Positions 1 through 64,000 of a stretch of 64,000 nucleotides of DNA are shown here, piece after piece. Location of the stretch: contig OMZE01000024.1 of the NCBI GenBank assembly GCA_900315455.1, positions 1 to 64,000 on the forward strand, written 5' to 3'. Source of the stretch: an uncultured Prevotellaceae bacterium. GTDB taxonomy: Bacteria; Bacteroidota; Bacteroidia; Bacteroidales; Bacteroidaceae. How positions within the stretch are numbered: the first letter of the stretch is position 1; the number at the start of each line of letters is the position of its first letter. Both the position numbers and the translations under genes were made by a program. The notes beneath the pieces are model-generated. The model did not search any database and had not been told where the DNA came from. It worked only from the letters and a program-made list of their open reading frames with translations.

Positions 1-1
1 C

Positions 2-187
2 GATGGTGACACCGACCTCGACCTCTACATCTACGACGAGAACGGCAACCTCATCGACTCCGACACCGACAGCACCGACGAGTGCCTCTGCACCTTCACA
101 CCGAGGTGGACAGGACAGTTCAAGATCAAAATCAAGAACCGCGGCAATGTCTACAACGAGTACCAAATCACTACCAGCGCATGGTAA
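2..187 (+). CDS. C-terminal end of a secreted protein with a pre-peptidase C-terminal-like domain (5' part outside window)
   Basis: The open frame enters from the left edge and stops at TAA 185-187, giving 61 residues. It reads DGDTDLDLYIYDENGNLIDS, then a Trp-Thr-Gly-Gln-Phe strand and a final Asn-rich turn. This matches the end of pre-peptidase C-terminal (PPC-type) beta-sandwich domains, which have a D-x-D-L-x-L-x-I-Y-D strand followed by W-x-G-x-(F/Y). Such domains sit at the end of secreted enzymes or surface proteins and usually assist secretion or binding. The catalytic part is outside the window, so the full protein cannot be named. A terminator follows about 130 bp downstream. Confidence 0.6.
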   Translation, partial: DGDTDLDLYIYDENGNLIDSDTDSTDECLCTFTPRWTGQFKIKIKNRGNVYNEYQITTSAW

Positions 188-319
188 GAGATGATGACAA
201 ACACAAAAAAGCCGAATCTCACGAAAGAACTACAAATATTGACAGAATAATATCATGAAACAAATATATGGTTAGTTGAAATCTGTTGAGAATAGTAAAA
301 ATGATTATGGACAGAAATG

Positions 320-346
320 GAGACGCCAGGCGTGGCGTCTCTTTTT
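320..346 (+). terminator. Rho-independent terminator after the truncated first gene
   Basis: A perfect 9-bp stem (GAGACGCCA / TGGCGTCTC) with a GGCG loop is followed by five T residues. It probably ends the transcript of the gene entering from the left edge. Confidence 0.7.
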
Positions 347-427
347 CATGACTACGAAGAAATCTGATATTTCCGACATTTTTTCATCTTTTTCCCTGAA
401 GATGCATCAGTTTTGATTTTATTTGAT

Positions 428-435
428 TATTTTTG
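428..435 (+). promoter_or_regulatory. Putative -7 box for the TIR gene
   Basis: TATTTTTG matches the Bacteroidetes -7 consensus TAnnTTTG. No good TTTG lies 19-20 nt upstream, so this is only a partial match. It is 26 nt before the short ORF at 461 and about 190 nt before the TIR start at 625. Confidence 0.35.
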
Positions 436-460
436 TAAAATCAAACACAATTCATGCACC

Positions 461-556
461 ATGAAAAAAGCAGTGCTCACCATCATTGTCTTCGCCACCG
501 CCATCATCGGCCAGAGAATTCCATTTGGGACGACTCGGAGGACGAGAAATTGCTGA
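461..556 (+). pseudogene. Signal-peptide-only ORF, probable remnant of a secreted-protein gene
   Basis: ATG at 461 starts MKKAVLTIIVFATAIIGQ, a convincing Sec signal peptide. The frame then continues into a low-complexity Arg-rich stretch and stops at 554-556 after 31 residues. The +2 frame of the following DNA reads through an acidic stretch (WDDSEDEKLLMKDETRDGEN) straight into the TIR gene. A secreted protein that lost its body by deletion or frameshift fits best. A short leader peptide translated ahead of the TIR gene is the alternative. No match can be named. Confidence 0.3.
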
Positions 557-624
557 TGAAGGACGAAACAAGAGACGGTGAGAATGTGACAGGAGGTCCC
601 ATAGAAATAATAAAAAACAACGAT

Positions 625-1782
625 ATGGAAACAGCATCTGCAAAACGGAATTTTGTGTTCATCTCTTACAACCACAAGGATGTGAAATGGGCACAGTGGC
701 TACAGAAAAAACTGGAGTGGTATCGCCTGCCGACGGAAATCCACAACGAGTTTTCCGACTCACGCTATATCCGTCCGGTGTTCCGCGACAGAGACACCCT
801 CACCTCGGGCGTGCTCAACGATGAACTGCGCAACCACCTGGAGGCCTCACAGTATCTCGTGGTGCTCTGCTCGCCCAACTCCGCGAAGTCGGAATGGGTG
901 AGCGATGAAATCAAGGCGTTCATTGAGATGGGACGCCTCGACAAAATCGTTCCCTTCATCGTCGACGGCAATCCACAAGATTACAGCCATGCCGACATCT
1001 CCCAACCCCTGATGGGCGAATGCTTCCCCCGTGCCCTGCGCGAATGGAACACCAATAATCCTGACAAAAACCTGCTGGGCATCGCCGTGACCGACGATGG
1101 GAAGACCGACCGCCAGAAAGCATTCATCCGTCTGGTCGCCCACCTACTCGGTGTGGAGTTCGACACGCTGTGGCAGCGCCACAAACGCTATATCCGTCGT
1201 ATGATTACCATGCTCTCCATCCTCGCCGTGGTGGCACTGGCACTGGTCTACTGGTTCATGATTCCCGTGAAGGTGAGCGTCACCATCAAAGACGACAAGA
1301 GCCAGTTGCCTGAAATGGAGCACGGCATCCTCAACGTGAACGGCAGCGAATACCCACTGACGAATCCCGACACAACCATCAACATCGGAGCACTTCCCGG
1401 ATACAACAGGCTGAGGAAAATCCCGATGAGTTTCCACGCCGACAGGTTCTATATTGACGAGAAAGAGATGCTGCCGGTAAGCGCGGGCATCACCCAGCAC
1501 ATCACGCTGCAACTGCACCGCGACAGCACGTTTGCCGTCTTCGCCGGAGCAGTGTACGACGGGGCATACGACAACTACGCCACGCACCCCTTGGTGGGCG
1601 CGAAGGTGACGGTGGGGAAATATGAGACCACTACCGATGACAGCGGACATTTCCGCATCGATATCCCCCTCGCCGACCAGCAGGAGGTGAAACCGATACG
1701 CATCGAGATGCAAGGCTACAAGCCGTATGAACGCGAGGATGAGAGTCCGAACAAGGAACTGAGTTACTTGATGTTCCATTAA
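625..1782 (+). CDS. TIR-domain protein with one membrane helix and a carboxypeptidase-regulatory-like periplasmic domain
   Basis: With ATG 625 the product is 385 residues. An in-frame ATG at 454 exists, but the extra 57 residues look like out-of-frame read-through of a signal-peptide remnant. Residues about 7-145 form a TIR_2 fold: FVFISYNHKD opens the first strand, RPVFRDRDTL follows, and YLVVLCSPNSAKSEWVSDEI is the central region with the SEWV Glu expected for NADase-type TIR domains. A basic stretch and one helix (MLSILAVVALALVYWFMI, about 190-215) place TIR in the cytoplasm. The outside part ends in a carboxypeptidase-regulatory-like beta domain (GAVYDGAYDNYATHPLVGAKVTV) with the usual TTDDSGHF motif. 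Proteins of this layout are widespread in Bacteroidales; sensing or defence roles are suspected but unproven. Confidence 0.85.
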   Translation: METASAKRNFVFISYNHKDVKWAQWLQKKLEWYRLPTEIHNEFSDSRYIRPVFRDRDTLTSGVLNDELRNHLEASQYLVVLCSPNSAKSEWVSDEIKAFIEMGRLDKIVPFIVDGNPQDYSHADISQPLMGECFPRALREWNTNNPDKNLLGIAVTDDGKTDRQKAFIRLVAHLLGVEFDTLWQRHKRYIRRMITMLSILAVVALALVYWFMIPVKVSVTIKDDKSQLPEMEHGILNVNGSEYPLTNPDTTINIGALPGYNRLRKIPMSFHADRFYIDEKEMLPVSAGITQHITLQLHRDSTFAVFAGAVYDGAYDNYATHPLVGAKVTVGKYETTTDDSGHFRIDIPLADQQEVKPIRIEMQGYKPYEREDESPNKELSYLMFH

Positions 1783-1784
1783 TT

Positions 1785-1812
1785 ATTGAAAATTGAAAAT
1801 TGAAAATTGAAA
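1785..1812 (+). repeat. Heptamer array (ATTGAAA)4
   Basis: Four exact 7-bp units lie between the TIR stop and the lipoprotein start. The same heptamer recurs near 38.6, 40.9, 41.0, 43.5, 50.8 and 52.9 kb. Confidence 0.85.
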
Positions 1813-1818
1813 ATTATC

Positions 1819-2799
1819 ATGATGAAAAAATTGTTGATGGGCTGTCTTGTCATGGCCTTCTGCGCCATCGGTTGCGCAAAAACAGAACAGAAATCGGGAA
1901 ATGAAACAACCGAACAAAGTGCTGCCGGTAATGTGGCGGCAGACGAGGGTGTAATGGAAGGTTCTGACGTGCCTCCCGTCTTCACATTATGCGTGAAGGG
2001 GCTACCTCTCTTCGCCCCCTTCAACGAGGGTGACATCCTCAACGAGGGTAAGGCACTGAGAGAGACACCTGCCAAATACACCAAACTCATTATCGGCGAA
2101 AGCGTCTTCGACGTCAGTTACAAAGAGGAGAAAAACAAGCAATTGGAGCATGACGACAGTTACATGAACCAGTATGTGTATAAGACGAAAGACGAGATGA
2201 AAGGACAACTCTATACCTATGCCGATGCAAAAGCCCTGGAAAAGTATATGCAAACCCGCGGCGATACGAGTGCCGAGGGTGAGTTATACCCCATGGAGTA
2301 CACCTACGGCATCCTGGTGTCTGCCGACTACCTGAAAGACCGCTCCGTGATGAAATCCTTCGCCACGACGACAGAAGACCCCACCGAACCACAGTTCAGC
2401 ACGAGTGTCATCGCGAAAGTGGAGAAAATGGTGGGCGCAAAAGTGGAGAGCAACCGCATCGCCCAAGTCATCGGCAATGATGAGTACAACTTCGGCGTGA
2501 TGAAGACAAAACCCAACGACGAATTTGCTCTGGCAGTTTGGGTGCTGGCAAAAGGCGACGAGGTGTGCATCCACACCGACACCTGCATGGTGGAAGGCGG
2601 AGAGGTGATGTGGTCGAACTACGACCCCGAGGAATACATGGAACCCGGTATTCTCGCTGTAGTGAAAGGGAAAAACGGTCTCGACATCTACTGCTCCCAT
2701 GCCTCCACCGACGAAACGGTGAACTATATGCTCATGCGACAGGAAGGAACGAGAATGAGGAAATACGACATGGGCGGATTCTACCAGATGTATGAGTAG
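1819..2799 (+). CDS. Hypothetical lipoprotein
   Basis: The product is 326 residues from ATG 1819; the next codon is also ATG, and an upstream TTG at 1807 lies in the heptamer repeat and is unlikely. It begins MMKKLLMGCLVMAFCAIGCA, a lipoprotein signal with a Cys after AIG. The mature part is acidic and mixed alpha/beta, with a central SVIAKVEKMVGAKVESNRIA segment and a C-terminal VKGKNGLDIYCSHASTDETV segment. I recognise no family. It lies 36 nt after the TIR gene on the same strand and may share its transcript. A distant resemblance in style (lipobox, acidic Thr/Glu-rich start) to the lipoprotein at 20.9-21.7 kb may be compositional only. Confidence 0.75.
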   Translation: MMKKLLMGCLVMAFCAIGCAKTEQKSGNETTEQSAAGNVAADEGVMEGSDVPPVFTLCVKGLPLFAPFNEGDILNEGKALRETPAKYTKLIIGESVFDVSYKEEKNKQLEHDDSYMNQYVYKTKDEMKGQLYTYADAKALEKYMQTRGDTSAEGELYPMEYTYGILVSADYLKDRSVMKSFATTTEDPTEPQFSTSVIAKVEKMVGAKVESNRIAQVIGNDEYNFGVMKTKPNDEFALAVWVLAKGDEVCIHTDTCMVEGGEVMWSNYDPEEYMEPGILAVVKGKNGLDIYCSHASTDETVNYMLMRQEGTRMRKYDMGGFYQMYE

Positions 2800-2893
2800 T
2801 TTTCAAGGGCTGTTAATGAGTTATTACTCTTAAATCCTCTTAAGGAAAGTAAAATCTTTATTCAATAGGCTTTTTATTCGTGGATTTTTTCAC

Positions 2894-2901
2894 TACCTTT
2901 G
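2894..2901 (+). promoter_or_regulatory. -7 box immediately before the RNA methyltransferase gene
   Basis: TACCTTTG is an exact TAnnTTTG match and ends only 5 nt before the ATG at 2907. The region about 20 nt upstream is T-rich (CTTTTTATT) and gives only a weak -33 match. Transcription from here would give an mRNA with almost no leader. Confidence 0.65.
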
Positions 2902-2906
2902 TCCCC

Positions 2907-3677
2907 ATGATTGGCAAAGGGCGGATAAAGAGCGTGCGGCAACTGGAACTGAAGAAGTTTCGGCGACAGACGGGACTGTTCGTGGCCGAGGGTCCGAAAG
3001 TGGTGGGCGACCTCCTCGAGGTGATGACCCCGCAGACGGTCATCGGCACCACGGATTGGATAGAGAGCCACCGTCTCCCTGCCAATGTGGAGACTGTCAT
3101 CGTAGACGAGGATGAACTGCGCCGCGTGAGTTTCCTGCAACATCCCCAACAGGTGCTGGGCATCTTCCGGCAACCTATCGTGGAGGAGCGCATGGAGGAG
3201 TCGGCAGCACGTATCGCCAACCACCTCTGTCTTGCCCTCGACGGTGTGCAGGACCCAGGCAACATGGGCACCATCATCCGCATCGCCGACTGGTTCGGCA
3301 TCGACACCATCTACTGCAGTGCCTCTACTGCCGATGCCTATAGCCCGAAGGTGGTGCAGAGCACGATGGGCAGCATCGCCCGTGTGCGGGTGGTGACGAC
3401 AGACCTCGTGGCATTGGCGCGACAGTTGCCTGCCGACGTGCCCGTCTATGGCACGGTGCTCGACGGCGACAACATCTACTCCGCCAACCTTTCCGACCGC
3501 GGACTGCTGGTGATGGGCAACGAGGGCAACGGCATCACGCCAGAGATGCGCACACTGCTCACCCACCGCCTCCTCATCCCCAACTACCCGGAAGACCGCC
3601 CCACCGCCGACAGCCTGAACGTGGCCATCGCCACCGCCATCGCCTGTGCGGAGTTCAGGAGAGGGCTACGGGATTAG
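2907..3677 (+). CDS. SpoU/TrmH-family RNA 2'-O-methyltransferase
   Basis: The product is 256 residues from ATG 2907, close to the family norm. A GTG at 2880 would start inside the promoter and is rejected. The N-terminal 90 residues form the substrate-binding domain (KKFRRQTGLFVAEGPKVVGD, the usual F-x-x-E-G start). The C-terminal SPOUT domain carries motif 1 (DGVQDPGNMGTIIRIADWFG, with Asn and Arg), motif 2 (LLVMGNEGNGI) and motif 3 (DSLNVAIATAIACAEFRR), which make the trefoil-knot SAM site. Such enzymes methylate ribose in tRNA or rRNA; which nucleotide cannot be told from sequence. It has its own promoter. Confidence 0.9.
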   Translation: MIGKGRIKSVRQLELKKFRRQTGLFVAEGPKVVGDLLEVMTPQTVIGTTDWIESHRLPANVETVIVDEDELRRVSFLQHPQQVLGIFRQPIVEERMEESAARIANHLCLALDGVQDPGNMGTIIRIADWFGIDTIYCSASTADAYSPKVVQSTMGSIARVRVVTTDLVALARQLPADVPVYGTVLDGDNIYSANLSDRGLLVMGNEGNGITPEMRTLLTHRLLIPNYPEDRPTADSLNVAIATAIACAEFRRGLRD

Positions 3678-3833
3678 GCCAATTGAATAGTGAAAAATGA
3701 CGCTTCGCAGCGAATGTCGACTGTGCCTCAGCAAACAAAAAAAACGGATTTTGTCTGCCTTCGGCATGCACGACATTTGAAAATTGAAGATGGAGAATTA
3801 TTGCGGGCTATCATGCCCGAAAAATAATAGAAT

Positions 3834-4772
3834 ATGGAAAAAGAAATGTTGTACAAGAGCCGCAGTTTCTCGTCGTGCATCCTGGCTGCCTACCAGTTGA
3901 TGAGCAAGAACCTGCGCAACATCCTCAAGGCCACTTGGCTGCCAGTGCTGATTTACGTATTCATCCTGGCCTCCTTCCTCCTCATCAACCTCCCCAACGA
4001 AGAGGTGGTGGCAATGGGTATCGCCCATTTTGCCCTTTATATCGGGGTGCTGGCATCCTGTCTGCTGGGACTCATCGTCACAGGCATCTGGGCGTTGTCG
4101 CGCCTGATGAGCATCCTCAATGAGGACCCCCGACGATGGAACTTCATGCGTGCGGTGTGGCTCACACTCAACAGCATCGTCATCACCCTTGTCATCACTG
4201 CCGTGGTAGTAGCAGTGGCGAAATTGGCAGGCGGATATCTGGCACCCTACATGCAGAACCATTTCTGGCTGTTTCTCTGCATGGCATTCTTCATCGTGCT
4301 GCTGGCTGTCGTGCTGCTCCTGCCCCTTAACTATGTGTTTATGAAATACCTCAACGAGCGCGACATGCGTTTCTGGCACGACTTCCTGCCAAGTTACCGC
4401 ATCGGCCTGCGCCGCACGAGTTTCATATTCATCACCCTGTTCATCACCGGCCTTATCGTGTTGATCCTGGCAACCATCGTGATGCTCCCCTACCTCACCC
4501 TGACCTCTGCCTACTACACCTCGCTGATGGGACACATCCTGGGCGATGCCTCCGACCTCCCCGGCTATTTCCCCGTGCTCTACTTCATCACCACGGCAGT
4601 GGTCTATTTCCTGCTGTGGTATGTGACGGCATTCATCATCGTCGTGATATTCTTCATGTATGGCTCGATAGAGAAACGCCGCGAGGAACAACGTGCCATA
4701 CGCCTGGAGGAGCAACAGGCACCAATCCCAGAAAGCGAGTTGAACGACATACCCCCCATCAGCCTACAATAG
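3834..4772 (+). CDS. Polytopic inner-membrane protein of unknown function
   Basis: The product is 312 residues with about six hydrophobic helices (for example [77 protein letters not shown]). It ends in a charged tail rich in Glu and Arg ([20 protein letters not shown]). The N-terminus ([20 protein letters not shown]) resembles the amphipathic lead-in of DUF975-like or glycerophosphoryl-diester-phosphodiesterase-associated membrane domains, but that resemblance is weak. The stop is 2 nt before hisB's ATG, so the two are almost certainly co-transcribed. The preceding 150-bp spacer holds a degenerate heptamer repeat and a small GC hairpin (3804-3819). Confidence 0.8.
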
Positions 4773-4774
4773 AC

Positions 4775-5848
4775 ATGAGACAACGCATCTTATTCATCGA
4801 CCGCGACGGCACCATCATCGAAGAGCCTGCCGACGAGCAAATCGACGCTTTCGAGAAACTACGCTTCACGGAAGGCGTGTTCCGCAACCTGTCTTTCATC
4901 CGCCAGCACACCGACTTCAAACTGGTGATGGTGAGCAATCAGGACGGACTGGGCACACCGTCGTTTCCAGAAGACACGTTCTGGCCCGTGCACAATTTCA
5001 TCCTGCAGACACTCCACGGCGAAGGCATCGACTTCGACGCCATCCATATCGACCGCCATTTTCCCGAGGACAACCACCCCAACCGCAAACCCGGCACCGG
5101 CATGTTGGGCGAATATTTCGACAACGAGGCCTACGACCTGGCAGGCAGTTATGTCATCGGCGACCGCGAGGTCGACCGCCAGTTGGCTACCAACCTCGGC
5201 TGCAAGGCGTTGATTCTTGGCGACGAGGGCATGACATGGAGCCGCATCGCCGAACTGCTCTTCGCCGGAGAACGCCATGCCGAGGTGCGCCGCACCACGA
5301 AGGAGACCGATATCGAGGTGGCCCTGACACTCGACGGCAACGGCCGTTGTGACATCTCCACCGGACTGGGGTTCTTCGACCATATGCTCGAGCAGATAGG
5401 GAAACACGGACAGACCGACCTGACCATCCACGTGCGCGGCGACCTGCATGTGGATGAGCACCACACGATGGAGGACACCGCCCTCGCCCTTGGCGAATGC
5501 CTGCGGAAAGCACTTGGCGAGAAGCGCGGCATCGAGCGCTATGGCTACTGCCTGCCGATGGACGACTGCCTGGCGAGCGTGGCCCTCGACTTCGGCGGCC
5601 GGCCGTGGCTGGTATGGGATGCGGAGTTCCACCGCGAGCGTATCGGCGACGTGCCCACCGAGATGTTCCTGCACTTCTTCAAAAGTCTGAGCGATGCTGC
5701 CCAGATGAACTTGAACATCAAAGCAGAGGGCACCAACGAGCACCACAAGATAGAGGGCATCTTCAAGGCTTTCGCCCGCGCGCTGAAGATGGCGGTAGCA
5801 CGAAACATCTACCACTACGACCTGCCCTCCACCAAAGGCACACTATAA
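4775..5848 (+). CDS. hisB: Bifunctional histidinol-phosphatase / imidazoleglycerol-phosphate dehydratase
   Basis: The product is 357 residues, the size of enterobacterial HisB. The N-terminal HAD phosphatase half (1 to about 165) starts [15 protein letters not shown] with the DxDGT nucleophile motif, then VSNQDGLGT and later [13 protein letters not shown]. It removes phosphate from histidinol phosphate. The C-terminal dehydratase half has [18 protein letters not shown] and [15 protein letters not shown], the metal-binding His/Glu repeats, and [16 protein letters not shown]. It dehydrates imidazoleglycerol phosphate. ATG 4775 is chosen because it follows the previous stop by 2 nt and begins directly at the HAD strand. 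In many Bacteroidales hisB closes a hisGDCB operon; here it sits upstream and apart. Confidence 0.96.
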
Positions 5849-5897
5849 AGACCATAAAAGACTATAAAGTCCCTTATATAAAAAAGATAGAAAAAGA

Positions 5898-6362
5898 ATG
5901 GGAAAACTGATTATCAATTCTTACGACGAGTTCGCCGCCCATTTGGGCGAAGACCTGGGATGCTCCGACTGGCTGCTCATCGACCAGAAACGTATTAACC
6001 TCTTTGCCGATGCCACACTCGACCACCAGTGGATTCACGTTGACACAGAACGTGCCAAGGTGGAGAGTCCCTACAAGAGCACCATAGCACACGGCTATCT
6101 CACCCTGTCGGTACTTCCCTACCTCTGGGACCAAGTGATAGAGGTGAACAATATCAAAATGCTGGTAAACTATGGCATGGACAAGATGCGCTTCGGCATC
6201 CCCGTGGTCACCGGAAGTCGTGTGCGGTTGGTGACCAAACTCCACAACATACAGAACCTCCGTGGTATCTGCAAGACGGAAATAGCATTCAAGATTGAGA
6301 TAGAAGGACAGCGCAAGCCCGCCCTCGAAGGCATCGCTTCTTTCTTATACTATTTTCAATAA
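5898..6362 (+). CDS. MaoC-family (R)-specific enoyl-CoA hydratase-like protein
   Basis: The product is 154 residues, typical of single hot-dog MaoC domains. The hydratase signature is visible as INLFADATLDHQWIHVD (catalytic Asp and His) followed by ESPYKSTIAHGYLTLSVLP, with the conserved HG(Y/F)LTLS turn. The family hydrates (R)-3-hydroxyacyl-CoA/enoyl-CoA pairs in fatty-acid metabolism. No neighbour points to a specific substrate. It lies 49 nt after hisB on the same strand and may ride on that transcript. Its stop is only 2 bp from the end of the convergent transglycosylase gene. Confidence 0.88.
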   Translation: MGKLIINSYDEFAAHLGEDLGCSDWLLIDQKRINLFADATLDHQWIHVDTERAKVESPYKSTIAHGYLTLSVLPYLWDQVIEVNNIKMLVNYGMDKMRFGIPVVTGSRVRLVTKLHNIQNLRGICKTEIAFKIEIEGQRKPALEGIASFLYYFQ

Positions 6363-6364
6363 TC

Positions 6365-7600
6365 CTACTCTATCTCGTACTTGTTGTCGTGTGAGGCACG
6401 CTTGGGGGTGGTACTCACCCCTGCATACTCACCGGCTTCAAGCACGCCGGGAGGAGTGGTGTTCTCAAACTCTTCGGCCATGATATACCTGGTGCTGCCA
6501 GTATATTCCTCATAACGCTTGCTCACCAGTTCCACATAGTCGTGGGTCTCAGTGCCACGCATATAACCGCACTTCACCACCGGGTCGCGGTAGTATTGTG
6601 GCTGGCTGAGTTTGAGGATAAACTCCGACACTTGTTCCCAACTGTATTTGTTGCCCTTGTATTTCTCGGTGAGGGCCATGGCATCGCGCACATGCCCGAT
6701 GCCGCCATTGTAGCACGCCATGAGAAAACACATCCGCTCATTGGGGTCGGGCACGTCTCTGAGAAGCATGGTGAGTTCGTTGATCATCTTCGCCGACGTA
6801 GCCACATTTTTCTCCGGGTCAAAGATGCTGTCGATGGGCAGGCCAACAGCCTGGGCCACCTTCGGCATAATCTGCATCAAGCCGCAGGCTCCCGCCCAGG
6901 AAACGGCATTGGGGTCGAAACACGACTCCTGATAACTGATGGCTGCCAGGAGCCTCCAGTCGAGATTGGCAGTCTCGGCATATTTCTTGAAGAGGTGATC
7001 CCATTCCGAGATAATGCCTTTATCCTTGTCGAGGAAAGAGGCGTAGACATGTCGCTCACCACCAAAGCCAGAGAGGTATTTCTCCTGCATCTCCTGCATC
7101 TTCGCAATCATCTCGGGCTTGAACCAGGCGTTGATGCTGTCGGCCAACTCCCTGTTGTAGTACATCACCGCCCAACTCGACTCGTTGACCTCGGGTCCGC
7201 AGAAGATGAGGCTGTCGGCAGCCGACACATTCTTGCTGAGGGGAGCGATAATGAGGTCGCCCATACCCTCGCGCAGGTTCTTCACCATTTCCAGGGTGTC
7301 GAGACACTGCACCACCTCCACCCCCACGCCGAGATAATGGGCCAGTTGGGTGGCCACGAGGTACTGCACACCCAGTTCCGCCCCGTGTGCCGTGGTGAAA
7401 TAGGTGTCTTCTCCCGAAACCGTGATGACCCGGATGGCACCACTCTCAAGTATCTCGGATAGCGCATACTGTGCCGTGGTGTCGATTTTCAGGGTATCTT
7501 CTATCGCGGTGCCCCAGGGAGTCGTCGCTTTTTGCTCTGGCTTCTTGTCATGACAAGCCACAAGAAGCAAAACTGCAAAAAAATAGTATAATCCTCGCAC
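6365..7600 (-). CDS. MltF-like membrane-bound lytic transglycosylase lipoprotein
   Basis: The product is 411 residues from a GTG start. No in-frame ATG lies nearby, and GTG gives a good lipoprotein signal (MRGLYYFFAVLLLVAC). Residues about 50-240 form a periplasmic solute-binding-type module (GAIRVITVSGEDTYFTTAHG, then LVATQLAHYLGVGVEVV). Residues about 260-380 form the SLT catalytic domain, with AAISYQESCFDPNAVSWAGA (catalytic Glu in YQES) and CGLMQIMPKVAQAVGLP, plus the later CYNGGIGHV motif. This pairing is that of MltF, which cleaves the MurNAc-GlcNAc bond of peptidoglycan and makes 1,6-anhydro ends. It is transcribed divergently from hisG. Confidence 0.9.
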   Translation of the reverse strand: MRGLYYFFAVLLLVACHDKKPEQKATTPWGTAIEDTLKIDTTAQYALSEILESGAIRVITVSGEDTYFTTAHGAELGVQYLVATQLAHYLGVGVEVVQCLDTLEMVKNLREGMGDLIIAPLSKNVSAADSLIFCGPEVNESSWAVMYYNRELADSINAWFKPEMIAKMQEMQEKYLSGFGGERHVYASFLDKDKGIISEWDHLFKKYAETANLDWRLLAAISYQESCFDPNAVSWAGACGLMQIMPKVAQAVGLPIDSIFDPEKNVATSAKMINELTMLLRDVPDPNERMCFLMACYNGGIGHVRDAMALTEKYKGNKYSWEQVSEFILKLSQPQYYRDPVVKCGYMRGTETHDYVELVSKRYEEYTGSTRYIMAEEFENTTPPGVLEAGEYAGVSTTPKRASHDNKYEIE

Positions 7601-7630
7601 TCTGCTATTTGTAAAAATCGAAATTGGCTA

Positions 7631-7638
7631 CAAAAGTA
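7631..7638 (-). promoter_or_regulatory. Putative -7 box for the transglycosylase gene
   Basis: The minus strand reads TACTTTTG (TAnnTTTG) about 31 nt before the GTG start. No clear -33 element is seen. Confidence 0.4.
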
Positions 7639-7646
7639 ACACTTTT

Positions 7647-7678
7647 CTTGGACAATTGCATGAAAATCCATAATTTTG
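7647..7678 (+). promoter_or_regulatory. Promoter of the hisGDC operon
   Basis: CTTG (7647-7650), 20 nt and TAATTTTG (7671-7678) fit the Bacteroidetes -33/-7 promoter with one mismatch. The leader to the hisG ATG is about 40 nt. It has no run of His codons and no attenuator hairpin. Confidence 0.65.
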
Positions 7679-7722
7679 CAAACAAATTAAGAGATTTTTA
7701 AGAATAGTTACACCATATATCC

Positions 7723-8574
7723 ATGTTAAGAATAGCCGTTCAGTCGAAAGGTCGTCTTTACGAAGACACCCTTCACTTACTCAATGAAGCAGATATTAAA
7801 ATCAGTTCAAGCAGGCGCACCCTTCTGGTGCAATCCACCAATTTCCCCATCGAAGTGCTCTATCTACGCGACGACGACATTCCACAGAGTGTGGCGAGTG
7901 GCGTTGCCGACATCGGCGTGGTAGGCGAGAACGAGTTCGAGGAGCGTGGCGAAGAAGCCGACATCGTGAGCCGGCTGGGATTCAGCCGCTGCCGCCTGTC
8001 GCTGGCCATCCCGAGCAAGGAAGCCTACACGGGCCTGGAGTGGTTTGAAGGCAAGAAGGTGGCTACCTCCTACCCCAACATCCTCCGTCGGTTCATGGAA
8101 GAGAAAGGCATCAACATCGAAATACATGTCATCACCGGCAGTGTGGAGATTTCACCGGGCATCGGTCTTGCCGACGGCATTTTCGACATCGTGAGCAGTG
8201 GCTCCACGCTGGTAAGCAACAACCTTCGCGAAGTGGAGGTAGTGATGCAGAGCGAGGCACTGCTGATAGGCAACAAGCACCTCGACGAAGTGAAACGTGC
8301 CACCCTCGACGAACTGCTCTTCCGCATCGGCGCCGTGCGACAGGCAGAAGACAAGAAATATGTCAGGATGAACGTGCCCCGTGAGCGTCTGGAAGAGATT
8401 ATCGCTGTCTTGCCGGGTCTGAAGAGTCCCACCATCATACCACTGGCCGACGAGGAGTGGTGCTCCGTGCATACCGTGCTCGAGGAGCGCCGTTTCTGGG
8501 AAATCATTGGCCGACTGAAGGAACTGGGTGCCCAGGGCATCCTGGTAACCCCCATCGAGAAGATGATACTGTAG
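7723..8574 (+). CDS. hisG: ATP phosphoribosyltransferase (long form)
   Basis: The product is 283 residues, the length of the long, hexameric HisG that carries its own C-terminal regulatory ACT-like domain and needs no HisZ. It begins LRIAVQSKGRLYEDTLHLL and contains the PRPP-loop region GSVEISPGIGLADGIFDIVS and the C-terminal LVTPIEKMIL. It joins ATP and PRPP in the first step of histidine synthesis and is normally feedback-inhibited by histidine. It opens the hisGDC operon; hisD starts 53 nt downstream. Confidence 0.97.
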   Translation: MLRIAVQSKGRLYEDTLHLLNEADIKISSSRRTLLVQSTNFPIEVLYLRDDDIPQSVASGVADIGVVGENEFEERGEEADIVSRLGFSRCRLSLAIPSKEAYTGLEWFEGKKVATSYPNILRRFMEEKGINIEIHVITGSVEISPGIGLADGIFDIVSSGSTLVSNNLREVEVVMQSEALLIGNKHLDEVKRATLDELLFRIGAVRQAEDKKYVRMNVPRERLEEIIAVLPGLKSPTIIPLADEEWCSVHTVLEERRFWEIIGRLKELGAQGILVTPIEKMIL

Positions 8575-8627
8575 AGGAAGCCCAGGCATCCTTATTCACC
8601 TTCCCCCATTCAAGCACATTCACCATC

Positions 8628-9926
8628 ATGAAAATAATATCCTATCCTAAGGAAGAAACCTGGGAACAGATTACACGCCGTCCCCAGATGGACACTGCCC
8701 AACTGAGTGCTACCGTGCGTGGCGTCCTCGACGACGTGCGCCAACATGGCGATGCTGCCGTGAAGCGCTACGAGGAACGATTCGACCATGTGGCTCTCGA
8801 CTCACTGGCAGTGAGCGAGGCCGAGATGGAAGAGGCGGAGCACCTGGTGAGCCAAGAGTTGCGCGAGAGTCTCGAACTAGCACATGCCAACATCCACCGC
8901 TTCCATGCCGCACAGCGCTTTGAAGGGTCGCCCTGCGACACCCAGCCAGGTGTGCGCTGCTGGCAGAAGAGCGTGGCCATCGAACGGGTGGGACTGTATA
9001 TCCCCGGTGGCACAGCACCTTTGTTCAGTACGGTACTGATGCTCGCCACCCCCGCCAAGATTGCGGGTTGTGGCGAAATCGTGCTCTGCACGCCTCCCAA
9101 CCGGGAGGGTAAGGTGCATCCTGCCATCCTCGTCGCCGCTCGCATCGCCGGTGTGAGCAAGATTTTCAAGGCCGGCGGTGTGCAGGCCATCGGTGCCATG
9201 GCTTATGGCACTGAAAGCGTGCCCCGAGTGTATAAGATTTTCGGACCTGGCAACCAGTTTGTGATGGCTGCCAAACAGGAGGTATCGCTTCACGACGTAG
9301 CCATCGATATGCCCGCCGGACCGTCGGAGGTGTGTGTGGTGGCAGACGACAGCAGCCGTGCCGACTTCGTGGCTGCCGACCTGCTCTCACAGGCAGAACA
9401 TGGCCCCGACTCACAGTCGGTACTCATCACCACATCGGAACGTCTGCTTCACGAGGTGGAGAAGGAGTTGTCTGCTCAACTGGCTGTCCTGCCCCGCCGT
9501 GAGATTGCCGAGCAGTCGTTGGCCAACAGCATGATGATTCTTGTCGGCGATACCGACGAGGCCATCCGCCTGAGCAATGTCTATGCTCCAGAGCACCTCA
9601 TTATCTGCACCACCGACTATGAGCAGTTGGGCGAGCGGGTGGTGAATGCCGGCAGCGTGTTTCTCGGCAATTATGCCTGCGAGAGTGCCGGCGACTATGC
9701 CAGCGGCACCAACCACACCCTGCCCACCCACGGCTATGCCCTAGCCTACAATGGGGTGAATCTCGATAGTTATTGCCGTAAAATTACTTTCCAGCACCTC
9801 ACTGCCGAAGGCATCCGCCGCATTGGCAGGGCCGTGGAGGTGATGGCTGAGAACGAACAGTTGATGGGTCACAAGAACGCGATGACCTTGAGAATAAACG
9901 AAGTGAATAAAACCACTGACGCATGA
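8628..9926 (+). CDS. hisD: Histidinol dehydrogenase
   Basis: The product is 432 residues, the usual HisD length. The family signatures are [37 protein letters not shown] and the metal/active-site region [20 protein letters not shown], plus [15 protein letters not shown] near the C-terminus. It oxidises histidinol to histidine in two NAD+-dependent steps with a catalytic zinc. The ATG at 8628 is chosen because the open frame further upstream overlaps hisG out of frame. Its TGA overlaps the hisC start as ATGA. Confidence 0.97.
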
Positions 9927-10957
9927 AACCACTGAAAGAACTCGTGAGGCCCAACATCTGGCAGTTGTCGCCCTATAGCAGTGCCCGTGACGAATACAGC
10001 GGCCATGAGGCGCATGTCTTCCTCGATGCCAACGAGAATCCTTACAATGGCCCGCTCAACCGCTACCCCGACCCCTTGCAGCGTGAGTTGAAGAAACTCA
10101 TCGCAAAGATAAAGGAAGTGGCAGAGAACCAGATTTTCCTCGGCAACGGCAGCGATGAGGCCATCGACCTGGTGTATCGCTGTTTCTGCCGCCCCGGCAT
10201 CGACAATGTGGTGGCCATCGAACCGACCTATGGCATGTACCGTGTATGTGCCGATATCAATGAGGTGGAATACCGCCCCGTGTTGCTCGATGAGCATTTC
10301 CAGGTGTCGGCAGAGAAAATGCTCGAAGCCTGCAACCGCTATACCAAGGTCATCTGGATTTGTTCGCCCAACAACCCGTCGGGCAACCTCATCGACCCCG
10401 ATGAGGTAGAACGCATCATCGAGGCTTTTGAAGGCATCGTGGTGGTGGATGAGGCGTATTCCGACTTTGCCCCGGGCAAGCCCTTCCGCACAAAACTGCG
10501 TCACTACCCCAACCTCATCGTCCTCAACACCATGAGCAAGGCGTGGGGCTGTGCCGCCATCCGTCTGGGCATGGCCTTTGCTTCGGAAGAGATTATCGGT
10601 TTGTTCAATAAGGTGAAATACCCCTACAACGTGAACGCGCTCACCCAGGAGCGTGCCCTCGAGATGTTGCAGTCGCCATACGATGTAGACAAATGGGTGA
10701 AACTGCTCCTGCAGGAGCGCACTCGCCTGATGGCGGCGTTCAACGACCTGCCCATCTGCAAACATGTCTATCCCACCGACGCCAACTTCTTCCTCGCCCG
10801 CATGACCGATGCTCCTGCCATTTACAACTATCTGATGGAGAATGGCATCATCGTGCGCAACCGCAGCCGCGTGACACTCTGCGACAACTGTCTGCGCGTG
10901 ACCATCGGCACAAAGAGTGAGAACAGTGCCCTGCTCTCTGCGCTGCGGCAATACTAA
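9923..10957 (+). CDS. hisC: Histidinol-phosphate aminotransferase
   Basis: The product is 344 residues, of fold type I PLP enzymes. Visible features are [18 protein letters not shown] at the start, the [20 protein letters not shown] phosphate-binding part, [24 protein letters not shown] (Asp that contacts the pyridine N) and the Schiff-base lysine in [15 protein letters not shown]. It transaminates imidazole-acetol phosphate with glutamate. The start overlaps the hisD stop by 4 nt (ATGA), which implies translational coupling. It ends the operon, and a strong terminator follows 23 bp later. Confidence 0.97.
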
Positions 10958-10980
10958 CCATCATGCGTTTCTGAAAACAG

Positions 10981-11019
10981 CAAGGAGGGTGGGCTTCACG
11001 GTGAAGCCCACCCTCCTTG
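10981..11019. terminator. Bidirectional terminator between hisC and the C69 dipeptidase gene
   Basis: A perfect 18-bp stem (10981-10998 with 11002-11019) and a 3-nt CGG loop have T-rich sequence to the right and A-rich sequence to the left. It serves the two convergent genes. Confidence 0.92.
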
Positions 11020-11062
11020 TTTTATCTTCCACTCTGTCTTCGCAGTTGGGGAATAGTCGCTG

Positions 11063-12703
11063 TTACTTCTCCTCCGGCACCTCAAACTTCGTTCCGGTTT
11101 GCTTGATGAGCGCACGCTTGAAGCGGTCGGGATAGCCAGGGCGCTGCGGACGTGTACCCAGTCCATGCTCGTCGCGGGTGAACTGTCCGTCTTTCTCGGG
11201 CTTGATAATCATGTCGTTGTACTTCACAATCATGTATCGTGCAAGGTCGTTCCAGCACTTCAACATCTGCTGCGCCTTTTCCACACTATAGTTGTTGAGG
11301 AAAGACACCGCCTTCTGCGGACTTTCCTGATAGAGTGCCATGGCACGCTCCTCGATACCCCTCTGGGCAGCGAAATACGACTGTTCGAGTGAGTCGCGCA
11401 CAGTTTTCAGTGCAGGGAAGAGCAATGAATAACGCGGATATACCATATTGCTCACCCAGTTGCATACCCAATAGGCATTCTTGTCGGAGAAAGTGATTTC
11501 ATCGGCTCCGGGGGTGTTGTAGCATTCCGGGCGCTCCGTCATGCTGCAGTAGATGGGGGTATAGGCCACCATATTGCCGTCGTCGTTGCCCCACCAGATG
11601 ACACCGCCAATCTCACGGGGCAGCCACGAGCGCATCTGACTCACATACGAGAAGGTGGTCTGCTGGGTAGAGGTGGGCCGCTCGTTGAAATACTTCTTCC
11701 CGTCGAGTTCGAAATAAAGGGGTGTCGGACGGTAAGGCATTTCCCAAATGCCGCCACCGATATCACCGTCGAGGGCAAAGGGGGTGCCTTCGAAATGGTC
11801 GCGCATACACTCCTCCACATCCTGCACCGACAGTTTCCTGTTGGGCACGATCCACAGCGGCATCGGCTCGTCATAATCGCCCATACCGGTGACAAAGGGA
11901 AGGTAACGGTTCATGTCGTTGCTGAAATGGTTGAAGAAACTCCACACGCGGGCCTCACAGATACGGCGTCCGGAGAAGTCGGGTTTGGCATAGGCTGCAT
12001 TCCAGGAGAATTCGCTGTCCTTACCACTGAACCACCCCATCTTGCGGGCATATTTCACCACGTTTTTCGAATACAGCACATTCTTCTTGTCTTTCATGTC
12101 GAAGGTGGTGATGCGGCTCTGGTTGGCATGGCCGCTGATGGCATTGTCGGGGATGCGGATGGCCACCCACACGGCACTGTGACTGCCAGGACCCATACCC
12201 ATCATCTCCATAATCCACGCCTCGTTGGGGTCGCAGATGGTGAATGTCTCACCTTCGGAGTTGTAGCCATAGGTCTCCACGAGTGTTGTCATCACGCTGA
12301 TGGCCTCGCGGGCTGTCTTCGACCGTTGCAGGGTCACGTAGATGAGTGAACCATAATCGAGAATTCCTTCGGGGTCCACCATCTCCTCGCGTCCGCCATA
12401 GGTCGTCTCGCCGATGGTCACCTGATACTCGTTGATGTTACCGATGACATTATAGGTCTCGGGAGCCTCAGGTATCTCGCCATGGTAGGCGTTGGTGTCC
12501 CAGTCAACGATGCGGCGCATCTCTCCTGGAGCATGTTTCGCTGCCGGGTAGTGGCATAGGTTCTGGAACATGCCGTAGTCGTCGGCATTATAGGTGCAGA
12601 TGACCGACCCGTCGGTCGATGCTCCCTTTCCCACGATGAAGTTGGTGCATGCTGATGCGCCCATCGCGGAAATGAAGAATAATGAAATGAAAAGATTTCT
12701 CAT
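11063..12703 (-). CDS. Secreted C69-family dipeptidase
   Basis: The product is 546 residues. A signal peptide (MRNLFISLFFISAMGASA) is followed at once by Cys-Thr-Asn-Phe. In peptidase family C69 (PepD) this Cys becomes the N-terminal nucleophile after processing. The next motif, VGKGASTDGSVICTYNADDY, is the usual second strand of the Ntn-hydrolase fold, and SEGETFTICDPNEAWIMEMM and ISGHANQSRITTF are also family-typical. The enzyme would release dipeptides in the periplasm or outside the cell. It follows the M23 gene by 26 nt, at the 3' end of the ileS-lspA run. Confidence 0.93.
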   Translation of the reverse strand: MRNLFISLFFISAMGASACTNFIVGKGASTDGSVICTYNADDYGMFQNLCHYPAAKHAPGEMRRIVDWDTNAYHGEIPEAPETYNVIGNINEYQVTIGETTYGGREEMVDPEGILDYGSLIYVTLQRSKTAREAISVMTTLVETYGYNSEGETFTICDPNEAWIMEMMGMGPGSHSAVWVAIRIPDNAISGHANQSRITTFDMKDKKNVLYSKNVVKYARKMGWFSGKDSEFSWNAAYAKPDFSGRRICEARVWSFFNHFSNDMNRYLPFVTGMGDYDEPMPLWIVPNRKLSVQDVEECMRDHFEGTPFALDGDIGGGIWEMPYRPTPLYFELDGKKYFNERPTSTQQTTFSYVSQMRSWLPREIGGVIWWGNDDGNMVAYTPIYCSMTERPECYNTPGADEITFSDKNAYWVCNWVSNMVYPRYSLLFPALKTVRDSLEQSYFAAQRGIEERAMALYQESPQKAVSFLNNYSVEKAQQMLKCWNDLARYMIVKYNDMIIKPEKDGQFTRDEHGLGTRPQRPGYPDRFKRALIKQTGTKFEVPEEK

Positions 12704-12729
12704 CGTATCAAGGTTTATTGATTGTTTGT

Positions 12730-14403
12730 CTAATAAATGATTGTCGTCTCATAAGTCGTGGCATTGCCGCACCGGTCGCGGGCGGTCACACTGAGCAGGC
12801 GCTCTCCGCCAGTGGGCGCCACAGGAGTCTGTCGCAGGTTGCACACCATGTGCGACGATTTCTTCACGTATTCGAAGAGCACGAACTGCCCGTCAACGTA
12901 TCCTTCCACGCCATCTAATCCCGATGCGCTGTCGCGGATGTCGAAGCAAATGGTCTGCTGGTCTTCCCATGCACGCTCGGCTACGGGGGTGATGTGCGGT
13001 GGGGTGTCGTCGTAGGCCACTACGAAGGCCTCACCGATGTCGCGGATGCGGCATTCCACCCATTCTCCGTCGACACGTGCCTTGACGAATGTCTCGTTGT
13101 CGAAATCGAGTGGGTTGCGGGCATTGAATTTCCTTGCCGCCACATAAATCTTATTGGTGTCGGGCACCTCTTTGCGGAGCCTTATCCTGAGTTGTGCCGC
13201 TTCCGCCAGTGGCACCGACTGTCGTGCGAAAGACACTTCATGCGACAACCGTCTCGACGAACGCTGTGCCGTCTTCACCTTGGCATCGAAGAGCATTCCT
13301 TCCTTCGGCACGCTGAGGGTCACGTCTTCGGCATCAATGCAGTTTTCCATATCCCTGTTGAAATGCAGGGAATCGGCTGTTTCTTCTATGGGGACCACCT
13401 CTTCGCGTCGCCCGATGACGGTGAACGAGAACTGCTGCTGGTTGCCGAAGAAGTCGCTCAACACATACGACAGGCGATAGGGCCGCTCCTCGTTGAAGTC
13501 TACGACACCTTTCTCGTTGTTGGTCTTTATGATTGACAAGGTGTTTCCTTGTTCCACAAACGACTTGAGAAACCACTCTTGCTGACGGATGAAATAATTG
13601 TAGTCGCCCCAGATATTCACCAGTTTGTTGTCACTGAGCGGAATATTGTCGACATCACTGCTGAAAACTTCCTTGTCGTCGACGAGGAAACGCGTGAACC
13701 GAACTCCCAACTTGTTGGCCGACCCTTCCATCTGGTCGTAGGCGAGCAGGCCGAAACCCACTTTCCCCCAGGCAAAGAGCGAGTCGGTGATGGCACCCTC
13801 ACTGAGGTCGAAACGCTGGGGGGTGTTTTTGCCGCAAAACATGCCTTTCCCGGGTTGGGGATAGGCCATGATGGCATCTGCCACCGGTGGCATGGAGTCT
13901 TTAAGCAGTTCGGGGATGAATGCCAAGGGGTCCATGAGGTGCCCGTTGTCGGTCTGGTAAATCTCCAGGTGCAGATGAGGTCCCATGCTCGCCCCCGTGT
14001 CGCCGCTGAGGGCGATAAGTTGGCCCTGAGCCACCGGACATTCCCTTGCCTCAAGGGTGATATCGGCATCGGTGGTTTTGTTGCTGTATTGGAATTGGCG
14101 CACCTTTGCCTCGATGAAGGGGGCAAAGCGCTGCAGGTGGGCATATACGCTGGTATAGCCGTCGGGATGCCGCACATACACGGTGTTGCCATGTCCCTGA
14201 GCGCTCACCGACACGCGACACACATACCCGTCACCGATGGAATAGACGGCTTTCCCTTCTGTCTGCTGGGTCTTGATGTCGATACCGCCATGGAAATGGT
14301 TGGGTCGGGGTTCTCCGAAGTTTCCGGAGAGCAACACATCGAAATGCACGGGCGAGACGAATGCCACGACAGCGAGCATCATACTGGTGAGGAAAGACGT
14401 CAT
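12730..14403 (-). CDS. M23-family metallopeptidase (LytM domain, secreted)
   Basis: The product is 557 residues with an N-terminal signal segment (MTSFLTSMMLAVVAFVSPVH). The LytM zinc site lies unusually close to the N-terminus: NHFHGGIDIKTQQTEGKAVY (His and Asp ligands near residues 38-42), then GNTVYVRHPDGYTSVYAHLQ, and MGPHLHLEIYQ, which gives the HxH motif near 150. About 380 C-terminal residues have no recognisable domain and appear as beta-rich repeats, possibly bacterial Ig-like. Such enzymes cut peptidoglycan cross-bridges or regulate other hydrolases. It starts 12 nt after the DUF4296 gene stop. Confidence 0.92.
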   Translation of the reverse strand: MTSFLTSMMLAVVAFVSPVHFDVLLSGNFGEPRPNHFHGGIDIKTQQTEGKAVYSIGDGYVCRVSVSAQGHGNTVYVRHPDGYTSVYAHLQRFAPFIEAKVRQFQYSNKTTDADITLEARECPVAQGQLIALSGDTGASMGPHLHLEIYQTDNGHLMDPLAFIPELLKDSMPPVADAIMAYPQPGKGMFCGKNTPQRFDLSEGAITDSLFAWGKVGFGLLAYDQMEGSANKLGVRFTRFLVDDKEVFSSDVDNIPLSDNKLVNIWGDYNYFIRQQEWFLKSFVEQGNTLSIIKTNNEKGVVDFNEERPYRLSYVLSDFFGNQQQFSFTVIGRREEVVPIEETADSLHFNRDMENCIDAEDVTLSVPKEGMLFDAKVKTAQRSSRRLSHEVSFARQSVPLAEAAQLRIRLRKEVPDTNKIYVAARKFNARNPLDFDNETFVKARVDGEWVECRIRDIGEAFVVAYDDTPPHITPVAERAWEDQQTICFDIRDSASGLDGVEGYVDGQFVLFEYVKKSSHMVCNLRQTPVAPTGGERLLSVTARDRCGNATTYETTIIY

Positions 14404-14415
14404 GATGGTGTTTGG

Positions 14416-15426
14416 CTATTTGTTATCTCCTTTTTCAATGCGGGGTGAGTTGGGAACATCGCCATAAATGGCTGGCCTGTTGCCGGAAGATGCGGGTGGC
14501 ACATGTGAGGAAACACCGCCATGGTGCGCATCAGGCCCGATGGAGGGACCAGGGACGCCCGGCACCGGTATGCTGTGCGAGGCGTTGCCGTCCTCATTGC
14601 CAGGGTTGGATTGTCCATCCTTCCCTTCATCCTCCTCCGGGTTAACGTGCATCCTCATGAGTTTCATGTTGTCGACGGTCATCATCTTCAGACTCGGCGA
14701 GTTGGTGTTGTCTCTTCCCAGGTGTATGAAGCCCCTGACCATCCTGATGTCATGTTCCTGGCTTCCTTCCAACGGCACGCTGTAGTTCATGTCGGCTCCC
14801 AGGTGGACAGTCTGTGTGGCAACACTGTCGTTGTCGTAGAACACGGCCAACATGGCGGTGCCGTTGCGTGCCCCGTCCTGGAAGATGAAGCGCCCTTCGA
14901 ACGACAATATCATCTTGTCGCCCCTGTGGTATGCCGTGTCGGCCTTCACTTCAAAAGAGATGGTGTTGTAGGGGGCCTGGGGGATAAGTACCGCCGTCTG
15001 CCTGTAGTTCCACACCGTGGCAGTATCCCCTTGAGAGGTGATGGTGCCAAACTGACTCAATTCGTTGGCGGAGGCACCGAGGGCCACAGCCTCGTTGTCG
15101 AGCCGTTTGGCAAGGTTCTGGTAGATATCGTGCAACCGTTGGGTGTGACGGTAATAATAGACGAGCGACGAGTCGAGCAACGCCTCCGACACACCGTGCT
15201 TCCTGAGTACGGCCTGCCTGTAGGCGAGCCGCCGGAAAGCGAGGTCCTGCGAGTTACCCTCTACTACAGCCATTCCGTCGGCCACATGCAGGTCGTAGAG
15301 GATATCCTCCATTTCGCCGGGCTGCAACAACTTCCGAGGCACGCCAGGTTTGCACCCCACGGCAACGAAGAGTGCCATGGCGAGCATCACTGGGCAGAGC
15401 AATCTGTAAATCAGCCTCATGGGCAT
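14416..15426 (-). CDS. DUF4296 domain lipoprotein
   Basis: The product is 336 residues. MPMRLIYRLLCPVMLAMALF followed by VAVGC is a lipoprotein signal; a second ATG two codons in would also serve. Residues about 30-130 match the DUF4296 pattern: PGEMEDILYDLHVADGMAVV, then a tyrosine-rich helix LLDSSLVYYYRHTQRLHDIY. The C-terminal third is proline- and glycine-rich with a nonspecific NPEEDEGKDGQSNPGNEDGN stretch. DUF4296 lipoproteins are a Bacteroidetes family usually found beside lspA, as here; their role is unknown. A link to lipoprotein or envelope biogenesis is only suggested by the neighbourhood. Confidence 0.85.
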   Translation of the reverse strand: MPMRLIYRLLCPVMLAMALFVAVGCKPGVPRKLLQPGEMEDILYDLHVADGMAVVEGNSQDLAFRRLAYRQAVLRKHGVSEALLDSSLVYYYRHTQRLHDIYQNLAKRLDNEAVALGASANELSQFGTITSQGDTATVWNYRQTAVLIPQAPYNTISFEVKADTAYHRGDKMILSFEGRFIFQDGARNGTAMLAVFYDNDSVATQTVHLGADMNYSVPLEGSQEHDIRMVRGFIHLGRDNTNSPSLKMMTVDNMKLMRMHVNPEEDEGKDGQSNPGNEDGNASHSIPVPGVPGPSIGPDAHHGGVSSHVPPASSGNRPAIYGDVPNSPRIEKGDNK

Positions 15427-15495
15427 AATGGAGTTGGTGTTTTCCCGAAGATGCCGGAGATGCCGGGTTATCCAGGATGACAGGATGCCGTGAAC

Positions 15496-16167
15496 TTATT
15501 CGGTGGGGGCGTCGTCGCCCTCGGGCTGCTTGTCGGCAGCATCCTTTGAAAACGAGATGGTGGCCAGTTCTTTCCTACAGAACAGCAACAGGGCGATGAC
15601 GCCCGAGGTAATGCAGGAGTCGGCGAAGTTGAACACCGGACTGAAGAAGATATAATGCTCTCCTCCCCATATCGGCAACCATTGCGGCAGGTCGGTCTCG
15701 AAGAGGGGGAAGTAGAGCATGTCGACCACCCTTCCCCTGAATATCTCTTCATATCCCTGTCCCCATGGCACGAAATGTGCGATGGTGTCCGACGTTGAAG
15801 CCGTGAACACCTGTCCGTAGGCGATGCAGTCGATGAGGTTGCCTGCCGCCCCTGCCAAGACAAGGGCAAGGCACACCACGTAGACCCATCTGGCATTTTT
15901 TCTCACCTGGCGGTAGAGATACACGGCGATGACAGCGATTGCCGCCATGCGGAAGAAGGTGAGCACGAGTTTGTTGATGAAGGTCATGCCGTATGCCATG
16001 CCGTTGTTCTCCACGAAGGTGATATAGAACCAGTCGGTGACTCTTATCGACTCATGGAGGTACATGGATGTCTTGACCTCGACCTTGATGATCTGGTCAA
16101 CGACAAGGATGAGAACAACTGCTATCAGTGCCACCCACCCTTTTGCGGAAGGGAAATGCCGGGCCAT
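15496..16167 (-). CDS. lspA: Lipoprotein signal peptidase (signal peptidase II)
   Basis: The product is 223 residues, longer than enterobacterial LspA (about 165) because of an internal loop and a hydrophilic tail (SKDAADKQPEGDDAPTE), a common Bacteroidetes trait. Four membrane helices are visible. The catalytic aspartates are in LAGAAGNLIDCIAYG and SPVFNFADSCITSGV, matching the GN-x-x-D and FN-x-AD motifs. VENNGMAYGM is the conserved (E)N-x-G-x-(A/S) loop. It removes lipoprotein signal peptides at the lipidated Cys; many lipoproteins in this window are its likely clients. Its ATG overlaps the upstream gene's TGA by one base. Confidence 0.96.
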   Translation of the reverse strand: MARHFPSAKGWVALIAVVLILVVDQIIKVEVKTSMYLHESIRVTDWFYITFVENNGMAYGMTFINKLVLTFFRMAAIAVIAVYLYRQVRKNARWVYVVCLALVLAGAAGNLIDCIAYGQVFTASTSDTIAHFVPWGQGYEEIFRGRVVDMLYFPLFETDLPQWLPIWGGEHYIFFSPVFNFADSCITSGVIALLLFCRKELATISFSKDAADKQPEGDDAPTE

Positions 16168-16550
16168 CAGAACTTCTTGCGTGCTATTTTCGATTGCACG
16201 CTGAGGGTGGCATGGGGCACAGCGCGGAGACGCTCTTTCGGAATGAGTTCTCCCGTGATGCGGTCGATGCCATAGGTTTTGTTCTCGATGCGCACGATGG
16301 CAGCCTCAAGGCCCTGGATGAACTTCTGCTGCCTGCAGGCCAACTGCACCAGTTCTTCCTTGCTTTGTGTGGCACTGCCCTCCTCGAGCACCTTGTAGGT
16401 GGGCGAGGTGTCGTCGACGTCGTTGCCGTCGGCGTTCATCAGTTGCTTCATCATCTGATTGTAGTCATTATAGGCCAGTTTGAGTTTTTCGTTGATGATA
16501 GCGCGGAACTCCTCGAGTTCCTCGTCGCTGTAGCGTTTTTTCTCAGCCAT
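16167..16550 (-). CDS. TraR/DksA-family protein lacking the zinc-finger cysteines
   Basis: The product is 127 residues, starting MAEKKRYSDEELEEFRAIIN with a long N-terminal helix like DksA. The C-terminal part, ENKTYGIDRITGELIPKERL followed by RAVPHATLSVQSK, is the family's zinc-finger region (normally YG-x-C-x-x-(C/T)G-x-x-I). The first Cys is Asp here and the others are absent, so zinc binding is unlikely. DksA proteins bind in the RNA polymerase secondary channel and act with ppGpp. It sits between ileS and lspA and overlaps the lspA start by one base, an arrangement common in Bacteroidetes. Confidence 0.9.
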   Translation of the reverse strand: MAEKKRYSDEELEEFRAIINEKLKLAYNDYNQMMKQLMNADGNDVDDTSPTYKVLEEGSATQSKEELVQLACRQQKFIQGLEAAIVRIENKTYGIDRITGELIPKERLRAVPHATLSVQSKIARKKF

Positions 16551-16619
16551 AATAGCAATTTTTAAGTTGATGCCCCATATCGGTATGGATTCCTCCTACC
16601 AGGGCATGAAAGATAAAGA

Positions 16620-19600
16620 TTATTTCGTTTTTTCCACTTTTATCTTGAGGGTGACATCATCGAAAGCCACCTCGGTGCCGTCGTTGGACTCGAAGGAGAT
16701 GCTGTCGGCGAGCACCTGTGTCATGACAAAGTCGCCAAACTCCCCGCAGGCGTCCTGCAGGTCCTTGTTGGGCTCGATGGTCACATCGATACGGTCGGTT
16801 ATCTCCAGACCGCTGTCCTTCCTGATGTTCTGGATGCGGTTGATGAGTTCGCGGGCCAGTCCTTCTTTTTTCAGCGATTCGGTGAGTTGCACCTCGAGGG
16901 CGACGGTGAGGTTGCCCTCATTGGCAACGAGCCATCCCGGGATATCCTCACTGATAATCTCCACGTCGGCGGAATCAATGTCGAGGTTTTGTCCCTCAAC
17001 GGTGATTTGCAGTTTCCCGTCGTTCTCGAGCGTTGCAATCTGCTTCTGGTCGAGAGCGCCCATGACAGCAGCCACACCCTTCATCAGTTTCCCGTATTTC
17101 TTGCCCATCGTGCGGAAGTTGCACTTCACTTTCTTCACGAGCAGTCCCTCTTCCTCCGCAAAATCGAGTTGTTTCACATTCACCTCGTTGAGGATGGTCT
17201 CTGCCACTGCCTCGATGCGCTGACGCTGCAGGTTGTCTACGGCAGGTATCATGATGCGCTGGAGGGGTTGCTTCACCTTGATGTTCACCTTTCTTCTGAG
17301 GGCGAGCACCATGGATGATATCTTCTGCGAGAGTTCCATCTGTGCCTCCAGTTCCACATCCTCATATCCGTCGGCGGTGGGGAATTTCTCCAGGTGCACG
17401 CTGTCGGCAGTGGCTCTTCCGGTAGCCTGGGCAAGGTCGAGATAGAGTCGGTCGGCATAGAACGGTGCGAATGGAGCGAGGAGTTTTGCCACCGTTTCCA
17501 GACAGGTATAGAGGGTCTGGAAGGCGGCGAGTTTGTCGTTGTCCATCTCTTTGCCCCAGAAGCGTTTGCGGTTGATGCGCACATACCAGTTGGAGAGATT
17601 GTCGCACACAAACTCATCAATCATCCTCCCTGCCCTTGTCGGCTCATAGTCGTTAAGGCTCTCGTCTACAGCCTTTACCAGGGAGTTGAGTTTGGAGAGA
17701 ATCCAGCGGTCGCTCTCGGGCCTGTCCTCCACGGGCACGTCGGGCTGTGAATAGTCGAACCCGTCGACGTTGGCATAGAGGGCAAAGAAAGAATAGGTGT
17801 TGTAGAGTGTACCGAAGAACTTGCGTCTCACCTCGTCCACTCCCTCTGTGTCGAACTTCAGATTGTCCCAGGGCTGTGAGTTGGTCATCATGTAGAAACG
17901 CAGGGCGTCGGCGCCATATTTCTCGATGCAGTCGAAGGGGTCGACGGCATTGCCGAGGCGCTTGCTCATCTTATTGCCCTTGGCATCGAGCACGAGACCT
18001 GTGGAAACTACATTCTTGAAGGCCACGCTGTCGAAAATCATCGTGGCAATGGCGTGGAGTGTGAAGAACCAACCACGGGTCTGGTCCACACCCTCGCTGA
18101 TGAAGTCGGAGGGGAAGGCCTTGCCCTTGTCCACGGCATCGGCATTCTCAAACGGATAGTGTGCCTGTGCATAGGGCATCGACCCGGAATCGAACCACAC
18201 GTCGATGAGGTCGGTCTCGCGGCGCATGGGTTTTCCGGTGGAACTCACGAGGAGAATCTGATCGACGTATGGACGGTGCATGTCGATGCGGTCGTAGTTT
18301 TCCCTGGAGTAGTCACCGGGCACAAAACCTTTCTTCTTCAGCGGGTTCTCTTTCATCACACCGGCGGCGACGGATTTCTCTATCTCATCGTAGAGTTGTT
18401 GCAGCGAACCGATGCAGATGGCCTCGCCATCGTCTTCATTGCGCCAGATGGGCAATGGAGTACCCCAGAAGCGGCTACGGCTGAGGTTCCAGTCGTTGAG
18501 GTTTTCGAGCCAGTTGCCGAATCGTCCCGTTCCGGTCGACTCGGGTTTCCAGTTGATGCGCTGGTTGAGTTCTACCATACGCTCCTTGCAAGCCGTACTG
18601 CGGATGAACCAACTGTCGAGGGGATAGTAGAGCACCGGCTTGTCGGTGCGCCAGCAGTGGGGATAGTTGTGGGTATGTTTCTCTATCTTGAACGCCTTGT
18701 TCTCAGCCTTCAAATCCATGCAAATGGAGATGTCGAGGGTTTCGGCATCGGGGGCGAGGGTCTCGTCGTAGGCGTTTTTCACATAGCGTCCGGCATAGCG
18801 GTTCCACAATGTTTCGTTGATATGGTTGGCCACGAAGTCGGGGTCAAGGTCTTCGGTAAGGAAATATTTTCCTTGCAGGTCGACGACAGGGCGTTCGTGC
18901 CCTTTCCTGTCCACCATAACGATGGGTGGCACCCCTGCTTTCTTGGCAACGAGGGCATCGTCGGCACCGAAGTTGGGGGCGATATGCACGATACCGGTAC
19001 CGTCCTCGGTAGTGACGTAATCGCCGGGGATGACACGGAAAGCGCCGTCGGTGAGGGGTTTCACCATGGGCATGAGTTGTTCGTACTCCATCCCCACGAG
19101 GTCGGTGCCTTTATAGCGTGCCACGATGGTCCAGGGAATCACCTTGTCGCCTTTCTTGTAATCTTGGAGGTTGGCATCGCGTCCTTTCTCATTGAGGTAG
19201 GCACTGGTCCTTGCCTCTGCCATGACGAGTGTCACGGGTTCTGCGGTATAGGGGTTGTAGGTCTGCACGGCCACATAGTCGATCTTCGGTCCCACGCAGA
19301 GCGCGGAGTTGGCAGCGAGTGTCCAAGGTGTTGTTGTCCATGCGATGAAGTAGGGCTTTCCCCATGCTGTCATTTCCAGTTTGGGGGTCTTCATGGCAAA
19401 CTGTGCCGTGACAGTGGTGTCTTTCACGTCGCGGTAGCATCCCGGCTGGTTGAGTTCATGGCTCGAGAGACCCGTTCCTGCTGCGGGTGAATAGGGCTGG
19501 ATGGTATATCCTTTGTAGAGCAGGCCTTTGTCATAGAACTGCTTGAGCAACCACCAGAGTGTCTCGATGTATTTGTTGTCGTAAGTGATATAGGGGTCGT

Positions 19601-20054
19601 TGAGGTCTACCCAATATCCAATCTTCTCGGTGAGGTCGTCCCATTCCGAGGTAAACATCATGACGTTTTCGCGGCAACGCTGGTTATAGTCCTCGATGGA
19701 GATGTATTTCGGACTTTCGTGGTTGTCGATATCGGCCTTGGTGATGTCGAGTTCCTTCTCCACACCCAGTTCCACGGGCAGTCCATGGGTGTCCCATCCT
19801 GCCTTGCGCTTCACCTGAAAACCTTTCATCGTCTTATAGCGGTTGAAAGTGTCTTTGATGGTGCGTGCGAGCACATGGTGTATACCGGGATGACCGTTGG
19901 CTGATGGAGGTCCTTCATAGAACACGAATTCGGGATATCCCTCGCGCTCCTTGACAGACCTTGTGAAGACATCGTTCTTTTTCCATTCCTGAAGGATGGA
20001 ATTGTTGACCTCGGTCAGGTTAAGACCTTTGTACTCTGCAAATTTCTTGGCCAT
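16620..20054 (-). CDS. ileS: Isoleucyl-tRNA synthetase
   Basis: The product is 1144 residues, as in other Bacteroidetes and longer than E. coli IleS. The class I motifs are NGHPGIHHVLART (HIGH-type) and GNKMSKRLGN (KMSKS-type). The CP1 editing domain lies between (AWTTTPWTLAANSALCVG, with the Thr-rich editing site), and the anticodon-binding domain follows (SDRWILSKLNSLVKAVDESL). It attaches isoleucine to tRNA-Ile and edits valine. ATG 20054 is the only good start. The promoter is supplied by a repeat unit 75 bp upstream. The gene leads a minus-strand run to dksA-like, lspA, DUF4296, M23 and C69. Confidence 0.97.
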   Translation of the reverse strand: MAKKFAEYKGLNLTEVNNSILQEWKKNDVFTRSVKEREGYPEFVFYEGPPSANGHPGIHHVLARTIKDTFNRYKTMKGFQVKRKAGWDTHGLPVELGVEKELDITKADIDNHESPKYISIEDYNQRCRENVMMFTSEWDDLTEKIGYWVDLNDPYITYDNKYIETLWWLLKQFYDKGLLYKGYTIQPYSPAAGTGLSSHELNQPGCYRDVKDTTVTAQFAMKTPKLEMTAWGKPYFIAWTTTPWTLAANSALCVGPKIDYVAVQTYNPYTAEPVTLVMAEARTSAYLNEKGRDANLQDYKKGDKVIPWTIVARYKGTDLVGMEYEQLMPMVKPLTDGAFRVIPGDYVTTEDGTGIVHIAPNFGADDALVAKKAGVPPIVMVDRKGHERPVVDLQGKYFLTEDLDPDFVANHINETLWNRYAGRYVKNAYDETLAPDAETLDISICMDLKAENKAFKIEKHTHNYPHCWRTDKPVLYYPLDSWFIRSTACKERMVELNQRINWKPESTGTGRFGNWLENLNDWNLSRSRFWGTPLPIWRNEDDGEAICIGSLQQLYDEIEKSVAAGVMKENPLKKKGFVPGDYSRENYDRIDMHRPYVDQILLVSSTGKPMRRETDLIDVWFDSGSMPYAQAHYPFENADAVDKGKAFPSDFISEGVDQTRGWFFTLHAIATMIFDSVAFKNVVSTGLVLDAKGNKMSKRLGNAVDPFDCIEKYGADALRFYMMTNSQPWDNLKFDTEGVDEVRRKFFGTLYNTYSFFALYANVDGFDYSQPDVPVEDRPESDRWILSKLNSLVKAVDESLNDYEPTRAGRMIDEFVCDNLSNWYVRINRKRFWGKEMDNDKLAAFQTLYTCLETVAKLLAPFAPFYADRLYLDLAQATGRATADSVHLEKFPTADGYEDVELEAQMELSQKISSMVLALRRKVNIKVKQPLQRIMIPAVDNLQRQRIEAVAETILNEVNVKQLDFAEEEGLLVKKVKCNFRTMGKKYGKLMKGVAAVMGALDQKQIATLENDGKLQITVEGQNLDIDSADVEIISEDIPGWLVANEGNLTVALEVQLTESLKKEGLARELINRIQNIRKDSGLEITDRIDVTIEPNKDLQDACGEFGDFVMTQVLADSISFESNDGTEVAFDDVTLKIKVEKTK

Positions 20055-20128
20055 ATTGCTTTATCGATAAATTGATTTTCTAAATGCCCTCATCAGTCCA
20101 TACAGAGGGCCACTCTATTTTTAAGGTG

Positions 20129-20159
20129 CAAAGGTACGAATAAGCGAGCGGAAAGCAAA
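20129..20159 (-). promoter_or_regulatory. ileS promoter carried by the first palindromic repeat unit
   Basis: On the minus strand TTTG (20159-20156), 19 nt and TACCTTTG (20136-20129) make a full-consensus Bacteroidetes promoter. The start codon is about 75 bp downstream. Both boxes lie within the gene-proximal repeat unit. Confidence 0.75.
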
Positions 20160-20452
20160 AAAAATCGCAGACTTTTTTGCTTTCCCGAGCGTGAGTACCT
20201 TCGCCGCGGAGCGGCAAAGGACGAATAAGCGAGCGGAAAGCAAAAAAAATCGCAGATTTTTTTGCTTTCCCGAGCGGAGTACCTTCGCCGCGAAGCGGCA
20301 AAGGACGAATAAGCGAGCGAAAAGCAAAAAAAAACGCAGATTTTTTTGCTTTCCCGAGCGAGAGTACCTTCGCCGCGAAGCGGCAAAGGACGAATAAGCG
20401 AGCGGAAAGCAAAAAAAATCGCAGATTTTTTTGCTTTCCCAAGCGGAGTACA
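20129..20452. repeat. Tandem palindromic repeat array, four units of about 85 bp
   Basis: Units begin at 20129, 20215, 20299 and 20384. Each holds an A/T-rich hairpin (GGAAAGCAAA... / ...TTTGCTTTCC around a GCA loop) and a second palindrome, CCTTCGCCGC / GCGGCAAAGG. Only the unit next to ileS keeps TACCTTTG on the minus strand; the other three have lost one base there (TCCTTTG). Open frames through the array are composed of the repeat and are not genes. Related arrays lie near 30.0, 33.5 and 39.2 kb. Confidence 0.9.
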
Positions 20453-20469
20453 CCCCATCCCACCTTCTT

Positions 20470-20860
20470 TTTTGAGGTCCAAGCCTATGGCTTGGATGTT
20501 CCAACCTCTCCCACCTCTCCTTCATAAGGAGAGGCCTCGACCCACCCCCCGTCCCCCGCCCTCTCCAGGGCGGGGGCTCAACCGCTCCTCCTCGTCGCTC
20601 TTTCATTAAGGTTCTGCTCCCGAAGGTAGGTCGCAGGGAGACAACAGAGTTGCGATTGTTTGTGCGGGCTTCGCCCGCGTTTGCTCCAACTTTGTTATAT
20701 GGAAACGAGAGTACCTTCGCCGCGATGTTAGTAGAGACGGGATTCTTCCCGTCTCCTTAGCGGAATGCTAAGCAAATAACACTAATGTGTAAAGCCGCCC
20801 CCTTCTAACTCCTCAACGATGTCACTATAAACTTGGCACAGGCGCTGGGTGCTGTGCTTG
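20470..20860. other. Gene-free spacer with several hairpins
   Basis: I see no gene. Short perfect palindromes include CCAAGCC/GGCTTGG near 20480, CTCTCC/GGAGAG near 20515, CCCGCCCT/AGGGCGGG near 20557, GCGGGC/GCCCGC at 20664-20678 and a 9-bp stem GAGACGGGA/TCCCGTCTC at 20734-20755. A short relic of the palindromic repeat (GAGTACCTTCGCCGCG) lies near 20709. None has a clear T-tract, so they look like REP-type debris rather than terminators. Confidence 0.6.
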
Positions 20861-21667
20861 TTACTTCACCAATTTGAATGAGTTGCCCGTCCACTTGAGC
20901 ATCCATTCGGTGGGCTCACACCCACCGTCGCCATTGTCTTTGTACATCGACAGTTCTATGTCCTTCCCCTTCTGGGGCAAGCGCAGGATAAAGTCGTCGA
21001 AGTCGCCCTCCTGCACGGCTTTCTCCACAATACCGAAGACCTCCATGTCGGGGGTCATCTTCTTGGTAGCCGGGTCGTAGTCGTAGAACATGAATGCCGA
21101 CTCAGAGAAATCGCCCTCCGTTTCATGGCGCATATATGTGCCTATGAGCGAATGGCCACCGGGCCGTTTCCAATAGCACATCTCGGTATATTGGTCGTAT
21201 TGATTTGCCATCGCCAACCTGAGGAACCCATTGGGAACATCACTGGTGACATAGCACATCTCTGCTTCTTGATTAAACTTTTTCGGGTCATCGAGATAAT
21301 TAAGGATTATCCCATTGGGCTGGTATTTGCTGTACTGCCGGCAAAAAGCCCTGGCGAAGTCTTGGATAATCACTTTCTCTGCTGCGGGATATACTGCGAG
21401 TGGCAATGCCTTCCATGAGGCTGCCATCTGGTCTATCTCCGTTCCCTGCCCCTCTGTCTCCTGCTGAACAGCCACAGTGTCAGTATCCTCTACCGTTTCC
21501 AAACTGTCTGTGGCAACATCATCTTTTGGCGTTACCTCTGTCGTCGTCACATCGGCAGCGGCACTCTCTTCCCTGTCGGCCTTTTCGGTCTTTCCACATG
21601 CTGTCATCATGGTCATGGCGACAGCCATCAACAGCATCCTATTGCCAAATAAATAGACTCTTCTCAT
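20861..21667 (-). CDS. Hypothetical lipoprotein
   Basis: The product is 268 residues. It starts MRRVYLFGNRMLLMAVAMTM followed by MTACGK, a lipoprotein signal with the lipid Cys near residue 24. A long acidic Thr/Glu/Val-rich linker (to about residue 75) precedes a compact mixed domain with SWKALPLAVYPAAEKVIIQD and a C-terminal MLKWTGNSFKLVK. The distribution of Cys, Tyr and Trp suggests a folded periplasmic or surface domain, but I recognise no family. It is monocistronic: a terminator separates it from the M16 gene upstream and a gene-free spacer follows. Confidence 0.75.
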   Translation of the reverse strand: MRRVYLFGNRMLLMAVAMTMMTACGKTEKADREESAAADVTTTEVTPKDDVATDSLETVEDTDTVAVQQETEGQGTEIDQMAASWKALPLAVYPAAEKVIIQDFARAFCRQYSKYQPNGIILNYLDDPKKFNQEAEMCYVTSDVPNGFLRLAMANQYDQYTEMCYWKRPGGHSLIGTYMRHETEGDFSESAFMFYDYDPATKKMTPDMEVFGIVEKAVQEGDFDDFILRLPQKGKDIELSMYKDNGDGGCEPTEWMLKWTGNSFKLVK

Positions 21668-21694
21668 GTTGATATTTATTGAATGAAAGAAACA

Positions 21695-21731
21695 AAATCG
21701 TAAGTCCCTTTTTGCAAGGAACTTACGATTT
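21695..21731 (-). terminator. Terminator of the M16 peptidase gene
   Basis: A 16-bp stem (21695-21710 with 21716-21731, one mismatch) and a 5-nt loop are followed on the minus strand by TTTTGTTT. Confidence 0.8.
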
Positions 21732-21766
21732 CTTTTATATTCGCTATGACGCTTTCTGCAAGCGTA

Positions 21767-24565
21767 TTACTCTGGCATCATCACCACTTGGGCGTGGTTC
21801 TTCGACTTCAAGATGACCTTCTTGAGGAAGTTCGACACCTGCTTCGGGGTGACACTCTCCACGATGCTCTTGTAGTTGGTATGGATATCCACGCCATAGG
21901 TGTTGAAGCGGTTGAGCACGGTGAGCCAGTATCTGTTGGTAGCGGCATCCACATCAGCCTGCTTGAGCAGAATCTGCTTGGCCTTGTTCAGGTCTTCCTC
22001 GTTGGGAGCCTTCACGGTAGCGTTCATGCCCTTGAGGAACTCGGGTATGGCAGCAGCAGCCTTTTCGGGGTTGAGTTGTGCTGTTCCCTGGATGGTGATA
22101 TACGACAGCGGACCGTCGGTATCTACCTCACACTCTGCGCCGGCATGGTAGGCAGCCGACATGTTCTCACGGATTTCCCTGAGATACAACGCCTCAAGCA
22201 TTCTTCCTGCACAGTCGGCAAGGATATTGTTCGTCTGGTCATATTTGAGTCCTTTCGAGCGCCAGACTTCAGCTGCCTCAGCCTGTGGGTTCTCCATCTT
22301 CTTCGTGAACTTGTTGGTGAGATTGCCATTGACAAACGTGCGCAGTTCCTTTCCTACGAAGTCGGCCTTACCCGTAGAGGGCAGCGAAGCGATATACTGC
22401 TCGATATACTCGCGGAGTTGTGCCTCGTCGAAGTTACCCACGAAGATGAAGTTGAAGTTGGCAGCATTGCCATAGAGTTGGTGAGCCATTTCAATGAGCC
22501 TGTCATAGTTGGTAGCCTCCACCTGCTCAGCCGTTGGGATTCTGAACAACGGGTTGTTGCCATACAGTGTGCTGGCAACGGAGTCCTGGAACACGATGCT
22601 GCTGTTGAGGCTGATGTTCTTCAGTTGTGTGACGAGCATGTTGCGATAGTTGTTGAACGCGTTCTCGTCTTTGTTGAGGTTGGTGAAGTTGAGATAGGTG
22701 AGTTGCATCAGCGTCTCAAGGTCTTTCGGGGTACTGCTGCCACTGAAAGAATGTCTGAAGTTCTGGACATTGAACGAGGTACTCACCTGTTTTCCAGAGA
22801 GTGCCTTCTGCAGGTCGTTGACCATGAAGTTGCCCACTGCGCTCTGCGAGAAGAAAATGCTGGCGAGTTGCAGGTTCATGGCATCCTCTTTTCCGAAGAG
22901 CGACGCACCACCTTCCGACACGGCAAGCAACAGGATTTCATCGGCGTTGAAGTCGGTGTGCTTCAGCATCACCTTGGCACCATTGGAGAGGGTGAGTTGC
23001 TTGAAGCCGAGTGTGGCATTCTCCGACTCGCTCACGATGCTTCCCTTTGCGGGCAGTTCACTCATGAGCGGCTCTTGCTTCACGTTGTCTACGTAGGCCT
23101 CAAGGGTCTCTGTTCTCACGCCTTCTACTACTCTCTTCATGTCTGCGGGAGTATAGGTGTCCTTCCCCTCCTGCACTAAGGCGAGGGCCACGAAGTTGGT
23201 GTCGGTCAGGTTGATGAACTGCTCAGCAATCTGGTTGATGACATCCACGGTGAGGGCGGGGGCAATCTGGTTCAAGAGTTCATGTCTCTGCTCGATGGAA
23301 GGGATGGGCTCGCCGTTGATGAAGTTCTGCACATACTCGTTGCACAACTGGTGGGTACGGGTCTTCTCACGGTTGTTGTAGGCTTTCTCCACCCTGCTGA
23401 GGAGTTCTGCTCTCGCACGGTCATACTCCGTGGCAGTGAAGCCGAAGTCCTTCACCCTCTTGGCCTCACGGATGGCGGTGGCGAGGGCTTCGAGGTCTTT
23501 CCCCTCCTTGGGCAACACCTGGAGCGTGAAGGCATCCTTGGTGCGCGATACGAGATAGGTGCCTTCCTCAGTACCTACCTGGCTGATGGCACTCTCGGGT
23601 TTCTGAGTCTCTTCCTGGAAACGCATGTCGAGCATGTCGGTGATGACGTCGCGAGCATAGTCTACCACCAAGTAGGCAAGTTGACCTTTGATTTCATCGG
23701 GCACAGCGTCATGCTTCATCATCAGGAGCATCATCGACATCTGCTGTTCCTTGTCTGTTCCCACGAGATAGATGCCCTCGTTGTTGTCGGGCACCTCTAC
23801 CGGCTCTACCTTGGCGGCATTGGCAGGAACGGTGATACCACCGAAGAGTTCCTTGATTTTCTGCTCGGTGCGGTCAACGTCGATGTCACCAACGATGATA
23901 ACGCCCTGGTTGTCGGGACGATACCATTTGCGGTAGTAGGCACGCAGTGTCTCGGGAGAGCAACCGTCGATAACCGACATCAGTCCGATGGGGAAGCGAT
24001 CGCCGTATTTCGAACCGGGATAGAGTTTGGGCAGGTTGTTCTCGAGGATTTTCTGCGTACCCTTGATACGCATGCGGTATTCATTGTGCACCACGTCGCG
24101 CTCCTGGTCGATGGCCTTCTCGTCGAGGGTAATGGCGTTCGACCAGTCCTTGAGGATGAGCATACATGAGTCAATGGCAGAGATACGTGTCGTAGGCACG
24201 TCTTCAATGTAATACACCGTCTGGTCGGTAGAGGTATAGGCATTCAGGTTCCTGCCATACTCCACACCTATCGACTGCAGGTATTCCTGCAACTGATTGT
24301 CCTTGAAGTGCTCTGTACCATTGAAAGCCATGTGCTCAAGCAGGTGAGCAAGACCGCGTTGGTCTTCATTTTCCTGCACCGATCCCACTTTCTGTGCGAT
24401 GTAGAAACTCGCCATATGCTCCGGATAGTTGTTATGGCGGATGTAATAGGTCAGTCCGTTGTCGAGTGTTCCCTTACGCACGTTGGGGTCGACAGGGATG
24501 TTCTGTGCCTGAACCACCATGCAGAAGAGCAATAGCGCGGCACTTAAAAGTTTTCTCATTGTCAT
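21767..24565 (-). CDS. M16-family zinc peptidase (pitrilysin/insulinase type), secreted
   Basis: The product is 932 residues, a tandem two-lobe M16 protein. The signal peptide is MRKLLSAALLLFCMVVQAQ (with two possible ATGs two codons apart). The N-terminal lobe has the inverted zinc motif in LAHLLEHMAFNGTEHF (His, Glu and His of HxxEH) and a downstream Glu in an ALDEKAIDQERDVVHNEYRM-like region. The C-terminal lobe (from about 500) lacks the motif, as is usual. Bacteroidetes homologues are periplasmic or outer-membrane peptidases that degrade peptides into pieces for import. It is divergent from padR, with a 400-bp spacer that carries promoters for both. Confidence 0.95.
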   Translation of the reverse strand: MTMRKLLSAALLLFCMVVQAQNIPVDPNVRKGTLDNGLTYYIRHNNYPEHMASFYIAQKVGSVQENEDQRGLAHLLEHMAFNGTEHFKDNQLQEYLQSIGVEYGRNLNAYTSTDQTVYYIEDVPTTRISAIDSCMLILKDWSNAITLDEKAIDQERDVVHNEYRMRIKGTQKILENNLPKLYPGSKYGDRFPIGLMSVIDGCSPETLRAYYRKWYRPDNQGVIIVGDIDVDRTEQKIKELFGGITVPANAAKVEPVEVPDNNEGIYLVGTDKEQQMSMMLLMMKHDAVPDEIKGQLAYLVVDYARDVITDMLDMRFQEETQKPESAISQVGTEEGTYLVSRTKDAFTLQVLPKEGKDLEALATAIREAKRVKDFGFTATEYDRARAELLSRVEKAYNNREKTRTHQLCNEYVQNFINGEPIPSIEQRHELLNQIAPALTVDVINQIAEQFINLTDTNFVALALVQEGKDTYTPADMKRVVEGVRTETLEAYVDNVKQEPLMSELPAKGSIVSESENATLGFKQLTLSNGAKVMLKHTDFNADEILLLAVSEGGASLFGKEDAMNLQLASIFFSQSAVGNFMVNDLQKALSGKQVSTSFNVQNFRHSFSGSSTPKDLETLMQLTYLNFTNLNKDENAFNNYRNMLVTQLKNISLNSSIVFQDSVASTLYGNNPLFRIPTAEQVEATNYDRLIEMAHQLYGNAANFNFIFVGNFDEAQLREYIEQYIASLPSTGKADFVGKELRTFVNGNLTNKFTKKMENPQAEAAEVWRSKGLKYDQTNNILADCAGRMLEALYLREIRENMSAAYHAGAECEVDTDGPLSYITIQGTAQLNPEKAAAAIPEFLKGMNATVKAPNEEDLNKAKQILLKQADVDAATNRYWLTVLNRFNTYGVDIHTNYKSIVESVTPKQVSNFLKKVILKSKNHAQVVMMPE

Positions 24566-24626
24566 GTTGAAATGTGTTGATAAAAAGTATGTAATAAAAT
24601 GATTATAGTTTCATCACGAAATCGTG

Positions 24627-24634
24627 CAAAGTTA
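24627..24634 (-). promoter_or_regulatory. Putative -7 box for the M16 peptidase gene
   Basis: The minus strand reads TAACTTTG (TAnnTTTG) about 62 nt before the start. The -33 element is not clear. Confidence 0.45.
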
Positions 24635-24834
24635 GCACAAAACCCTGACATATCGTCATTTTTTTTATATTTTTACACAAATAAAGTATAAAATGTGCAA
24701 TAATTGGCACAATTGTTCAAATCGCATTTGTCGACATAGATTATAAAAGGTATATAATAAAAAACATGCGAACTGGCCAAGAGGACATACTTCATTCGGC
24801 CCAACTGTAAAAGGATGTTAAATATTTGCATTTT

Positions 24835-24863
24835 TATAGTACTATGTATTGCAAGGTACTATA
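24835..24863 (+). promoter_or_regulatory. Candidate PadR operator overlapping the padR promoter
   Basis: TATAGTAC (24835-24842) and GTACTATA (24856-24863) are perfect 8-bp inverted halves with a 13-nt spacer. They straddle the -33 box of the padR promoter. PadR dimers bind such A/T-rich dyads, so negative autoregulation is likely. Confidence 0.55.
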
Positions 24864-24879
24864 AAAAAGTATATTTTTG
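24848..24879 (+). promoter_or_regulatory. Promoter of the padR-pspC operon
   Basis: ATTG (24848-24851), 20 nt and TATTTTTG (24872-24879) fit the -33/-7 consensus with one mismatch. The leader to the padR ATG is about 80 nt. Confidence 0.65.
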
Positions 24880-24966
24880 TAGCGTCGTTCACTGTAAGGC
24901 CTCAGCGGGCGGCATGGCAGACTGGCCATCTGCTATCAATTCGTCAAATATCAACAAAGAAGCGTT

Positions 24967-25314
24967 ATGAACATAGACAATGCGAAATCACAGATGCGCA
25001 AAGGGATGTTGGAATACTGCGTCCTCTTGCTGTTGCGTCGTCAACCTTCCTACGCCAACGACATCATCGTGCAGTTGAAGGATGCCGACCTGATTGTGGT
25101 GGAAGGCACGCTCTATCCCCTATTGAGCCGTCTGAAGAAAGACGGTCTGCTGACCTACGAGTGGCGAGAGTCGTATCAGGGTCCTCCCCGGAAATACTAT
25201 GCGATGACCGACGAGGGCTCCCTGGCCTTACGTGAGATGGACTCCACCTGGAGTTCGCTCACCCGCACGGTAGACCTGCTGAAAAACCCTCTGGCGACTA
25301 CACCAAGTCTTTAA
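24967..25314 (+). CDS. PadR-family transcriptional regulator
   Basis: The product is 115 residues. The winged-helix domain is complete: KGMLEYCVLLLLRRQPSYAN (helix 1), DADLIVVEGTLYPLLSRLKK (recognition helix, with the family hallmark G-T-L-Y-x-x-L-x-R-L) and RESYQGPPRKYYAMTDEG (wing, with GPPRKYY). The C-terminal helix is short, as in subfamily 2. Such proteins repress their own operon and respond to small molecules or envelope stress. An inverted repeat on its promoter supports autoregulation. The PspC-like gene starts 80 nt downstream. Confidence 0.92.
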   Translation: MNIDNAKSQMRKGMLEYCVLLLLRRQPSYANDIIVQLKDADLIVVEGTLYPLLSRLKKDGLLTYEWRESYQGPPRKYYAMTDEGSLALREMDSTWSSLTRTVDLLKNPLATTPSL

Positions 25315-25326
25315 AGAAAGAAAGTA

Positions 25327-25371
25327 TTTATAGTTCCTATAGTCACTATAGTTACTATCGCCACTATAAAA
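25327..25371 (+). repeat. Nonamer array (ACTATAGTC-type), five units
   Basis: Five 9-bp units variant of ACTATAGTC lie in the padR-pspC spacer. The same family recurs at 53.85, 56.1 and 62.5 kb, with a close variant at 59.7 kb. Confidence 0.75.
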
Positions 25372-25394
25372 AAACCACAAAAAAATCCATCACA

Positions 25395-27053
25395 ATGAAA
25401 AAGAATATCACAGTCAATATTTTCGGTACCCTCTACCCCATCGACGAGGATGCCTATGAACTCTTGCAGCGTTACAATGAAAACATGCGACGCTACTACA
25501 GCCACCGTGAGGGCGGCGAGGAGATAGCCGACGACGTGGAGCACCGCGTGGCAGAACTGCTGAGCGAATACCGTTCGCAAGGCGTGATGGCTATCACCAT
25601 CGAACACGTGACGGAAATCATCAACCGCATCGGCGACCCCCAGCAGATGGACACCGAAGCCAACGAAGAAACCGAAGGAGCCACTCCCCCACCCTTTGAG
25701 GGCAACCAAGCCAACTCAAATAGCCAGAACAGCCAGGGCAACCCCGGCAATCCCGGCGACCCCAACGCACAAATGGGCTATAGCACTCTGAATCGCAAGA
25801 TTTTCCGCGACCCCGAAGACCGCATCCTCGGTGGCGTGCTCTCAGGACTGAGTCATTACTTTGGCTTGAGCGACCCCTTGCTGCTCCGGGTGATTTTCGT
25901 AGTGCTCTGCTTCATCTCGTTCAGCATACCCTTCATCCTCTATATCATCGCTTGGGTGCTCATCCCCGAGGCAGTGACACCAGAAGACCGTCTGCGAATG
26001 TATGGCAAGCCGGTGAACGCAAAGTCGCTCAATGAGGAACTGATGCGGGGCATGAACAATGCCAATGCTTTCGTTCATAATCCCCAACACCGCGACACCG
26101 CCCGTGGCTGCTTCTCGGCATTGGTCAAGGTAGTACTGCTGTGTATCTGCGGGTTCTTCGCCCTGATTCTCGTCGGACTTTTCATCGCCCTTCTTGCCGT
26201 GGTGTTCGGATTGTCAATACTCACCATCTTCGGCGACATGAGCCTGCTCAACGTCTTCGGCATCGACGTCACCACACACCAGGTGCTCAACTCCATTCCC
26301 ACCTGGCTGTCGGCAGTGGGTATTACCTCCGCCCTCTTGGTGATTGGCTTGCCCCTCTATGCCCTCATCCGCCTGATTGTGAAACGCGACGACCAACACA
26401 TGAACACCGCAGTGAAGGCCGGCCTCATCCTCGTATGGCTCCTGAGTCTGGGTCTGATGCTGGGATGCATGGTGAAGGTTGGTCATACCGTAGGCACTGA
26501 AGTGGTGAAAATCGACAAACAGAAAAATACCCACAACGGCATTTACCTGCCCGGCGTGGCATGGAGACTGCTGGAGCGGTGTGGCTGGTCGGTGGAGAAG
26601 TTCACTGGAGCAACGGATTGGATAGAAGGTTGGGGCATCCTCCCCAATGGCGAGGATGGCAACTACATCTCCCTGAAGGTGAAAGACAATCCCAGCACCA
26701 TGAACTACGACCTTCGCAAGAGCATCGACCTGCAACCCGGCAATTACAAGATTGAAGGCTGGACACGTGCCGACGGCGAGGGCAATGCCCTCTATGTGCT
26801 GACCAACAACGACAAGGACACGCTGCGTGTGGTGGTGCCGAAATATGTTGAGCCATCCAACCCCACCGATACCACAGAAGTGGTGGTCGACAGCAACGAT
26901 GGCAGCCGCCGGTGGACTCATGTAGTAGGCTCCTTCACCTTGAGCCAACCAGGAAAGGTGAACTATGGCATCACCAACAAGGTGGAAATGAATACGACGC
27001 CGTGGAACAGCCACCAGATTGACATCAGTGAAGTGAAGATTGTCACGGAATAG
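25395..27053 (+). CDS. PspC-domain membrane protein
   Basis: The product is 552 residues. The first 90 residues are cytoplasmic and helical (IDEDAYELLQRYNENMRRYY). Residues about 130-200 are a PspC domain: KIFRDPEDRILGGVLSGLSH then YFGLSDPLLLRVIFVVLCFI, and the second helix ending IIAWVLIPEA. Three or four further helices follow, then a 170-residue outside domain of galactose-binding type appearance (GWGILPNGEDGNYISLKVKD). In Bacteroidetes, padR-pspC pairs like this are common and are assumed to respond to envelope stress. Co-transcription with padR is likely. Confidence 0.85.
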   Translation: MKKNITVNIFGTLYPIDEDAYELLQRYNENMRRYYSHREGGEEIADDVEHRVAELLSEYRSQGVMAITIEHVTEIINRIGDPQQMDTEANEETEGATPPPFEGNQANSNSQNSQGNPGNPGDPNAQMGYSTLNRKIFRDPEDRILGGVLSGLSHYFGLSDPLLLRVIFVVLCFISFSIPFILYIIAWVLIPEAVTPEDRLRMYGKPVNAKSLNEELMRGMNNANAFVHNPQHRDTARGCFSALVKVVLLCICGFFALILVGLFIALLAVVFGLSILTIFGDMSLLNVFGIDVTTHQVLNSIPTWLSAVGITSALLVIGLPLYALIRLIVKRDDQHMNTAVKAGLILVWLLSLGLMLGCMVKVGHTVGTEVVKIDKQKNTHNGIYLPGVAWRLLERCGWSVEKFTGATDWIEGWGILPNGEDGNYISLKVKDNPSTMNYDLRKSIDLQPGNYKIEGWTRADGEGNALYVLTNNDKDTLRVVVPKYVEPSNPTDTTEVVVDSNDGSRRWTHVVGSFTLSQPGKVNYGITNKVEMNTTPWNSHQIDISEVKIVTE

Positions 27054-27084
27054 GTGTTGGCGGGTGCTTCTACACTTGATAACT

Positions 27085-27128
27085 AACCCCAAGGGCTTCA
27101 GGCGTTTTTGCCTGAAGCCCTTGGGGTT
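27085..27128. terminator. Bidirectional terminator between the pspC-like gene and the 922-residue protein gene
   Basis: A perfect 19-bp stem (27085-27103 with 27110-27128) has a GTTTTT loop, A/T-flanked on both sides. It lies between two convergent genes. Confidence 0.88.
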
Positions 27129-27183
27129 TCCGGCGGTGATACCCCCACCGCTTACATTATAATGACAAATGCCGACAACCTGT

Positions 27184-29952
27184 CTACCAGAGCATGTCAC
27201 GGATAGTCATGAGATGCTGTTCTTCTTCTGGTGAGAGCAACCCCTTGTGCCAGCAATCTTTCTGCTGCTGAAGCCAGAGGGCGAGTTGGTGCTCCTTGGT
27301 GAAGAGTTCAAGTGGCTCACGCTGATGCTCTGCCACAAACTGCCTCACCGCCTCGAATTGCTCAAACCAGTCAGGAATTTCAGGAATTTCAGGAATGTTA
27401 GGAATATCTGAGGATTCCGGAGTTTCAGGAATGACAGGAATAACAGGAATGTCAGGAATATTAGGAATATCTGAGGTTTCCACGCTCTCGGGAATGTCAA
27501 TGCCTTCCGGGGTTTCCTCGCTCTCGGGAATGTCAATGCCTTCCGGTGCTTCCACGCTCTCGGGAATGTCAATGCCTTCAGGGGCTTCCACGCTCTCAGG
27601 AATGTCTTGAATTTCGGGAATTATCGGCTTCTCTTCTGAGGTGGTTGACTCCTTTTCAAGGGCAGCCAATTCCTCTTCCATCAACAATTCCAAAGGAGGC
27701 TCTTCTGCGAATTCGGGGACAATGAAGGGCAACTCATCAGAAATATCAAGAATATCAGGAATGTTAGGAATAACAGGAATTTCGGAGGCTTGCTGGGTTT
27801 CTGGAATTTCTGGGCATTTTGGGCATTTTGGGCTTTCTGGGCCTTCCGAAATTTCTGGGCTTTCTGGGCCTTCTGGGGTTTCTGGGGTTGCCGGTTGTTC
27901 TTCTTTAGGCTCTATTTTCTCAATGGGTTGCTCTTGGGTGGCGAGGGCCTGGTATTTCTCTACCAACTCGATGATTTCCTTGAAGGCTTCGCGTTTCGAG
28001 GCAGTCCATTTGGCATTTTCCACAAATTCCTTCTTCTTTCTCGTAAACCAGTAGATGAGACGTTTCTCCTCAGGGCTGTTTTTCGATGAGGGCAGACGAT
28101 GGTTGGTGTCCACAAAATAGCGGAAAGCGCTGAGGTCGGCCTCGAAGTTGTTTCTTCCCGGCTTAATCAGTTCTGCATCATATTCCTTGTCTACCAATCC
28201 GTAATAACCTACTCCGAATTTCCTGAACTTGTCTTTCGCCATGGAGATGACCGAGGAGAGTTCGTTTTTCCCCAACGACTCATTGTAAGGATATTGGTTG
28301 AGCACGTCGAGAATCTCATCGCTCTCCATGGGCCTGTCCGACTGGCTGAGCACCTGACTGATGATGTCGGCATTGCTGCCGAAGTAAGGCAATTGCCACT
28401 CGGTGAGTGCATAGAGCCCTTTCTTACCGTTGTTGACAAACCTCGGGTCTTTGTTGAGCGCGAGCGAGACAGTGCCTTTCGCATATTTCCTTCCGTCGCT
28501 GGCATTGATGGTGTCGGTAAGCAGAGTGAGTGCCATCGGTTGCTCATTGTTCTCGGAGAGAATCAGGTATAGCCTGTCGTTGAGCGACTTCTCCACCTTC
28601 CGGGGCACTACCACACGCAACTCTTCCTCGGTAGCGAGTTCCAGTTCACCCACCACCACAGTCTGCAAGATGGTGGCAGCCGTCGTCAGGTCGGCGTCAT
28701 CAAGACTGTCGTTGTTGTCGGCATAGGCGTTTCTCACGAAGTCATCCATTCCCACTGTCTGGTTGTCTGTCGACCGGGCATACACTCGGTCACGGAAATC
28801 CACGAACAGTTCACGGAAGCCGAACGAAGAATCAAATTGTCTGTCAATGAGATAGACATGTTTCCACCTTTCTGCCTTTGCCGTGAGCAGACTTCTTGGA
28901 TAGCCTCCCAATGCGATGTAATGCTCGTGAAGCAGTTTGCCCAGCATCCCCACGATGCAGGTGGGCGCAAGGAGCAATCTCTCCTCTTGTATGACATCAG
29001 CGATTTGCGGGTCACCCTCTGTCACCATTGTCTTTCCTATATAGGCTTTCAGGTCGTCTCGGGCCTGGTCGTTGTCCACGAGCACCTGTGCCAAGGGGTC
29101 GAGTTGTTCCCACCCCTCCTCGCTGTCGAAGAGGGCATCGTAGATAGAGTTCGAATAGGTGGCGATGGTATAAGCCGACCTGTCGATGGGTGTGTTGTCG
29201 AGTTCCACCCTGCCCTCAAACACGTCATACCTGTTGAGAAAAGCCCTCAGTTCCGCCCTGGTCTTGTTGCTAATGATGAGTTGTTGCAGGATGTAGAGCA
29301 TGGGCAGACGCTGGTGGGCATTGTAGAAATCGAGGATGAAAGCATCGTCGTCGAACCTGCCACGGCTCCTTTGCAGGAAGAGGTGATATCTCACCATCTC
29401 AGGTTGCTGCTGTATGATATCCACCACGTTTTTCATGGCTTTTTTCACTTCCACGAAATGATTCACCGAGGTTCTCCCCACGTTGTAGAGAATCATGATC
29501 TTGTCGTCATCATCGTAAAGGAAATCTCTCAGGAAGATGGGAAGGGAAACCTGTGTGAGGGCGTTGGCGATGACGGTGTGTGCCCTTTGCCGTGAGGCAA
29601 AGAGTCGGCGCAGCACATTGTCGTAGGAGAGTTGCAGCAACTGCATCTCCTCTTCGCTGAGTGAATCGAGGAGTTGTTCCCCCGCCGATTTCTCCACGAT
29701 GGTATCCATGAAGAGCCTACCGGAAATATTGGGCAGGTAGTCAACAGTCCTGGCCCTCTCTATCAACTGTGTCACCTCGGTGAGGTTGGGAGACTGTGGA
29801 GAGAACAGTCTCTTCAGACCGTTTTGGTATTTCTTCAAGTCGAAGAGGGTACGCAGGCGGGCCTTCACGAGTATGTTGTAGGTTCGTCTTGAAATATTTC
29901 CGCTTCTGAGGAGGTCTTCCACAGATATCGATTTCATTTGTTGGTCGGTCAT
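27184..29952 (-). CDS. Large protein with RpoA-CTD-like, HARE-HTH-like and helicase-associated-like domains
   Basis: The product is 922 residues from ATG 29952; the longer frame begins at a TTG at 29997 and is less likely. Residues about 6-45 (SISVEDLLRSGNISRRTYNI) resemble the helix-hairpin-helix of the RNA polymerase alpha C-terminal domain. Around 474-525, LTDTINASDGRKYAKGTVSL and ALNKDPRFVNNGKKGLYALT followed by EW match the HARE-HTH (HB1/ASXL/RpoE-delta) winged helix. Around 600-643 and 861-922, two W-x3-F-x2-L/F repeats ending in ...Wxxxxxxxxx(K/R)GLLS resemble helicase-associated (HA) domains. Residues about 685-861 are a Pro/Glu/Ile linker built from 9-bp repeats. All this suggests a nucleic-acid or transcription-related role; none is known. 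Its promoter lies in a palindromic repeat. Confidence 0.7.
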   Translation of the reverse strand: MTDQQMKSISVEDLLRSGNISRRTYNILVKARLRTLFDLKKYQNGLKRLFSPQSPNLTEVTQLIERARTVDYLPNISGRLFMDTIVEKSAGEQLLDSLSEEEMQLLQLSYDNVLRRLFASRQRAHTVIANALTQVSLPIFLRDFLYDDDDKIMILYNVGRTSVNHFVEVKKAMKNVVDIIQQQPEMVRYHLFLQRSRGRFDDDAFILDFYNAHQRLPMLYILQQLIISNKTRAELRAFLNRYDVFEGRVELDNTPIDRSAYTIATYSNSIYDALFDSEEGWEQLDPLAQVLVDNDQARDDLKAYIGKTMVTEGDPQIADVIQEERLLLAPTCIVGMLGKLLHEHYIALGGYPRSLLTAKAERWKHVYLIDRQFDSSFGFRELFVDFRDRVYARSTDNQTVGMDDFVRNAYADNNDSLDDADLTTAATILQTVVVGELELATEEELRVVVPRKVEKSLNDRLYLILSENNEQPMALTLLTDTINASDGRKYAKGTVSLALNKDPRFVNNGKKGLYALTEWQLPYFGSNADIISQVLSQSDRPMESDEILDVLNQYPYNESLGKNELSSVISMAKDKFRKFGVGYYGLVDKEYDAELIKPGRNNFEADLSAFRYFVDTNHRLPSSKNSPEEKRLIYWFTRKKKEFVENAKWTASKREAFKEIIELVEKYQALATQEQPIEKIEPKEEQPATPETPEGPESPEISEGPESPKCPKCPEIPETQQASEIPVIPNIPDILDISDELPFIVPEFAEEPPLELLMEEELAALEKESTTSEEKPIIPEIQDIPESVEAPEGIDIPESVEAPEGIDIPESEETPEGIDIPESVETSDIPNIPDIPVIPVIPETPESSDIPNIPEIPEIPDWFEQFEAVRQFVAEHQREPLELFTKEHQLALWLQQQKDCWHKGLLSPEEEQHLMTIRDMLW
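27361..27900 (-). repeat. In-frame nonamer minisatellite blocks encoding an IPE/IPD/GPE linker
   Basis: Blocks of ATTCCTGAA-type units (27370-27475 and about 27735-27790), a 36-bp (4 x 9) repeat encoding PESVEAPEGIDI (27480-27605) and GCCCAGAAA-type units (27800-27895) lie within the coding frame. Because the unit is 9 bp, copy-number change keeps the frame. Confidence 0.85.
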
Positions 29953-30028
29953 AGGGATAAATGTGTATTTTAATGTTTTTCGCCGTAGGCAATCCAAGGA
30001 TGAATATGCAAGTGATTCTACGCAGTAG

Positions 30029-30059
30029 CAAAGATACGAATAAGTGAGCGTAACGCAAA
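30029..30059 (-). promoter_or_regulatory. Promoter of the 922-residue protein gene, carried by a palindromic repeat
   Basis: On the minus strand TTTG (30059-30056), 19 nt and TATCTTTG (30036-30029) form a consensus promoter about 77 bp before the ATG at 29952. Confidence 0.7.
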
Positions 30060-30190
30060 ATAAATAACGAAGTTTTTATTTTGCGTTACCGAACGGGAGT
30101 ATCTTCGCCGCGAAGCGGCAAAGTACGAATAAGTGAGCGTAGTACAAAACAAATAACATAATTTTTGTTTTTAACTACCCGATGTAAGTA
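30029..30190. repeat. Palindromic repeat array, two units
   Basis: Unit 1 has a long hairpin (TAACGCAAAATAAA / TTTATTTTGCGTTA around AACGAAG-like loop) and the CTTCGCCGC/GCGGCAAAG palindrome. Unit 2 (from 30119) reads CAAAGTACGA, one base short of the CAAAGATACGA of unit 1, so its -7 box is broken. It belongs to the family at 20.1, 33.5 and 39.2 kb. Confidence 0.85.
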
Positions 30191-30198
30191 TCTTTAAT

Positions 30199-30239
30199 GA
30201 AAAAAACGACAGCGAAGCGTTATTGTGCTTTGCTGTCGT
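30199..30239 (-). terminator. Probable terminator downstream of the PrsW-type gene
   Basis: A 13-bp stem (30206-30218 with 30227-30239, one mismatch) is followed on the minus strand by a run of seven T residues. Confidence 0.65.
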
Positions 30240-30611
30240 CGCAGTCAACCATTAATCTTATGAAAAAATACTCCTATGTCGTTTACCTTTCCTGTTGGTA
30301 TGCCCCATACAGGGTAAGGTCGTTGTCAACCTGTGAAAAAAATCTTTGGCTTCGCCGAAAATAGGCTTGGGTTATCCAAAGATCTTGTGGGTTTTCTCTT
30401 TCAGTTGTGCCACGGTTCCGAGGAAACGTACGGCCATCAAAAACATATCCATCTTATACAAAATTTATGTTATACAAAATTGATGTTGTTGTCTCTTTTC
30501 GAGTGCAAAATTAGCACTGTGTGGGCACACAGCCAAGATTTTTGCATGATTTTGTATAAAAAGACAGTATTTCTTGATAAAGGTCAAGACGCCTCCCTTG
30601 GGCTTCCCGAT
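30240..30611. other. Gene-free spacer with short direct repeats
   Basis: I see no gene. Two direct copies of TTATACAAAATTxATG lie at about 30453-30484 and the inverted core ATTTTGTATAA at 30552-30562. CTGTGTGGGCACACAG (about 30518-30533) is a near-perfect palindrome. The region may be the 3' untranslated part of the PrsW-type transcript. Confidence 0.5.
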
Positions 30612-31652
30612 TCACTCCCCTTTTCCCTTCAGACGCGACTGATAATCGCCACTTCGCCTGAGGTAGGTCATGAGCAGGAACACACCGATGAAGGAGATGA
30701 TGACGGCCAGCAAAATCCACCCCTGGCAGAATGTGTCGTAAAGTCCATGCATGAGTGCCGGGATGGCCACGGCGAGGAAATAGAGCGCATGACGGTAACG
30801 CGGATAGAGATTGGCGAAAGCAATGAAATAGCCGGCTATACCACACCAGATGGCGTGAAGGAAGGGCAGACTGGTGAGTCGGGCAATGTTCCCGTAAAAT
30901 GCCGAGGTGTAGTCAAGGCCTACATTCACAGTGGTTTGATACTGCACCCCCTCGAACACGCCGAAGGCGATGCCCGCCATGAGTCCGTAGAAGACAAGCG
31001 TACGTGGCAGGATAGGCTCTTTCGCCCTTCTCGCGATGATGAAGAGCGGCACCATCTTCGCCAGTTCTTCTGTCAGTCCCACGCCGAAGACAAAGCCCAG
31101 CAGGTCGATGGGGAACGGCGACTCCGTGAGTGCATAAAACGGGTTAAACCTGACAAGTCCGAAGATATCCCACACGATAAACACGAAGAAGTGGGTCATA
31201 AAGAAGACGGTGATGGTGGTGCGCAGCGTCACCTGTGTCGTCTTAAAGAAATAGTAGAAGAAAAGGCCCCAAATACATGAGAAATAGAGTGCCATGACAT
31301 AAAACACCCCTATTTCCGGCATGGGCAGCAGGAGCATCAGCGTGGGAAACAGTCCCACAATCGCCAACACAAGGAGGCGTTTGTCTTTCATCCACTCCTT
31401 GTTGACAAGACTGTCTTTCGGCACGATGAGGTCGGAACCGATTTTCTTGAGTTGTTTCCACACCCCTCCGTCATGCCTGACATAGGTATTCAGACCTCTG
31501 CGACGGAGAAAGTGTGCCACGGTATCCTCCTCACCCGTGGCGGCATCCTTTGCCACGTCGTGCCCCACCACAGTGCCCTGGTTGACGTATTCGGCTACTG
31601 TGGCCTCGTCATAAGGCCCATACAATTTCTTGTTTCGGATGATATACAGCAT
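30612..31652 (-). CDS. PrsW-family intramembrane protease with an N-terminal GYF_2-like domain
   Basis: The product is 346 residues. The first 60 residues (YIIRNKKLYGPYDEATVAEY) match the GYF_2 domain that reads 'x-GP(F/Y)'. After a linker come about eight membrane helices. The CPBP/PrsW catalytic motifs are visible: VGLTEELAKMVPLF (Glu-Glu), AGIAFGVFEGVQY and LHAIWCGIAGYF with the His. PrsW in Bacillus cleaves the RsiW anti-sigma factor; the substrate here is unknown. It lies 18 nt after the TonB-domain gene and probably shares its transcript. Confidence 0.9.
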   Translation of the reverse strand: MLYIIRNKKLYGPYDEATVAEYVNQGTVVGHDVAKDAATGEEDTVAHFLRRRGLNTYVRHDGGVWKQLKKIGSDLIVPKDSLVNKEWMKDKRLLVLAIVGLFPTLMLLLPMPEIGVFYVMALYFSCIWGLFFYYFFKTTQVTLRTTITVFFMTHFFVFIVWDIFGLVRFNPFYALTESPFPIDLLGFVFGVGLTEELAKMVPLFIIARRAKEPILPRTLVFYGLMAGIAFGVFEGVQYQTTVNVGLDYTSAFYGNIARLTSLPFLHAIWCGIAGYFIAFANLYPRYRHALYFLAVAIPALMHGLYDTFCQGWILLAVIISFIGVFLLMTYLRRSGDYQSRLKGKGE

Positions 31653-31670
31653 GATGATTTCTTCCTCTGA

Positions 31671-32858
31671 TTACCTGAGTTTATAGGTCACGGGCACCAC
31701 CATCCTGGTTCTTACAGGTTGGCCGTTGTGCCTCCCGGGTTTCCAGACCGGCATGGCAATGACAGCCTCTACCGCCTCCCTGTCGAGTATAGGCGATATG
31801 GGTGAGATGACAGCGGGCGAGGATACCGAACCGTCACGCTCCACGACAAACGCCACCACCACCTTTCCCTGGTGTCCAAATTGCTGTTCCACATCAGGAT
31901 ATTTCGCCGTTTTTGCAATAAACTCCATCATGCCCTTTTCTCCCCCATTGAATTCCGGCATCTCTTCCACCAGGTCATAGACGGTACAGGAGTCGTCGCC
32001 CTCCTTGGGCACAACAATAGGCTTGACAGGTGTCACATAGTCGCTGCCCACCCTCTTTTTGCTAAGGAGCCAGTTTTTTATGCTCGATTTCATCCAATAA
32101 TCCATGTCCGCCCTCGGCAGCAAAGTCAACCGGTCGGACGCCAAACCATTGGACAACACCTTGAAATTGAGCGCCACGCCCATAGGCAACAGGCACGCCT
32201 GGTCGGGCAATGCTTCAACATCACTTTGGCTTACTTTTACAGCGGTCTCCAGGAGTCCTTCGTCGTCGCGTAGGCGTCCATCGATAGCATAGAGATATTC
32301 TATAAACTCCATATGCTGACTCTCCTTGGGAAATATCGTCGACACGAGGATATCCCTTGCCGTGAGCACCTTGTCCTTGACAAGGTTATAGGTAAACAAC
32401 CGCAGGTCTCTTTCCTCTGCTTTGGCACTGTCGCTCTTCCTCTTCTGTTTCAAGGCATAAAACGAGATGTACTGTCCCTCTACCCCTCCGAGCACTTGCA
32501 GGAAGAGGTCTACATACTGCACCTGGTACCCCTCACCTTCCGGCATGGCATGAATTTCCGTTCCAAAAGATTGGGCATAGGTCTCAAGCGCGCTCCTTGG
32601 AGAAGTCTGCTGACCGTCGAAGAACATCTGACTGAGATAATTCCTCAGTGCAAACACATCTGTACCGGCAACACAAACCGGCCATTCGAGGTTGGTGTTG
32701 AGTAGAGTCACCTGCTGACCTTTCACGAAGAGGCGCTGCTGGATGATATACTCCATGTTGTATTTCATCTCTCCTTTTGCAGCCTTGGCAGGCATCAGGG
32801 GTGCCAAACAAAAGACTGTCATCAGCACCACGAAGAGTATCCTTCTCGTTCTTTCCAT
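31671..32858 (-). CDS. TonB C-terminal domain protein (periplasmic)
   Basis: The product is 395 residues from ATG 32858. A TTG at 32903 and an ATG at 32867 are possible but the residues between have no role. A signal peptide (RTRRILFVVLMTVFCLAPLM ending PAKA) leads to a 250-residue region I do not recognise. The last 90 residues form a TonB C-terminal fold: VEQQFGHQGKVVVAFVVERD, GSVSSPAVI, REAVEAVIAMPVWKPGRHNG and QPVRTRMVVPVTY. The protein has no proline-rich spanning region or N-terminal membrane anchor of true TonB, so it is more like the stand-alone TonB-domain proteins common in Bacteroidetes. Confidence 0.85.
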   Translation of the reverse strand: MERTRRILFVVLMTVFCLAPLMPAKAAKGEMKYNMEYIIQQRLFVKGQQVTLLNTNLEWPVCVAGTDVFALRNYLSQMFFDGQQTSPRSALETYAQSFGTEIHAMPEGEGYQVQYVDLFLQVLGGVEGQYISFYALKQKRKSDSAKAEERDLRLFTYNLVKDKVLTARDILVSTIFPKESQHMEFIEYLYAIDGRLRDDEGLLETAVKVSQSDVEALPDQACLLPMGVALNFKVLSNGLASDRLTLLPRADMDYWMKSSIKNWLLSKKRVGSDYVTPVKPIVVPKEGDDSCTVYDLVEEMPEFNGGEKGMMEFIAKTAKYPDVEQQFGHQGKVVVAFVVERDGSVSSPAVISPISPILDREAVEAVIAMPVWKPGRHNGQPVRTRMVVPVTYKLR

Positions 32859-32899
32859 ATTGATCATTATTATTTTATACGCTAAAAGCCTTAAGCAAT

Positions 32900-33520
32900 T
32901 CAAGGTGATACAGTGATATGAAGACAGGTCTGCTTGGTCTCATACCTCACGAAGCACCTGTGGTCTTTCCTCAGTTTATCGAGCACTTCGCCGAGGAGAT
33001 ACTTCATCTGTGGCTGTGAGGCCTGCTTTCCACCTACATACTTGAACCTGCGATAGGAAAGGTCGAAGGTGGTGGCATGACAGTGGGCGGAGTTGGCCAC
33101 GGCATTGCTGTTCACCTTCATCAACTTCCTCACGTCATCCTTCGTTCGCAGCACCGAGGTGACGATAATCTTATACTCTCCCATCTTGTGCTTCTTCATC
33201 GATTTCTGAAACTTCTTCCCGATATCTTTCAAGAGTTTTGCTGCGTCGGGGGTAAGGTATGGCACCGAATGGGTAAGCGGGTCAACGGCGTAGTATTTGT
33301 TTTCTTCTATATGTTTGAGTTTCCGTTTCACACGCCGCAGGTCATCCCTTGTCTCCAACGGCTCGATGCCGTATTGCTGTGCGGCAGCGAGTTGATGGGG
33401 ATTGTTGTCATTAAACCGGAAAGGCCAGTTCTCCGGCACTGCCTCCCTATGGCTTGCGCAAGCACAAAGGAACAGACAGACTATCGCAACAATGATTCTG
33501 AAAAGCGGTTTAGCAATCAT
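32900..33520 (-). CDS. DUF5715 / M15-like (D,D-carboxypeptidase-type) lipoprotein
   Basis: The product is 206 residues. The lipoprotein signal is MIAKPLFRIIVAIVCLFLCA followed by CASH. The domain has NSAHCHATTFDLSYRRFKYV, which fits the M15 zinc pattern S-x-H-x(6)-D, and a later CLHITV that supplies a His. The helix-strand region GEYKIIVTSVLRTKDDVRKL is like that of VanY-type peptidases. A peptidoglycan-processing role is inferred, not shown. The gene stop lies 41 nt before the TonB-domain ATG. Its promoter region is made of palindromic repeats. Confidence 0.72.
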   Translation of the reverse strand: MIAKPLFRIIVAIVCLFLCACASHREAVPENWPFRFNDNNPHQLAAAQQYGIEPLETRDDLRRVKRKLKHIEENKYYAVDPLTHSVPYLTPDAAKLLKDIGKKFQKSMKKHKMGEYKIIVTSVLRTKDDVRKLMKVNSNAVANSAHCHATTFDLSYRRFKYVGGKQASQPQMKYLLGEVLDKLRKDHRCFVRYETKQTCLHITVSP

Positions 33521-33539
33521 ACAATAAGTATTTCCCTTG

Positions 33540-33566
33540 CAAAGATACGATTAAGTGAGCGGAATG
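33540..33566 (-). promoter_or_regulatory. Promoter of the DUF5715-like gene in the first repeat unit
   Basis: On the minus strand TATCTTTG (33547-33540) lies 20 nt before the ATG. The -33 box 19 nt upstream is TTCG, one mismatch from TTTG; unit 2 (33626-33656) has a full TTTG-N19-TACCTTTG. Confidence 0.6.
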
Positions 33567-33880
33567 CGAAAGAAAAGACGAAGTTTTTTCTTTCCATTCC
33601 CGAACGAGAGTATCTTCGGCGAAGCCAAAGGTACGAATAAGCGAGCGCAATGCAAAATAAAATAATATTTTATTTTCATTGCCGAGCGTGAGTACCTTCG
33701 ACCGAAGGTCAAAGATACGATTAAGTGAGCGGAATGCGAAAGAAAAGACGAAGTTTTTTCTTTCCATTCCCGAACGAGAGTATCTTCGGCGAAGCCAAAG
33801 ATACGAATAAGCGAACGTAGTGCAAAACAAAATAAATTATATTTTCATTGCCGAGCGAGAGTATCTTCGACCGAAGGTCA
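33540..33880. repeat. Palindromic repeat array, four units in A-B-A-B order
   Basis: Units start at 33540, 33626, 33710 and 33796. Units 1 and 3 are identical over 86 bp; units 2 and 4 are close relatives of each other, so a 170-bp higher-order repeat has been duplicated. Each link between units is a palindrome of the type TATCTTCGGC/GCCAAAGATA. All four carry TAyCTTTG on the minus strand. Confidence 0.92.
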
Positions 33881-33900
33881 AAGGAACGGTAAAGCACGAT

Positions 33901-33940
33901 AAACCTCAAACCTTAAACCTCAAACCTTAAACCTTAAACC
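33901..33940 (+). repeat. Heptamer array (AAACCTT/AAACCTC)
   Basis: About 5.7 units of 7 bp, alternating C and T at the last base, lie next to the palindromic array. It is a second heptamer sequence besides ATTGAAA. Confidence 0.85.
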
Positions 33941-34005
33941 ACAATATTCTTCTTCTAATTTTTGTTAATTTTCGGAAAAAGAGTATATGATTGGCGGAAA
34001 ATCCC

Positions 34006-34013
34006 TATATTTG
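34006..34013 (+). promoter_or_regulatory. Putative -7 box for the dockerin-like gene
   Basis: TATATTTG matches TAnnTTTG and lies 76 nt before the ATG at 34090. No TTTG lies 19-20 nt upstream. Confidence 0.4.
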
Positions 34014-34089
34014 TAAGTTTGATAGCGCAAACACCGTGCTTTCAGGCTCAACCTACATCTATTCTATATCTTTCGTAAAACCATCTATC

Positions 34090-34485
34090 ATGACCTATCC
34101 AGTCTTTAACCATATCCGCCACCTTGCCCTTGCTCTCATGCTGGGACTGTCTGCTGAAGCGATGGGACAAACTGTTGCATCCGTAACCGACGACCATTCC
34201 GCTGCCGAAGGCATCACTCATCTCTCATTAAAGATGCTGCGTGGCGATGCCAACAACGACGGGCATATCAATATCTCCGACGTGACGGTGCTCATCGTCA
34301 AGATTCTCGGGCAAGAACCCCAAAACTTCTATTTTTCCAATGCCGACACCGATGGCAATGGTCTTATCAACATCACCGATGTGGCCAATATCATCAACAT
34401 CATCCTCTATGGTGCCCCCGACACCGACGACCCCAGACTCCCGACCGACGACCCAGAAGGCGGCAACCCTGGAGATGGCATATAA
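34090..34485 (+). CDS. Small secreted protein with a dockerin-like EF-hand pair
   Basis: The product is 131 residues from ATG 34090; an earlier TTG is rejected as it precedes no signal. A signal peptide (HLALALMLGLSAEAMGQ) is followed by two calcium-binding repeats: GDANNDGHINISDVTVLIVK and NADTDGNGLINITDVANIIN, each with the D-x-N/D-x-D-G-x-I-x-x-x-D pattern of type I dockerins. A short acidic Pro/Asp tail ends the chain. It may bind a cohesin-like partner; one such domain is present in the LRR protein at 51.2 kb, but pairing is speculative. Confidence 0.72.
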   Translation: MTYPVFNHIRHLALALMLGLSAEAMGQTVASVTDDHSAAEGITHLSLKMLRGDANNDGHINISDVTVLIVKILGQEPQNFYFSNADTDGNGLINITDVANIINIILYGAPDTDDPRLPTDDPEGGNPGDGI

Positions 34486-34488
34486 TGC

Positions 34489-34569
34489 CCCAAAGCGCCT
34501 AAGAACCCCTACAACCTAAGGCCCCCAAGGATCCCAAAGGCCCCTAGCACCCCAAAGACCCTAATACCA
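34489..34569 (+). repeat. Nonamer array (CCAAAGACC-type), nine degenerate units
   Basis: The spacer divides without remainder into nine 9-bp units related to CCAAAGACC. It starts right after the dockerin-like gene's stop and ends 33 bp before the next ATG. Confidence 0.7.
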
Positions 34570-34601
34570 ATCACTAATAACAATCAATAAGTTCTACTCT
34601 A

Positions 34602-35489
34602 ATGAAACAAACTACTATTATGTCTTTCCTGTTGGCCCTGTTTGCCCTGAGCGCCATGGCCGACTCGAAAGAAACAGTCACTGTGAACGGCTCGGTAGTC
34701 AATAAGTTTGCTACCTCCATCACCTTCGATGGTGACAATGTCACCCTCACCTACGATGACGGTACTTCTCAGACCACCGACATGGAAACCACATCCATCG
34801 CCTTCAACTATGTGGCAGTGTTCAGCGATGCCGCCGGGTTCTCCAACGTAGAGACAGTGAAGACCTTCGGTGAACGTACCCTCGCCGTAGAGGTGAACCG
34901 CTCGGTAAAGACCGGACAGTGGAACACCATCTGCCTGCCCTTCGACATGTCGGCCGACGACATCGCCGCCGTCTTCGGCGACGGCACAAAGGTGGCACAG
35001 TTGGAGAGTGCCAGCGAGAGCAACATCAACTTTGCCAGCACCACGAAGATGGTGGCTGGCCGTCCCTACATCATCTATCCCTCGCAAGACCTGAGCAGTT
35101 TCACCCTCGAGGCAGCCTTGGTGAAGAACTTTGCCGAGGGGTCCACAGCAAGCGCTGAGACCTTCGACTTCATCGGCACCATCGACGCCGTAGTGCCTAC
35201 CGGCAACGTCTATTACCTTGCCAACGGCAACAAGGTGAAGCGCCTCTCCTCGGGCAGCACCATCAAGGCCCTCCACGCCTACCTGCTCTTCACCGCCGGG
35301 GGCAGCACCAATGTCAGCACCTTCTCCATCGACGGTGTGGGCACCGGCATCGCCTCCACGCTGCTCGATGAAACGGCGGGCGACATGCCCATCTACACCA
35401 TCAGCGGTGTGTATGTGGGCAACGACATCAGCCGTCTGCCACAGGGCATCTATATCGTCAACGGAAAGAAACTTATCGTGAACCGCTAA
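34602..35489 (+). CDS. Secreted protein with a type IX-sorting-like C-terminus
   Basis: The product is 295 residues. Signal peptide MKQTTIMSFLLALFALSAMA. The body starts with a short repeat also seen in other Prevotella proteins (TVNGSVVNKFATSITFDGDN), then a beta-rich region with WNTICLPFDMSADDIAAVFG and MVAGRPYIIYPS. This motif pair is frequent in Prevotella secreted proteins of unknown role. The C-terminus, MPIYTISGVYVGNDISRLPQ then GIYIVNGKKLIVNR, resembles a type IX secretion sorting tail. The small acidic peptide gene starts 12 nt downstream and the pectate lyase follows, so a shared transcript is likely. Confidence 0.75.
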   Translation: MKQTTIMSFLLALFALSAMADSKETVTVNGSVVNKFATSITFDGDNVTLTYDDGTSQTTDMETTSIAFNYVAVFSDAAGFSNVETVKTFGERTLAVEVNRSVKTGQWNTICLPFDMSADDIAAVFGDGTKVAQLESASESNINFASTTKMVAGRPYIIYPSQDLSSFTLEAALVKNFAEGSTASAETFDFIGTIDAVVPTGNVYYLANGNKVKRLSSGSTIKALHAYLLFTAGGSTNVSTFSIDGVGTGIASTLLDETAGDMPIYTISGVYVGNDISRLPQGIYIVNGKKLIVNR

Positions 35490-35501
35490 TCCCGAGAAGC
35501 C

Positions 35502-35711
35502 ATGAGAAAGACATTCCTCTCCGCCACTATGGCAAGCCTCGTCTACAAGGCTCCCGAGACCACCGTTCACCCCGCTGTCACCGAAGCCATCCTCGGCGAC
35601 TTCTCCATCACCATCGACGGCACCCCCTCTCCCATCACCTTCGATGAAGAAGAGGAAGGCGATGGCGAAGACATCGCCACCAACGCTCACAAACTATGGG
35701 ACATAGACTAA
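35502..35711 (+). CDS. Small acidic peptide, 69 residues, related in layout to the 59-residue peptides
   Basis: Starts MRKTFLSATMASLVYKAPET, has an acidic stretch (TFDEEEEGDGEDIATNAHKL) and ends LWDID. N-terminus (M-x-K-x-[YF]-[IL]-x) and C-terminus (a Leu-Trp-Asp end) share their pattern with the two near-identical peptides at 43.7 and 50.9 kb, but identity elsewhere is low. No signal peptide. It sits between a secreted protein and the pectate lyase. Function unknown; it may be a precursor or an accessory peptide. Confidence 0.55.
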   Translation: MRKTFLSATMASLVYKAPETTVHPAVTEAILGDFSITIDGTPSPITFDEEEEGDGEDIATNAHKLWDID

Positions 35712-35752
35712 TACCCGGCAGCATGACACTCACCTACAAAACAAGCAACAAC

Positions 35753-38629
35753 ATGAAAAGATATACCTTATCATATATAATCATCACGCTCCTTACCCTG
35801 ACGGGCATGAGCACTCACGCCCAGACCTCTTGGAATTTCAATACCCTCAGTGATGCCGACGCCACCCTGCTCGCTGACGACGACAGCGGCAACTGGCTGC
35901 ACGACACCAGCAGCAACAACCGGTGGTGCTACATCAAGGCGCTCTCCGCTCAGCCTCTCATGGCCAACGGCAGCGAACTGGCATGGGGCGAGGGCCTGCT
36001 GTTCTCGTGTAATGCCAACAGCAGCGGCAACCTGCGTATCGACATCAAGAACAAGCGGGGTTGGATAGGTGGCTCAGGAGCCGCCATCACCATCCCCAAC
36101 CTCAAGAAAGGACAGGTGGTGACCTTCGAGTACAAGACTTCCAGCAGCGGAACAGCCCGCGGCATCACCCCTACCAACCTCAGCGGCACCACCGGCTGCG
36201 ATGCCTCCACCGACCAACAGACCGCCAGAGGCACGGTGGCAGCCAATGGCGACGTGGTGCTCACCCCCACCGGAGCCATATATTTCTACTCCCTCACCGT
36301 GAGCGAGGTGCCCAGCGGTGCCACAGTCATACCCGGTGCCGGCACCGACCTGTATGAGGATGTCAGCGCCAATACCGTGGCACGCAACCTCTACGCCAAC
36401 CAGATGCTCGTGCAACTCTACAACGGCGAGGTGAAGGTCTACGACACCGCCACCCTCCAGGCGGTGGATGTAGACAAGGCGGCGTCGAAGGTCACCATCA
36501 CACCAAAGAACGGCACGCCCGACGTGTATTACGGTACGGTAGCAAACATCTCGTTCTCGAAGGCAGAGGATACCGGCAACGACCCCATCATCACCAACAA
36601 CGGCGTGGAAATCACCGAAGCAAGGGGATGGCTGGAGTCGGCCTACGTGAAATGGACCCCCTATCAGGGTGCCACGTCGTATGCCGTCTACGTGAAGGGC
36701 GGACAGTTCAGCGACTACACGAAAATCGACAATATGCTCGTGCGCGACTACGGCACCTACGGCCGTGCCGACATGGTGGGCTTGCGCGCCGCCGACAACT
36801 ATGCGTTCAAGGTGGTGCCCATCATCAGCGACAACGAGGACGCCACGCTCGCCAGTACCGCCGAGGCCATCGAGGTAAGGAACTACAGCCGTGCGGGCTT
36901 TGCCCACAAGGGCTACAGCGGTGTAGGAGCCTATAACGACGACGGCACGCTGAAGAGCGGTGCCCGCGTGTTCTATGTGACGAAGAACACCGCGAAGACC
37001 ATCCAGTGCGACGTGAAGACGAGCAGCAGCGGCACCACCTCGTGCACCGGCATCCAGGCCATTATCGACGCCTACCAGAAAGGCTACGACACCACCCCCA
37101 TCGCCTTCCGCGTCATCGGTCTGCTGGAAGCCGACGACATCGACTATTTCAGCAGTTCTGCCATGGGTCTCCAACTGAAGGGGAAGAATGCCTACAGCGA
37201 GATGAACATCACCATCGAGGGCATCGGCGAGGACGCCACGCTGCGTGGCTTCGGCTTCAACGTGCGCAACTGCAAGGGTGTAGAGATACGCAACATCGCT
37301 ATCATGCGCTTCATGGAGGATGGCATTTCGCTCGATACCGACAACTCCAATATCTGGCTCCACAACATCGACTTCTTCTATGGTAAGCCCGGCAGCGCTG
37401 CCGACCAGAAAAAAGGCGACGGCACTATCGACATGAAAGATAACTCCAAATACGTGAGCGTGAGTTACTGCCACTACTGGGACTCCGGAAAGAGCGGCCT
37501 GGCTGGCATGAAGAGCGAGAGCGGCCCCAACTACACCAGTTTCGACCACAACTGGTTCGACCATAGCGACTCCCGCCATCCACGCGTGCGCACGTTGAGC
37601 GTACACGTGTGGAACAACTATTTCGACAACGTGGGAAAATACGGTGTGGGAGCAACAATGGGCTCGAGCGTGTTTGTAGAGAACAACTTCTTCCTCAAGA
37701 CGAAGAAGCCCATCCTCTCGTCACTGCAGGGCACCGATGGTTTGGGCAGCGGCACCTTCTCGGGTGAAAACGGCGGCATGGTAAAGGCCTACGGCAACTC
37801 CTTCGACCGCACGGCCCCCCATTTCAGTTACTACACCCAAAACGCCCCCTCGTCGAAAGGCTACGATGCCTACGAGACGACCTCACGCGATGAGCAGGTG
37901 CCCGCCTCAGAGGTGACACTTGTGGGCGGCACTACGTACAACAACTTCGACACCGACGCATCGGTGATGTACGACTATACCCCCGACCTCGCTGTCGACG
38001 TGCCTGCCGTGGTGACAGGATGGTGGGGTGCCGGACGCATGAACCACGGCGACATCAACTATACCTTCTCCGACAATATTGGCGATGATGACGCCGACTC
38101 TGCCATCGACCCGACCCTCAATGCGCTTATCGACAGTTACACCTCGTCGCTCAAGGGCATCTTCGGTGGCGAGACCATCAGCGGCGGTGGTGGCGACAAT
38201 CCCGGAGGTGGTGATGAGCCGGGAGGTGGCGATGAACCGGGAGGCAACACCATCAATGCCGACCAGGAGTGCACGTTTAATGCCGATGGAGGCACAAACG
38301 CCCTGTTCAACATCTCGGGCAACACCTCCAACAGCAAAGGCACGGCCGTGGTGAATGGAGAGACACTCGAATGGTGCCTGAAGTTGGAAAAAAACACATC
38401 GGTGACGTTCACGCTCGACAAGGCAATGACCCTCATACTCGTATTCGGCAGTGAAGACAACAAGTACACCATCAAGGTGGATGACGTGAAGAAGACCGGC
38501 ACGTCCGACAGCGGCACCACACCCGGACAGGGCACGCTCACGGTCGCCCTGGATGCCGGCCCACACACGCTCACCAAGGCCGACACCGGCAACCTCTTCT
38601 ACATCGGACTGAAGTCTATTGAAAATTGA
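35753..38629 (+). CDS. Pectate lyase, PL1 family, with C-terminal carbohydrate-binding-type module
   Basis: The product is 958 residues from ATG 35753, which gives the signal peptide MKRYTLSYIIITLLTLTGMS ending THAQ. ATGs at 35696 and 35723 add residues without function. Residues about 25-200 form a beta-sandwich of unknown role, then about 280-380 a fibronectin-type region. The PL1 beta-helix spans about 460-790: NVRNCKGVEIRNIAIMRFME, TSFDHNWFDHSDSRHPRVRT (with the catalytic Arg of the R-x-P-x-x-R motif) and VHVWNNYFDNVGKYGVGATM. A Gly/Pro-rich linker (GGGGDNPGGGDEPGGG) leads to a C-terminal domain. It would split polygalacturonate by beta-elimination outside the cell. Its last codons and stop lie in a heptamer array. 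Confidence 0.9.
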   Translation: MKRYTLSYIIITLLTLTGMSTHAQTSWNFNTLSDADATLLADDDSGNWLHDTSSNNRWCYIKALSAQPLMANGSELAWGEGLLFSCNANSSGNLRIDIKNKRGWIGGSGAAITIPNLKKGQVVTFEYKTSSSGTARGITPTNLSGTTGCDASTDQQTARGTVAANGDVVLTPTGAIYFYSLTVSEVPSGATVIPGAGTDLYEDVSANTVARNLYANQMLVQLYNGEVKVYDTATLQAVDVDKAASKVTITPKNGTPDVYYGTVANISFSKAEDTGNDPIITNNGVEITEARGWLESAYVKWTPYQGATSYAVYVKGGQFSDYTKIDNMLVRDYGTYGRADMVGLRAADNYAFKVVPIISDNEDATLASTAEAIEVRNYSRAGFAHKGYSGVGAYNDDGTLKSGARVFYVTKNTAKTIQCDVKTSSSGTTSCTGIQAIIDAYQKGYDTTPIAFRVIGLLEADDIDYFSSSAMGLQLKGKNAYSEMNITIEGIGEDATLRGFGFNVRNCKGVEIRNIAIMRFMEDGISLDTDNSNIWLHNIDFFYGKPGSAADQKKGDGTIDMKDNSKYVSVSYCHYWDSGKSGLAGMKSESGPNYTSFDHNWFDHSDSRHPRVRTLSVHVWNNYFDNVGKYGVGATMGSSVFVENNFFLKTKKPILSSLQGTDGLGSGTFSGENGGMVKAYGNSFDRTAPHFSYYTQNAPSSKGYDAYETTSRDEQVPASEVTLVGGTTYNNFDTDASVMYDYTPDLAVDVPAVVTGWWGAGRMNHGDINYTFSDNIGDDDADSAIDPTLNALIDSYTSSLKGIFGGETISGGGGDNPGGGDEPGGGDEPGGNTINADQECTFNADGGTNALFNISGNTSNSKGTAVVNGETLEWCLKLEKNTSVTFTLDKAMTLILVFGSEDNKYTIKVDDVKKTGTSDSGTTPGQGTLTVALDAGPHTLTKADTGNLFYIGLKSIEN

Positions 38630-38687
38630 AGATTGAAAATTGAAAATTGAAGATTGAAAATTGAAAATTGAAAATTGAAAATTGAAG
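38618..38687 (+). repeat. Heptamer array (ATTGAAA/ATTGAAG)10
   Basis: Ten 7-bp units. The array begins inside the last codons of the pectate lyase gene and supplies its TGA stop. Confidence 0.9.
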
Positions 38688-38690
38688 ACA

Positions 38691-38734
38691 ACACAGAGAC
38701 ACGGAGAACCATTGTGATTTCCGTGTCTCTGTGT
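38691..38734. repeat. Inverted repeat of ACACAGAGACACGGA type
   Basis: A perfect 15-bp stem (38691-38705 with 38720-38734) has a 14-nt loop. A related octamer-based inverted repeat lies at 54585-54645. Confidence 0.8.
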
Positions 38735-38850
38735 TTCTGTATTGTTAACATTATTGTGCCGAGTTGGCCGATTCGGCTTCGTTTTTCACTTTTAGACATC
38801 CGTGCTTCCTTGGCGGTGCCATCTACAGTGCCATCTATTTGCAAAAACAT

Positions 38851-39060
38851 TCAGATACCCATATCCGCCACCGAGGCGATGAGGTCGTAGTCGTGGTGCA
38901 ACTGGGTGATATACGTCCCGATGCTGTTAGGGCTCCTTGCCATGAGCGACGCCAGCGCATTGATGTTGGCCCCGGGAGTGGAGAGGTAAGCCATGGCAAA
39001 GGAGTGACGCATGTTGTAGCACGACAACTCCGCAATATTGATGAGAGGCCGCTGCTGACG
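38851..39060 (-). pseudogene. C-terminal remnant of a tyrosine recombinase/integrase
   Basis: The minus strand reads NMRHSFAMAYLSTPGANINA then LASLMARSPNSIGTYITQL, ending in TGA. This has the box II R-H-(S/T)-F-A layout, the following Gly, and the LxSL-M-x-R/HS-x-x-x-T-x-x-Y helix of phage-type integrases. Upstream the frame is closed by a stop, and no N-terminal part or catalytic first Arg is present. It is about 70 residues of a lost gene, next to an inverted repeat, so it may mark an old insertion. Confidence 0.5.
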
Positions 39061-39088
39061 CGTTCAACGGTTGCGACGCTCAACAAGT

Positions 39089-39188
39089 AATAACAACAGC
39101 AAATCGTTTCTTTAACGAACACGAATTAACCGAATCTACACGAATAAGTATTGATAATCATTCGTGTAATTCGTGTGATTCGTGTTCG
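39089..39188. repeat. Copy A of an inverted-repeat pair flanking the AmmeMemoRadiSam operon
   Basis: The element is an imperfect palindrome whose arms contain ATTCGTGTx nonamers. Its reverse complement matches 42022-42156 over 45 bp and 35 bp of exact identity, apart from a 34-bp block present only in the right copy. Extra identity (CTCAACAAG-AATAACAACAG) extends into the 3' end of a dockerin-like reading frame. Confidence 0.88.
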
Positions 39189-39258
39189 TTTTTTATACAT
39201 TGCCGCTGCGCGGCGAAGATAGGAGGCGCCTTGGAATCGAAAATAAATTTTGATTTAT

Positions 39259-39289
39259 TTTGCGCTTCTCTCGGCTTTCACTATCTTTG
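39259..39289 (+). promoter_or_regulatory. First repeat-borne promoter for the amr operon
   Basis: TTTG (39259-39262), 19 nt and TATCTTTG (39282-39289) match the consensus exactly. Confidence 0.65.
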
Positions 39290-39350
39290 CCACTGCGTGG
39301 CGAAGATAGGCTGCACCTCAACAAAGCAAAACAAAAACTTCGTATTTTGT

Positions 39351-39381
39351 TTTGCTTTGTCTTCGGTTTGCACTATCTTTG
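39351..39381 (+). promoter_or_regulatory. Second repeat-borne promoter for the amr operon
   Basis: TTTG (39351-39354), 19 nt and TATCTTTG (39374-39381) match the consensus exactly. This one is 36 nt before the ATG at 39418 and is the likelier start. Confidence 0.72.
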
Positions 39382-39417
39382 TGGGAAATATAGTGTTTGT
39401 TGAAAAACATTGCCATC

Positions 39418-40926
39418 ATGCGCACTTTATTATCCGTATTCCTGAGTTTCATCCTCATGATGATACCCATAAAATCCAACGACATGAACAATCTCCATCC
39501 ACGAAACTATGTCATCAGACCCGCCTCACAGGCCGGAAGGTTCTATGAGGCCGATGCCGACACGCTACGCCATGAGGTAGACAGCCTCCTCGCCCTTCAC
39601 GCCAAACATGACGGATTCTCCAACGTGGCGGCTCTCATCGTGCCCCATGCAGGGTATGTGTTCTCCGGCAACGTGGCAGCGGCGGCCTATGCCACCCTCG
39701 ACCCGCAACGGCAATACAAAAGAGTGTTCCTCATCGGTCCCAGTCACTATGAGTGGCTCGACGGGGCATCGGTAGACACCGAGGCCAGCGGCTACGAGAC
39801 ACCGTTGGGCATGGTGAGGGTAGACCATGAGACATGTGGCCTGCTGCAAGAGACTGATAGCCTCTTTGCCTACCGCGCCGAGGCACACGACCGCGAGCAT
39901 TGCCTGGAAGTGCAACTGCCCTTTCTCCAGCGTCGCTTTGCCGTAGTGCCTCCCATCGTCCCCATCATCATCAGTACCAACAAGGAGGCACGGCTCCGTC
40001 GTATAGCCGAGGTGCTGCAACCCTATTTCAACGACGACAACCTTTTCGTCATCAGCAGCGATTTCTCTCACTATCCTTCATACGACGATGCCGTGACGGT
40101 AGACACCCGCACCCGCTGCGCCATCGAGAGTGGCGACGTGGAACAGTTTATCGAAGTGCTGGAGAGCAATGCTCGGAGCGGGAAGCCCAACCTCGCCACC
40201 AGTGCCTGCGGCGAATTTGCCATCATCACGCTGATGTGCATGCTCAGCAAATCGTATGAGATTCGGCACCTGCTCTACCAGAACTCTGGCGATACCGACT
40301 ATGGCGACCGCTACCGTGTGGTGGGTTACCATGCCTTCGCCATCTGTCGCCATGGTCAAAGGGAAGACGCTTCTTCTGTTTCCCCTGACAACGCTTTCGT
40401 GCTCAGCGAAGCCGACAAGCAGACACTGAAGGAGATAGCATGGGCAAGTCTGCGGTCAGCCTTCGACAGCAGCATTCCCGTTCCCACGAATGTGAGTGCC
40501 ACGCTGCGCCGGAAATGCGGTGCCTTCGTCACGCTGACGAAGAACGGACGGCTGCGGGGGTGTATCGGCCATTTCGGTGAAGACACGCCCTTACACGAGA
40601 TGGTGGCAGAGATGGCAAGGGCAGCAGCGTTCGACGACCCGCGCTTCACCGCCCTCCGCAAGGAAGAACTCGACGGTCTGGAGGTGGAGATTTCCGTACT
40701 CACCCCCATGCGCAGGATATACAGTGCCGATGAGTTCATCCTCCACCGTCATGGCATCTATATCCGGAAAGGTTACCACAGCGGCACGTTTCTCCCGCAG
40801 GTGGCCGACGAGGTGGGCTGGACGAAGGAGGAATTCCTCGGCCATTGCTCACGCGACAAGGCAGGACTGGGCTGGGACGGATGGCGCGACGCAGAACTGT
40901 ATGTCTATGAGGCGATAGTTTTTTGA
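39418..40926 (+). CDS. amrB: AmmeMemoRadiSam protein B-A fusion (Memo domain + AMMECR1 domain) with an N-terminal signal segment
   Basis: The product is 502 residues. Residues about 35-320 are the Memo-like domain: SQAGRFYEADADTLRHEVDS, ALIVPHAGYVFSGNVAAAAY, VFLIGPSHYEWLDGASVDTE, HDREHCLEVQLPFLQRRFAV and VISSDFSHYPSYDDA, with the His/Asp/Glu/Cys set typical of the fold. Residues about 335-502 are AMMECR1: FVTLTKNGRLRGCIGHFGED (family hallmark LRGCIG) and LDGLEVEISVLTPM. The two domains and the radical SAM gene downstream recur together (AmmeMemoRadiSam). The substrate is not known. The first 20 residues (MRTLLSVFLSFILMMIPIKS) look like a signal peptide or anchor; a Met at 39484 would give the ordinary cytosolic form. 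Confidence 0.92.
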   Translation: MRTLLSVFLSFILMMIPIKSNDMNNLHPRNYVIRPASQAGRFYEADADTLRHEVDSLLALHAKHDGFSNVAALIVPHAGYVFSGNVAAAAYATLDPQRQYKRVFLIGPSHYEWLDGASVDTEASGYETPLGMVRVDHETCGLLQETDSLFAYRAEAHDREHCLEVQLPFLQRRFAVVPPIVPIIISTNKEARLRRIAEVLQPYFNDDNLFVISSDFSHYPSYDDAVTVDTRTRCAIESGDVEQFIEVLESNARSGKPNLATSACGEFAIITLMCMLSKSYEIRHLLYQNSGDTDYGDRYRVVGYHAFAICRHGQREDASSVSPDNAFVLSEADKQTLKEIAWASLRSAFDSSIPVPTNVSATLRRKCGAFVTLTKNGRLRGCIGHFGEDTPLHEMVAEMARAAAFDDPRFTALRKEELDGLEVEISVLTPMRRIYSADEFILHRHGIYIRKGYHSGTFLPQVADEVGWTKEEFLGHCSRDKAGLGWDGWRDAELYVYEAIVF

Positions 40927-40957
40927 TTGAAGATTGAAGATTGAAGATTGAAAATTG
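40926..40957 (+). repeat. Heptamer array (ATTGAAG)4 at the amrB stop
   Basis: Starts at the last base of the stop codon and runs 4.5 units of 7 bp. A reverse-oriented heptamer tract (TTTTCAATTTTCAAT) with a CCGGCCTTTGGCCG hairpin follows at about 41012-41045. Confidence 0.8.
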
Positions 40958-41063
40958 TTCTTCAGCCGTGGGGTAATCTTCATCAGATGACAAGCACAAC
41001 TGTTTGGAAGTTTAATTTTCAATTTTCAATCGGCCAAAGGCCGGATAATGTTCAATAATAAAG

Positions 41064-41930
41064 ATGATGGAATGTCGGTATTACCAACGGTTAGAGGATG
41101 GCGGGGTGGAGTGTAGGCTCTGTCCGCACCACTGCCATATCCTGGAGGGGAAGACGGGGCTCTGTCGTAGCAGGCGCAACGTCGGTGGGCACCTCGTGAG
41201 TGAAGTCTATGGCCGGCCTTGTGCATTGGCCATAGACCCCGTGGAGAAGAAGCCACTCTACCATTTCCATCCGGGTACGAAGTGTCTCTCCATCGCCTGC
41301 ACTGGGTGTAACCTCAGGTGCCACAACTGTCAGAACCATGACATCTCTCAGGCAGCACCCGATGAGGTGAGAAGCATGGCATTGTTGCCTGAAGAGGTGG
41401 TGGGGCTGTGCGAGGAGCACCACTGTCCGGGCATCGCCTATACGTATACCGAGCCCCTCACTTATCTGGAATATGTCGTGGACACGGCACGCCTGGCGCA
41501 TGAGCACGGACTATGGAACATCCTCGTCACAGCAGGGTATGTGTGCCAAGAACCGCTCCACGACCTGTTGCCCTTCCTCGATGCTGCCAACATCGACGTG
41601 AAGTCGTTCAGCGACGACCTCTATCGCCGTGTGAATGGTGCCCGTCTGGCTCCCGTACTCGATACCATCCTCGCTATGCGCGACGCCGGGGTGTGGGTGG
41701 AACTGACCAATCTTGTCATCCCCGGCATCAATGACGACATGGAGATGATACGGAAGATGTGCCAGTGGATGGCAGACAACGGCATGCACGACACGCCCTT
41801 GCATTTCAGCAGGTTCTTCCCACATTACCGCATGCGCGACATACCACCCACGCCCATCAAGACGCTCCGCCAGGCACGCCAAATCGCTCATGAAGAAGGG
41901 GTCAGGAATGTGTATTTAGGGAATGTGTGA
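41064..41930 (+). CDS. amrS: AmmeMemoRadiSam system radical SAM enzyme
   Basis: The product is 288 residues. Pfam-type radical SAM core: CLSIACTGCNLRCHNCQNHD contains the CxxxCxxC cluster motif (Cys-Asn-Leu-Arg-Cys-His-Asn-Cys). The preceding DGGVECRLCPHHCHILEGKT has extra cysteines, typical of this group and of pyruvate-formate-lyase activases. The SAM-binding region is visible in GIAYTYTEPLTYLEYVVDTA and ANIDVKSFSDDLYRRVNGA. It lies 137 nt after the Memo/AMMECR1 gene. The 3' end runs into a 36-bp tandem duplication. Alternative start: ATG 41067, one codon later. Confidence 0.93.
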   Translation: MMECRYYQRLEDGGVECRLCPHHCHILEGKTGLCRSRRNVGGHLVSEVYGRPCALAIDPVEKKPLYHFHPGTKCLSIACTGCNLRCHNCQNHDISQAAPDEVRSMALLPEEVVGLCEEHHCPGIAYTYTEPLTYLEYVVDTARLAHEHGLWNILVTAGYVCQEPLHDLLPFLDAANIDVKSFSDDLYRRVNGARLAPVLDTILAMRDAGVWVELTNLVIPGINDDMEMIRKMCQWMADNGMHDTPLHFSRFFPHYRMRDIPPTPIKTLRQARQIAHEEGVRNVYLGNV

Positions 41931-41981
41931 TAGGATGTCAGGAATGTGTATTTAGGGAAGGTGTGATAGGATGTCAGGAAT
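41901..41981 (+). repeat. 36-bp tandem duplication at the 3' end of amrS
   Basis: Unit 41901-41936 contains the last nine codons and the stop, and is repeated at 41937-41972 with one base different; a partial third copy follows. The length equals four nonamers. Confidence 0.85.
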
Positions 41982-42021
41982 GACGATAATATCCTGAAAA
42001 TCCTGAATGATAATACATTAT

Positions 42022-42156
42022 CGAACACTAATCAACCGAATCTACACGAATGATTATCAATACTTATTCGTGTAGATTCGGTTAATTACCTCCCTGCGGT
42101 CAGTGGGTCTTCGACAAATCTCGTGTTCGTTAAAGAAACGATTTGCTGTTGTTATT
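42022..42156. repeat. Copy B of the inverted-repeat pair, with a 34-bp extra block
   Basis: In reverse complement this matches 39089-39188, interrupted by 34 bp (about 42088-42121) missing from copy A. The right end overlaps the stop codon of the LRR-dockerin gene. Confidence 0.88.
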
Positions 42157-43486
42157 CCTTGTTGAGGATGATGTCGATGAGGAGCGTTACGTCGTAGATG
42201 TTGACGAAAGTGTCATCATTGATATCAGCCTCAGTAACGTAGAAGTTCTCGGGGTCGAGGCCCAGGATGTAGTCAATCATCAGCGTCACGTCGTAGATGT
42301 TCACAAAGCCATCGTGGTTCACGTCGCCGAGGATACGCTGCTCCTCGATGTTCTTGAAGTCACGCCAGTATTCCGCTTGCTTGAAGTCTTGCACACAGCC
42401 CTTCGGCACGTAGAGCGTGGCATTGCGGCGGTTGGAAAACACTGTGCTGCCGATGGTCAGCGGCGTGGAGAACCCCACCGTCACCTCCACCAGCGACGGG
42501 CACTCATAGAAGGCAAGACTCTTGATGGCGGTCACCGTGGATGGGATGCTGATGTGCGTGAGACTGCGACAACTGTAGAAGGCAGACGACTCGATGGTGG
42601 TCAGCCCCTCGGAGAGTTGAACATCGGTAAGATTGGAGCAGCCATCAAACGCACTGTTGCCCAGTGTGGTGAGTGTAGTGGGCAGAACCACTGTAGTGAG
42701 GTTCTTGCAACCGGAGAATGCCGAGGTTCCGATGGTGGTGATGCCCTCGGGTACATCGATGCTCTGCAACCTCTTGCAGCCGTAAAAAGCACAGGTACCT
42801 ATCGCCACCACCGACGAAGGAAAGGTGGTGTTGTAGCATCCCAGCAGTATGGTGTTCGTGCTCGAGGTGACGATGGCGTTGCAGCCGTCGCGCGAGTCGT
42901 ACTTGGCATTGTCCTCTGCTACGGTGATGGCGGCTAACGACGTACATTCTTGAAAGGCCGAAGGTGAAATGCTGTTGACTGAGGATGGGATGTGTAGGCT
43001 CTGTATACTGTTACACCCGCTGAATGCCATCTGTCCTATGGTCTTCAGCGACTCGCCCAGACGGAGGGTTGCCAGCGAGAAGCATCCTTGGAAAGCCAGT
43101 TCGTCAATGGACGTCACCTTGTCGGGAATGTCGATTGATTTCAACCGTATGCAATTGTGGAAGGCATTACTGCTGATGGTTGTCAGTTGGGCAGGCAGCA
43201 CAATGCTGGTAAGGTATTTACAGTCGTAGAATTCGCTCATCACCAAGGTCTCCAGACTGGTGAAGTATTGCAGTTCGTCGAAAGAACTCACACCTTCATC
43301 GAAAGAGAAGTAGTTGTGAAGACTCTGTACTGCCGCCGCCTCGTCCATACTTAGTTCTTTGTCGCCGTCGGTGTCCCAATGCTCCACGCAGATGGCCTTC
43401 ACGTGGGAGTCAGCAAACGTGATGTTCTCGGCTTGGGTTGCCATTGACACTGCAAGGCACAACAAAAGGATTGCTGATTTCTTCAT
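42152..43486 (-). CDS. BspA-type leucine-rich-repeat protein with C-terminal dockerin-like domain
   Basis: The product is 444 residues from ATG 43486; the TTG at 43510 is rejected because the signal peptide (MKKSAILLLCLAVSMATQAE) starts at 43486. After an EF-hand-like DTDGDKELSMDEAAAV segment (residues about 35-55) come about a dozen LRR_5-type repeats of some 23 residues (for example LTSIVLPAQLTTISSNAFHN). The last 60 residues hold two dockerin-type calcium repeats: LGDVNHDGFVNIYDVTLMID and EADINDDTFVNIYDVTLLID. It is likely secreted. Its plus-strand counterpart at 51.2 kb has the same layout plus an inserted cohesin-like domain. Confidence 0.9.
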   Translation of the reverse strand: MKKSAILLLCLAVSMATQAENITFADSHVKAICVEHWDTDGDKELSMDEAAAVQSLHNYFSFDEGVSSFDELQYFTSLETLVMSEFYDCKYLTSIVLPAQLTTISSNAFHNCIRLKSIDIPDKVTSIDELAFQGCFSLATLRLGESLKTIGQMAFSGCNSIQSLHIPSSVNSISPSAFQECTSLAAITVAEDNAKYDSRDGCNAIVTSSTNTILLGCYNTTFPSSVVAIGTCAFYGCKRLQSIDVPEGITTIGTSAFSGCKNLTTVVLPTTLTTLGNSAFDGCSNLTDVQLSEGLTTIESSAFYSCRSLTHISIPSTVTAIKSLAFYECPSLVEVTVGFSTPLTIGSTVFSNRRNATLYVPKGCVQDFKQAEYWRDFKNIEEQRILGDVNHDGFVNIYDVTLMIDYILGLDPENFYVTEADINDDTFVNIYDVTLLIDIILNKE

Positions 43487-43544
43487 CAATTTATAATTTT
43501 CAATATTCAATATTCAATCGGGCGAAGCCCGCATACAAACCACA

Positions 43545-43574
43545 AGAAAAGCCTATATCACTATAGGCTTTTCT
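43545..43574 (-). terminator. Terminator of the left BspA-like/small-peptide operon
   Basis: A perfect 13-bp stem (43545-43557 with 43562-43574) and TCAC loop are followed by a T-rich tract on the minus strand. The right cassette has a terminator with the same core (AGGCTTTTCT) at the same place. Confidence 0.82.
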
Positions 43575-43608
43575 TTATGGTCAGCGTCATTGGTTGACGT
43601 GAGAAGGT

Positions 43609-43788
43609 TTAGTCATCCCAGAGGCTTCTGGTGCCTGTCATCTCACCCTCGTCGAACGAAGAGGTGTTGGCGTCAACGGTACCAGGGTTTTGTGTACCAT
43701 GTGAGTCCTGGGTGCCCTCTCCTTCGAGAATGTTCTCGGCGCTGAGGAATACAATCTCAGTCAACGGCGCAATATACTTCTTTTCCAT
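43609..43788 (-). CDS. Small acidic peptide, 59 residues (left copy)
   Basis: MEKKYIAPLTEIVFLSAENI starts the chain and RSLWDD ends it, with EGTQDSHGTQNPGTVDANTS in between. It begins 19 nt after the BspA-like gene stop on the same strand, so it belongs to that operon. It matches the right copy (50835-51014) at about 51 of 59 residues, and in a 90-nt core only four third-codon positions differ. No signal peptide, no Cys. I know no family; the ends resemble other Prevotella short peptides. Confidence 0.75.
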   Translation of the reverse strand: MEKKYIAPLTEIVFLSAENILEGEGTQDSHGTQNPGTVDANTSSFDEGEMTGTRSLWDD

Positions 43789-43807
43789 TTTTTGAAATCT
43801 CCTTTAA

Positions 43808-46800
43808 TTATTTGATAACCACTTTCTTGTTATTGTGGATGTAGATGCCCTTCGTCGGGTTCGTCACCTTCACACCCTGCAGGGTGTACCAAGCATCCTT
43901 CTCATAGGTCTGAGCGGCGGTGCCAATGGTCTGGATGCCGTCGGTCATATCCTCATCGAACGAGAATCCCAAGACACAGATGGTGTTAACTCCAGAAGAA
44001 GCAGCCACACGGTCCTCAAGATAGAACTCAGGCATCTGGTCGCTGGACTCGTTGAAGTTGTTGAAACGTCCGGAAGGAATCTTGGCAAAGGCACGGTTCA
44101 GGCGGAGTTGACCTGGCTGCAGGCGAACCCATCCACCTTTACCACCAGCAGCAGACTTGCTGAAGCCGAAGTTGCGGTACTGCTTGTTACCGGCATAGAA
44201 CATGTTGTTGTCCCAATCCCATGGCAGAACAGGTGCTACCAAACATTCTTGGTCGTAAGAACCTTGCAGCATGTTGATATCGTCGTTCCAGTCAATATCT
44301 GTATTATTAGTAGCAATAGCCTCCAAACGCTGTTGCTCATAGCGTCCTTCCGTGTGACGATACTGTGGGAACATATAGTCGTTCTCAGTATAATGATTAC
44401 CGAAAATGAGCAATGCTCTGTTTTCATTCATTGTAGTCGAGTAGAGCACCACGCCCGTTCCCTCAGGAACATAACTACGAGTGTTGTCTTCTTCGGAAAT
44501 TACCTGACCAGTTGATGTGTCCATACGCTGATGAATAGGTCTCAGCGCCTTGAGCATGATTTTACCCTTTACTGTCAAGAGAGCATACCTCTTATATTTC
44601 TTATACTTGGCCTTGTCTTCTGCACTCATTGTGCTATACAACTGATAGTCGGGCTCACCGCCTGTCTTCTCGTTAATGTTTACATAACCACCTTTTGCGG
44701 TAGCCACATAGTCACTTAACTCGGACTTGTAATCGAGTGCACGGTATGCGGTAATACCTGCGGGAAGGAGTGTCACGCCAGTATCCACTGAACGGCTATA
44801 GGTACGGAGGAATTCACCTTTTGGAATGATTTCTGCATCACCGGTGTTGATGAACTCAAGCCAGCCGTTGCCATAGTAGCGTGGACCACCAACCCATTTT
44901 GGGAATCCAGGCTGATCCTTTGCAAGTTGGGCCATACCGTTGGTGTATTCACTTTCACAAGGCACCGATTTATAGAACGCTTGCAGGTTGTCCTGAGTGA
45001 TTATACAAGAGCCGCCATCTAAATCCGTCTTGTAGTCTCCTACGAAGAAGTCATAAGCAGAAGTGTATCCTGTTGTACCACGCACAGGAAGATTTCTCGG
45101 AAAAATCAAGCGGGCAGCCACATCAACATTATCAATTTGTGTCTGCACATTGGTCACGTCAAAGTCGAATGCGCCTTGCTCGCAAATACATTCGTCTGCA
45201 AAAGTGCCATCACAGGGAACCACTTCCACGGTACGGATGGTCTTGGTGTTGTTGAAAGCACCAGTTCCGTGGCCACCCGTTGCCTGAATCACCTTGGGAT
45301 GGCTACACAGTCTCACGGTGATGATACCATTGGTTTTGTCGGTGGTGCTACACTCGCTGAAAGCCTTATCTTCGATGAGGGTGAGCCTGTGGCATTCCGC
45401 AAGGTCTACAGTATTCATGTTAACATCCTGCAGGAAACTCTGTGTTTCGATTCTTACAAGATTAGGAGAGAACGTGACGTTAGTGAGCATGGGGGTTTGA
45501 GCAAAGGCATATGACCCAATGACCAGGTCTTCGTTGGCATCCGTTCCTGTAAACACAATATTCTCAAGAAGGCCACAGTGCTTAGTGACAATTTCATTTT
45601 CACTTCCACCGCCACCGATTAATTCCAGCGTCGGGGGGAGTTTCAGAGTTTTGAGGTAATTATGCCAATAGAATGTAGCTAAGCTACTGGTACCTTCGGT
45701 CTTAATGCCTTCGCCAAACTCATTTTGTCCGCCGTATGCGAAATATCTTATTCCAGTACAATTAGAGAAGTCCAATGTCTCTACGTGTGAGGATGAGAAC
45801 ACCTGGTTGGCAAAGAATTTGAGATTCGGTCCTGACGGAAGGAGGACAGTAGTAAGATTGTTCCAACTGTCATTACCCATATTGAATGCAGCGTAATCAA
45901 TTTTCACAAGATTTGTCAGTTTGCTCAGGTCAACCTTTGTGAACTGAGTACAATTCTTGAATGCGTCAGCACCAATAACTTTCAAAGTAGTAGGGAATTC
46001 CACATTCCCAATCTTGGATTGTTTTTGGTCAGATTCATTTTGGCCATAGGAACCGAATGCATAAGCACCAATCCATTCAATCTGTGTATTCTTAAATGAC
46101 ACAGTCTCAAGATTTGGACAAATCTCGGGGGAGCACAGTCTATCTTGGATAGCCTTGAAGTTGCTGCTGTTGGGGAACGTTATGCCAGTGAGCGCATTTT
46201 TACACTTGTCGAACTCAAATTTGGTGCCCTGTGCAGCTGCTTGAACAGTTCCTGTATTTTCACCGGTAACGGTAACTTCGGATGCGTCATAAACATTACC
46301 ATTTTGGTCTTTCCAAATTTCCTGCTGGGTAACGTAATGTTTTTTATTACCGTGTTCAAAGCCCCCGTTATTGCCCCAGTCAGTCCAGTAATAACCATTT
46401 TCATCTTGATAAATAGTCTTAGACGATTCTACCACTGAACCATCCACATTAACCCAAGCCGTGGTTTTCGTCACATTTACAGGATAAGTTTCAGTCGAAT
46501 TAATATAACTGTAACTTGAACTGAGGTAATCAGCAGAGGTTTTCACCTTTGATACGAGGTTGGTACAAGCAGCCAGGTCAAGATTGATGGCTCTGGTTTG
46601 TCCGGAACCATGATCTGCACAATCGTAGACGAACTGGTCCAGTTTATCCTTCCATTGGCTGTTGGTAAAAGGACCGTCGAGCACAAGATTCTGAATCTTT
46701 TGATACCATTCTTTTTGTTGTCCTTCAAAATCATTCAAATCGAAATCTCCACCTGTGTATTTCACAGTCAGAGTTCCATTACCTTCATCCCAATTGTAGG

Positions 46801-46897
46801 TGCCACCTGACCATGTTGGCCATTCTTCTGTGGCGTCCTGTCCCCAACTAAAAAGGGCGACAGTCATCATCAGAAATGTAGTAAATAATTTTTTCAT
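43808..46897 (-). CDS. Large secreted BspA-like leucine-rich-repeat protein (left cassette)
   Basis: The product is 1029 residues. Signal peptide MKKLFTTFLMMTVALFSWGQ. The first 120 residues have a WPTWSGGTYNWDEGNGTLTV opening and end at a LDLAACTNLVSKVKTSADYL segment. Then come leucine-rich, BspA-like repeats with TFP..L..I...AF patterns (for example FPTTLKVIGADAFKNCTQFT). From about residue 680 the chain is unlike LRR: FLRTYSRSVDTGVTLLPAGI, VPEGTGVVLYSTTMNENRAL and RFNNFNESSDQMPEFYLEDR, a region shared with the right-cassette protein. The C-terminus (KDAWYTLQGVKVTNPTKGIY then IHNNKKVVIK) looks like a type IX-type sorting tail. BspA-like proteins bind host proteins or fibres. Confidence 0.88.
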   Translation of the reverse strand: MKKLFTTFLMMTVALFSWGQDATEEWPTWSGGTYNWDEGNGTLTVKYTGGDFDLNDFEGQQKEWYQKIQNLVLDGPFTNSQWKDKLDQFVYDCADHGSGQTRAINLDLAACTNLVSKVKTSADYLSSSYSYINSTETYPVNVTKTTAWVNVDGSVVESSKTIYQDENGYYWTDWGNNGGFEHGNKKHYVTQQEIWKDQNGNVYDASEVTVTGENTGTVQAAAQGTKFEFDKCKNALTGITFPNSSNFKAIQDRLCSPEICPNLETVSFKNTQIEWIGAYAFGSYGQNESDQKQSKIGNVEFPTTLKVIGADAFKNCTQFTKVDLSKLTNLVKIDYAAFNMGNDSWNNLTTVLLPSGPNLKFFANQVFSSSHVETLDFSNCTGIRYFAYGGQNEFGEGIKTEGTSSLATFYWHNYLKTLKLPPTLELIGGGGSENEIVTKHCGLLENIVFTGTDANEDLVIGSYAFAQTPMLTNVTFSPNLVRIETQSFLQDVNMNTVDLAECHRLTLIEDKAFSECSTTDKTNGIITVRLCSHPKVIQATGGHGTGAFNNTKTIRTVEVVPCDGTFADECICEQGAFDFDVTNVQTQIDNVDVAARLIFPRNLPVRGTTGYTSAYDFFVGDYKTDLDGGSCIITQDNLQAFYKSVPCESEYTNGMAQLAKDQPGFPKWVGGPRYYGNGWLEFINTGDAEIIPKGEFLRTYSRSVDTGVTLLPAGITAYRALDYKSELSDYVATAKGGYVNINEKTGGEPDYQLYSTMSAEDKAKYKKYKRYALLTVKGKIMLKALRPIHQRMDTSTGQVISEEDNTRSYVPEGTGVVLYSTTMNENRALLIFGNHYTENDYMFPQYRHTEGRYEQQRLEAIATNNTDIDWNDDINMLQGSYDQECLVAPVLPWDWDNNMFYAGNKQYRNFGFSKSAAGGKGGWVRLQPGQLRLNRAFAKIPSGRFNNFNESSDQMPEFYLEDRVAASSGVNTICVLGFSFDEDMTDGIQTIGTAAQTYEKDAWYTLQGVKVTNPTKGIYIHNNKKVVIK

Positions 46898-48221
46898 CTT
46901 AAATGTTTATTATTTAATAATTGTTAATAAAATGTTAATTCGGTCATATAATTTCGACAAGACTGTTTTCCTGAAATCCCATCTTTTTTCCAGATTGTTG
47001 GGCGCCAACATGCCGTTTTTGTTTTGCAGCCTGATGGATTTCGCCTGGTTTTGGCTCTGGTATTGATTTCAAAGAACATTTTCTTGTCGTGAGAGGTTGC
47101 CGGCAGGTGATTCATACTTGCGGCTTATTAGGTCATTCAATGCTCATCGCATGCCGTTGGTCAAGGTGGCGTACCTTTTGTGGTCAATTGGATTTTCTCT
47201 TTTCTCATCTCACTCATTCTATCATATAGGGTTATCAATATTTTTCGCTATAGACACCAACCATTTACACTGGTTGGGGGAGTGTGCTCAAGAGGGTGGG
47301 ATAATGTCAGCAATTCGACGAAGACAAGTTACGCATTCCCTACATTGAGTGCTTAAGCGCAGACGCAATTGACGCTTATTAACGATTTTCTGTGCAAAAA
47401 TAATGTATTCTTTTTATTTACGAAAGTATTTGCGGCATTTTTTTCCGAAAAAAGTTAAATTCATCAGAAATCTTTACAAAATTGGCGGTATTTTGACTAG
47501 AAAAAGTATATTTTCCGTATTTATAAGCAAAATGCATCCTCTTTTAGTGATATAACATATAGTAAAAAACGCACCATTTTTGGTCAAAAAGTAAGGAGGA
47601 TGATTTATCAACGATTCGCTGACAGAGCCAAATGAAAAACGGATTGAAAAATATTTTACATACGAAAAAAATATTAGCCTGAAAAGGAATCGAATGTTAA
47701 GGCACTTTCTGGCCCTTTTGGCATCCCCATCTTTTCCACAGTGGCGATGGCTTGCTGATGAGAGTGGTAAAATATAAGCCGCTCATTATCGATGATGTTA
47801 AAAAAGCAATCCTCCTGGCCTATCCATACCAAAAGACAGGTATTTGTATAAAAGAGAAAGAGTCATTCTGTCTACAACAATAAATCATACCAGTAAAAAG
47901 CAATTGCATATTAATTCACAACATTTTAAAGAATGCAGACAATTGTCTACAACGTCATTTCCCGAATTCAAATTCGCACAAAAACCACGGTCAAAACAAC
48001 CAAATCGTCGCAAAACACCCGTTTTTCCATGCGAAATGCAGTTTGGCGACATGCCACTTCCACCTCACCCCCACTCTCCCGACCCCATCATCAACAAAAA
48101 AACAAGAAGGTGCCACACCAGAAAAACGCTTCTGCATATAAGTGTAATTTTGCCAATTTACGAAACAAACATTAAAAAGAAAGCCTCAAATCTTAAAAAA
48201 TCTAAAAAAATAAGATTGTTG

Positions 48222-48253
48222 TTTGGGCACACAGAAAAAAAAATCTACTTTTG
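48222..48253 (+). promoter_or_regulatory. Promoter of the right BspA-like cassette
   Basis: TTTG (48222-48225), 20 nt and TACTTTTG (48246-48253) match the consensus. The leader to the ATG is about 200 nt. Confidence 0.7.
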
Positions 48254-48266
48254 TGACCAAAGTTCG

Positions 48267-48278
48267 GTGTGCGCACAC
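48267..48278 (+). promoter_or_regulatory. Perfect 12-bp palindrome just after the promoter
   Basis: GTGTGCGCACAC lies 14 nt downstream of the -7 box. The half GCACACAG also overlaps the -33 region at 48227-48234. Both may bind a regulator. Confidence 0.4.
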
Positions 48279-48455
48279 AGCGGTTGTGCCACATGACAAT
48301 CCAAGAGCGAAACCAATGACATCCGGGAAACCCCGCTCAATAGGTACAGCAATAAAAGGAAAATCAGCATCAAAGTACTGAATTAACCCCACCAAATTTA
48401 TTATCAACCACTTCGATTCATCAACTATTCAACTATTCATAACCCAACATCACAA

Positions 48456-50738
48456 ATGAAAAAGATTGTTACTGTATTAGCATTGTTATCTCTGGTTATG
48501 ACTTCCAGAGCAGGAATCACTGGCTCATACGACTACGCCACCAAGACCCTGACGGTGAACTATGTGTATGTGGCCGACCCCTACGACGCCAACAACGACG
48601 GCATTAACCCCAGCGACCTCAACTACCTCAACCTCAATGCCGGCATGGTGGACAGGATTGTGCTCACTGGCGAATGGAAGAACAAGAACATGCAAAAAGC
48701 GGGCGAACTTGTAATCAAGTACGCATCAAGACAAGACCCCGTGGAACTGGACCTCTCTGCCTGCAAGGGACTGGTGAGCAAGTTCAAATCAGTAACAGAC
48801 AACATCAATGTACAGGACTTCGACAACACTACCACCACATTCTCCTATGAGCCGATGTGGGGTGAGACCTTCAACCTCGACAAGGCGCGTGAGGAAGACC
48901 GCCTGAGCGGCATCGTCTTCCCTGCCAATTCCCCAAACTTCACCTATGTTCCCGGTGAGTTGGTGAACTATTCAGCGAACCTGAAAAAGGTGGTGATTTC
49001 GGAAGGCATCAAGGCTATCGGCAACAAAGCATTCATGGGCTCAAAAATCGAGAACCTCACTCTTGGCTCCACCGTGACCGAGATTGGCAAATGCGCTTTC
49101 ATGGAGAGCAACATCACAACCCTCGACCTCTCGAAACTGAAACTCTCGAAAATCCGCCAGCAGACCTTCCGCGACTGCAAGAAACTCGCCAGCGTGGACT
49201 TCCCCACCACCATCACCCAGATACAGGCAGAAGCCTTCCAGCGCACCCCTATCGTGAAGGCCGACCTCAGCCAATGCCACCAACTGAACTTGCTGGCCTA
49301 CCAGTGCTTCAGCGAGTGCACTTCGCTCGAAAGCGTAATTATATGTACACACGAGAAGGTGATCAGAGGTGCCAACCAAATCAGCGACGACGGCACTGCA
49401 GCCGGTGGTGGCGCATTCTACAACGCACGCAACATCAAGGTGGTGGAAATCAAATACTGCAACGGCACCGACGTGACGAAGTGCTGGTGTGAGAATGCCG
49501 CCTTCGACTACGACGTCACACACGTGCAGACACGCCTCGACCGCATTCCCGAAGCCTGCAAACTCATCTACCCGAAGGGTGACAACGCCAGCGCTCCTTA
49601 CAAGTCGAACTTCGACTTCTTCGTGGGCGAGTACAAGACCAACGCCGTCATCCGCCAGAGCAACCTGCTGAAATACTGGAGATACATTCCCGCAAGGGGA
49701 CAGAACGTGGCAGAACTGCCCAATGGCCTCGCTTCCCAATACAACCTGAACAACTACAAGGGTAACGGTTGGCTGGAGTTCCTCAGCACCGGCGACGGCG
49801 AGATTATTGAAGAGGGTGAATTCCTGCGTACCTACAGCCGCACATTCGGCGACGGTGCCGTGCTCCTCCCCAGCATCATTACCGCCTACCGTGCCATCGA
49901 CTACGTGTCGACAGTGTGGGACTTCGTGAAAGACAAGAACGGTGAGTGGGTGCTCGTCAATGAGAACGACCCCAACGAAGGCTACAAACTGAAAGACAGC
50001 GACGACGAAGGCAAGACCACCTATGCCCGCCTGACCATCGGCGGACAACTGCTGCTCCGTCCGCTCCGTCCGCTCGACAGCGACGGCGATGAGGTGAAAG
50101 CACTCAGTTACATCCCCGAAAACACAGGCGTGGTGCTCTATTCGAAGGGTATCAACGAAGACGCCTTCCTGATATTCGACGCCTACAAAGGCCATGACTA
50201 TGACCTGTCGAGGGAATATCCCCACACCGGCGACCGCTATGAGGCAGGACGTTTCTCCTGGGAGGAAGACGACATCAACATGCTCGAGGGCTCGTATGGC
50301 GACGACTGTCCCGTGGCACCTGTCTACCCCTGGGTCTACGACAACGAGGAGGACTACACCGGTGGTCATTACACATCTAACAAGGAGTATCGCAACTTCG
50401 GCTTCAACAAGTCGGTGATGAAATGGCGCCGTCTCACCCCGGGCCTGCTCCGCCTGAACCGTGCCTACGCACATATCCCCATCATACGCTTTAACAACCA
50501 CAACGAAACTTCCGACCAGATGCCAGACTTCACCCTTGAAGACCACCTCACTGAACCCAGCGACAACATGGTGGTGCTCTCGAGCCTGTTTGAGGACGAA
50601 CTTGACGGCATCGACGCCATCCACGTCACCAAAGAAGCCACAGAGAAAGACGCTTGGTACACGCTCCAGGGCGTGAAAGTGGAGAACCCCATCAGGGGCG
50701 CTTATATCCACAACAACAAGGTGGTGGTGATCAAGTAA
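48456..50738 (+). CDS. Large secreted BspA-like leucine-rich-repeat protein (right cassette)
   Basis: The product is 760 residues. Signal peptide MKKIVTVLALLSLVMTSRAG. The LRR part (about 150-350) has GKCAFMESNITTLDLSKLKL and DFPTTITQIQAEAFQRTPIV. From about 410 the chain aligns with the left protein: FLRTYSRTFGDGAVLLPSII, PENTGVVLYSKGINEDAFLI, FNNHNETSDQMPDFTLEDHL, and the sorting-like end DAWYTLQGVKVENPIRGAYI then HNNKVVVIK. It is 269 residues shorter mainly in the LRR region. The small peptide gene begins 96 bp later. Confidence 0.88.
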   Translation: MKKIVTVLALLSLVMTSRAGITGSYDYATKTLTVNYVYVADPYDANNDGINPSDLNYLNLNAGMVDRIVLTGEWKNKNMQKAGELVIKYASRQDPVELDLSACKGLVSKFKSVTDNINVQDFDNTTTTFSYEPMWGETFNLDKAREEDRLSGIVFPANSPNFTYVPGELVNYSANLKKVVISEGIKAIGNKAFMGSKIENLTLGSTVTEIGKCAFMESNITTLDLSKLKLSKIRQQTFRDCKKLASVDFPTTITQIQAEAFQRTPIVKADLSQCHQLNLLAYQCFSECTSLESVIICTHEKVIRGANQISDDGTAAGGGAFYNARNIKVVEIKYCNGTDVTKCWCENAAFDYDVTHVQTRLDRIPEACKLIYPKGDNASAPYKSNFDFFVGEYKTNAVIRQSNLLKYWRYIPARGQNVAELPNGLASQYNLNNYKGNGWLEFLSTGDGEIIEEGEFLRTYSRTFGDGAVLLPSIITAYRAIDYVSTVWDFVKDKNGEWVLVNENDPNEGYKLKDSDDEGKTTYARLTIGGQLLLRPLRPLDSDGDEVKALSYIPENTGVVLYSKGINEDAFLIFDAYKGHDYDLSREYPHTGDRYEAGRFSWEEDDINMLEGSYGDDCPVAPVYPWVYDNEEDYTGGHYTSNKEYRNFGFNKSVMKWRRLTPGLLRLNRAYAHIPIIRFNNHNETSDQMPDFTLEDHLTEPSDNMVVLSSLFEDELDGIDAIHVTKEATEKDAWYTLQGVKVENPIRGAYIHNNKVVVIK

Positions 50739-50834
50739 TGTACGGGCTGCGCCCGATTGAAAATTGAAAATTGAAAATTGGCATTCTAACCCATTTTTCA
50801 AAATAAACAATAAAACAAACAAGTTTTCAGAATT

Positions 50835-51014
50835 ATGGAAAAGAAGTATATTGCGCCATTGACAGACATCGTTATCATCAGTGCAGAAAACATTCTCGAA
50901 GGAGAGGGCACCCAGGACTCACATGGAACACAAAACCCTGGTACCGTTGACGCCAACACCTCATCGTTCGACGAAGATGAGTTCAGCACCCCAAGAAGCC
51001 TCTGGGACGATTGA
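50835..51014 (+). CDS. Small acidic peptide, 59 residues (right copy)
   Basis: MEKKYIAPLTDIVIISAENI starts the chain and RSLWDD ends it. About 51 of 59 residues match the left copy at 43.7 kb. The gene lies between the large BspA-like protein and a terminator, in the same order as in the left cassette. It is too short for usual ORF cut-offs. The preceding 96 bp carries a CGGGC/GCCCG hairpin and ATTGAAA heptamers. No function is known. Confidence 0.75.
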   Translation: MEKKYIAPLTDIVIISAENILEGEGTQDSHGTQNPGTVDANTSSFDEDEFSTPRSLWDD

Positions 51015-51042
51015 TAAGGTGTGACGTCATTGAGCGGCACTG

Positions 51043-51086
51043 ACGACAAGGAAAGCCTGTAAAAAGTTATAGGCTTTTCTTGTCGT
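51043..51086 (+). terminator. Terminator of the right BspA-like/small-peptide operon
   Basis: A 16-bp stem (51043-51058 with 51071-51086, one G-U pair) has a 12-nt loop and a T-containing right arm. It is the counterpart of the terminator at 43545-43574. Confidence 0.75.
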
Positions 51087-51157
51087 ATCATCCCGTAAGG
51101 TAGAACAAAAAAGTAGTTAAAGGGATTTATGTACTGCTATTACATGATTTATAAAAT

Positions 51158-52903
51158 ATGAGAAGAACGGTATTCATGATGTTTGGCCTCATGCTCTCGC
51201 TGACAGCCACGGGTGAGAACATCGCATTCAACGACAGCAAAGTGAAAGACTATTGCCTGCTGCACTGGGACGACAACCATGACGGAGAAATCAGCATGGA
51301 GGAAGCCGCCTCGGTGACCAGCCTCGGCACAGTCTTCGGAGGCACCAACATCGAGTCTTTCGACGAACTGCAGTATTTCACCGGTCTGACAAAGATCAAC
51401 TCCCAGGAGTTCTACGACTGCACCAGCCTAAAGCGCATCACGCTGCCCCAACAGGTGACTAGCATCGGCGGCAGCGCCTTCTATGGATGTACCGCCCTCA
51501 CCACCATCGACATACCTGCATCGGTGACCACCATCGACAGTTATGCCTTCAACGGCTGCATCCTCCTCAACAGCCTGACGTTGCACGAAGGACTGACCAC
51601 CATCGGGAATTACGCGTTCAGTTTCTGCAAGTCGCTGACCAACCTCTCCATACCGGCAAGCGTGACCAGCATCTCTGCCAGCGCATTCAGAAGTTGTTCT
51701 TCCATCTCCACCATCAAAGTAGCGACAGAAAACGCAGTGTATGACTCTCGCGAGGACTGCAACGCCATCATCAAGTCGAACACCAACACGTTGTTGATTG
51801 GGGCGGCATCAACCGTCATCCCATCGTCGGTGACCGCCATCGGCACGAATGCCTTCTACGGCAATACCGCACTGACCTCCATCGTCATCCCTGAAGGCGT
51901 GACAACTATCGGCGCTTCGGCTTTCTCGGGATGCACCATACTCACCAACGTGGAAACGCCCAGCACACTCACTACCATCGGTTCGGATGCGTTCAGTGGG
52001 TGTACGAAACTCGCACGCGTCATCCTCTCCGAAGGACTGGTGAGCATCGAGTCGAACGCGTTCAAGCAGTGCAAGGCACTCACGAAAATCCGTATCCCCT
52101 CTACCGTGACAACCCTCGCCACCCAGGCGTTCTACCAGTCGACGGCTCTCGTGAAGGTGGCAGTAGACTTCACCACACCTATCAGCATCAAGAACAATGT
52201 ATTCTCCAACAGGAAGAATGCCACGCTTTACGTGCCGGAAGGATGCACCGGCATCTTCGCCGAGACAAGCATCTGGAATGAATTCAAGAATGTGGTGGAA
52301 CAGAAGAAGGAGGTCAGTGCATCGGCTGCTCCCAAAGAACTGAATCCCGGAGAGGAAACAACCATCACGGTGAGTCTCGACAACGACGACTTCTACGACT
52401 ATGGTTCATTCGAGATGGACCTCACCTTCCCCAACGGCTTCACGCCAGATATCAACTCCCTTGCCCTTGCCAGCCGTTGCGACGGAATGCAGGCCACGCT
52501 GGAAAAGACGGGCGAGAATACTTACCACCTGACATGCTCTTCCACCAACGCCACGGTGACAGGCGCGGAGGGTGCCCTCTTCACCATTACCGTGAACTCG
52601 GCATCGACAGTGGAAATGAGAGAATATCAGGCCACGATAACGAATATCTCTCTGGGAACTGACGAAGGAAACGTGGTGACTGCCGATGACACGGAGGCAT
52701 CGTGGACAGTAAAGGGATATCACCTTGGCGACGTGAACCATGATGGATTTGTCAACATCTACGACGTGACATTGGAAATCGACTACATCCTCGATATGGA
52801 GCCCATGAACTTCCACGTCACCGAGGCCGACATCAACGAAGACGGCTTCATCAACATCTACGACGTGACGCTCCTCATCGACTATATCCTCAACATGAAC
52901 TGA
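51158..52903 (+). CDS. BspA-type leucine-rich-repeat protein with cohesin-like and dockerin-like domains
   Basis: The product is 581 residues. Signal segment MRRTVFMMFGLMLSLTATGE, then an EF-hand-like DDNHDGEISMEEAASV (about 30-50) and LRR_5 repeats (about 75-360, for example LKRITLPQQVTSIGGSAFYG). Residues about 385-500 form a cohesin-like beta domain: PKELNPGEETTITVSLDNDD, FYDYGSFEMDLTFPNGFTPD and GAEGALFTITVNSA. Two dockerin-like repeats close the chain: GDVNHDGFVNIYDVTLEIDY and EADINEDGFINIYDVTLLID. The left paralogue (42152-43486) lacks the cohesin-like domain. One chain with both a cohesin-like and a dockerin-like part could self-associate, but this is inference. Confidence 0.9.
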   Translation: MRRTVFMMFGLMLSLTATGENIAFNDSKVKDYCLLHWDDNHDGEISMEEAASVTSLGTVFGGTNIESFDELQYFTGLTKINSQEFYDCTSLKRITLPQQVTSIGGSAFYGCTALTTIDIPASVTTIDSYAFNGCILLNSLTLHEGLTTIGNYAFSFCKSLTNLSIPASVTSISASAFRSCSSISTIKVATENAVYDSREDCNAIIKSNTNTLLIGAASTVIPSSVTAIGTNAFYGNTALTSIVIPEGVTTIGASAFSGCTILTNVETPSTLTTIGSDAFSGCTKLARVILSEGLVSIESNAFKQCKALTKIRIPSTVTTLATQAFYQSTALVKVAVDFTTPISIKNNVFSNRKNATLYVPEGCTGIFAETSIWNEFKNVVEQKKEVSASAAPKELNPGEETTITVSLDNDDFYDYGSFEMDLTFPNGFTPDINSLALASRCDGMQATLEKTGENTYHLTCSSTNATVTGAEGALFTITVNSASTVEMREYQATITNISLGTDEGNVVTADDTEASWTVKGYHLGDVNHDGFVNIYDVTLEIDYILDMEPMNFHVTEADINEDGFINIYDVTLLIDYILNMN

Positions 52904-52907
52904 CTTC

Positions 52908-52931
52908 AAGGGTAGCCAAAAGGCTACCCTT
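52908..52931 (+). terminator. Terminator after the LRR-cohesin-dockerin gene
   Basis: A perfect 10-bp stem AAGGGTAGCC/GGCTACCCTT with an AAAA loop is followed by TATT. A second GACGC-type hairpin with a T-tract lies at 52956-52985. Confidence 0.78.
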
Positions 52932-53111
52932 TATTGAAAATTGAAGATTGAAGATAAAAGACGCTACGAGATGTGGCGTCTTTTTCTGCATTTTTCCTGA
53001 CTATGAGGATGGGCTATCTGGGCGTTCAGGCGAATTTAAATAAACTGCTCACGCTCGGCAGTGTTCAAAAGTATTTGCACTGCTTCAATGGTCTTTACAC
53101 CCCCTTCGGTT

Positions 53112-53245
53112 CCCCCGTTATCGGGGGACAGAAACGCTTAATCGCAGTTTTGCAATACGTCTGCCAGAAGTATAAGCATTTACAATGCGATTGTTTCGGA
53201 TTAGAAATCCTTATACTCAATGCGTCGGAATTGCAAATTCCGACG
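53112..53245. repeat. REP-like structured spacer
   Basis: Stems CCCCCG/CGGGGG (53112-53127), outer AGTATAAG/CTTATACT (53169-53176 with 53210-53217) enclosing GGATT/AATCC, and CGTCGGAATT/AATTCCGACG (53223-53245) form a nested structure. It lies in the 350-bp spacer between convergent genes. No gene is seen there. Confidence 0.55.
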
Positions 53246-53252
53246 AACAATC

Positions 53253-54515
53253 TTATGACAGTCTCTCTATCAGTTCGAGGCACATACGGGAGTTGTGGTA
53301 GGGACATTTCCAGAAACCTGCCTTGTCGTCGCGGCGGTTGATGTTTCCTTCGGGGTCGCGGCTCCACCACCATTCCCCACCCTCTCGGTCGATGAGGTTG
53401 TCCTTGATGTAGGTCCAACAGTCCATGAAATGCTGATAGGCCTCCTCATCACCGAAATACTGGTAGATATTGTAGAAGCCCACCACCGCCTCGGCCTGCA
53501 CCCACCAGTGACGGTCGGTGTCTACATAACCCGTGTCGAGATTGGCCTCATGCACCATCGACCCATCGGCATTGAGCCCTTTCTCCGATGCCTTCGCCAC
53601 CATACGGACGATGGGTTCCACCTCTTTTAACAACAAAGGGTCGCCTACGACAAGTGCTGCCTCATGGATGAGCCAGGAGCACTCAATGTCATGGCCATAA
53701 CTCTCAAGGGCTCCCCCACCCCGCGTCCAGTCGTTCTCGAAAAAGAGATCGAGATGGTGGGTAGCAGGGTTGAGGATATGGTGGGTAAAGATATGAATGA
53801 GATTGCGGACGGCTGCCTCGACCCGAGGCAGCATAGCGACCGGCGAAATACTATTGTCACTATCAGCATTATAGTTACTATAGTCACTATAGTCATTATC
53901 GCCCCATTCCCTCAAACAGCGAAGGAGGTTGGTGTAGGGCTCGATGATGTGGAGATGGGTGTTCTGCGATTTGGGGTAGTTGGCGTCGAGTTCGGAGAGA
54001 CGCATGTCGGCTATCTCGCCCCACTCACGCGTAGACGCCTCAATGTAGCCGTTGTAGACAGTGTCGAGGGAGTGCTGCTCAATGCAGTGGAAGAGGCGGA
54101 GGGCGTAGTCGAGGGCTTCGCTATCGCGCGTGGCGCGCGCATACTCTGACAGACCGTAGATGGCGAAACCGATGGCATAGAACTGCTTCTTCGTATCTTT
54201 GGGCTGGCCAAGATAGTCGACCGACCAATAGGTGCCGCCAAATTCACGGTCGTAGAAATGGCGGAGGATGTAGTCCTTGGCTCGGGTGGCGGCATCGAGG
54301 TATTCCTTCTTGCCGACCACACGGTAGGCGGCAGAAAACGACCAGAGGATGCGTGCCATGAGGATACCGCCCTTGTCGGCGTCCTTCACCAGCGTGCCGT
54401 TGCCGGTCATCTGTCCATAGAAACCACCGTGTTCCAGGTCGACCATATTGTCGAGCCAGAAACGCAGGATATTGTTCTCGAGGGTATCGAGGAATTCTTC
54501 ACGAAGGGTTGACAT
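53253..54515 (-). CDS. AGE-family epimerase (cellobiose/mannobiose 2-epimerase)
   Basis: The product is 420 residues of the (alpha/alpha)6-barrel family of N-acylglucosamine 2-epimerases. Motifs of cellobiose 2-epimerase are visible: ENNILRFWLDNMVDLEHGGF, RILWSFSAAYRVVGKKEYLD, GHDIECSWLIHEAALVVGD and CPYHNSRMCLELIERL, with His residues of the active site. It would convert beta-1,4-mannobiose to mannosylglucose, which the neighbouring GH130 phosphorylase uses. Between residues about 205 and 222 a DNDYSDYSNYNADSDNS tract is encoded by a nonamer array. It is the last gene of the minus-strand mannan cluster, 189 bp after the transporter. Confidence 0.9.
   Translation of the reverse strand: MSTLREEFLDTLENNILRFWLDNMVDLEHGGFYGQMTGNGTLVKDADKGGILMARILWSFSAAYRVVGKKEYLDAATRAKDYILRHFYDREFGGTYWSVDYLGQPKDTKKQFYAIGFAIYGLSEYARATRDSEALDYALRLFHCIEQHSLDTVYNGYIEASTREWGEIADMRLSELDANYPKSQNTHLHIIEPYTNLLRCLREWGDNDYSDYSNYNADSDNSISPVAMLPRVEAAVRNLIHIFTHHILNPATHHLDLFFENDWTRGGGALESYGHDIECSWLIHEAALVVGDPLLLKEVEPIVRMVAKASEKGLNADGSMVHEANLDTGYVDTDRHWWVQAEAVVGFYNIYQYFGDEEAYQHFMDCWTYIKDNLIDREGGEWWWSRDPEGNINRRDDKAGFWKCPYHNSRMCLELIERLS
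53850..53903 (-). repeat. In-frame nonamer array inside the epimerase gene
   Basis: Six ACTATAGTC-type units encode Asp-Tyr-Ser triplets. The same array type is intergenic at 25.3, 56.1 and 62.5 kb. Confidence 0.85.
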
Positions 54516-54584
54516 TGCTATAAGGATTGAAAATTTCAGTAAAAAGGAAATGGGTGATATGGAGGGTGTGTCAAACTAAAATAT

Positions 54585-54645
54585 AACACAGAGATACAGA
54601 GACACAGAGAAAAATAAAAACTCTGTATCTCTGTGCCTCTGTGTT
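54585..54645. repeat. Octamer-based inverted repeat (ACAGAGAC-type)
   Basis: Arms 54585-54609 and 54621-54645 pair with a few mismatches around an A-rich loop. Within each arm ACAGAGAx recurs about every 8 bp. It lies between the epimerase and transporter genes. Confidence 0.75.
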
Positions 54646-54704
54646 GGTATTGATATTGGGGGCTTCATTTTGTGTGTTGCCCAATTCGTTACTCGGGAGA
54701 AAGA

Positions 54705-56045
54705 TTATTTCTTGATGGGGTATTTCTTGAGCAGGAAAATCATGATGACCACGATGGCTGCGGGGAAGAGGGAGAAGAGTGCCCAAATCATGTTGCGCAC
54801 TGCCTCATCGTTGGTAATGGTAATGACGGTCTGCCCGTTGGCATCGGTGCCCGAGATAAAGCCTGCCATACCGAGGAAGAGGGCGACGAGAGAGCCCGAA
54901 ACGGCGGTGCCTAACTTCTGTGCCATCGTTCCTGAAGAGAAGATGAGGCCGGTGGAAGAGGTACCGTTTTTCTCCGTGGCATAGTCGGCCACATCGGCAT
55001 ACATCGACCACAGCAGCGGTGAGTAGAGTCCCACACCAACGGAAGTGATGATGACGATGCCCACCAAGACCCAGATGTATTTCGGGTCCATCGGCACGAA
55101 GAAGAAGGCCACCGAAGAGATAAGGCAGATGAGCGCGGCGATGACAAAGGCCTTGCGCTTCGAACCAACCTTCTTGGTGAACACCGGCGATACACCGCCG
55201 AAAATCATACAGGTCACCTCGCCGAAGGTCATGAAGACGGTGTAGTTGATAATGAGACCACTCACGGTGACATCACCGTGGAGGCAGTATTCCATAAGAT
55301 AACCAGCCACGGCATAGCGGAAGCCATTGAAGAAGTTGGTGCAGATACCGATGAGGGTGAGATATATCCACGGCTTGTTCTTGAACAGGTCGGCGAAAGG
55401 CTTGAAGGTGAACTTCTCTGCCCTGACTGGCTTCAGGCGCTCCTTGGTGAGCAGACCGCAGGCCAACGTCATGATGGTTGCCAACAGTCCGAAGCAGGCA
55501 CCGAGGACGGCATACTGATGCTGGTCGGAACCGCCCACCATCTTCTGCAGATAGGGGAACGACAGCAGGGTGATGAAGCCCATGGCATAGGCACCCACCA
55601 TGCGGAAAGAAGAGAACTGGTTTTTCTCGTTATCGTCGTCGGTCATCACGCCGAGGAGTGAGCCATAGGGCACATTGACTGCCGTATAGACTGCCATCAT
55701 GAGCAAATAGAGCGTATAGGCATAGATGCGCTTGCCCACCAGACCGAAGTCGGGCGTATAGAGCAAGAGGGCGAAGATAAGCCCAAAGGGAATGGCACCG
55801 AAGATGAGCCACGGACGATAGGTGCCCCATCGCGACTGCGTGCGGTCGGCAAGGCTGCCCATGAGCGGGTCGGTGACGACATCGAACAAACGGGCGATGG
55901 CCAGCAACAAGGCGGCATCGGCCACGGTGAGTCCGAAGATGTTGGTGAAGAACAGTGGGAACGCGATGGACATGATTTTCCATGTGATACCGCCGGCAGC
56001 GGCATCTCCGAGGGCATATCCGATTTTTTCTTTCAGTGTTGCCAT
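54705..56045 (-). CDS. GPH/MelB-type sugar:cation symporter (MFS)
   Basis: The product is 446 residues with about twelve helices. It begins KIGYALGDAAAGGITWKIMS and has the GPH-family signature IARLFDVVTDPLMGSLADRT (the cation-binding Asp pair of MelB) and SRWGTYRPWLIFGAIPFGLI. The Bacteroidetes members beside GH130 and AGE genes import mannobiose or mannosylglucose; that is the likely role here. It is placed between GH130 and the epimerase, as in known mannan clusters. Confidence 0.9.
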   Translation of the reverse strand: MATLKEKIGYALGDAAAGGITWKIMSIAFPLFFTNIFGLTVADAALLLAIARLFDVVTDPLMGSLADRTQSRWGTYRPWLIFGAIPFGLIFALLLYTPDFGLVGKRIYAYTLYLLMMAVYTAVNVPYGSLLGVMTDDDNEKNQFSSFRMVGAYAMGFITLLSFPYLQKMVGGSDQHQYAVLGACFGLLATIMTLACGLLTKERLKPVRAEKFTFKPFADLFKNKPWIYLTLIGICTNFFNGFRYAVAGYLMEYCLHGDVTVSGLIINYTVFMTFGEVTCMIFGGVSPVFTKKVGSKRKAFVIAALICLISSVAFFFVPMDPKYIWVLVGIVIITSVGVGLYSPLLWSMYADVADYATEKNGTSSTGLIFSSGTMAQKLGTAVSGSLVALFLGMAGFISGTDANGQTVITITNDEAVRNMIWALFSLFPAAIVVIMIFLLKKYPIKK

Positions 56046-56087
56046 GATGGTAATGGTTTTTTTATGATGTTATTAGGTGTTTTTTAT

Positions 56088-56159
56088 ACTATAGGCACTA
56101 TAGTTACTATAGTCACTATAGATACTATAGATACTATAGATACTATAGCCACTATATAT
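56088..56159 (-). repeat. Nonamer array (ACTATAGNN)8
   Basis: Eight 9-bp units, the first overlapping the GH130 stop codon (TAG). The last two bases vary (GC, TT, TC, AT, CC). Confidence 0.92.
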
Positions 56160-57324
56160 TCTCTTGCGCCTTGTTCTTGGCTACGAGTCGCTTGATGGTT
56201 TCTACCGAGGCAGAGGTGGTGAGGCCATCCACAGGTGTGTTCACGCAGTAGTCGACGAGACGGTCGATGGAAGAGGTGGCTACATGCATGCGGGTGTCGC
56301 TCGACGCATAGTAGATGAACACTTTGCCATCCTCGTCGGCTATCCATCCATTGGCGAAGACCACGTTCATCACGTCGCCGATATACTCCCACCCTTCGGG
56401 AACGAGGAAATAGCCTCCGGGCTGCGCAATGACACGGGTGGGGTCGTCGAGCGCCGTCATATACATATAGAGCACATAACGCAGACCACTGGCACAGCCC
56501 CTCACGCCATGGGCGAGATGCAACCAGCCACGGTCGGTCTTGATGGGGTGTGGACCCTCACCATTCTTCACCTCCATGATGGTGTGGTAGTGGCGGGCGT
56601 TGATAATCCGCTCCTCGGTGACCTCGGCATGGGTGATGTCGTCGACGAGTGCCCAGCCGATGCCTCCACCCGACCCGGTGTCGATGAAACCGTCTTGAGG
56701 ACGGGTGTAGAAGGCATACTTGCCATCGACGAACTCGGGGTGGAGCACCACATTGCGCTGCTGACTGCGCGACTTGAGGTCGGGCAGACGCTCCCAGTTG
56801 ACGAGGTCCTTGGTGCGGGCGATAGCCGCCGTAGCCGTAGCCGCGGAGAGGTCGGCAGGCATGCTGTCGTCGTGACGCTCGGCGCAGAACACGCCATAAA
56901 TCCACCCATCCTCATGCTGGGTGAGGCGCATGTCGTAGATATTGGTGGCCGGTATGACATCATCGGGCATGGTGATGGGCTCGGGCCAGAAGCGGAAGTT
57001 GTCGATACCGTTGGGACTCTCTGCCACGGCGAAGAACGACTTGCGGTCGGCACCCTCCACACGGACGACAATGACGTATTTCCCGTTCCACTTGATGGCA
57101 CCGCTGTTGAGTGTGGCGTTCATCATGATGCGCTGCATGAGATAGGGGTTGTCTTTCTCGCAGAAGTCGTAGCGCCACGTGAGCGGGGTATGCTCGGCAG
57201 TGACGATAGGATTCTGATACTTGGTATAGATGCCATTTCCCCCTTCACAAGGGATATTGGGGCGAGTAAGCAGTTGCTCGTGGCGGTCAGTCAGCGCCTT
57301 GAGACGGGATTTGAAATCGTTCAT
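56152..57324 (-). CDS. GH130 4-O-beta-D-mannosyl-D-glucose phosphorylase
   Basis: The product is 390 residues. GH130 subfamily 1 features are [60 protein letters not shown] and [20 protein letters not shown], with the catalytic Asp in [26 protein letters not shown] and [20 protein letters not shown] fit phosphate- and sugar-binding loops. It phosphorolyses mannosylglucose to mannose 1-phosphate and glucose in the cytoplasm (no signal peptide). With the epimerase it completes intracellular mannobiose use. Confidence 0.95.
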
Positions 57325-57459
57325 TTTAATCCGTTTTTTGAGTTTAAATTTATTGAAGAGTAAAAGGGTGAAATTTTTTTTCTTTTCCTATGAGGGCTCT
57401 AGTGACCTCCCCCCCTCTCCTCCTAAGAAGAGGAGGGAGATGCCACATGGACCTCAAAA

Positions 57460-58533
57460 CTATTTTATATCCTTGATATCATTGAGGAAGAGGGTGTTGG
57501 GAGCCGCGTAGAGTTTCTTGAAATCCTCGGCACTCTGCTGGTTGGGATCAGGAGCGAAGAACTCCTCCTTGTAGTTGCGCCAAGTGTGGAAATAGCAGAT
57601 GGGATAGCGGTCGAGGATGGGCTGGAGCACCCGCGTCCACCAGGTGGAGTCGGGGAGATTCTTGTAGCCACACTCGGTGACGGCGATGGGCTTGCCATTT
57701 TTCTCGGCGAAAGACTTCAGGAAATCGAGGTCGGCAGTGGCCTGCTTGACGAAATCCTCCTCGGTTCCCCATTGGTAGGCATCCTCACCGATGAGCGCCA
57801 CCCGGTCGTTTCCGGGATAGCGTTTGAGGAAGCGCTCCTCTGTCCATCCTCCATCAAGGTTGGGCGAGAAACTCCAAAGCAGGTTGTCGAACCCACGCTG
57901 GTTGAGCGTGTCCTGCAAGAGGTTCCAAAGGGCAAGATAATCCTCGTCGGAGCACAGTTTCTGTCCCCACCAAAACCAAGAGCCGTTGTACTCGTGCCAC
58001 GGGCGGAAGATGATGGGCACAGGTTTTCCGTCGTCGGTGCGGAGCGTCTCGATGAAGTCGCCCACACGCGTCATCCAGGTGTTGAACTTGGCTTTCACGC
58101 TATCCTCGGTGAGAATCTTGTGCACCACGAGTGTGTCTTCCACATCCCATGCGGTGCCCTCGGTGACCGGGTTGCGCGGGTGCCAACTGATGGTGACGAT
58201 GCCACCACGCAGATGGTGCTTCACCAATTCCTCGCGGATACGGGTGAATGGCACGCTGTCGAGGTTCTTCGCGTCGCCCATCTCGATGCCGCCAAGGTCG
58301 AACCCCATGACGGCAGGGTAGTCGCCCACGGTGGCAAGGATATCGCTGCTGTCGGGCAGGTATTCCCAAGTGAGGCCATAGAATGTATCATCTTGATGGC
58401 CAAACATATAGCCATGCTTCTGGATGGCAGTGAGCCGTTCGAGGAGTTGCTGCGATGCAGTTTTCTGCTCTACCTGTTGCTGACAGGCCATGCACAATGC
58501 GGCCATAGCGACAACAAACATGAGTTTCTTCAT
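57460..58533 (-). CDS. GH26 beta-mannanase, lipoprotein
   Basis: The product is 357 residues. The lipoprotein signal is MKKLMFVVAMAALCMACQQQ. The GH26 (alpha/beta)8 barrel shows the acid/base Glu in IIFRPWHEYNGSWFWWGQKL and the nucleophile Glu in IAVTECGYKNL. Other family motifs are MFGHQDDTFYGLTWEYLPDS and HHLRGGIVTISWHPRNPVTE. It would cut beta-1,4-mannan, likely at the cell surface or periplasm. It lies 15 nt after a second GH26 gene, which it resembles closely in layout; the pair is a tandem duplication. A CTCCTC/GAGGAG hairpin near 57415-57445 follows. Confidence 0.93.
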   Translation of the reverse strand: MKKLMFVVAMAALCMACQQQVEQKTASQQLLERLTAIQKHGYMFGHQDDTFYGLTWEYLPDSSDILATVGDYPAVMGFDLGGIEMGDAKNLDSVPFTRIREELVKHHLRGGIVTISWHPRNPVTEGTAWDVEDTLVVHKILTEDSVKAKFNTWMTRVGDFIETLRTDDGKPVPIIFRPWHEYNGSWFWWGQKLCSDEDYLALWNLLQDTLNQRGFDNLLWSFSPNLDGGWTEERFLKRYPGNDRVALIGEDAYQWGTEEDFVKQATADLDFLKSFAEKNGKPIAVTECGYKNLPDSTWWTRVLQPILDRYPICYFHTWRNYKEEFFAPDPNQQSAEDFKKLYAAPNTLFLNDIKDIK

Positions 58534-58548
58534 GGTATGGAGGGATGT

Positions 58549-59658
58549 TTATGGGGTCTGCGATTTCATGTGCATTCTGAACTGCTGGAATCTCTTCTTC
58601 GAAATATCCTGCAGGAAGAGGGTTTCCTTGAGGTTGTGCAGATTGACGAAGTCTTCGGCACAGGGTTTGTCGGGAGCAGGACCGAAGTTCTCCTCGGGCT
58701 GGTCCCAGGCGTTGCGCCAGAGCAGGACGTAGGAGATGCGGAAGTCCTTGACTGCATTCCACATCGCCGTGGTAAACCAGAATGGGTCGGGAGTGTTGCG
58801 GTAGCCGGTCTCGGAGAGGCAGGCAATCTTCATGTGTTCCTTGGCATACTTGGTCATGACGGTGAGTTCGTCGCGCACGTCACGGATGTATTTGTCTTTA
58901 TCGGCTCCCGAATAGACATCCACACCGAGCACATCGATGAGGTTATCGCCAGGATAGTATTTCAGATAGTTGGCCTCGGTCTCGCCCGACGTGCCGCCAG
59001 GGGAGTAGCAGTAGAGACACGAACTGACACCGTTGGAGCGCAACAACTGGATGGTGTACTCGAAAAACTCCTTATACTCCTCAGGGGTGCAGGAGTCTTT
59101 TCCCCACCAGAACCAACCTCCGCTCATCTCGTGCCAGGGACGGAAGATGACGGGCACGGTCTCACCACGACGGGTCTTGAGCGATGTGAGGAATACGGCG
59201 ACACGGTTGATCCACTTCTTGAACTTCGCATTCTGAGAGCCTCTGGGCAGCAACTCACGTATGGGGTTGCCCGTGGGGTCCCACGCGTTCTTTCCCGTGA
59301 CGGGGTTGTTGGCATGCCAACTGATGGTGACGATGCCTCCACGGAGGTGGTGGGCGATGATTTCCATCTTCATGCGGTCGAAGGGCACGCCATCGAGATT
59401 CTTCAGGGAGTCGAGTTCGATATTGCCCAACTCGAATCCCATGACAGCGGGATAGTCGCCACATACTTCCTTGACATCACTCCGGCCTTCGTCGAAGTGC
59501 CATTTCGTGCCATAAAGTGGGTCGTCCTGATGTCCAATCATAATACCTTTTTTCTGGAATTTCTCCAATCGTGAGCGTAATTTCTCCAAAGGTGTCGCAG
59601 CCTGCAGCGAGGAGGCTGCGAAAACCATAAGTAATGTAGTGATAACCAATTTTCTCAT
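58549..59658 (-). CDS. GH26 beta-mannanase, secreted (signal peptidase I type)
   Basis: The product is 369 residues with signal peptide MRKLVITTLLMVFAASSLQA. The acid/base Glu is in VIFRPWHEMSGGWFWWGKDS and the nucleophile in LSETGYRNT. It shares MIGHQDDPLYGTKWHFDEGR and HHLRGGIVTISWHANNPVTG with the downstream GH26. Unlike that copy it has no lipid Cys, so the two likely act in different places (periplasm against outer-membrane lipoprotein). This fits a division of labour within the mannan cluster, though it is inferred from signal type only. Confidence 0.93.
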   Translation of the reverse strand: MRKLVITTLLMVFAASSLQAATPLEKLRSRLEKFQKKGIMIGHQDDPLYGTKWHFDEGRSDVKEVCGDYPAVMGFELGNIELDSLKNLDGVPFDRMKMEIIAHHLRGGIVTISWHANNPVTGKNAWDPTGNPIRELLPRGSQNAKFKKWINRVAVFLTSLKTRRGETVPVIFRPWHEMSGGWFWWGKDSCTPEEYKEFFEYTIQLLRSNGVSSCLYCYSPGGTSGETEANYLKYYPGDNLIDVLGVDVYSGADKDKYIRDVRDELTVMTKYAKEHMKIACLSETGYRNTPDPFWFTTAMWNAVKDFRISYVLLWRNAWDQPEENFGPAPDKPCAEDFVNLHNLKETLFLQDISKKRFQQFRMHMKSQTP

Positions 59659-59680
59659 TTGTGGATTATTTAATGTTATT

Positions 59681-59747
59681 TTATGGGCTATATGGGCATT
59701 ATGGGCATTATGGGCATTATGGGCAATGTGGGCATAATGGGCGATGT
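59681..59747 (-). repeat. Nonamer array (TTATGGGCA-type), about 7.5 units
   Basis: 9-bp units of TTATGGGCA between the GH26 start and the esterase stop. The variant is related to the ACTATAGTC class (compare mixed units at 62.5 kb). Confidence 0.88.
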
Positions 59748-59748
59748 G

Positions 59749-61029
59749 CTACCTCAGGTGCATTTGCTGCAGGAGCCAGTTCTCCCATTCGTCCCACTGC
59801 TCCTGATACCAGAAGTGCCCCGTCATCTGGTAGATGCTGAGCGTCTTGGGGGCCTGCACTACGTTGTAGACAGAGTAGGCAGAGGATGGTGGCACTACCT
59901 CGTCGTTGTAGCCGAAGGAATACCATCCCGGACAAGTGATGCGGCGGGCGAAATTGATGCCATCGTAATAGCGTGCCCCCTCAACCTTCTTCGGGTCGGG
60001 ATTCTGCACGTTGTAGAAATAGTGAGGCCATCCGCAAGCCTTTTTCTGCAGGGCCATCTCATAGTCGCACATCGCGTCGTGGACGGGCGCAAGGAAGGTG
60101 ACACGCTTGTCGAGCGCTGCCACGGCCAAAGACAGGAACCCTCCCTGTGAAGCACCGGTGACACCGAGGTCACGACCGTTCCACTGTGGAAGGGAAGCGA
60201 TATAGTCGACCGCCCTCACGGCACCTTGTACCACACGACGGTAGAAGTTTTTCTCGGGCAGGTCGAGGTTCGACTCCCAATAGCCGTCGAGCGACGACTC
60301 ACGAATATTCTCATAGACCGACAGCGGCATGGTGACGGGGATGCCATGGATGCCGATTTCAAGGGTGATGGCACCTTGCGATGCCGTATACACATCACCG
60401 CTATAGGGTCTTACACCTGCTCCCGGCACACGCAGCAACGCAGGATATTTCCCTTCGGCCACCGGCACGCAGAGGATGCCGTAGATGAGACTCCCGGGAC
60501 GGTTGTTGACAAAACTGACCTCATAGACGTTCACCTTCTCCGTGCAGCGCTCGGGCAGCAGGGTGAGGTGTGGGTCGAGGGCCTTCTGGCGTGCCTCGTC
60601 GAGCGCACGCTGCCAGAAGGCGTCGAAGTCGGCAGGGCACTTGGTGGCAGGCTGCAGTTTCTCCGGAGAGAACGCCGCGGTGCACAACCCCTCATAGTCT
60701 TTCCCGTCGACATGGGCGGTGACCTTGAGACGATAGAAACCAGGTTGGCTCATCGTACCGGTCCACTCCATCGTGCCGTCTTTCAGCGTCACACCCTTGC
60801 GTTGCGTATCGGGATACATCACCGGACCTGCCTCGAAGTCGACAGTGGTGTTGGGCAGCAGGGTGCCCGACTTGCGCACGTTGACCACGAAACGGGCTTT
60901 CTCGCCCGTGCGGTAGTTCCAGTCTTGGTGGTCGGGGGTTACGCTGACCACGATATTATAACCTCGAATCTGAGCGCTGGCGCTGAATGCCAAGGCGATG
61001 AGGAGGAGGGAGGTGAGTATTCTTTTCAT
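59749..61029 (-). CDS. CE7-type acetyl esterase (acetylxylan-esterase family), secreted
   Basis: The product is 426 residues. Signal peptide MKRILTSLLLIALAFSASAQ, then a beta-sandwich of about 100 residues, then the AXE1 alpha/beta-hydrolase (about 120-426). The catalytic triad is visible as Ser in DLGVTGASQGGFLSLAVAAL, Asp in GWYSFGYNDEVVPPSSAY and His in YQMTGHFWYQEQWDEWENWL. CE7 enzymes remove acetyl groups from sugars; here the substrate is probably acetylated mannan or its oligomers. It is located between two glycanase genes in the mannan cluster. Confidence 0.9.
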   Translation of the reverse strand: MKRILTSLLLIALAFSASAQIRGYNIVVSVTPDHQDWNYRTGEKARFVVNVRKSGTLLPNTTVDFEAGPVMYPDTQRKGVTLKDGTMEWTGTMSQPGFYRLKVTAHVDGKDYEGLCTAAFSPEKLQPATKCPADFDAFWQRALDEARQKALDPHLTLLPERCTEKVNVYEVSFVNNRPGSLIYGILCVPVAEGKYPALLRVPGAGVRPYSGDVYTASQGAITLEIGIHGIPVTMPLSVYENIRESSLDGYWESNLDLPEKNFYRRVVQGAVRAVDYIASLPQWNGRDLGVTGASQGGFLSLAVAALDKRVTFLAPVHDAMCDYEMALQKKACGWPHYFYNVQNPDPKKVEGARYYDGINFARRITCPGWYSFGYNDEVVPPSSAYSVYNVVQAPKTLSIYQMTGHFWYQEQWDEWENWLLQQMHLR

Positions 61030-61126
61030 TTTTTTTGCGATTAGGGTTGCGACGGAGTCGCAACATACTTAACGGCTTCTTTTTGACGGGCCGGGCCTGC
61101 GGACTGGATGGGACGGGCGGGACGGC

Positions 61127-62419
61127 CTATTCTCTGAGTTTGGCCATGCGGGTGACTTCGGCACGGATAATCTGGAGGGTGGTGGTGTCGGTGGAGAAGA
61201 CAGAGTTGAGGCCTTGTGCTTCCTGTGCCGGGTCACCGGTGTAGTCGTCGCCTACCTGCCACTGCTCATGTGCAGGCTGAGCGAAACCTCCCCATCCCCA
61301 GAAGTTGCAACCGGCGAAATGTCCACCACTGGTGGCATTGTCGCCCACAAGTGAGAAGACGAACTTATAGAATCCGTCACGGCCCTGCGTGGGGATGTCC
61401 TTGGTGAACTTAAACCCGTCGCGCGGGTAGCCGAACTCCTCCATCACGAGTGGCTTGTTGAGCCGGTCGCAGATGGTGAGATGGCGGTCGATATAGTTGC
61501 GTGTGCTGTCGCAACTCGCCTGAAGGTCGTCGATGAGGTGGTCGGGACGTGCCCACGACCAGTTGTAGGGCCAGAGATGGATATTGCAATAGTCCACATT
61601 CTTGTCGGCACAGATGCGCTCATAGGCCGCATAGTCGTTCTCGCAGCCCCATGAGCCCTCACTGCCGATGGAGATGAGGTGGTTGGGGTCGAGACTGCGG
61701 ATGAGTGCCGAGGCCTCGGCCAGCCATTTCTCGAAAGCGGGCAGTGCCTCCTTGCTGAACGCCCTTGGCTCATTGCCAATCTGCCACGACATGATGGCAG
61801 GGTCGTCAATATATTTCACACCGGTGTAGCGGTTGGTACGCCCGAGGATGAAGCGCACATAGTCGTAGAAGAGTTCATGGGCCTTGGTGTTCGACGCATA
61901 CTGCTCCACGAACGACATGTATGCGGGATAGCCGTCTTCGTTGGGCCGCGGTGCCTTTCCCGCACCGGCATGCTCAAGATAGAAGGAGTATCCCCCACTC
62001 CACTCCCATGAGTTGTTGAGATAGAGCACCGCCACCATGTCGCGCTTGCCCATCTCCTGCAAGAGGAAATCAAGGCCGGCGAGGATGGTGTCGTTGTATA
62101 CTCCCGGCGATACCTGGAGCGTGGGCTCCACCTTCGTAGTGACACCACGCTCGCCATCGCTCCCCACGAGGATGCGGAGATTGTCGATGCCCATCTCCTT
62201 CATGAAGTCAAGTTCCTGACAAAGACGCTGGCGGTCGCCGCCCTGTCCCTCACTGCCGAGGATGGCGCCATACCAGAAGTTGGTGCCGACATAGTAGTAG
62301 GGTTTTCCCGCACGCTCGAAATGGCCGTCGACAACCTTGACGAACGGGCTCGGAGCCTCGTTGTGCGTACACGCAACGAGCGCAAGAACCACGGTCATGA
62401 ACACGAGTAATCTCTTCAT
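61127..62419 (-). CDS. GH5 (GH5_7-like) beta-mannanase, lipoprotein
   Basis: The product is 430 residues from ATG 62419; the TTG at 62437 is upstream of the lipoprotein signal MKRLLVFMTVVLALVACTHN. The GH5 barrel has NNSWEWSGGYSFYLEHAGAG, the acid/base in MSWQIGNEPRAFS (NEP) and the nucleophile in KPLVMEEFGYPRDGFKFTKD. This arrangement, with the YVGTNFWYGAILGS opening, fits GH5_7 mannan endo-hydrolases. It is likely displayed on the outer membrane. The esterase begins 97 bp later, after a GTTGCGAC/GTCGCAAC hairpin (61046-61064). Confidence 0.9.
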   Translation of the reverse strand: MKRLLVFMTVVLALVACTHNEAPSPFVKVVDGHFERAGKPYYYVGTNFWYGAILGSEGQGGDRQRLCQELDFMKEMGIDNLRILVGSDGERGVTTKVEPTLQVSPGVYNDTILAGLDFLLQEMGKRDMVAVLYLNNSWEWSGGYSFYLEHAGAGKAPRPNEDGYPAYMSFVEQYASNTKAHELFYDYVRFILGRTNRYTGVKYIDDPAIMSWQIGNEPRAFSKEALPAFEKWLAEASALIRSLDPNHLISIGSEGSWGCENDYAAYERICADKNVDYCNIHLWPYNWSWARPDHLIDDLQASCDSTRNYIDRHLTICDRLNKPLVMEEFGYPRDGFKFTKDIPTQGRDGFYKFVFSLVGDNATSGGHFAGCNFWGWGGFAQPAHEQWQVGDDYTGDPAQEAQGLNSVFSTDTTTLQIIRAEVTRMAKLRE

Positions 62420-62525
62420 TTTTCCAAGTGTTTGCAATTTAGGTGCAAAATAAATAAAAAAAAAGGAAAAACGATAATACTTTCTTGTCTTTGTTTTGCA
62501 TTATAGGCTTTTTGTGGCATATGGT

Positions 62526-62656
62526 GATATGGGCAGGATGGACATTATGGGCAATATGGGCGATATAGGCATTATGGGCACTATAGTCACTATGGGCACT
62601 ATAGATACTATAGATACTATAGGCGCTATAGTCACTATAGATACTATAGCCACTAT
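62526..62656 (-). repeat. Nonamer array of mixed ACTATAGTC/ATTATGGGC units, about 14.5 units
   Basis: The longest nonamer array here. It changes gradually from ATTATGGGC-type units on the left to ACTATAGAT-type units on the right, which ties the two variants together. It lies between the two GH5 genes. Confidence 0.92.
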
Positions 62657-62662
62657 TAAAAA

Positions 62663-62690
62663 ACACCGGGGAGTTTTCGCTCCCCGGTGT
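62663..62690 (-). terminator. Terminator of the last GH5 gene
   Basis: A perfect 11-bp stem ACACCGGGGAG/CTCCCCGGTGT with a 6-nt loop is followed on the minus strand by TTTTTT. Confidence 0.85.
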
Positions 62691-62717
62691 AATAGAATAT
62701 CTTAATGGTGATTGGCG

Positions 62718-64000
62718 CTATTGCCCAAGCAGGGCGCCTACGATATCGGCCTCAGTCCATACAAGGGTCTTGCGGTCGAGCAAGCCCATCCACCAGAGAC
62801 CGGTGGTGTTGTACTGCGCGAACTTCTGCTTCATATATTGGGCATACTTCACACGTTCCTTCATGTCGACGTGGGAGCCTCCGGCAGCGAACTCGCCAAA
62901 AATATAAGGCACGCCGAAATCCGAGCCGAAACGCTTGTCTATACGCGCGAAGATATCGTCAATCTCCTGCTTGCACGCATCGTCGAAGATGTAGAGCCAA
63001 TACTTGTCGTCGCCGTCACCGCCATCGTTGCAGAACCAATAGGGGTCATAACTGTGGATGGAGCAGAACAGGTGGTTGGGATGCTTGTCGACGGGCAGTT
63101 GCATGCCCTCGAGTTTGGCAGGTGAACTGCCCGCACCATAGGTATTGACCAAGAGGTTGCGGTACTCGTTGTTGCCTCCCGTGGCACGCACGGCATCCAC
63201 GAAATCCTGTTCGAGCCGGTTCACAGCCTCATAGCAGGTGGGGTCTGACGGGTCGCCCCACTCTCCCTTCGCACTGAGAATCTCGTTGAATGCCTCAAAG
63301 ACGAGTCGGTCGTCGTAACCCTTGAAGCGGTTGGCTATCTGTGTCCAGAGGTGCTTGAAACGGACGCTGATAGTGGGATACTGCGGTATGTCGGCAAGGA
63401 GCCAGTGAGCGCCATCGCCGCGGTTGGCGTCGTATTCGCTCGCATCGTGGTGCACGTTGAGGATACAGTAGCATCCGGCATTGAGCACCATGTCGACCAC
63501 CTCTTGCACACGGTTCATCCACGCTTCGTCCACATTGTCGTTGGCATCCATATGGGGGAACCATGTCACGGGCACACGGATGACGTTGAACCCGCGCTGG
63601 GCAAGGGTATTGATGATCTCAGGAGTAGTGACGGGCTGTCCCCAGCATGTTTCCCAGTCGTATACCGTATGGGGGTTGAACCATGACAAGACGGAAGGAT
63701 TGGTGATGTCGTGGTTGGACTCCAGGGTGTTGCCCAGGTTGTAACCTATTCCAAGCCGCTCAACTAAGGTGAATGCGCTCATGAACGGGTCGTTGGGATC
63801 GGTGCCCGTGCCTTTCTGCGCTATCGCAATGGTCTTGGTGACATTTCCCGAACGGAAGGTGAGCGTATTGGTACGTGCATCGCCTTCGTTCTTGCTCACC
63901 TCGAGTTTGGTATAGGTGTATTTGTTGGTGTAGCCATAGCCTGCATGCACGAGCAGTTTGCACCATGAGGTATCGGCCAACTCGGCGGTCCATTCTCCGT
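62718..64000 (-). CDS. GH5 endoglucanase-type enzyme with BACON-like domain (5' part outside window)
   Basis: The open frame runs out of the right edge and the visible part is 427 residues. Its first 60 residues (KYTYTKLEVSKNEGDARTNT then LTFRSGNVTKTIAIAQKG) fit a BACON carbohydrate-binding-type domain. The GH5 barrel starts GIGYNLGNTLESNHDITNPS and shows the acid/base in LVFEAFNEILSAKG (NE) and the nucleophile in PYIFGEFAAGGSHV. NLGNTLE and VHHDASE fit GH5_4-like endoglucanases or xyloglucanases, but a mannanase cannot be excluded. It is the first visible gene of the mannan cluster on this strand. Confidence 0.88.
   Translation of the reverse strand, partial: GEWTAELADTSWCKLLVHAGYGYTNKYTYTKLEVSKNEGDARTNTLTFRSGNVTKTIAIAQKGTGTDPNDPFMSAFTLVERLGIGYNLGNTLESNHDITNPSVLSWFNPHTVYDWETCWGQPVTTPEIINTLAQRGFNVIRVPVTWFPHMDANDNVDEAWMNRVQEVVDMVLNAGCYCILNVHHDASEYDANRGDGAHWLLADIPQYPTISVRFKHLWTQIANRFKGYDDRLVFEAFNEILSAKGEWGDPSDPTCYEAVNRLEQDFVDAVRATGGNNEYRNLLVNTYGAGSSPAKLEGMQLPVDKHPNHLFCSIHSYDPYWFCNDGGDGDDKYWLYIFDDACKQEIDDIFARIDKRFGSDFGVPYIFGEFAAGGSHVDMKERVKYAQYMKQKFAQYNTTGLWWMGLLDRKTLVWTEADIVGALLGQ

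Follow-up and report, generated by a model that had tools for sequence, protein, structure and literature searches.

A Tandem Palindromic Repeat with a Predicted One-Way Promoter in One Arm Faces Gene Starts in a Rumen Prevotella

Four arrays of palindromic units in the genome of a rumen Prevotella are quite probably copies of one dispersed element, a tandem-amplifying REP/MITE-like palindrome in which one arm is a predicted one-way promoter. Since nearly all copies examined point at gene starts, this repeat has apparently spread as a mobile switch for genes. The arrays were found in a window of 64,000 nt, positions 1 to 64,000 of contig OMZE01000024.1 (GCA_900315455.1). The structure of the unit, its orientation and turnover, and the ways in which it may have been copied are considered below.

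Arrays in the Window

The initial annotation had placed hairpin arrays at 20.1, 30.0, 33.5, and 39.2 kb, each with its promoter toward the adjoining gene. The arrays are present at all four places, comprise 12 units in total, and all face the next gene. On the minus strand, the gene-proximal unit of the 20.1-kb array (20129..20207; RNA fold z -4.15) has an intact promoter, TTTG-N19-TACCTTTG, and faces ileS (16620..20054, minus strand; TIGR00392 over cut-off), which lies 74 nt downstream. The -7 box is broken (GTCCTTTG) in the two internal units (20215..20291 and 20299..20376) and in the distal unit (20384..20461), all on the minus strand. In the 30.0-kb array, also on the minus strand, the gene-proximal unit (30029..30111; RNA fold z -5.45) has an intact promoter and the distal unit (30119..30200) a broken -7 box (GTACTTTG); the gene faced, on the same strand, encodes a 922-aa protein (27184..29952) with no family above a cut-off. 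The broken boxes of the three 20.1-kb units and of the 30.0-kb unit are each one base off an intact -7 box.

The 33.5-kb array faces a DUF5715 protein gene (32900..33520; PF18979, 210 bits), gene and units being on the minus strand. Its gene-proximal unit (33540..33622) has an intact -7 box, TATCTTTG, and TTCG at -33; the third unit (33710..33792) likewise has TTCG at -33 and an intact -7 box. Two of the four units thus carry the TTCG that had been ascribed to one. The second unit (33626..33704; RNA fold z -4.42) and the distal unit (33796..33873) have intact promoters. On the plus strand, both units of the 39.2-kb array have intact promoters: the distal unit (39210..39289), which has a palindromic linker at 39203-39213 to its left, and the gene-proximal unit (39297..39381; RNA fold z -6.43). 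The array faces a Memo/AMMECR1 (AmmeMemoRadiSam B+A) fusion gene (39397..40926, plus strand) with start codon candidates at 39397, 39418, and 39457. The covariance model described below also matches a degenerate unit at 3707..3779 on the plus strand, in which the -7 box is not intact.

The exact motif TTTG-N19-TAyCTTTG, which most units had been said to carry, is found in 6 of the 12 window units, and its 6 occurrences in the window compare with 0.01 expected from shuffles. The -7 box is intact in 8 of the 12 units, including all four gene-proximal ones.

Structure of the Unit

Each unit, about 80 nt long, forms an imperfect palindrome, and adjacent units are connected via a second, short palindromic linker, mostly of 7-11 nt. 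Bacteroidetes-type promoters have TTTG at -33 and TANNTTTG at -7, about 19-20 nt apart, and the right arm of the unit is a full promoter of this type (-33 TTTG, N19-20, -7 TAnnTTTG). The unit stops exactly where its -7 box does, so that the gene's own leader begins directly after it. Four matches, the window unit at 3707 and loci L048, L079, and L094, form a promoter-less branch. Two loci, L005 and L006, hold little beyond the promoter half.

A first palindrome score was too strict on register, and a covariance model was used instead. It was trained on 34 chosen promoter-bearing units and leans toward such units for that reason. Its 239 matches, minus 28 reverse-strand shadows, gave 211 units in 114 arrays. 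Loci L001-L064 were picked by the exact promoter and L065-L109 by the model only; the latter, which we call promoter-blind, are counted separately below.

Of the 211 units, 97 were readable, and in these the arms, CGAAnnTA and TAnnTTTG, covary; the unit is short and non-coding with terminal inverted repeats, as in a MITE. The three outer pairs, which include both free bases of the -7 box, are Watson-Crick in 88, 87, and 92 of the 97 units, against shuffle maxima of 71, 53, and 62. In a second pairing analysis, 96.4% of A1 cells were paired, against 81.0% when shuffled and 46-57% when slid; the number of further pair types there was not above the shuffles (20 vs. 21.0).

Where CGAA stands opposite TTTG there is a G.T mismatch, owing to which the reverse strand lacks a promoter. 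This wobble would keep the arms pairing yet deny the reverse strand a promoter, so that a copy would fire one way. TTTG-N18-21-TAnnTTTG reads forward in 121 of the 211 units and in reverse in 3; the reverse arm gives TAnnTTCG with a shorter spacer (TTTG-N14-18-TAnnTTCG, in 44 of the 211), which bears out the directional signal noted in the initial annotation.

The strong fold of the four window units (RNA fold z -4.2 to -6.4) and the covariation of the arms could also point to an RNA-level boundary element, whose hairpin would terminate or protect the transcript coming from upstream and whose promoter would begin the following one. We regard this as improbable. The start predicted for a solo unit is downstream of the unit itself, and thus its own promoter would not transcribe it. 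Hairpin quality does not differ with context: the median z is -3.08 where the upstream gene is divergent (n = 53) and -2.74 where it is co-directional (n = 36; p 0.43), and no U-run follows the hairpin in the window units.

Abundance and Distribution

In its own genome the family reaches at least 150 matches, as expected of a high-copy extragenic palindrome, and genomes of the genus have between 0 and at least 116; genome-wide counts by the model cover the best 116-150 scored candidates per genome and are hence minima. Units were found in 31 of the 40 genus genomes sampled, own genome included, and in 16 of the 23 in a set of same-genus genomes besides it. Among the genomes sampled, the family is nearly confined to one genus. 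The units precede ileS, dnaG, trmD, rnpB, and the DUF5715 and Memo/AMMECR1 genes, placing homologous promoter sequence before unrelated genes.

The exact motif has 94 occurrences across the genome and a reversed control has 2; of the 94, 58 lie inside family units and 36 outside the units of the model. The latter, like L005 and L006 with hardly more than a promoter half, would suit a reading as ordinary native promoters whose upstream palindromes only resemble the unit, involving no element and no movement, and native promoters of the genus do have the same -33 and -7 boxes. This explanation appears very unlikely given the homologous 80-nt units at unrelated genes, the tandem arrays, and the near-restriction to one genus, and it is contradicted by the highly similar unit pairs, the turnover at rnpB, and the absence of units at rnpB of close relatives, as discussed below.

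Orientation and Retention of the Promoter

With genes called by codon score, 107 of the 111 arrays that have a called downstream gene face that gene; the four others are L008:1144, L048:5170, L052:5031, and L079:6507, and the remaining three of the 114 arrays have no downstream call. Where both flanks are called, 100 of 102 arrays face a gene start, and where only one of the two flanks is a gene start the split is 39:0 toward it. This two-flank test omits 12 of the 114 arrays, those in which one side lacks a called gene or the array overlaps one (overlap occurs in 3 of 114). Arrays between convergent genes number 2 of 102. The promoter-blind loci alone give 48 of 49 facing. In 29 other genomes of the genus, each represented by its best-scoring unit, which favors intact boxes, a called gene is faced in 25 of 26 cases, and in the remaining one the unit points at rnpB. 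Random orientation was looked for as a refutation of a directed element, and the arrays examined are non-randomly oriented.

Bacteroidales also have invertible, phase-variable promoters that share the consensus of the units (PMC8748976). That the arrays belong to this class is scarcely credible: the promoter lies within one arm and not between two, the reverse promoter is found in 3 of 211 units, and 100 of 102 arrays face a gene start.

The -7 box is retained more often in the unit next to the gene than in internal units. It is intact in 101 of 114 gene-proximal (last) units against 46 of 97 internal ones, and at the promoter-blind loci in 48 of 55 against 16 of 46 (p 4e-8). The loci of other genomes, each holding its genome's best-scoring unit, give 29 of 29, all with a -33 box at N19-20, against 5 of 13 internal units. 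Both boxes are present at N18-20 in 84 of the 114 gene-proximal units, a number that includes L001-L064, picked by the motif.

Amplification, Element Ends, and Turnover

Median identity is 78% within arrays and 66% between arrays, which supports tandem amplification of units. Similar units also occur at unrelated genes: 12 same-length pairs from different arrays are at least 92% identical, and since these are only 12, movement appears not to have been very recent in this genome. Similarity ends 0-4 nt past the -7 box in 11 of the 12 pairs, whereas its left end varies. Several arrays have a recurrent cap sequence on their left, which was considered as a defining end and rejected, because it also occurs by itself. 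Of the 114 first units, the 44 whose left arm is intact entered a test of the sequence to their left: 19 of them follow TTTG and the palindromic linker (control 4 of 999), and 5 of these 19 left-hand TTTGs belong to a full TAnnTTTG.

The rnpB locus was examined in 33 of the 50 genomes with an rnpB match, of which G018 and G041 were entered because of their units. The -7 box of the unit ends 7-16 nt ahead of the RNA (Rfam model position 1, taken as a proxy for the transcription start) in the 7 unit-bearing genomes, and the -7 box of unit-free genomes ends 5-17 nt ahead of it, 18 of 23 at 9-10 nt; G016, with a sub-threshold unit match of 19 bits at rnpB (L352), was counted as unit-free. Unit presence is patchy and forces at least 4 changes on the rnpB tree. 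Label shuffles need as few changes in 500 of 500 cases, so the unit does not cluster on this tree, which is that of one gene and whose noise adds to the apparent scatter. Between G018 and G020, homology extends up to -139 and -63, respectively, and resumes from -18. The differing stretches are 121 and 45 nt long and do not amount to one exact unit, so replacement fits equally well as insertion; no exact empty site was found in this comparison. Empty sites were also sought at orthologs of the Memo/AMMECR1 gene, where the neighborhoods were too divergent. Sequence comparison establishes that the -7 box of the unit falls where the native one lies, both at rnpB and at ileS, and that the unit has been repeatedly gained or lost at rnpB.

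The presence of units at unrelated genes, the patchiness at rnpB, and the range from 0 to at least 116 matches per genome support mobility in the form of turnover. Of the mobile or amplifying promoter element that the initial annotation had proposed, the directed promoter, as predicted, and the tandem amplification stand; mobility stands as turnover, and not as clean insertion with defined ends or with a proven enzyme.

RAYT-Like Transposases and Possible Mechanisms

A RAYT-like Y1 protein is found in 24 of the 40 genus genomes. One such protein scores over the cut-off for Pfam Y1_Tnp (24.2 bits; cut-off 23) and under that for NCBIfam REP_Tyr_transpos (38.3 bits; cut-off 80). The number of RAYT matched stretches correlates with unit count (Spearman 0.47, p 0.002; the species are not independent). 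Presence is not significantly associated with units (21 of 31 unit-bearing and 3 of 9 unit-free genomes; p 0.12), and the gene is absent in 10 of the 31 unit-bearing genomes, including a single-contig genome with 33 matches. In the own genome, a unit lies at most 1 kb away at 3 of 6 RAYT-like places, and a unit or part unit follows the RAYT genes C20 and C40; in two other genomes, too, units lie near RAYT loci (L228 and L229). Three further RAYT loci of the own genome have no unit and, by eye, no shared hairpin in their flanks. RAYT as a proven mover was rejected, the link being a correlation only.

It is possible, if somewhat doubtful, that the units are REP/BIME-like selfish palindromes made by RAYT, with the promoter as a hitch-hiker and the orientation bias produced by purifying selection after random insertion. 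The occurrence of the protein in 24 genomes, the count correlation of 0.47, the units beside some RAYT genes, and the retention of the palindrome in every context tested are consistent with this. The presence test (p 0.12), the non-independence of species, and the unit-rich genomes without RAYT argue against it, as does the end of the element, which is set by the promoter arm and not by a random arm. REPs are reported to lie mostly downstream of genes (PMC3733652), in contrast to the 2 of 102 arrays between convergent genes.

For the dispersed promoter element that we favor, the unit would drive transcription of the gene that it faces. New copies would arise by insertion behind the TTTG of an existing -7 box and by tandem duplication. 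The palindrome may be maintained because its single-stranded hairpin is the substrate of a copying step, possibly carried out by a RAYT-like HUH transposase. Selection would retain those copies that face a gene and, within each array, the last promoter. A more specific version is tentative and, in our judgment, unlikely: a RAYT-like HUH enzyme would insert single-stranded linker plus unit behind the TTTG core of the -7 box, swapping promoters repeatedly with the transcription start unmoved. As the element ends in TAnnTTTG, each insertion would then give the gene a new promoter with the same start point, and also a fresh target.

If units drive transcription, housekeeping genes such as ileS, dnaG, trmD, and that of the RNase P RNA are expressed in this bacterium from copies of a single mobile repeat, and unit-bearing and unit-free species at the same gene form a countable natural experiment on promoter gain, swap, and loss. 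If promoter-targeting insertion is true, the genus has rewired many promoters with one self-copying part. The unit also suggests that a single G.T wobble is a simple route to a directional near-palindrome.

Comparison with Known Systems

No description of a promoter-hairpin repeat of this kind was found in searches of an open-access library with few subscription papers. Short, high-copy extragenic palindromes with a possible RAYT link are known as REP, REPIN, and BIME elements (PMC3733652; PMC6006769; PMC3116915; PMC2817692), and in Bacteroidetes, RAYTs of subclass 2.6 are described as flanked by atypical structures with copies elsewhere (PMC6006769). The units here resemble these elements but are longer, bear a promoter, and lie at gene starts, and they lack an invariant GTAG or CGTC tag, neither run being present among the columns that are invariant in an alignment of 34 units. 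The consensus is shared with the invertible promoters of Bacteroidales (-33 TTTG, -7 TANNTTTGY; PMC8748976), whereas here the promoter is in an arm and the arrays examined show no sign of inversion.

Putative mobile promoters, a concept cited in PMC4596501, are likewise promoter-bearing sequences copied ahead of unrelated genes; the copies here differ in that they are structured, stand in tandem, and belong to a single family defined genus-wide. In E. coli probe vectors, the BrickBuilt MITE of Porphyromonas gingivalis has promoter activity, and it has been proposed as a putative mobile promoter (PMC4596501). Like the present family, it is an intergenic Bacteroidetes repeat with inverted-repeat ends and tandem units. 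BrickBuilt has a 23-nt tandem repeat, a leader and a tail, 19 copies, and bidirectional promoters, whereas in the family described here the units are palindromic and about 80 nt long, the matches number at least 150, and the promoter is one-way by its sequence, with the element ending at the -7 box.

Structure and size of the repeat family

The hairpin arrays that the initial annotation had reported at four places in the window are borne out, with four units at 20.1 kb, two at 30.0 kb, four at 33.5 kb and two at 39.2 kb. Read in promoter direction, a unit of ~80 nt runs from CGAAnnTA through an inner palindrome whose core is A/T-rich to TTTG-N19-TAyCTTTG. A second short palindrome, e.g. CCGCTTCGCGG, links the CTTTG of one unit to the CGAAG of the next. 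In the genome sample 87 of 97 joins were readable, with linkers of 3-11 nt (7-11 nt in 84), and 82 of the 87 linkers are palindromic by the rule set in this analysis. The exact motif, earlier ascribed to most units, is present in only 6/12 window units and the -7 box is intact in 8/12, but the box is kept in all four gene-proximal units, the last before the faced gene. A short tandem repeat of 14-nt period (33901-33949, around AAACCTCAAACCTT) adjoins the 33.5-kb array on its distal side, and an inverted repeat with 22-nt arms, 86% complementary, lies immediately upstream of the 39.2-kb array (39114-39190).

The repeat family is real, large, directional and promoter-bearing, and searches of an open-access library yielded no account of it. 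The genome searched comprises 4.76 Mb in 93 contigs, the window being part of contig 48. It has 94 occurrences of the exact motif (2 for the reversed control), 58 of them inside units, and at least 150 matches to a covariance model built from 34 units. The window and 109 loci of this genome hold 114 arrays with 211 units in all; 52 arrays consist of one unit, 37 of two, 15 of three and 10 of four. Median unit identity is 78% within arrays and 66% between them, as expected from local duplication. In a first sample the model matched 16/23 other genomes of the genus and, weakly, 1/16 genomes of other taxonomic families; in a second, 31/40 genus genomes, source genome included, have matches, from 2 to at least 116 per unit-bearing genome.

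Some relatives of the unit are degenerate or lack the promoter and may belong to an older branch of the family or to one without promoters. They occur at window 3707-3779 and in three source-genome loci, L048 (5170-5241), L079 (6507-6578) and L094 (3405-3476 and 3563-3634); four are alike, with CTCAGCAAACTGAAAG...CATTCGGCTTGCACGA or close to it. Several arrays are capped at their upstream end by another intergenic repeat (around TATTCGGGGCTTCATTTTGTGTGTTGCCCAATTCGTTACTCGG), which in many cases lies behind a longer palindrome. This repeat was located at window 54649-54700 and, in other loci of the genome, at L014:3285, L040:3274, L066:3253, L093:3212 and L084:3146 on the minus strand and L068:2846 on the plus strand. 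It is also found by itself; the window copy, for instance, sits at the 3' end of a gene (54705-56045).

Orientation and promoter retention

Across the genome sample, with gene calls made in this analysis, 107/111 arrays face their called downstream gene, a few at more than 500 nt. Of the 102 arrays with both flanks called and no gene overlap, 61 lie between divergent genes and would still face a gene start if all arrays were inverted. Another 39 face the sole gene start present, none is directed away from one, and two, the promoter-less relatives in L048 and L079, lie between convergent genes. Orientation toward the neighboring gene, first noted in the window, is non-random across these arrays (39:0 where there is a single start). 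Loci chosen blind to the promoter gave 38 divergent, 10 facing the sole start, 0 away from it and 1 convergent. The -7 box ends a median of 46.5 nt before the start codon (<=150 nt in 86/96), and on the back side a divergent start lies at a median of 274 nt. One locus from each of 29 other genus genomes was examined as well; where a downstream gene is called, the array is directed at it in 25/26 cases, and in the sole exception (L237) the array faces the RNase P RNA gene.

TAnnTTTG is intact in the gene-proximal unit of 101/114 arrays versus 46/97 internal units, several of which miss one base of the -7 box. The figures are 48/55 versus 16/46 in the promoter-blind loci and 29/29 versus 5/13 in other genomes, taking the best-scoring unit of each. 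This contrast suggests that the gene-adjacent copy is kept as a promoter while other copies often decay. The units very likely function as promoters, as predicted from their sequence; their consensus is the same as that in PMC8748976.

A one-way signal within a palindrome

Arm covariation could be read in 97/211 units. At both free -7 bases and the preceding base, 88, 87 and 92 of the 97 outer-arm pairs are Watson-Crick, against 71, 53 and 62 in the best of 2000 shuffles. For structure A1, 96.4% of cells are paired (81.0% shuffled, 46-57% slid) and none of 500 shuffles reaches the covariation score; the number of further pair types is not above shuffles (20 versus 21.0), and related copies inflate counts of this kind in general. 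Four window units have a fold z of -4.2 to -6.4; across the whole set of 211 units the median z against mononucleotide shuffles is -2.28, 122 being below -2. Fold quality is independent of whether an upstream transcript can enter the unit, which speaks for a hairpin acting at the DNA level.

In 128 of 133 units readable with a pattern admitting CGAA, TGAA, CAAA and TAAA alone, the left arm has CGAA or TGAA facing TTTG. Wobble pairing still joins the arms, but the reverse strand reads TAnnTTCG and so lacks the box. Only 3/211 units have a reverse promoter, in agreement with the directionality proposed initially.

Comparison with relatives at rnpB and ileS

The RNase P RNA gene served as a fixed start reference. 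The distance from the end of the unit's -7 box to this gene is 7-16 nt in seven unit-bearing genomes of the genus. Of the 26 unit-free genomes examined, 23 have a TAnnTTTG that ends at a distance of 5-17 nt (9-10 nt in 18), and in the other three none was found there. Here the -7 boxes of units coincide in position with native ones. On a tree of 33 RNase P RNAs (388 columns, one gene) unit presence requires 7 changes, of which well-supported branches force at least 4; since 500/500 label shuffles need as few, the unit label is not clustered. A 1,269-column upstream alignment of genomes G018 (with unit) and G020 (unit-free) matches to -139/-63 and resumes from -18, the promoter stretch between differing. 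At the level of sequence, such comparison demonstrates turnover of units. The source genome's own RNase P RNA match (L002:2705-3011), of 307 nt and 117 bits, is short and weak beside the full-length matches in other genus genomes (~345-440 nt, 169-216 bits).

The window's IleS has its best named match, at 92% identity, in an uncultured Prevotellaceae bacterium (RUG602); many further matches are titled as rumen Prevotella. The model matches on the ileS side in 4/80 named relatives (L111, L119, L136, L163), and TAnnTTTG lies within 150 nt of the ileS start in 79/80 (median 40 nt). A leader CACCyTAA directly behind TAnnTTTG is common to the window and 9/80 relatives (including L110, L112-L114 and L116). 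In L110, the closest, the match to the window resumes from the -33 box onward, and a decayed single unit is visible by eye but undetected by the model. A 258-aa ORF of the window (20861-21637), for which no Pfam match was found, separates the ileS array from the next conserved gene; the syntenic L110 interval is only ~200 nt, so the ORF was gained in the window lineage or lost in that of L110.

Possible movement of units and relation to known repeats

Identity between similar units at unrelated genes reaches the -7 box, extending <=4 nt beyond in 11/12 pairs. TTTG plus a palindromic linker precedes 19/44 first units with intact left arm (five with the full TAnnTTTG) versus 4/999 control CGAAG sites, which would fit insertion of a unit behind a TTTG.

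RAYT-like HUH transposase genes or pieces occur in six loci (L002:3342-4322, L008:20-1141, L005:1169-2350 and L321-L323). In L002 the gene lies immediately upstream of the rnpB unit; in L008 a decayed unit half begins 2 nt after the stop codon. Three Y1 proteins read (326, 373 and 393 aa) have DHLH and YLxDNPRR motifs and a conserved C-terminal part in common; the single one compared with family models scored above the Pfam cut-off and below that of NCBIfam REP_Tyr_transpos. The gene is present in 24/40 genus genomes, and its presence in 21/31 unit-bearing versus 3/9 unit-free genomes falls short of significance (p 0.12). The number of RAYT-like matched stretches and that of units correlate across genomes (Spearman 0.47, p 0.002), but the species are not independent, and 33 unit matches occur in the single-contig genome G040, which lacks the gene. 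Of the mobile or amplifying element first proposed, within-array identity and turnover sustain the general idea; the RAYT-like enzyme as mover is a lead only.

REPs are reported to be located mainly downstream of genes (PMC3733652), and Bacteroidetes RAYTs to have atypical flanking structures (PMC6006769). Among described systems the BrickBuilt MITE of P. gingivalis comes nearest; it has bidirectional promoter activity and a suggested role as a mobile promoter (PMC4596501).
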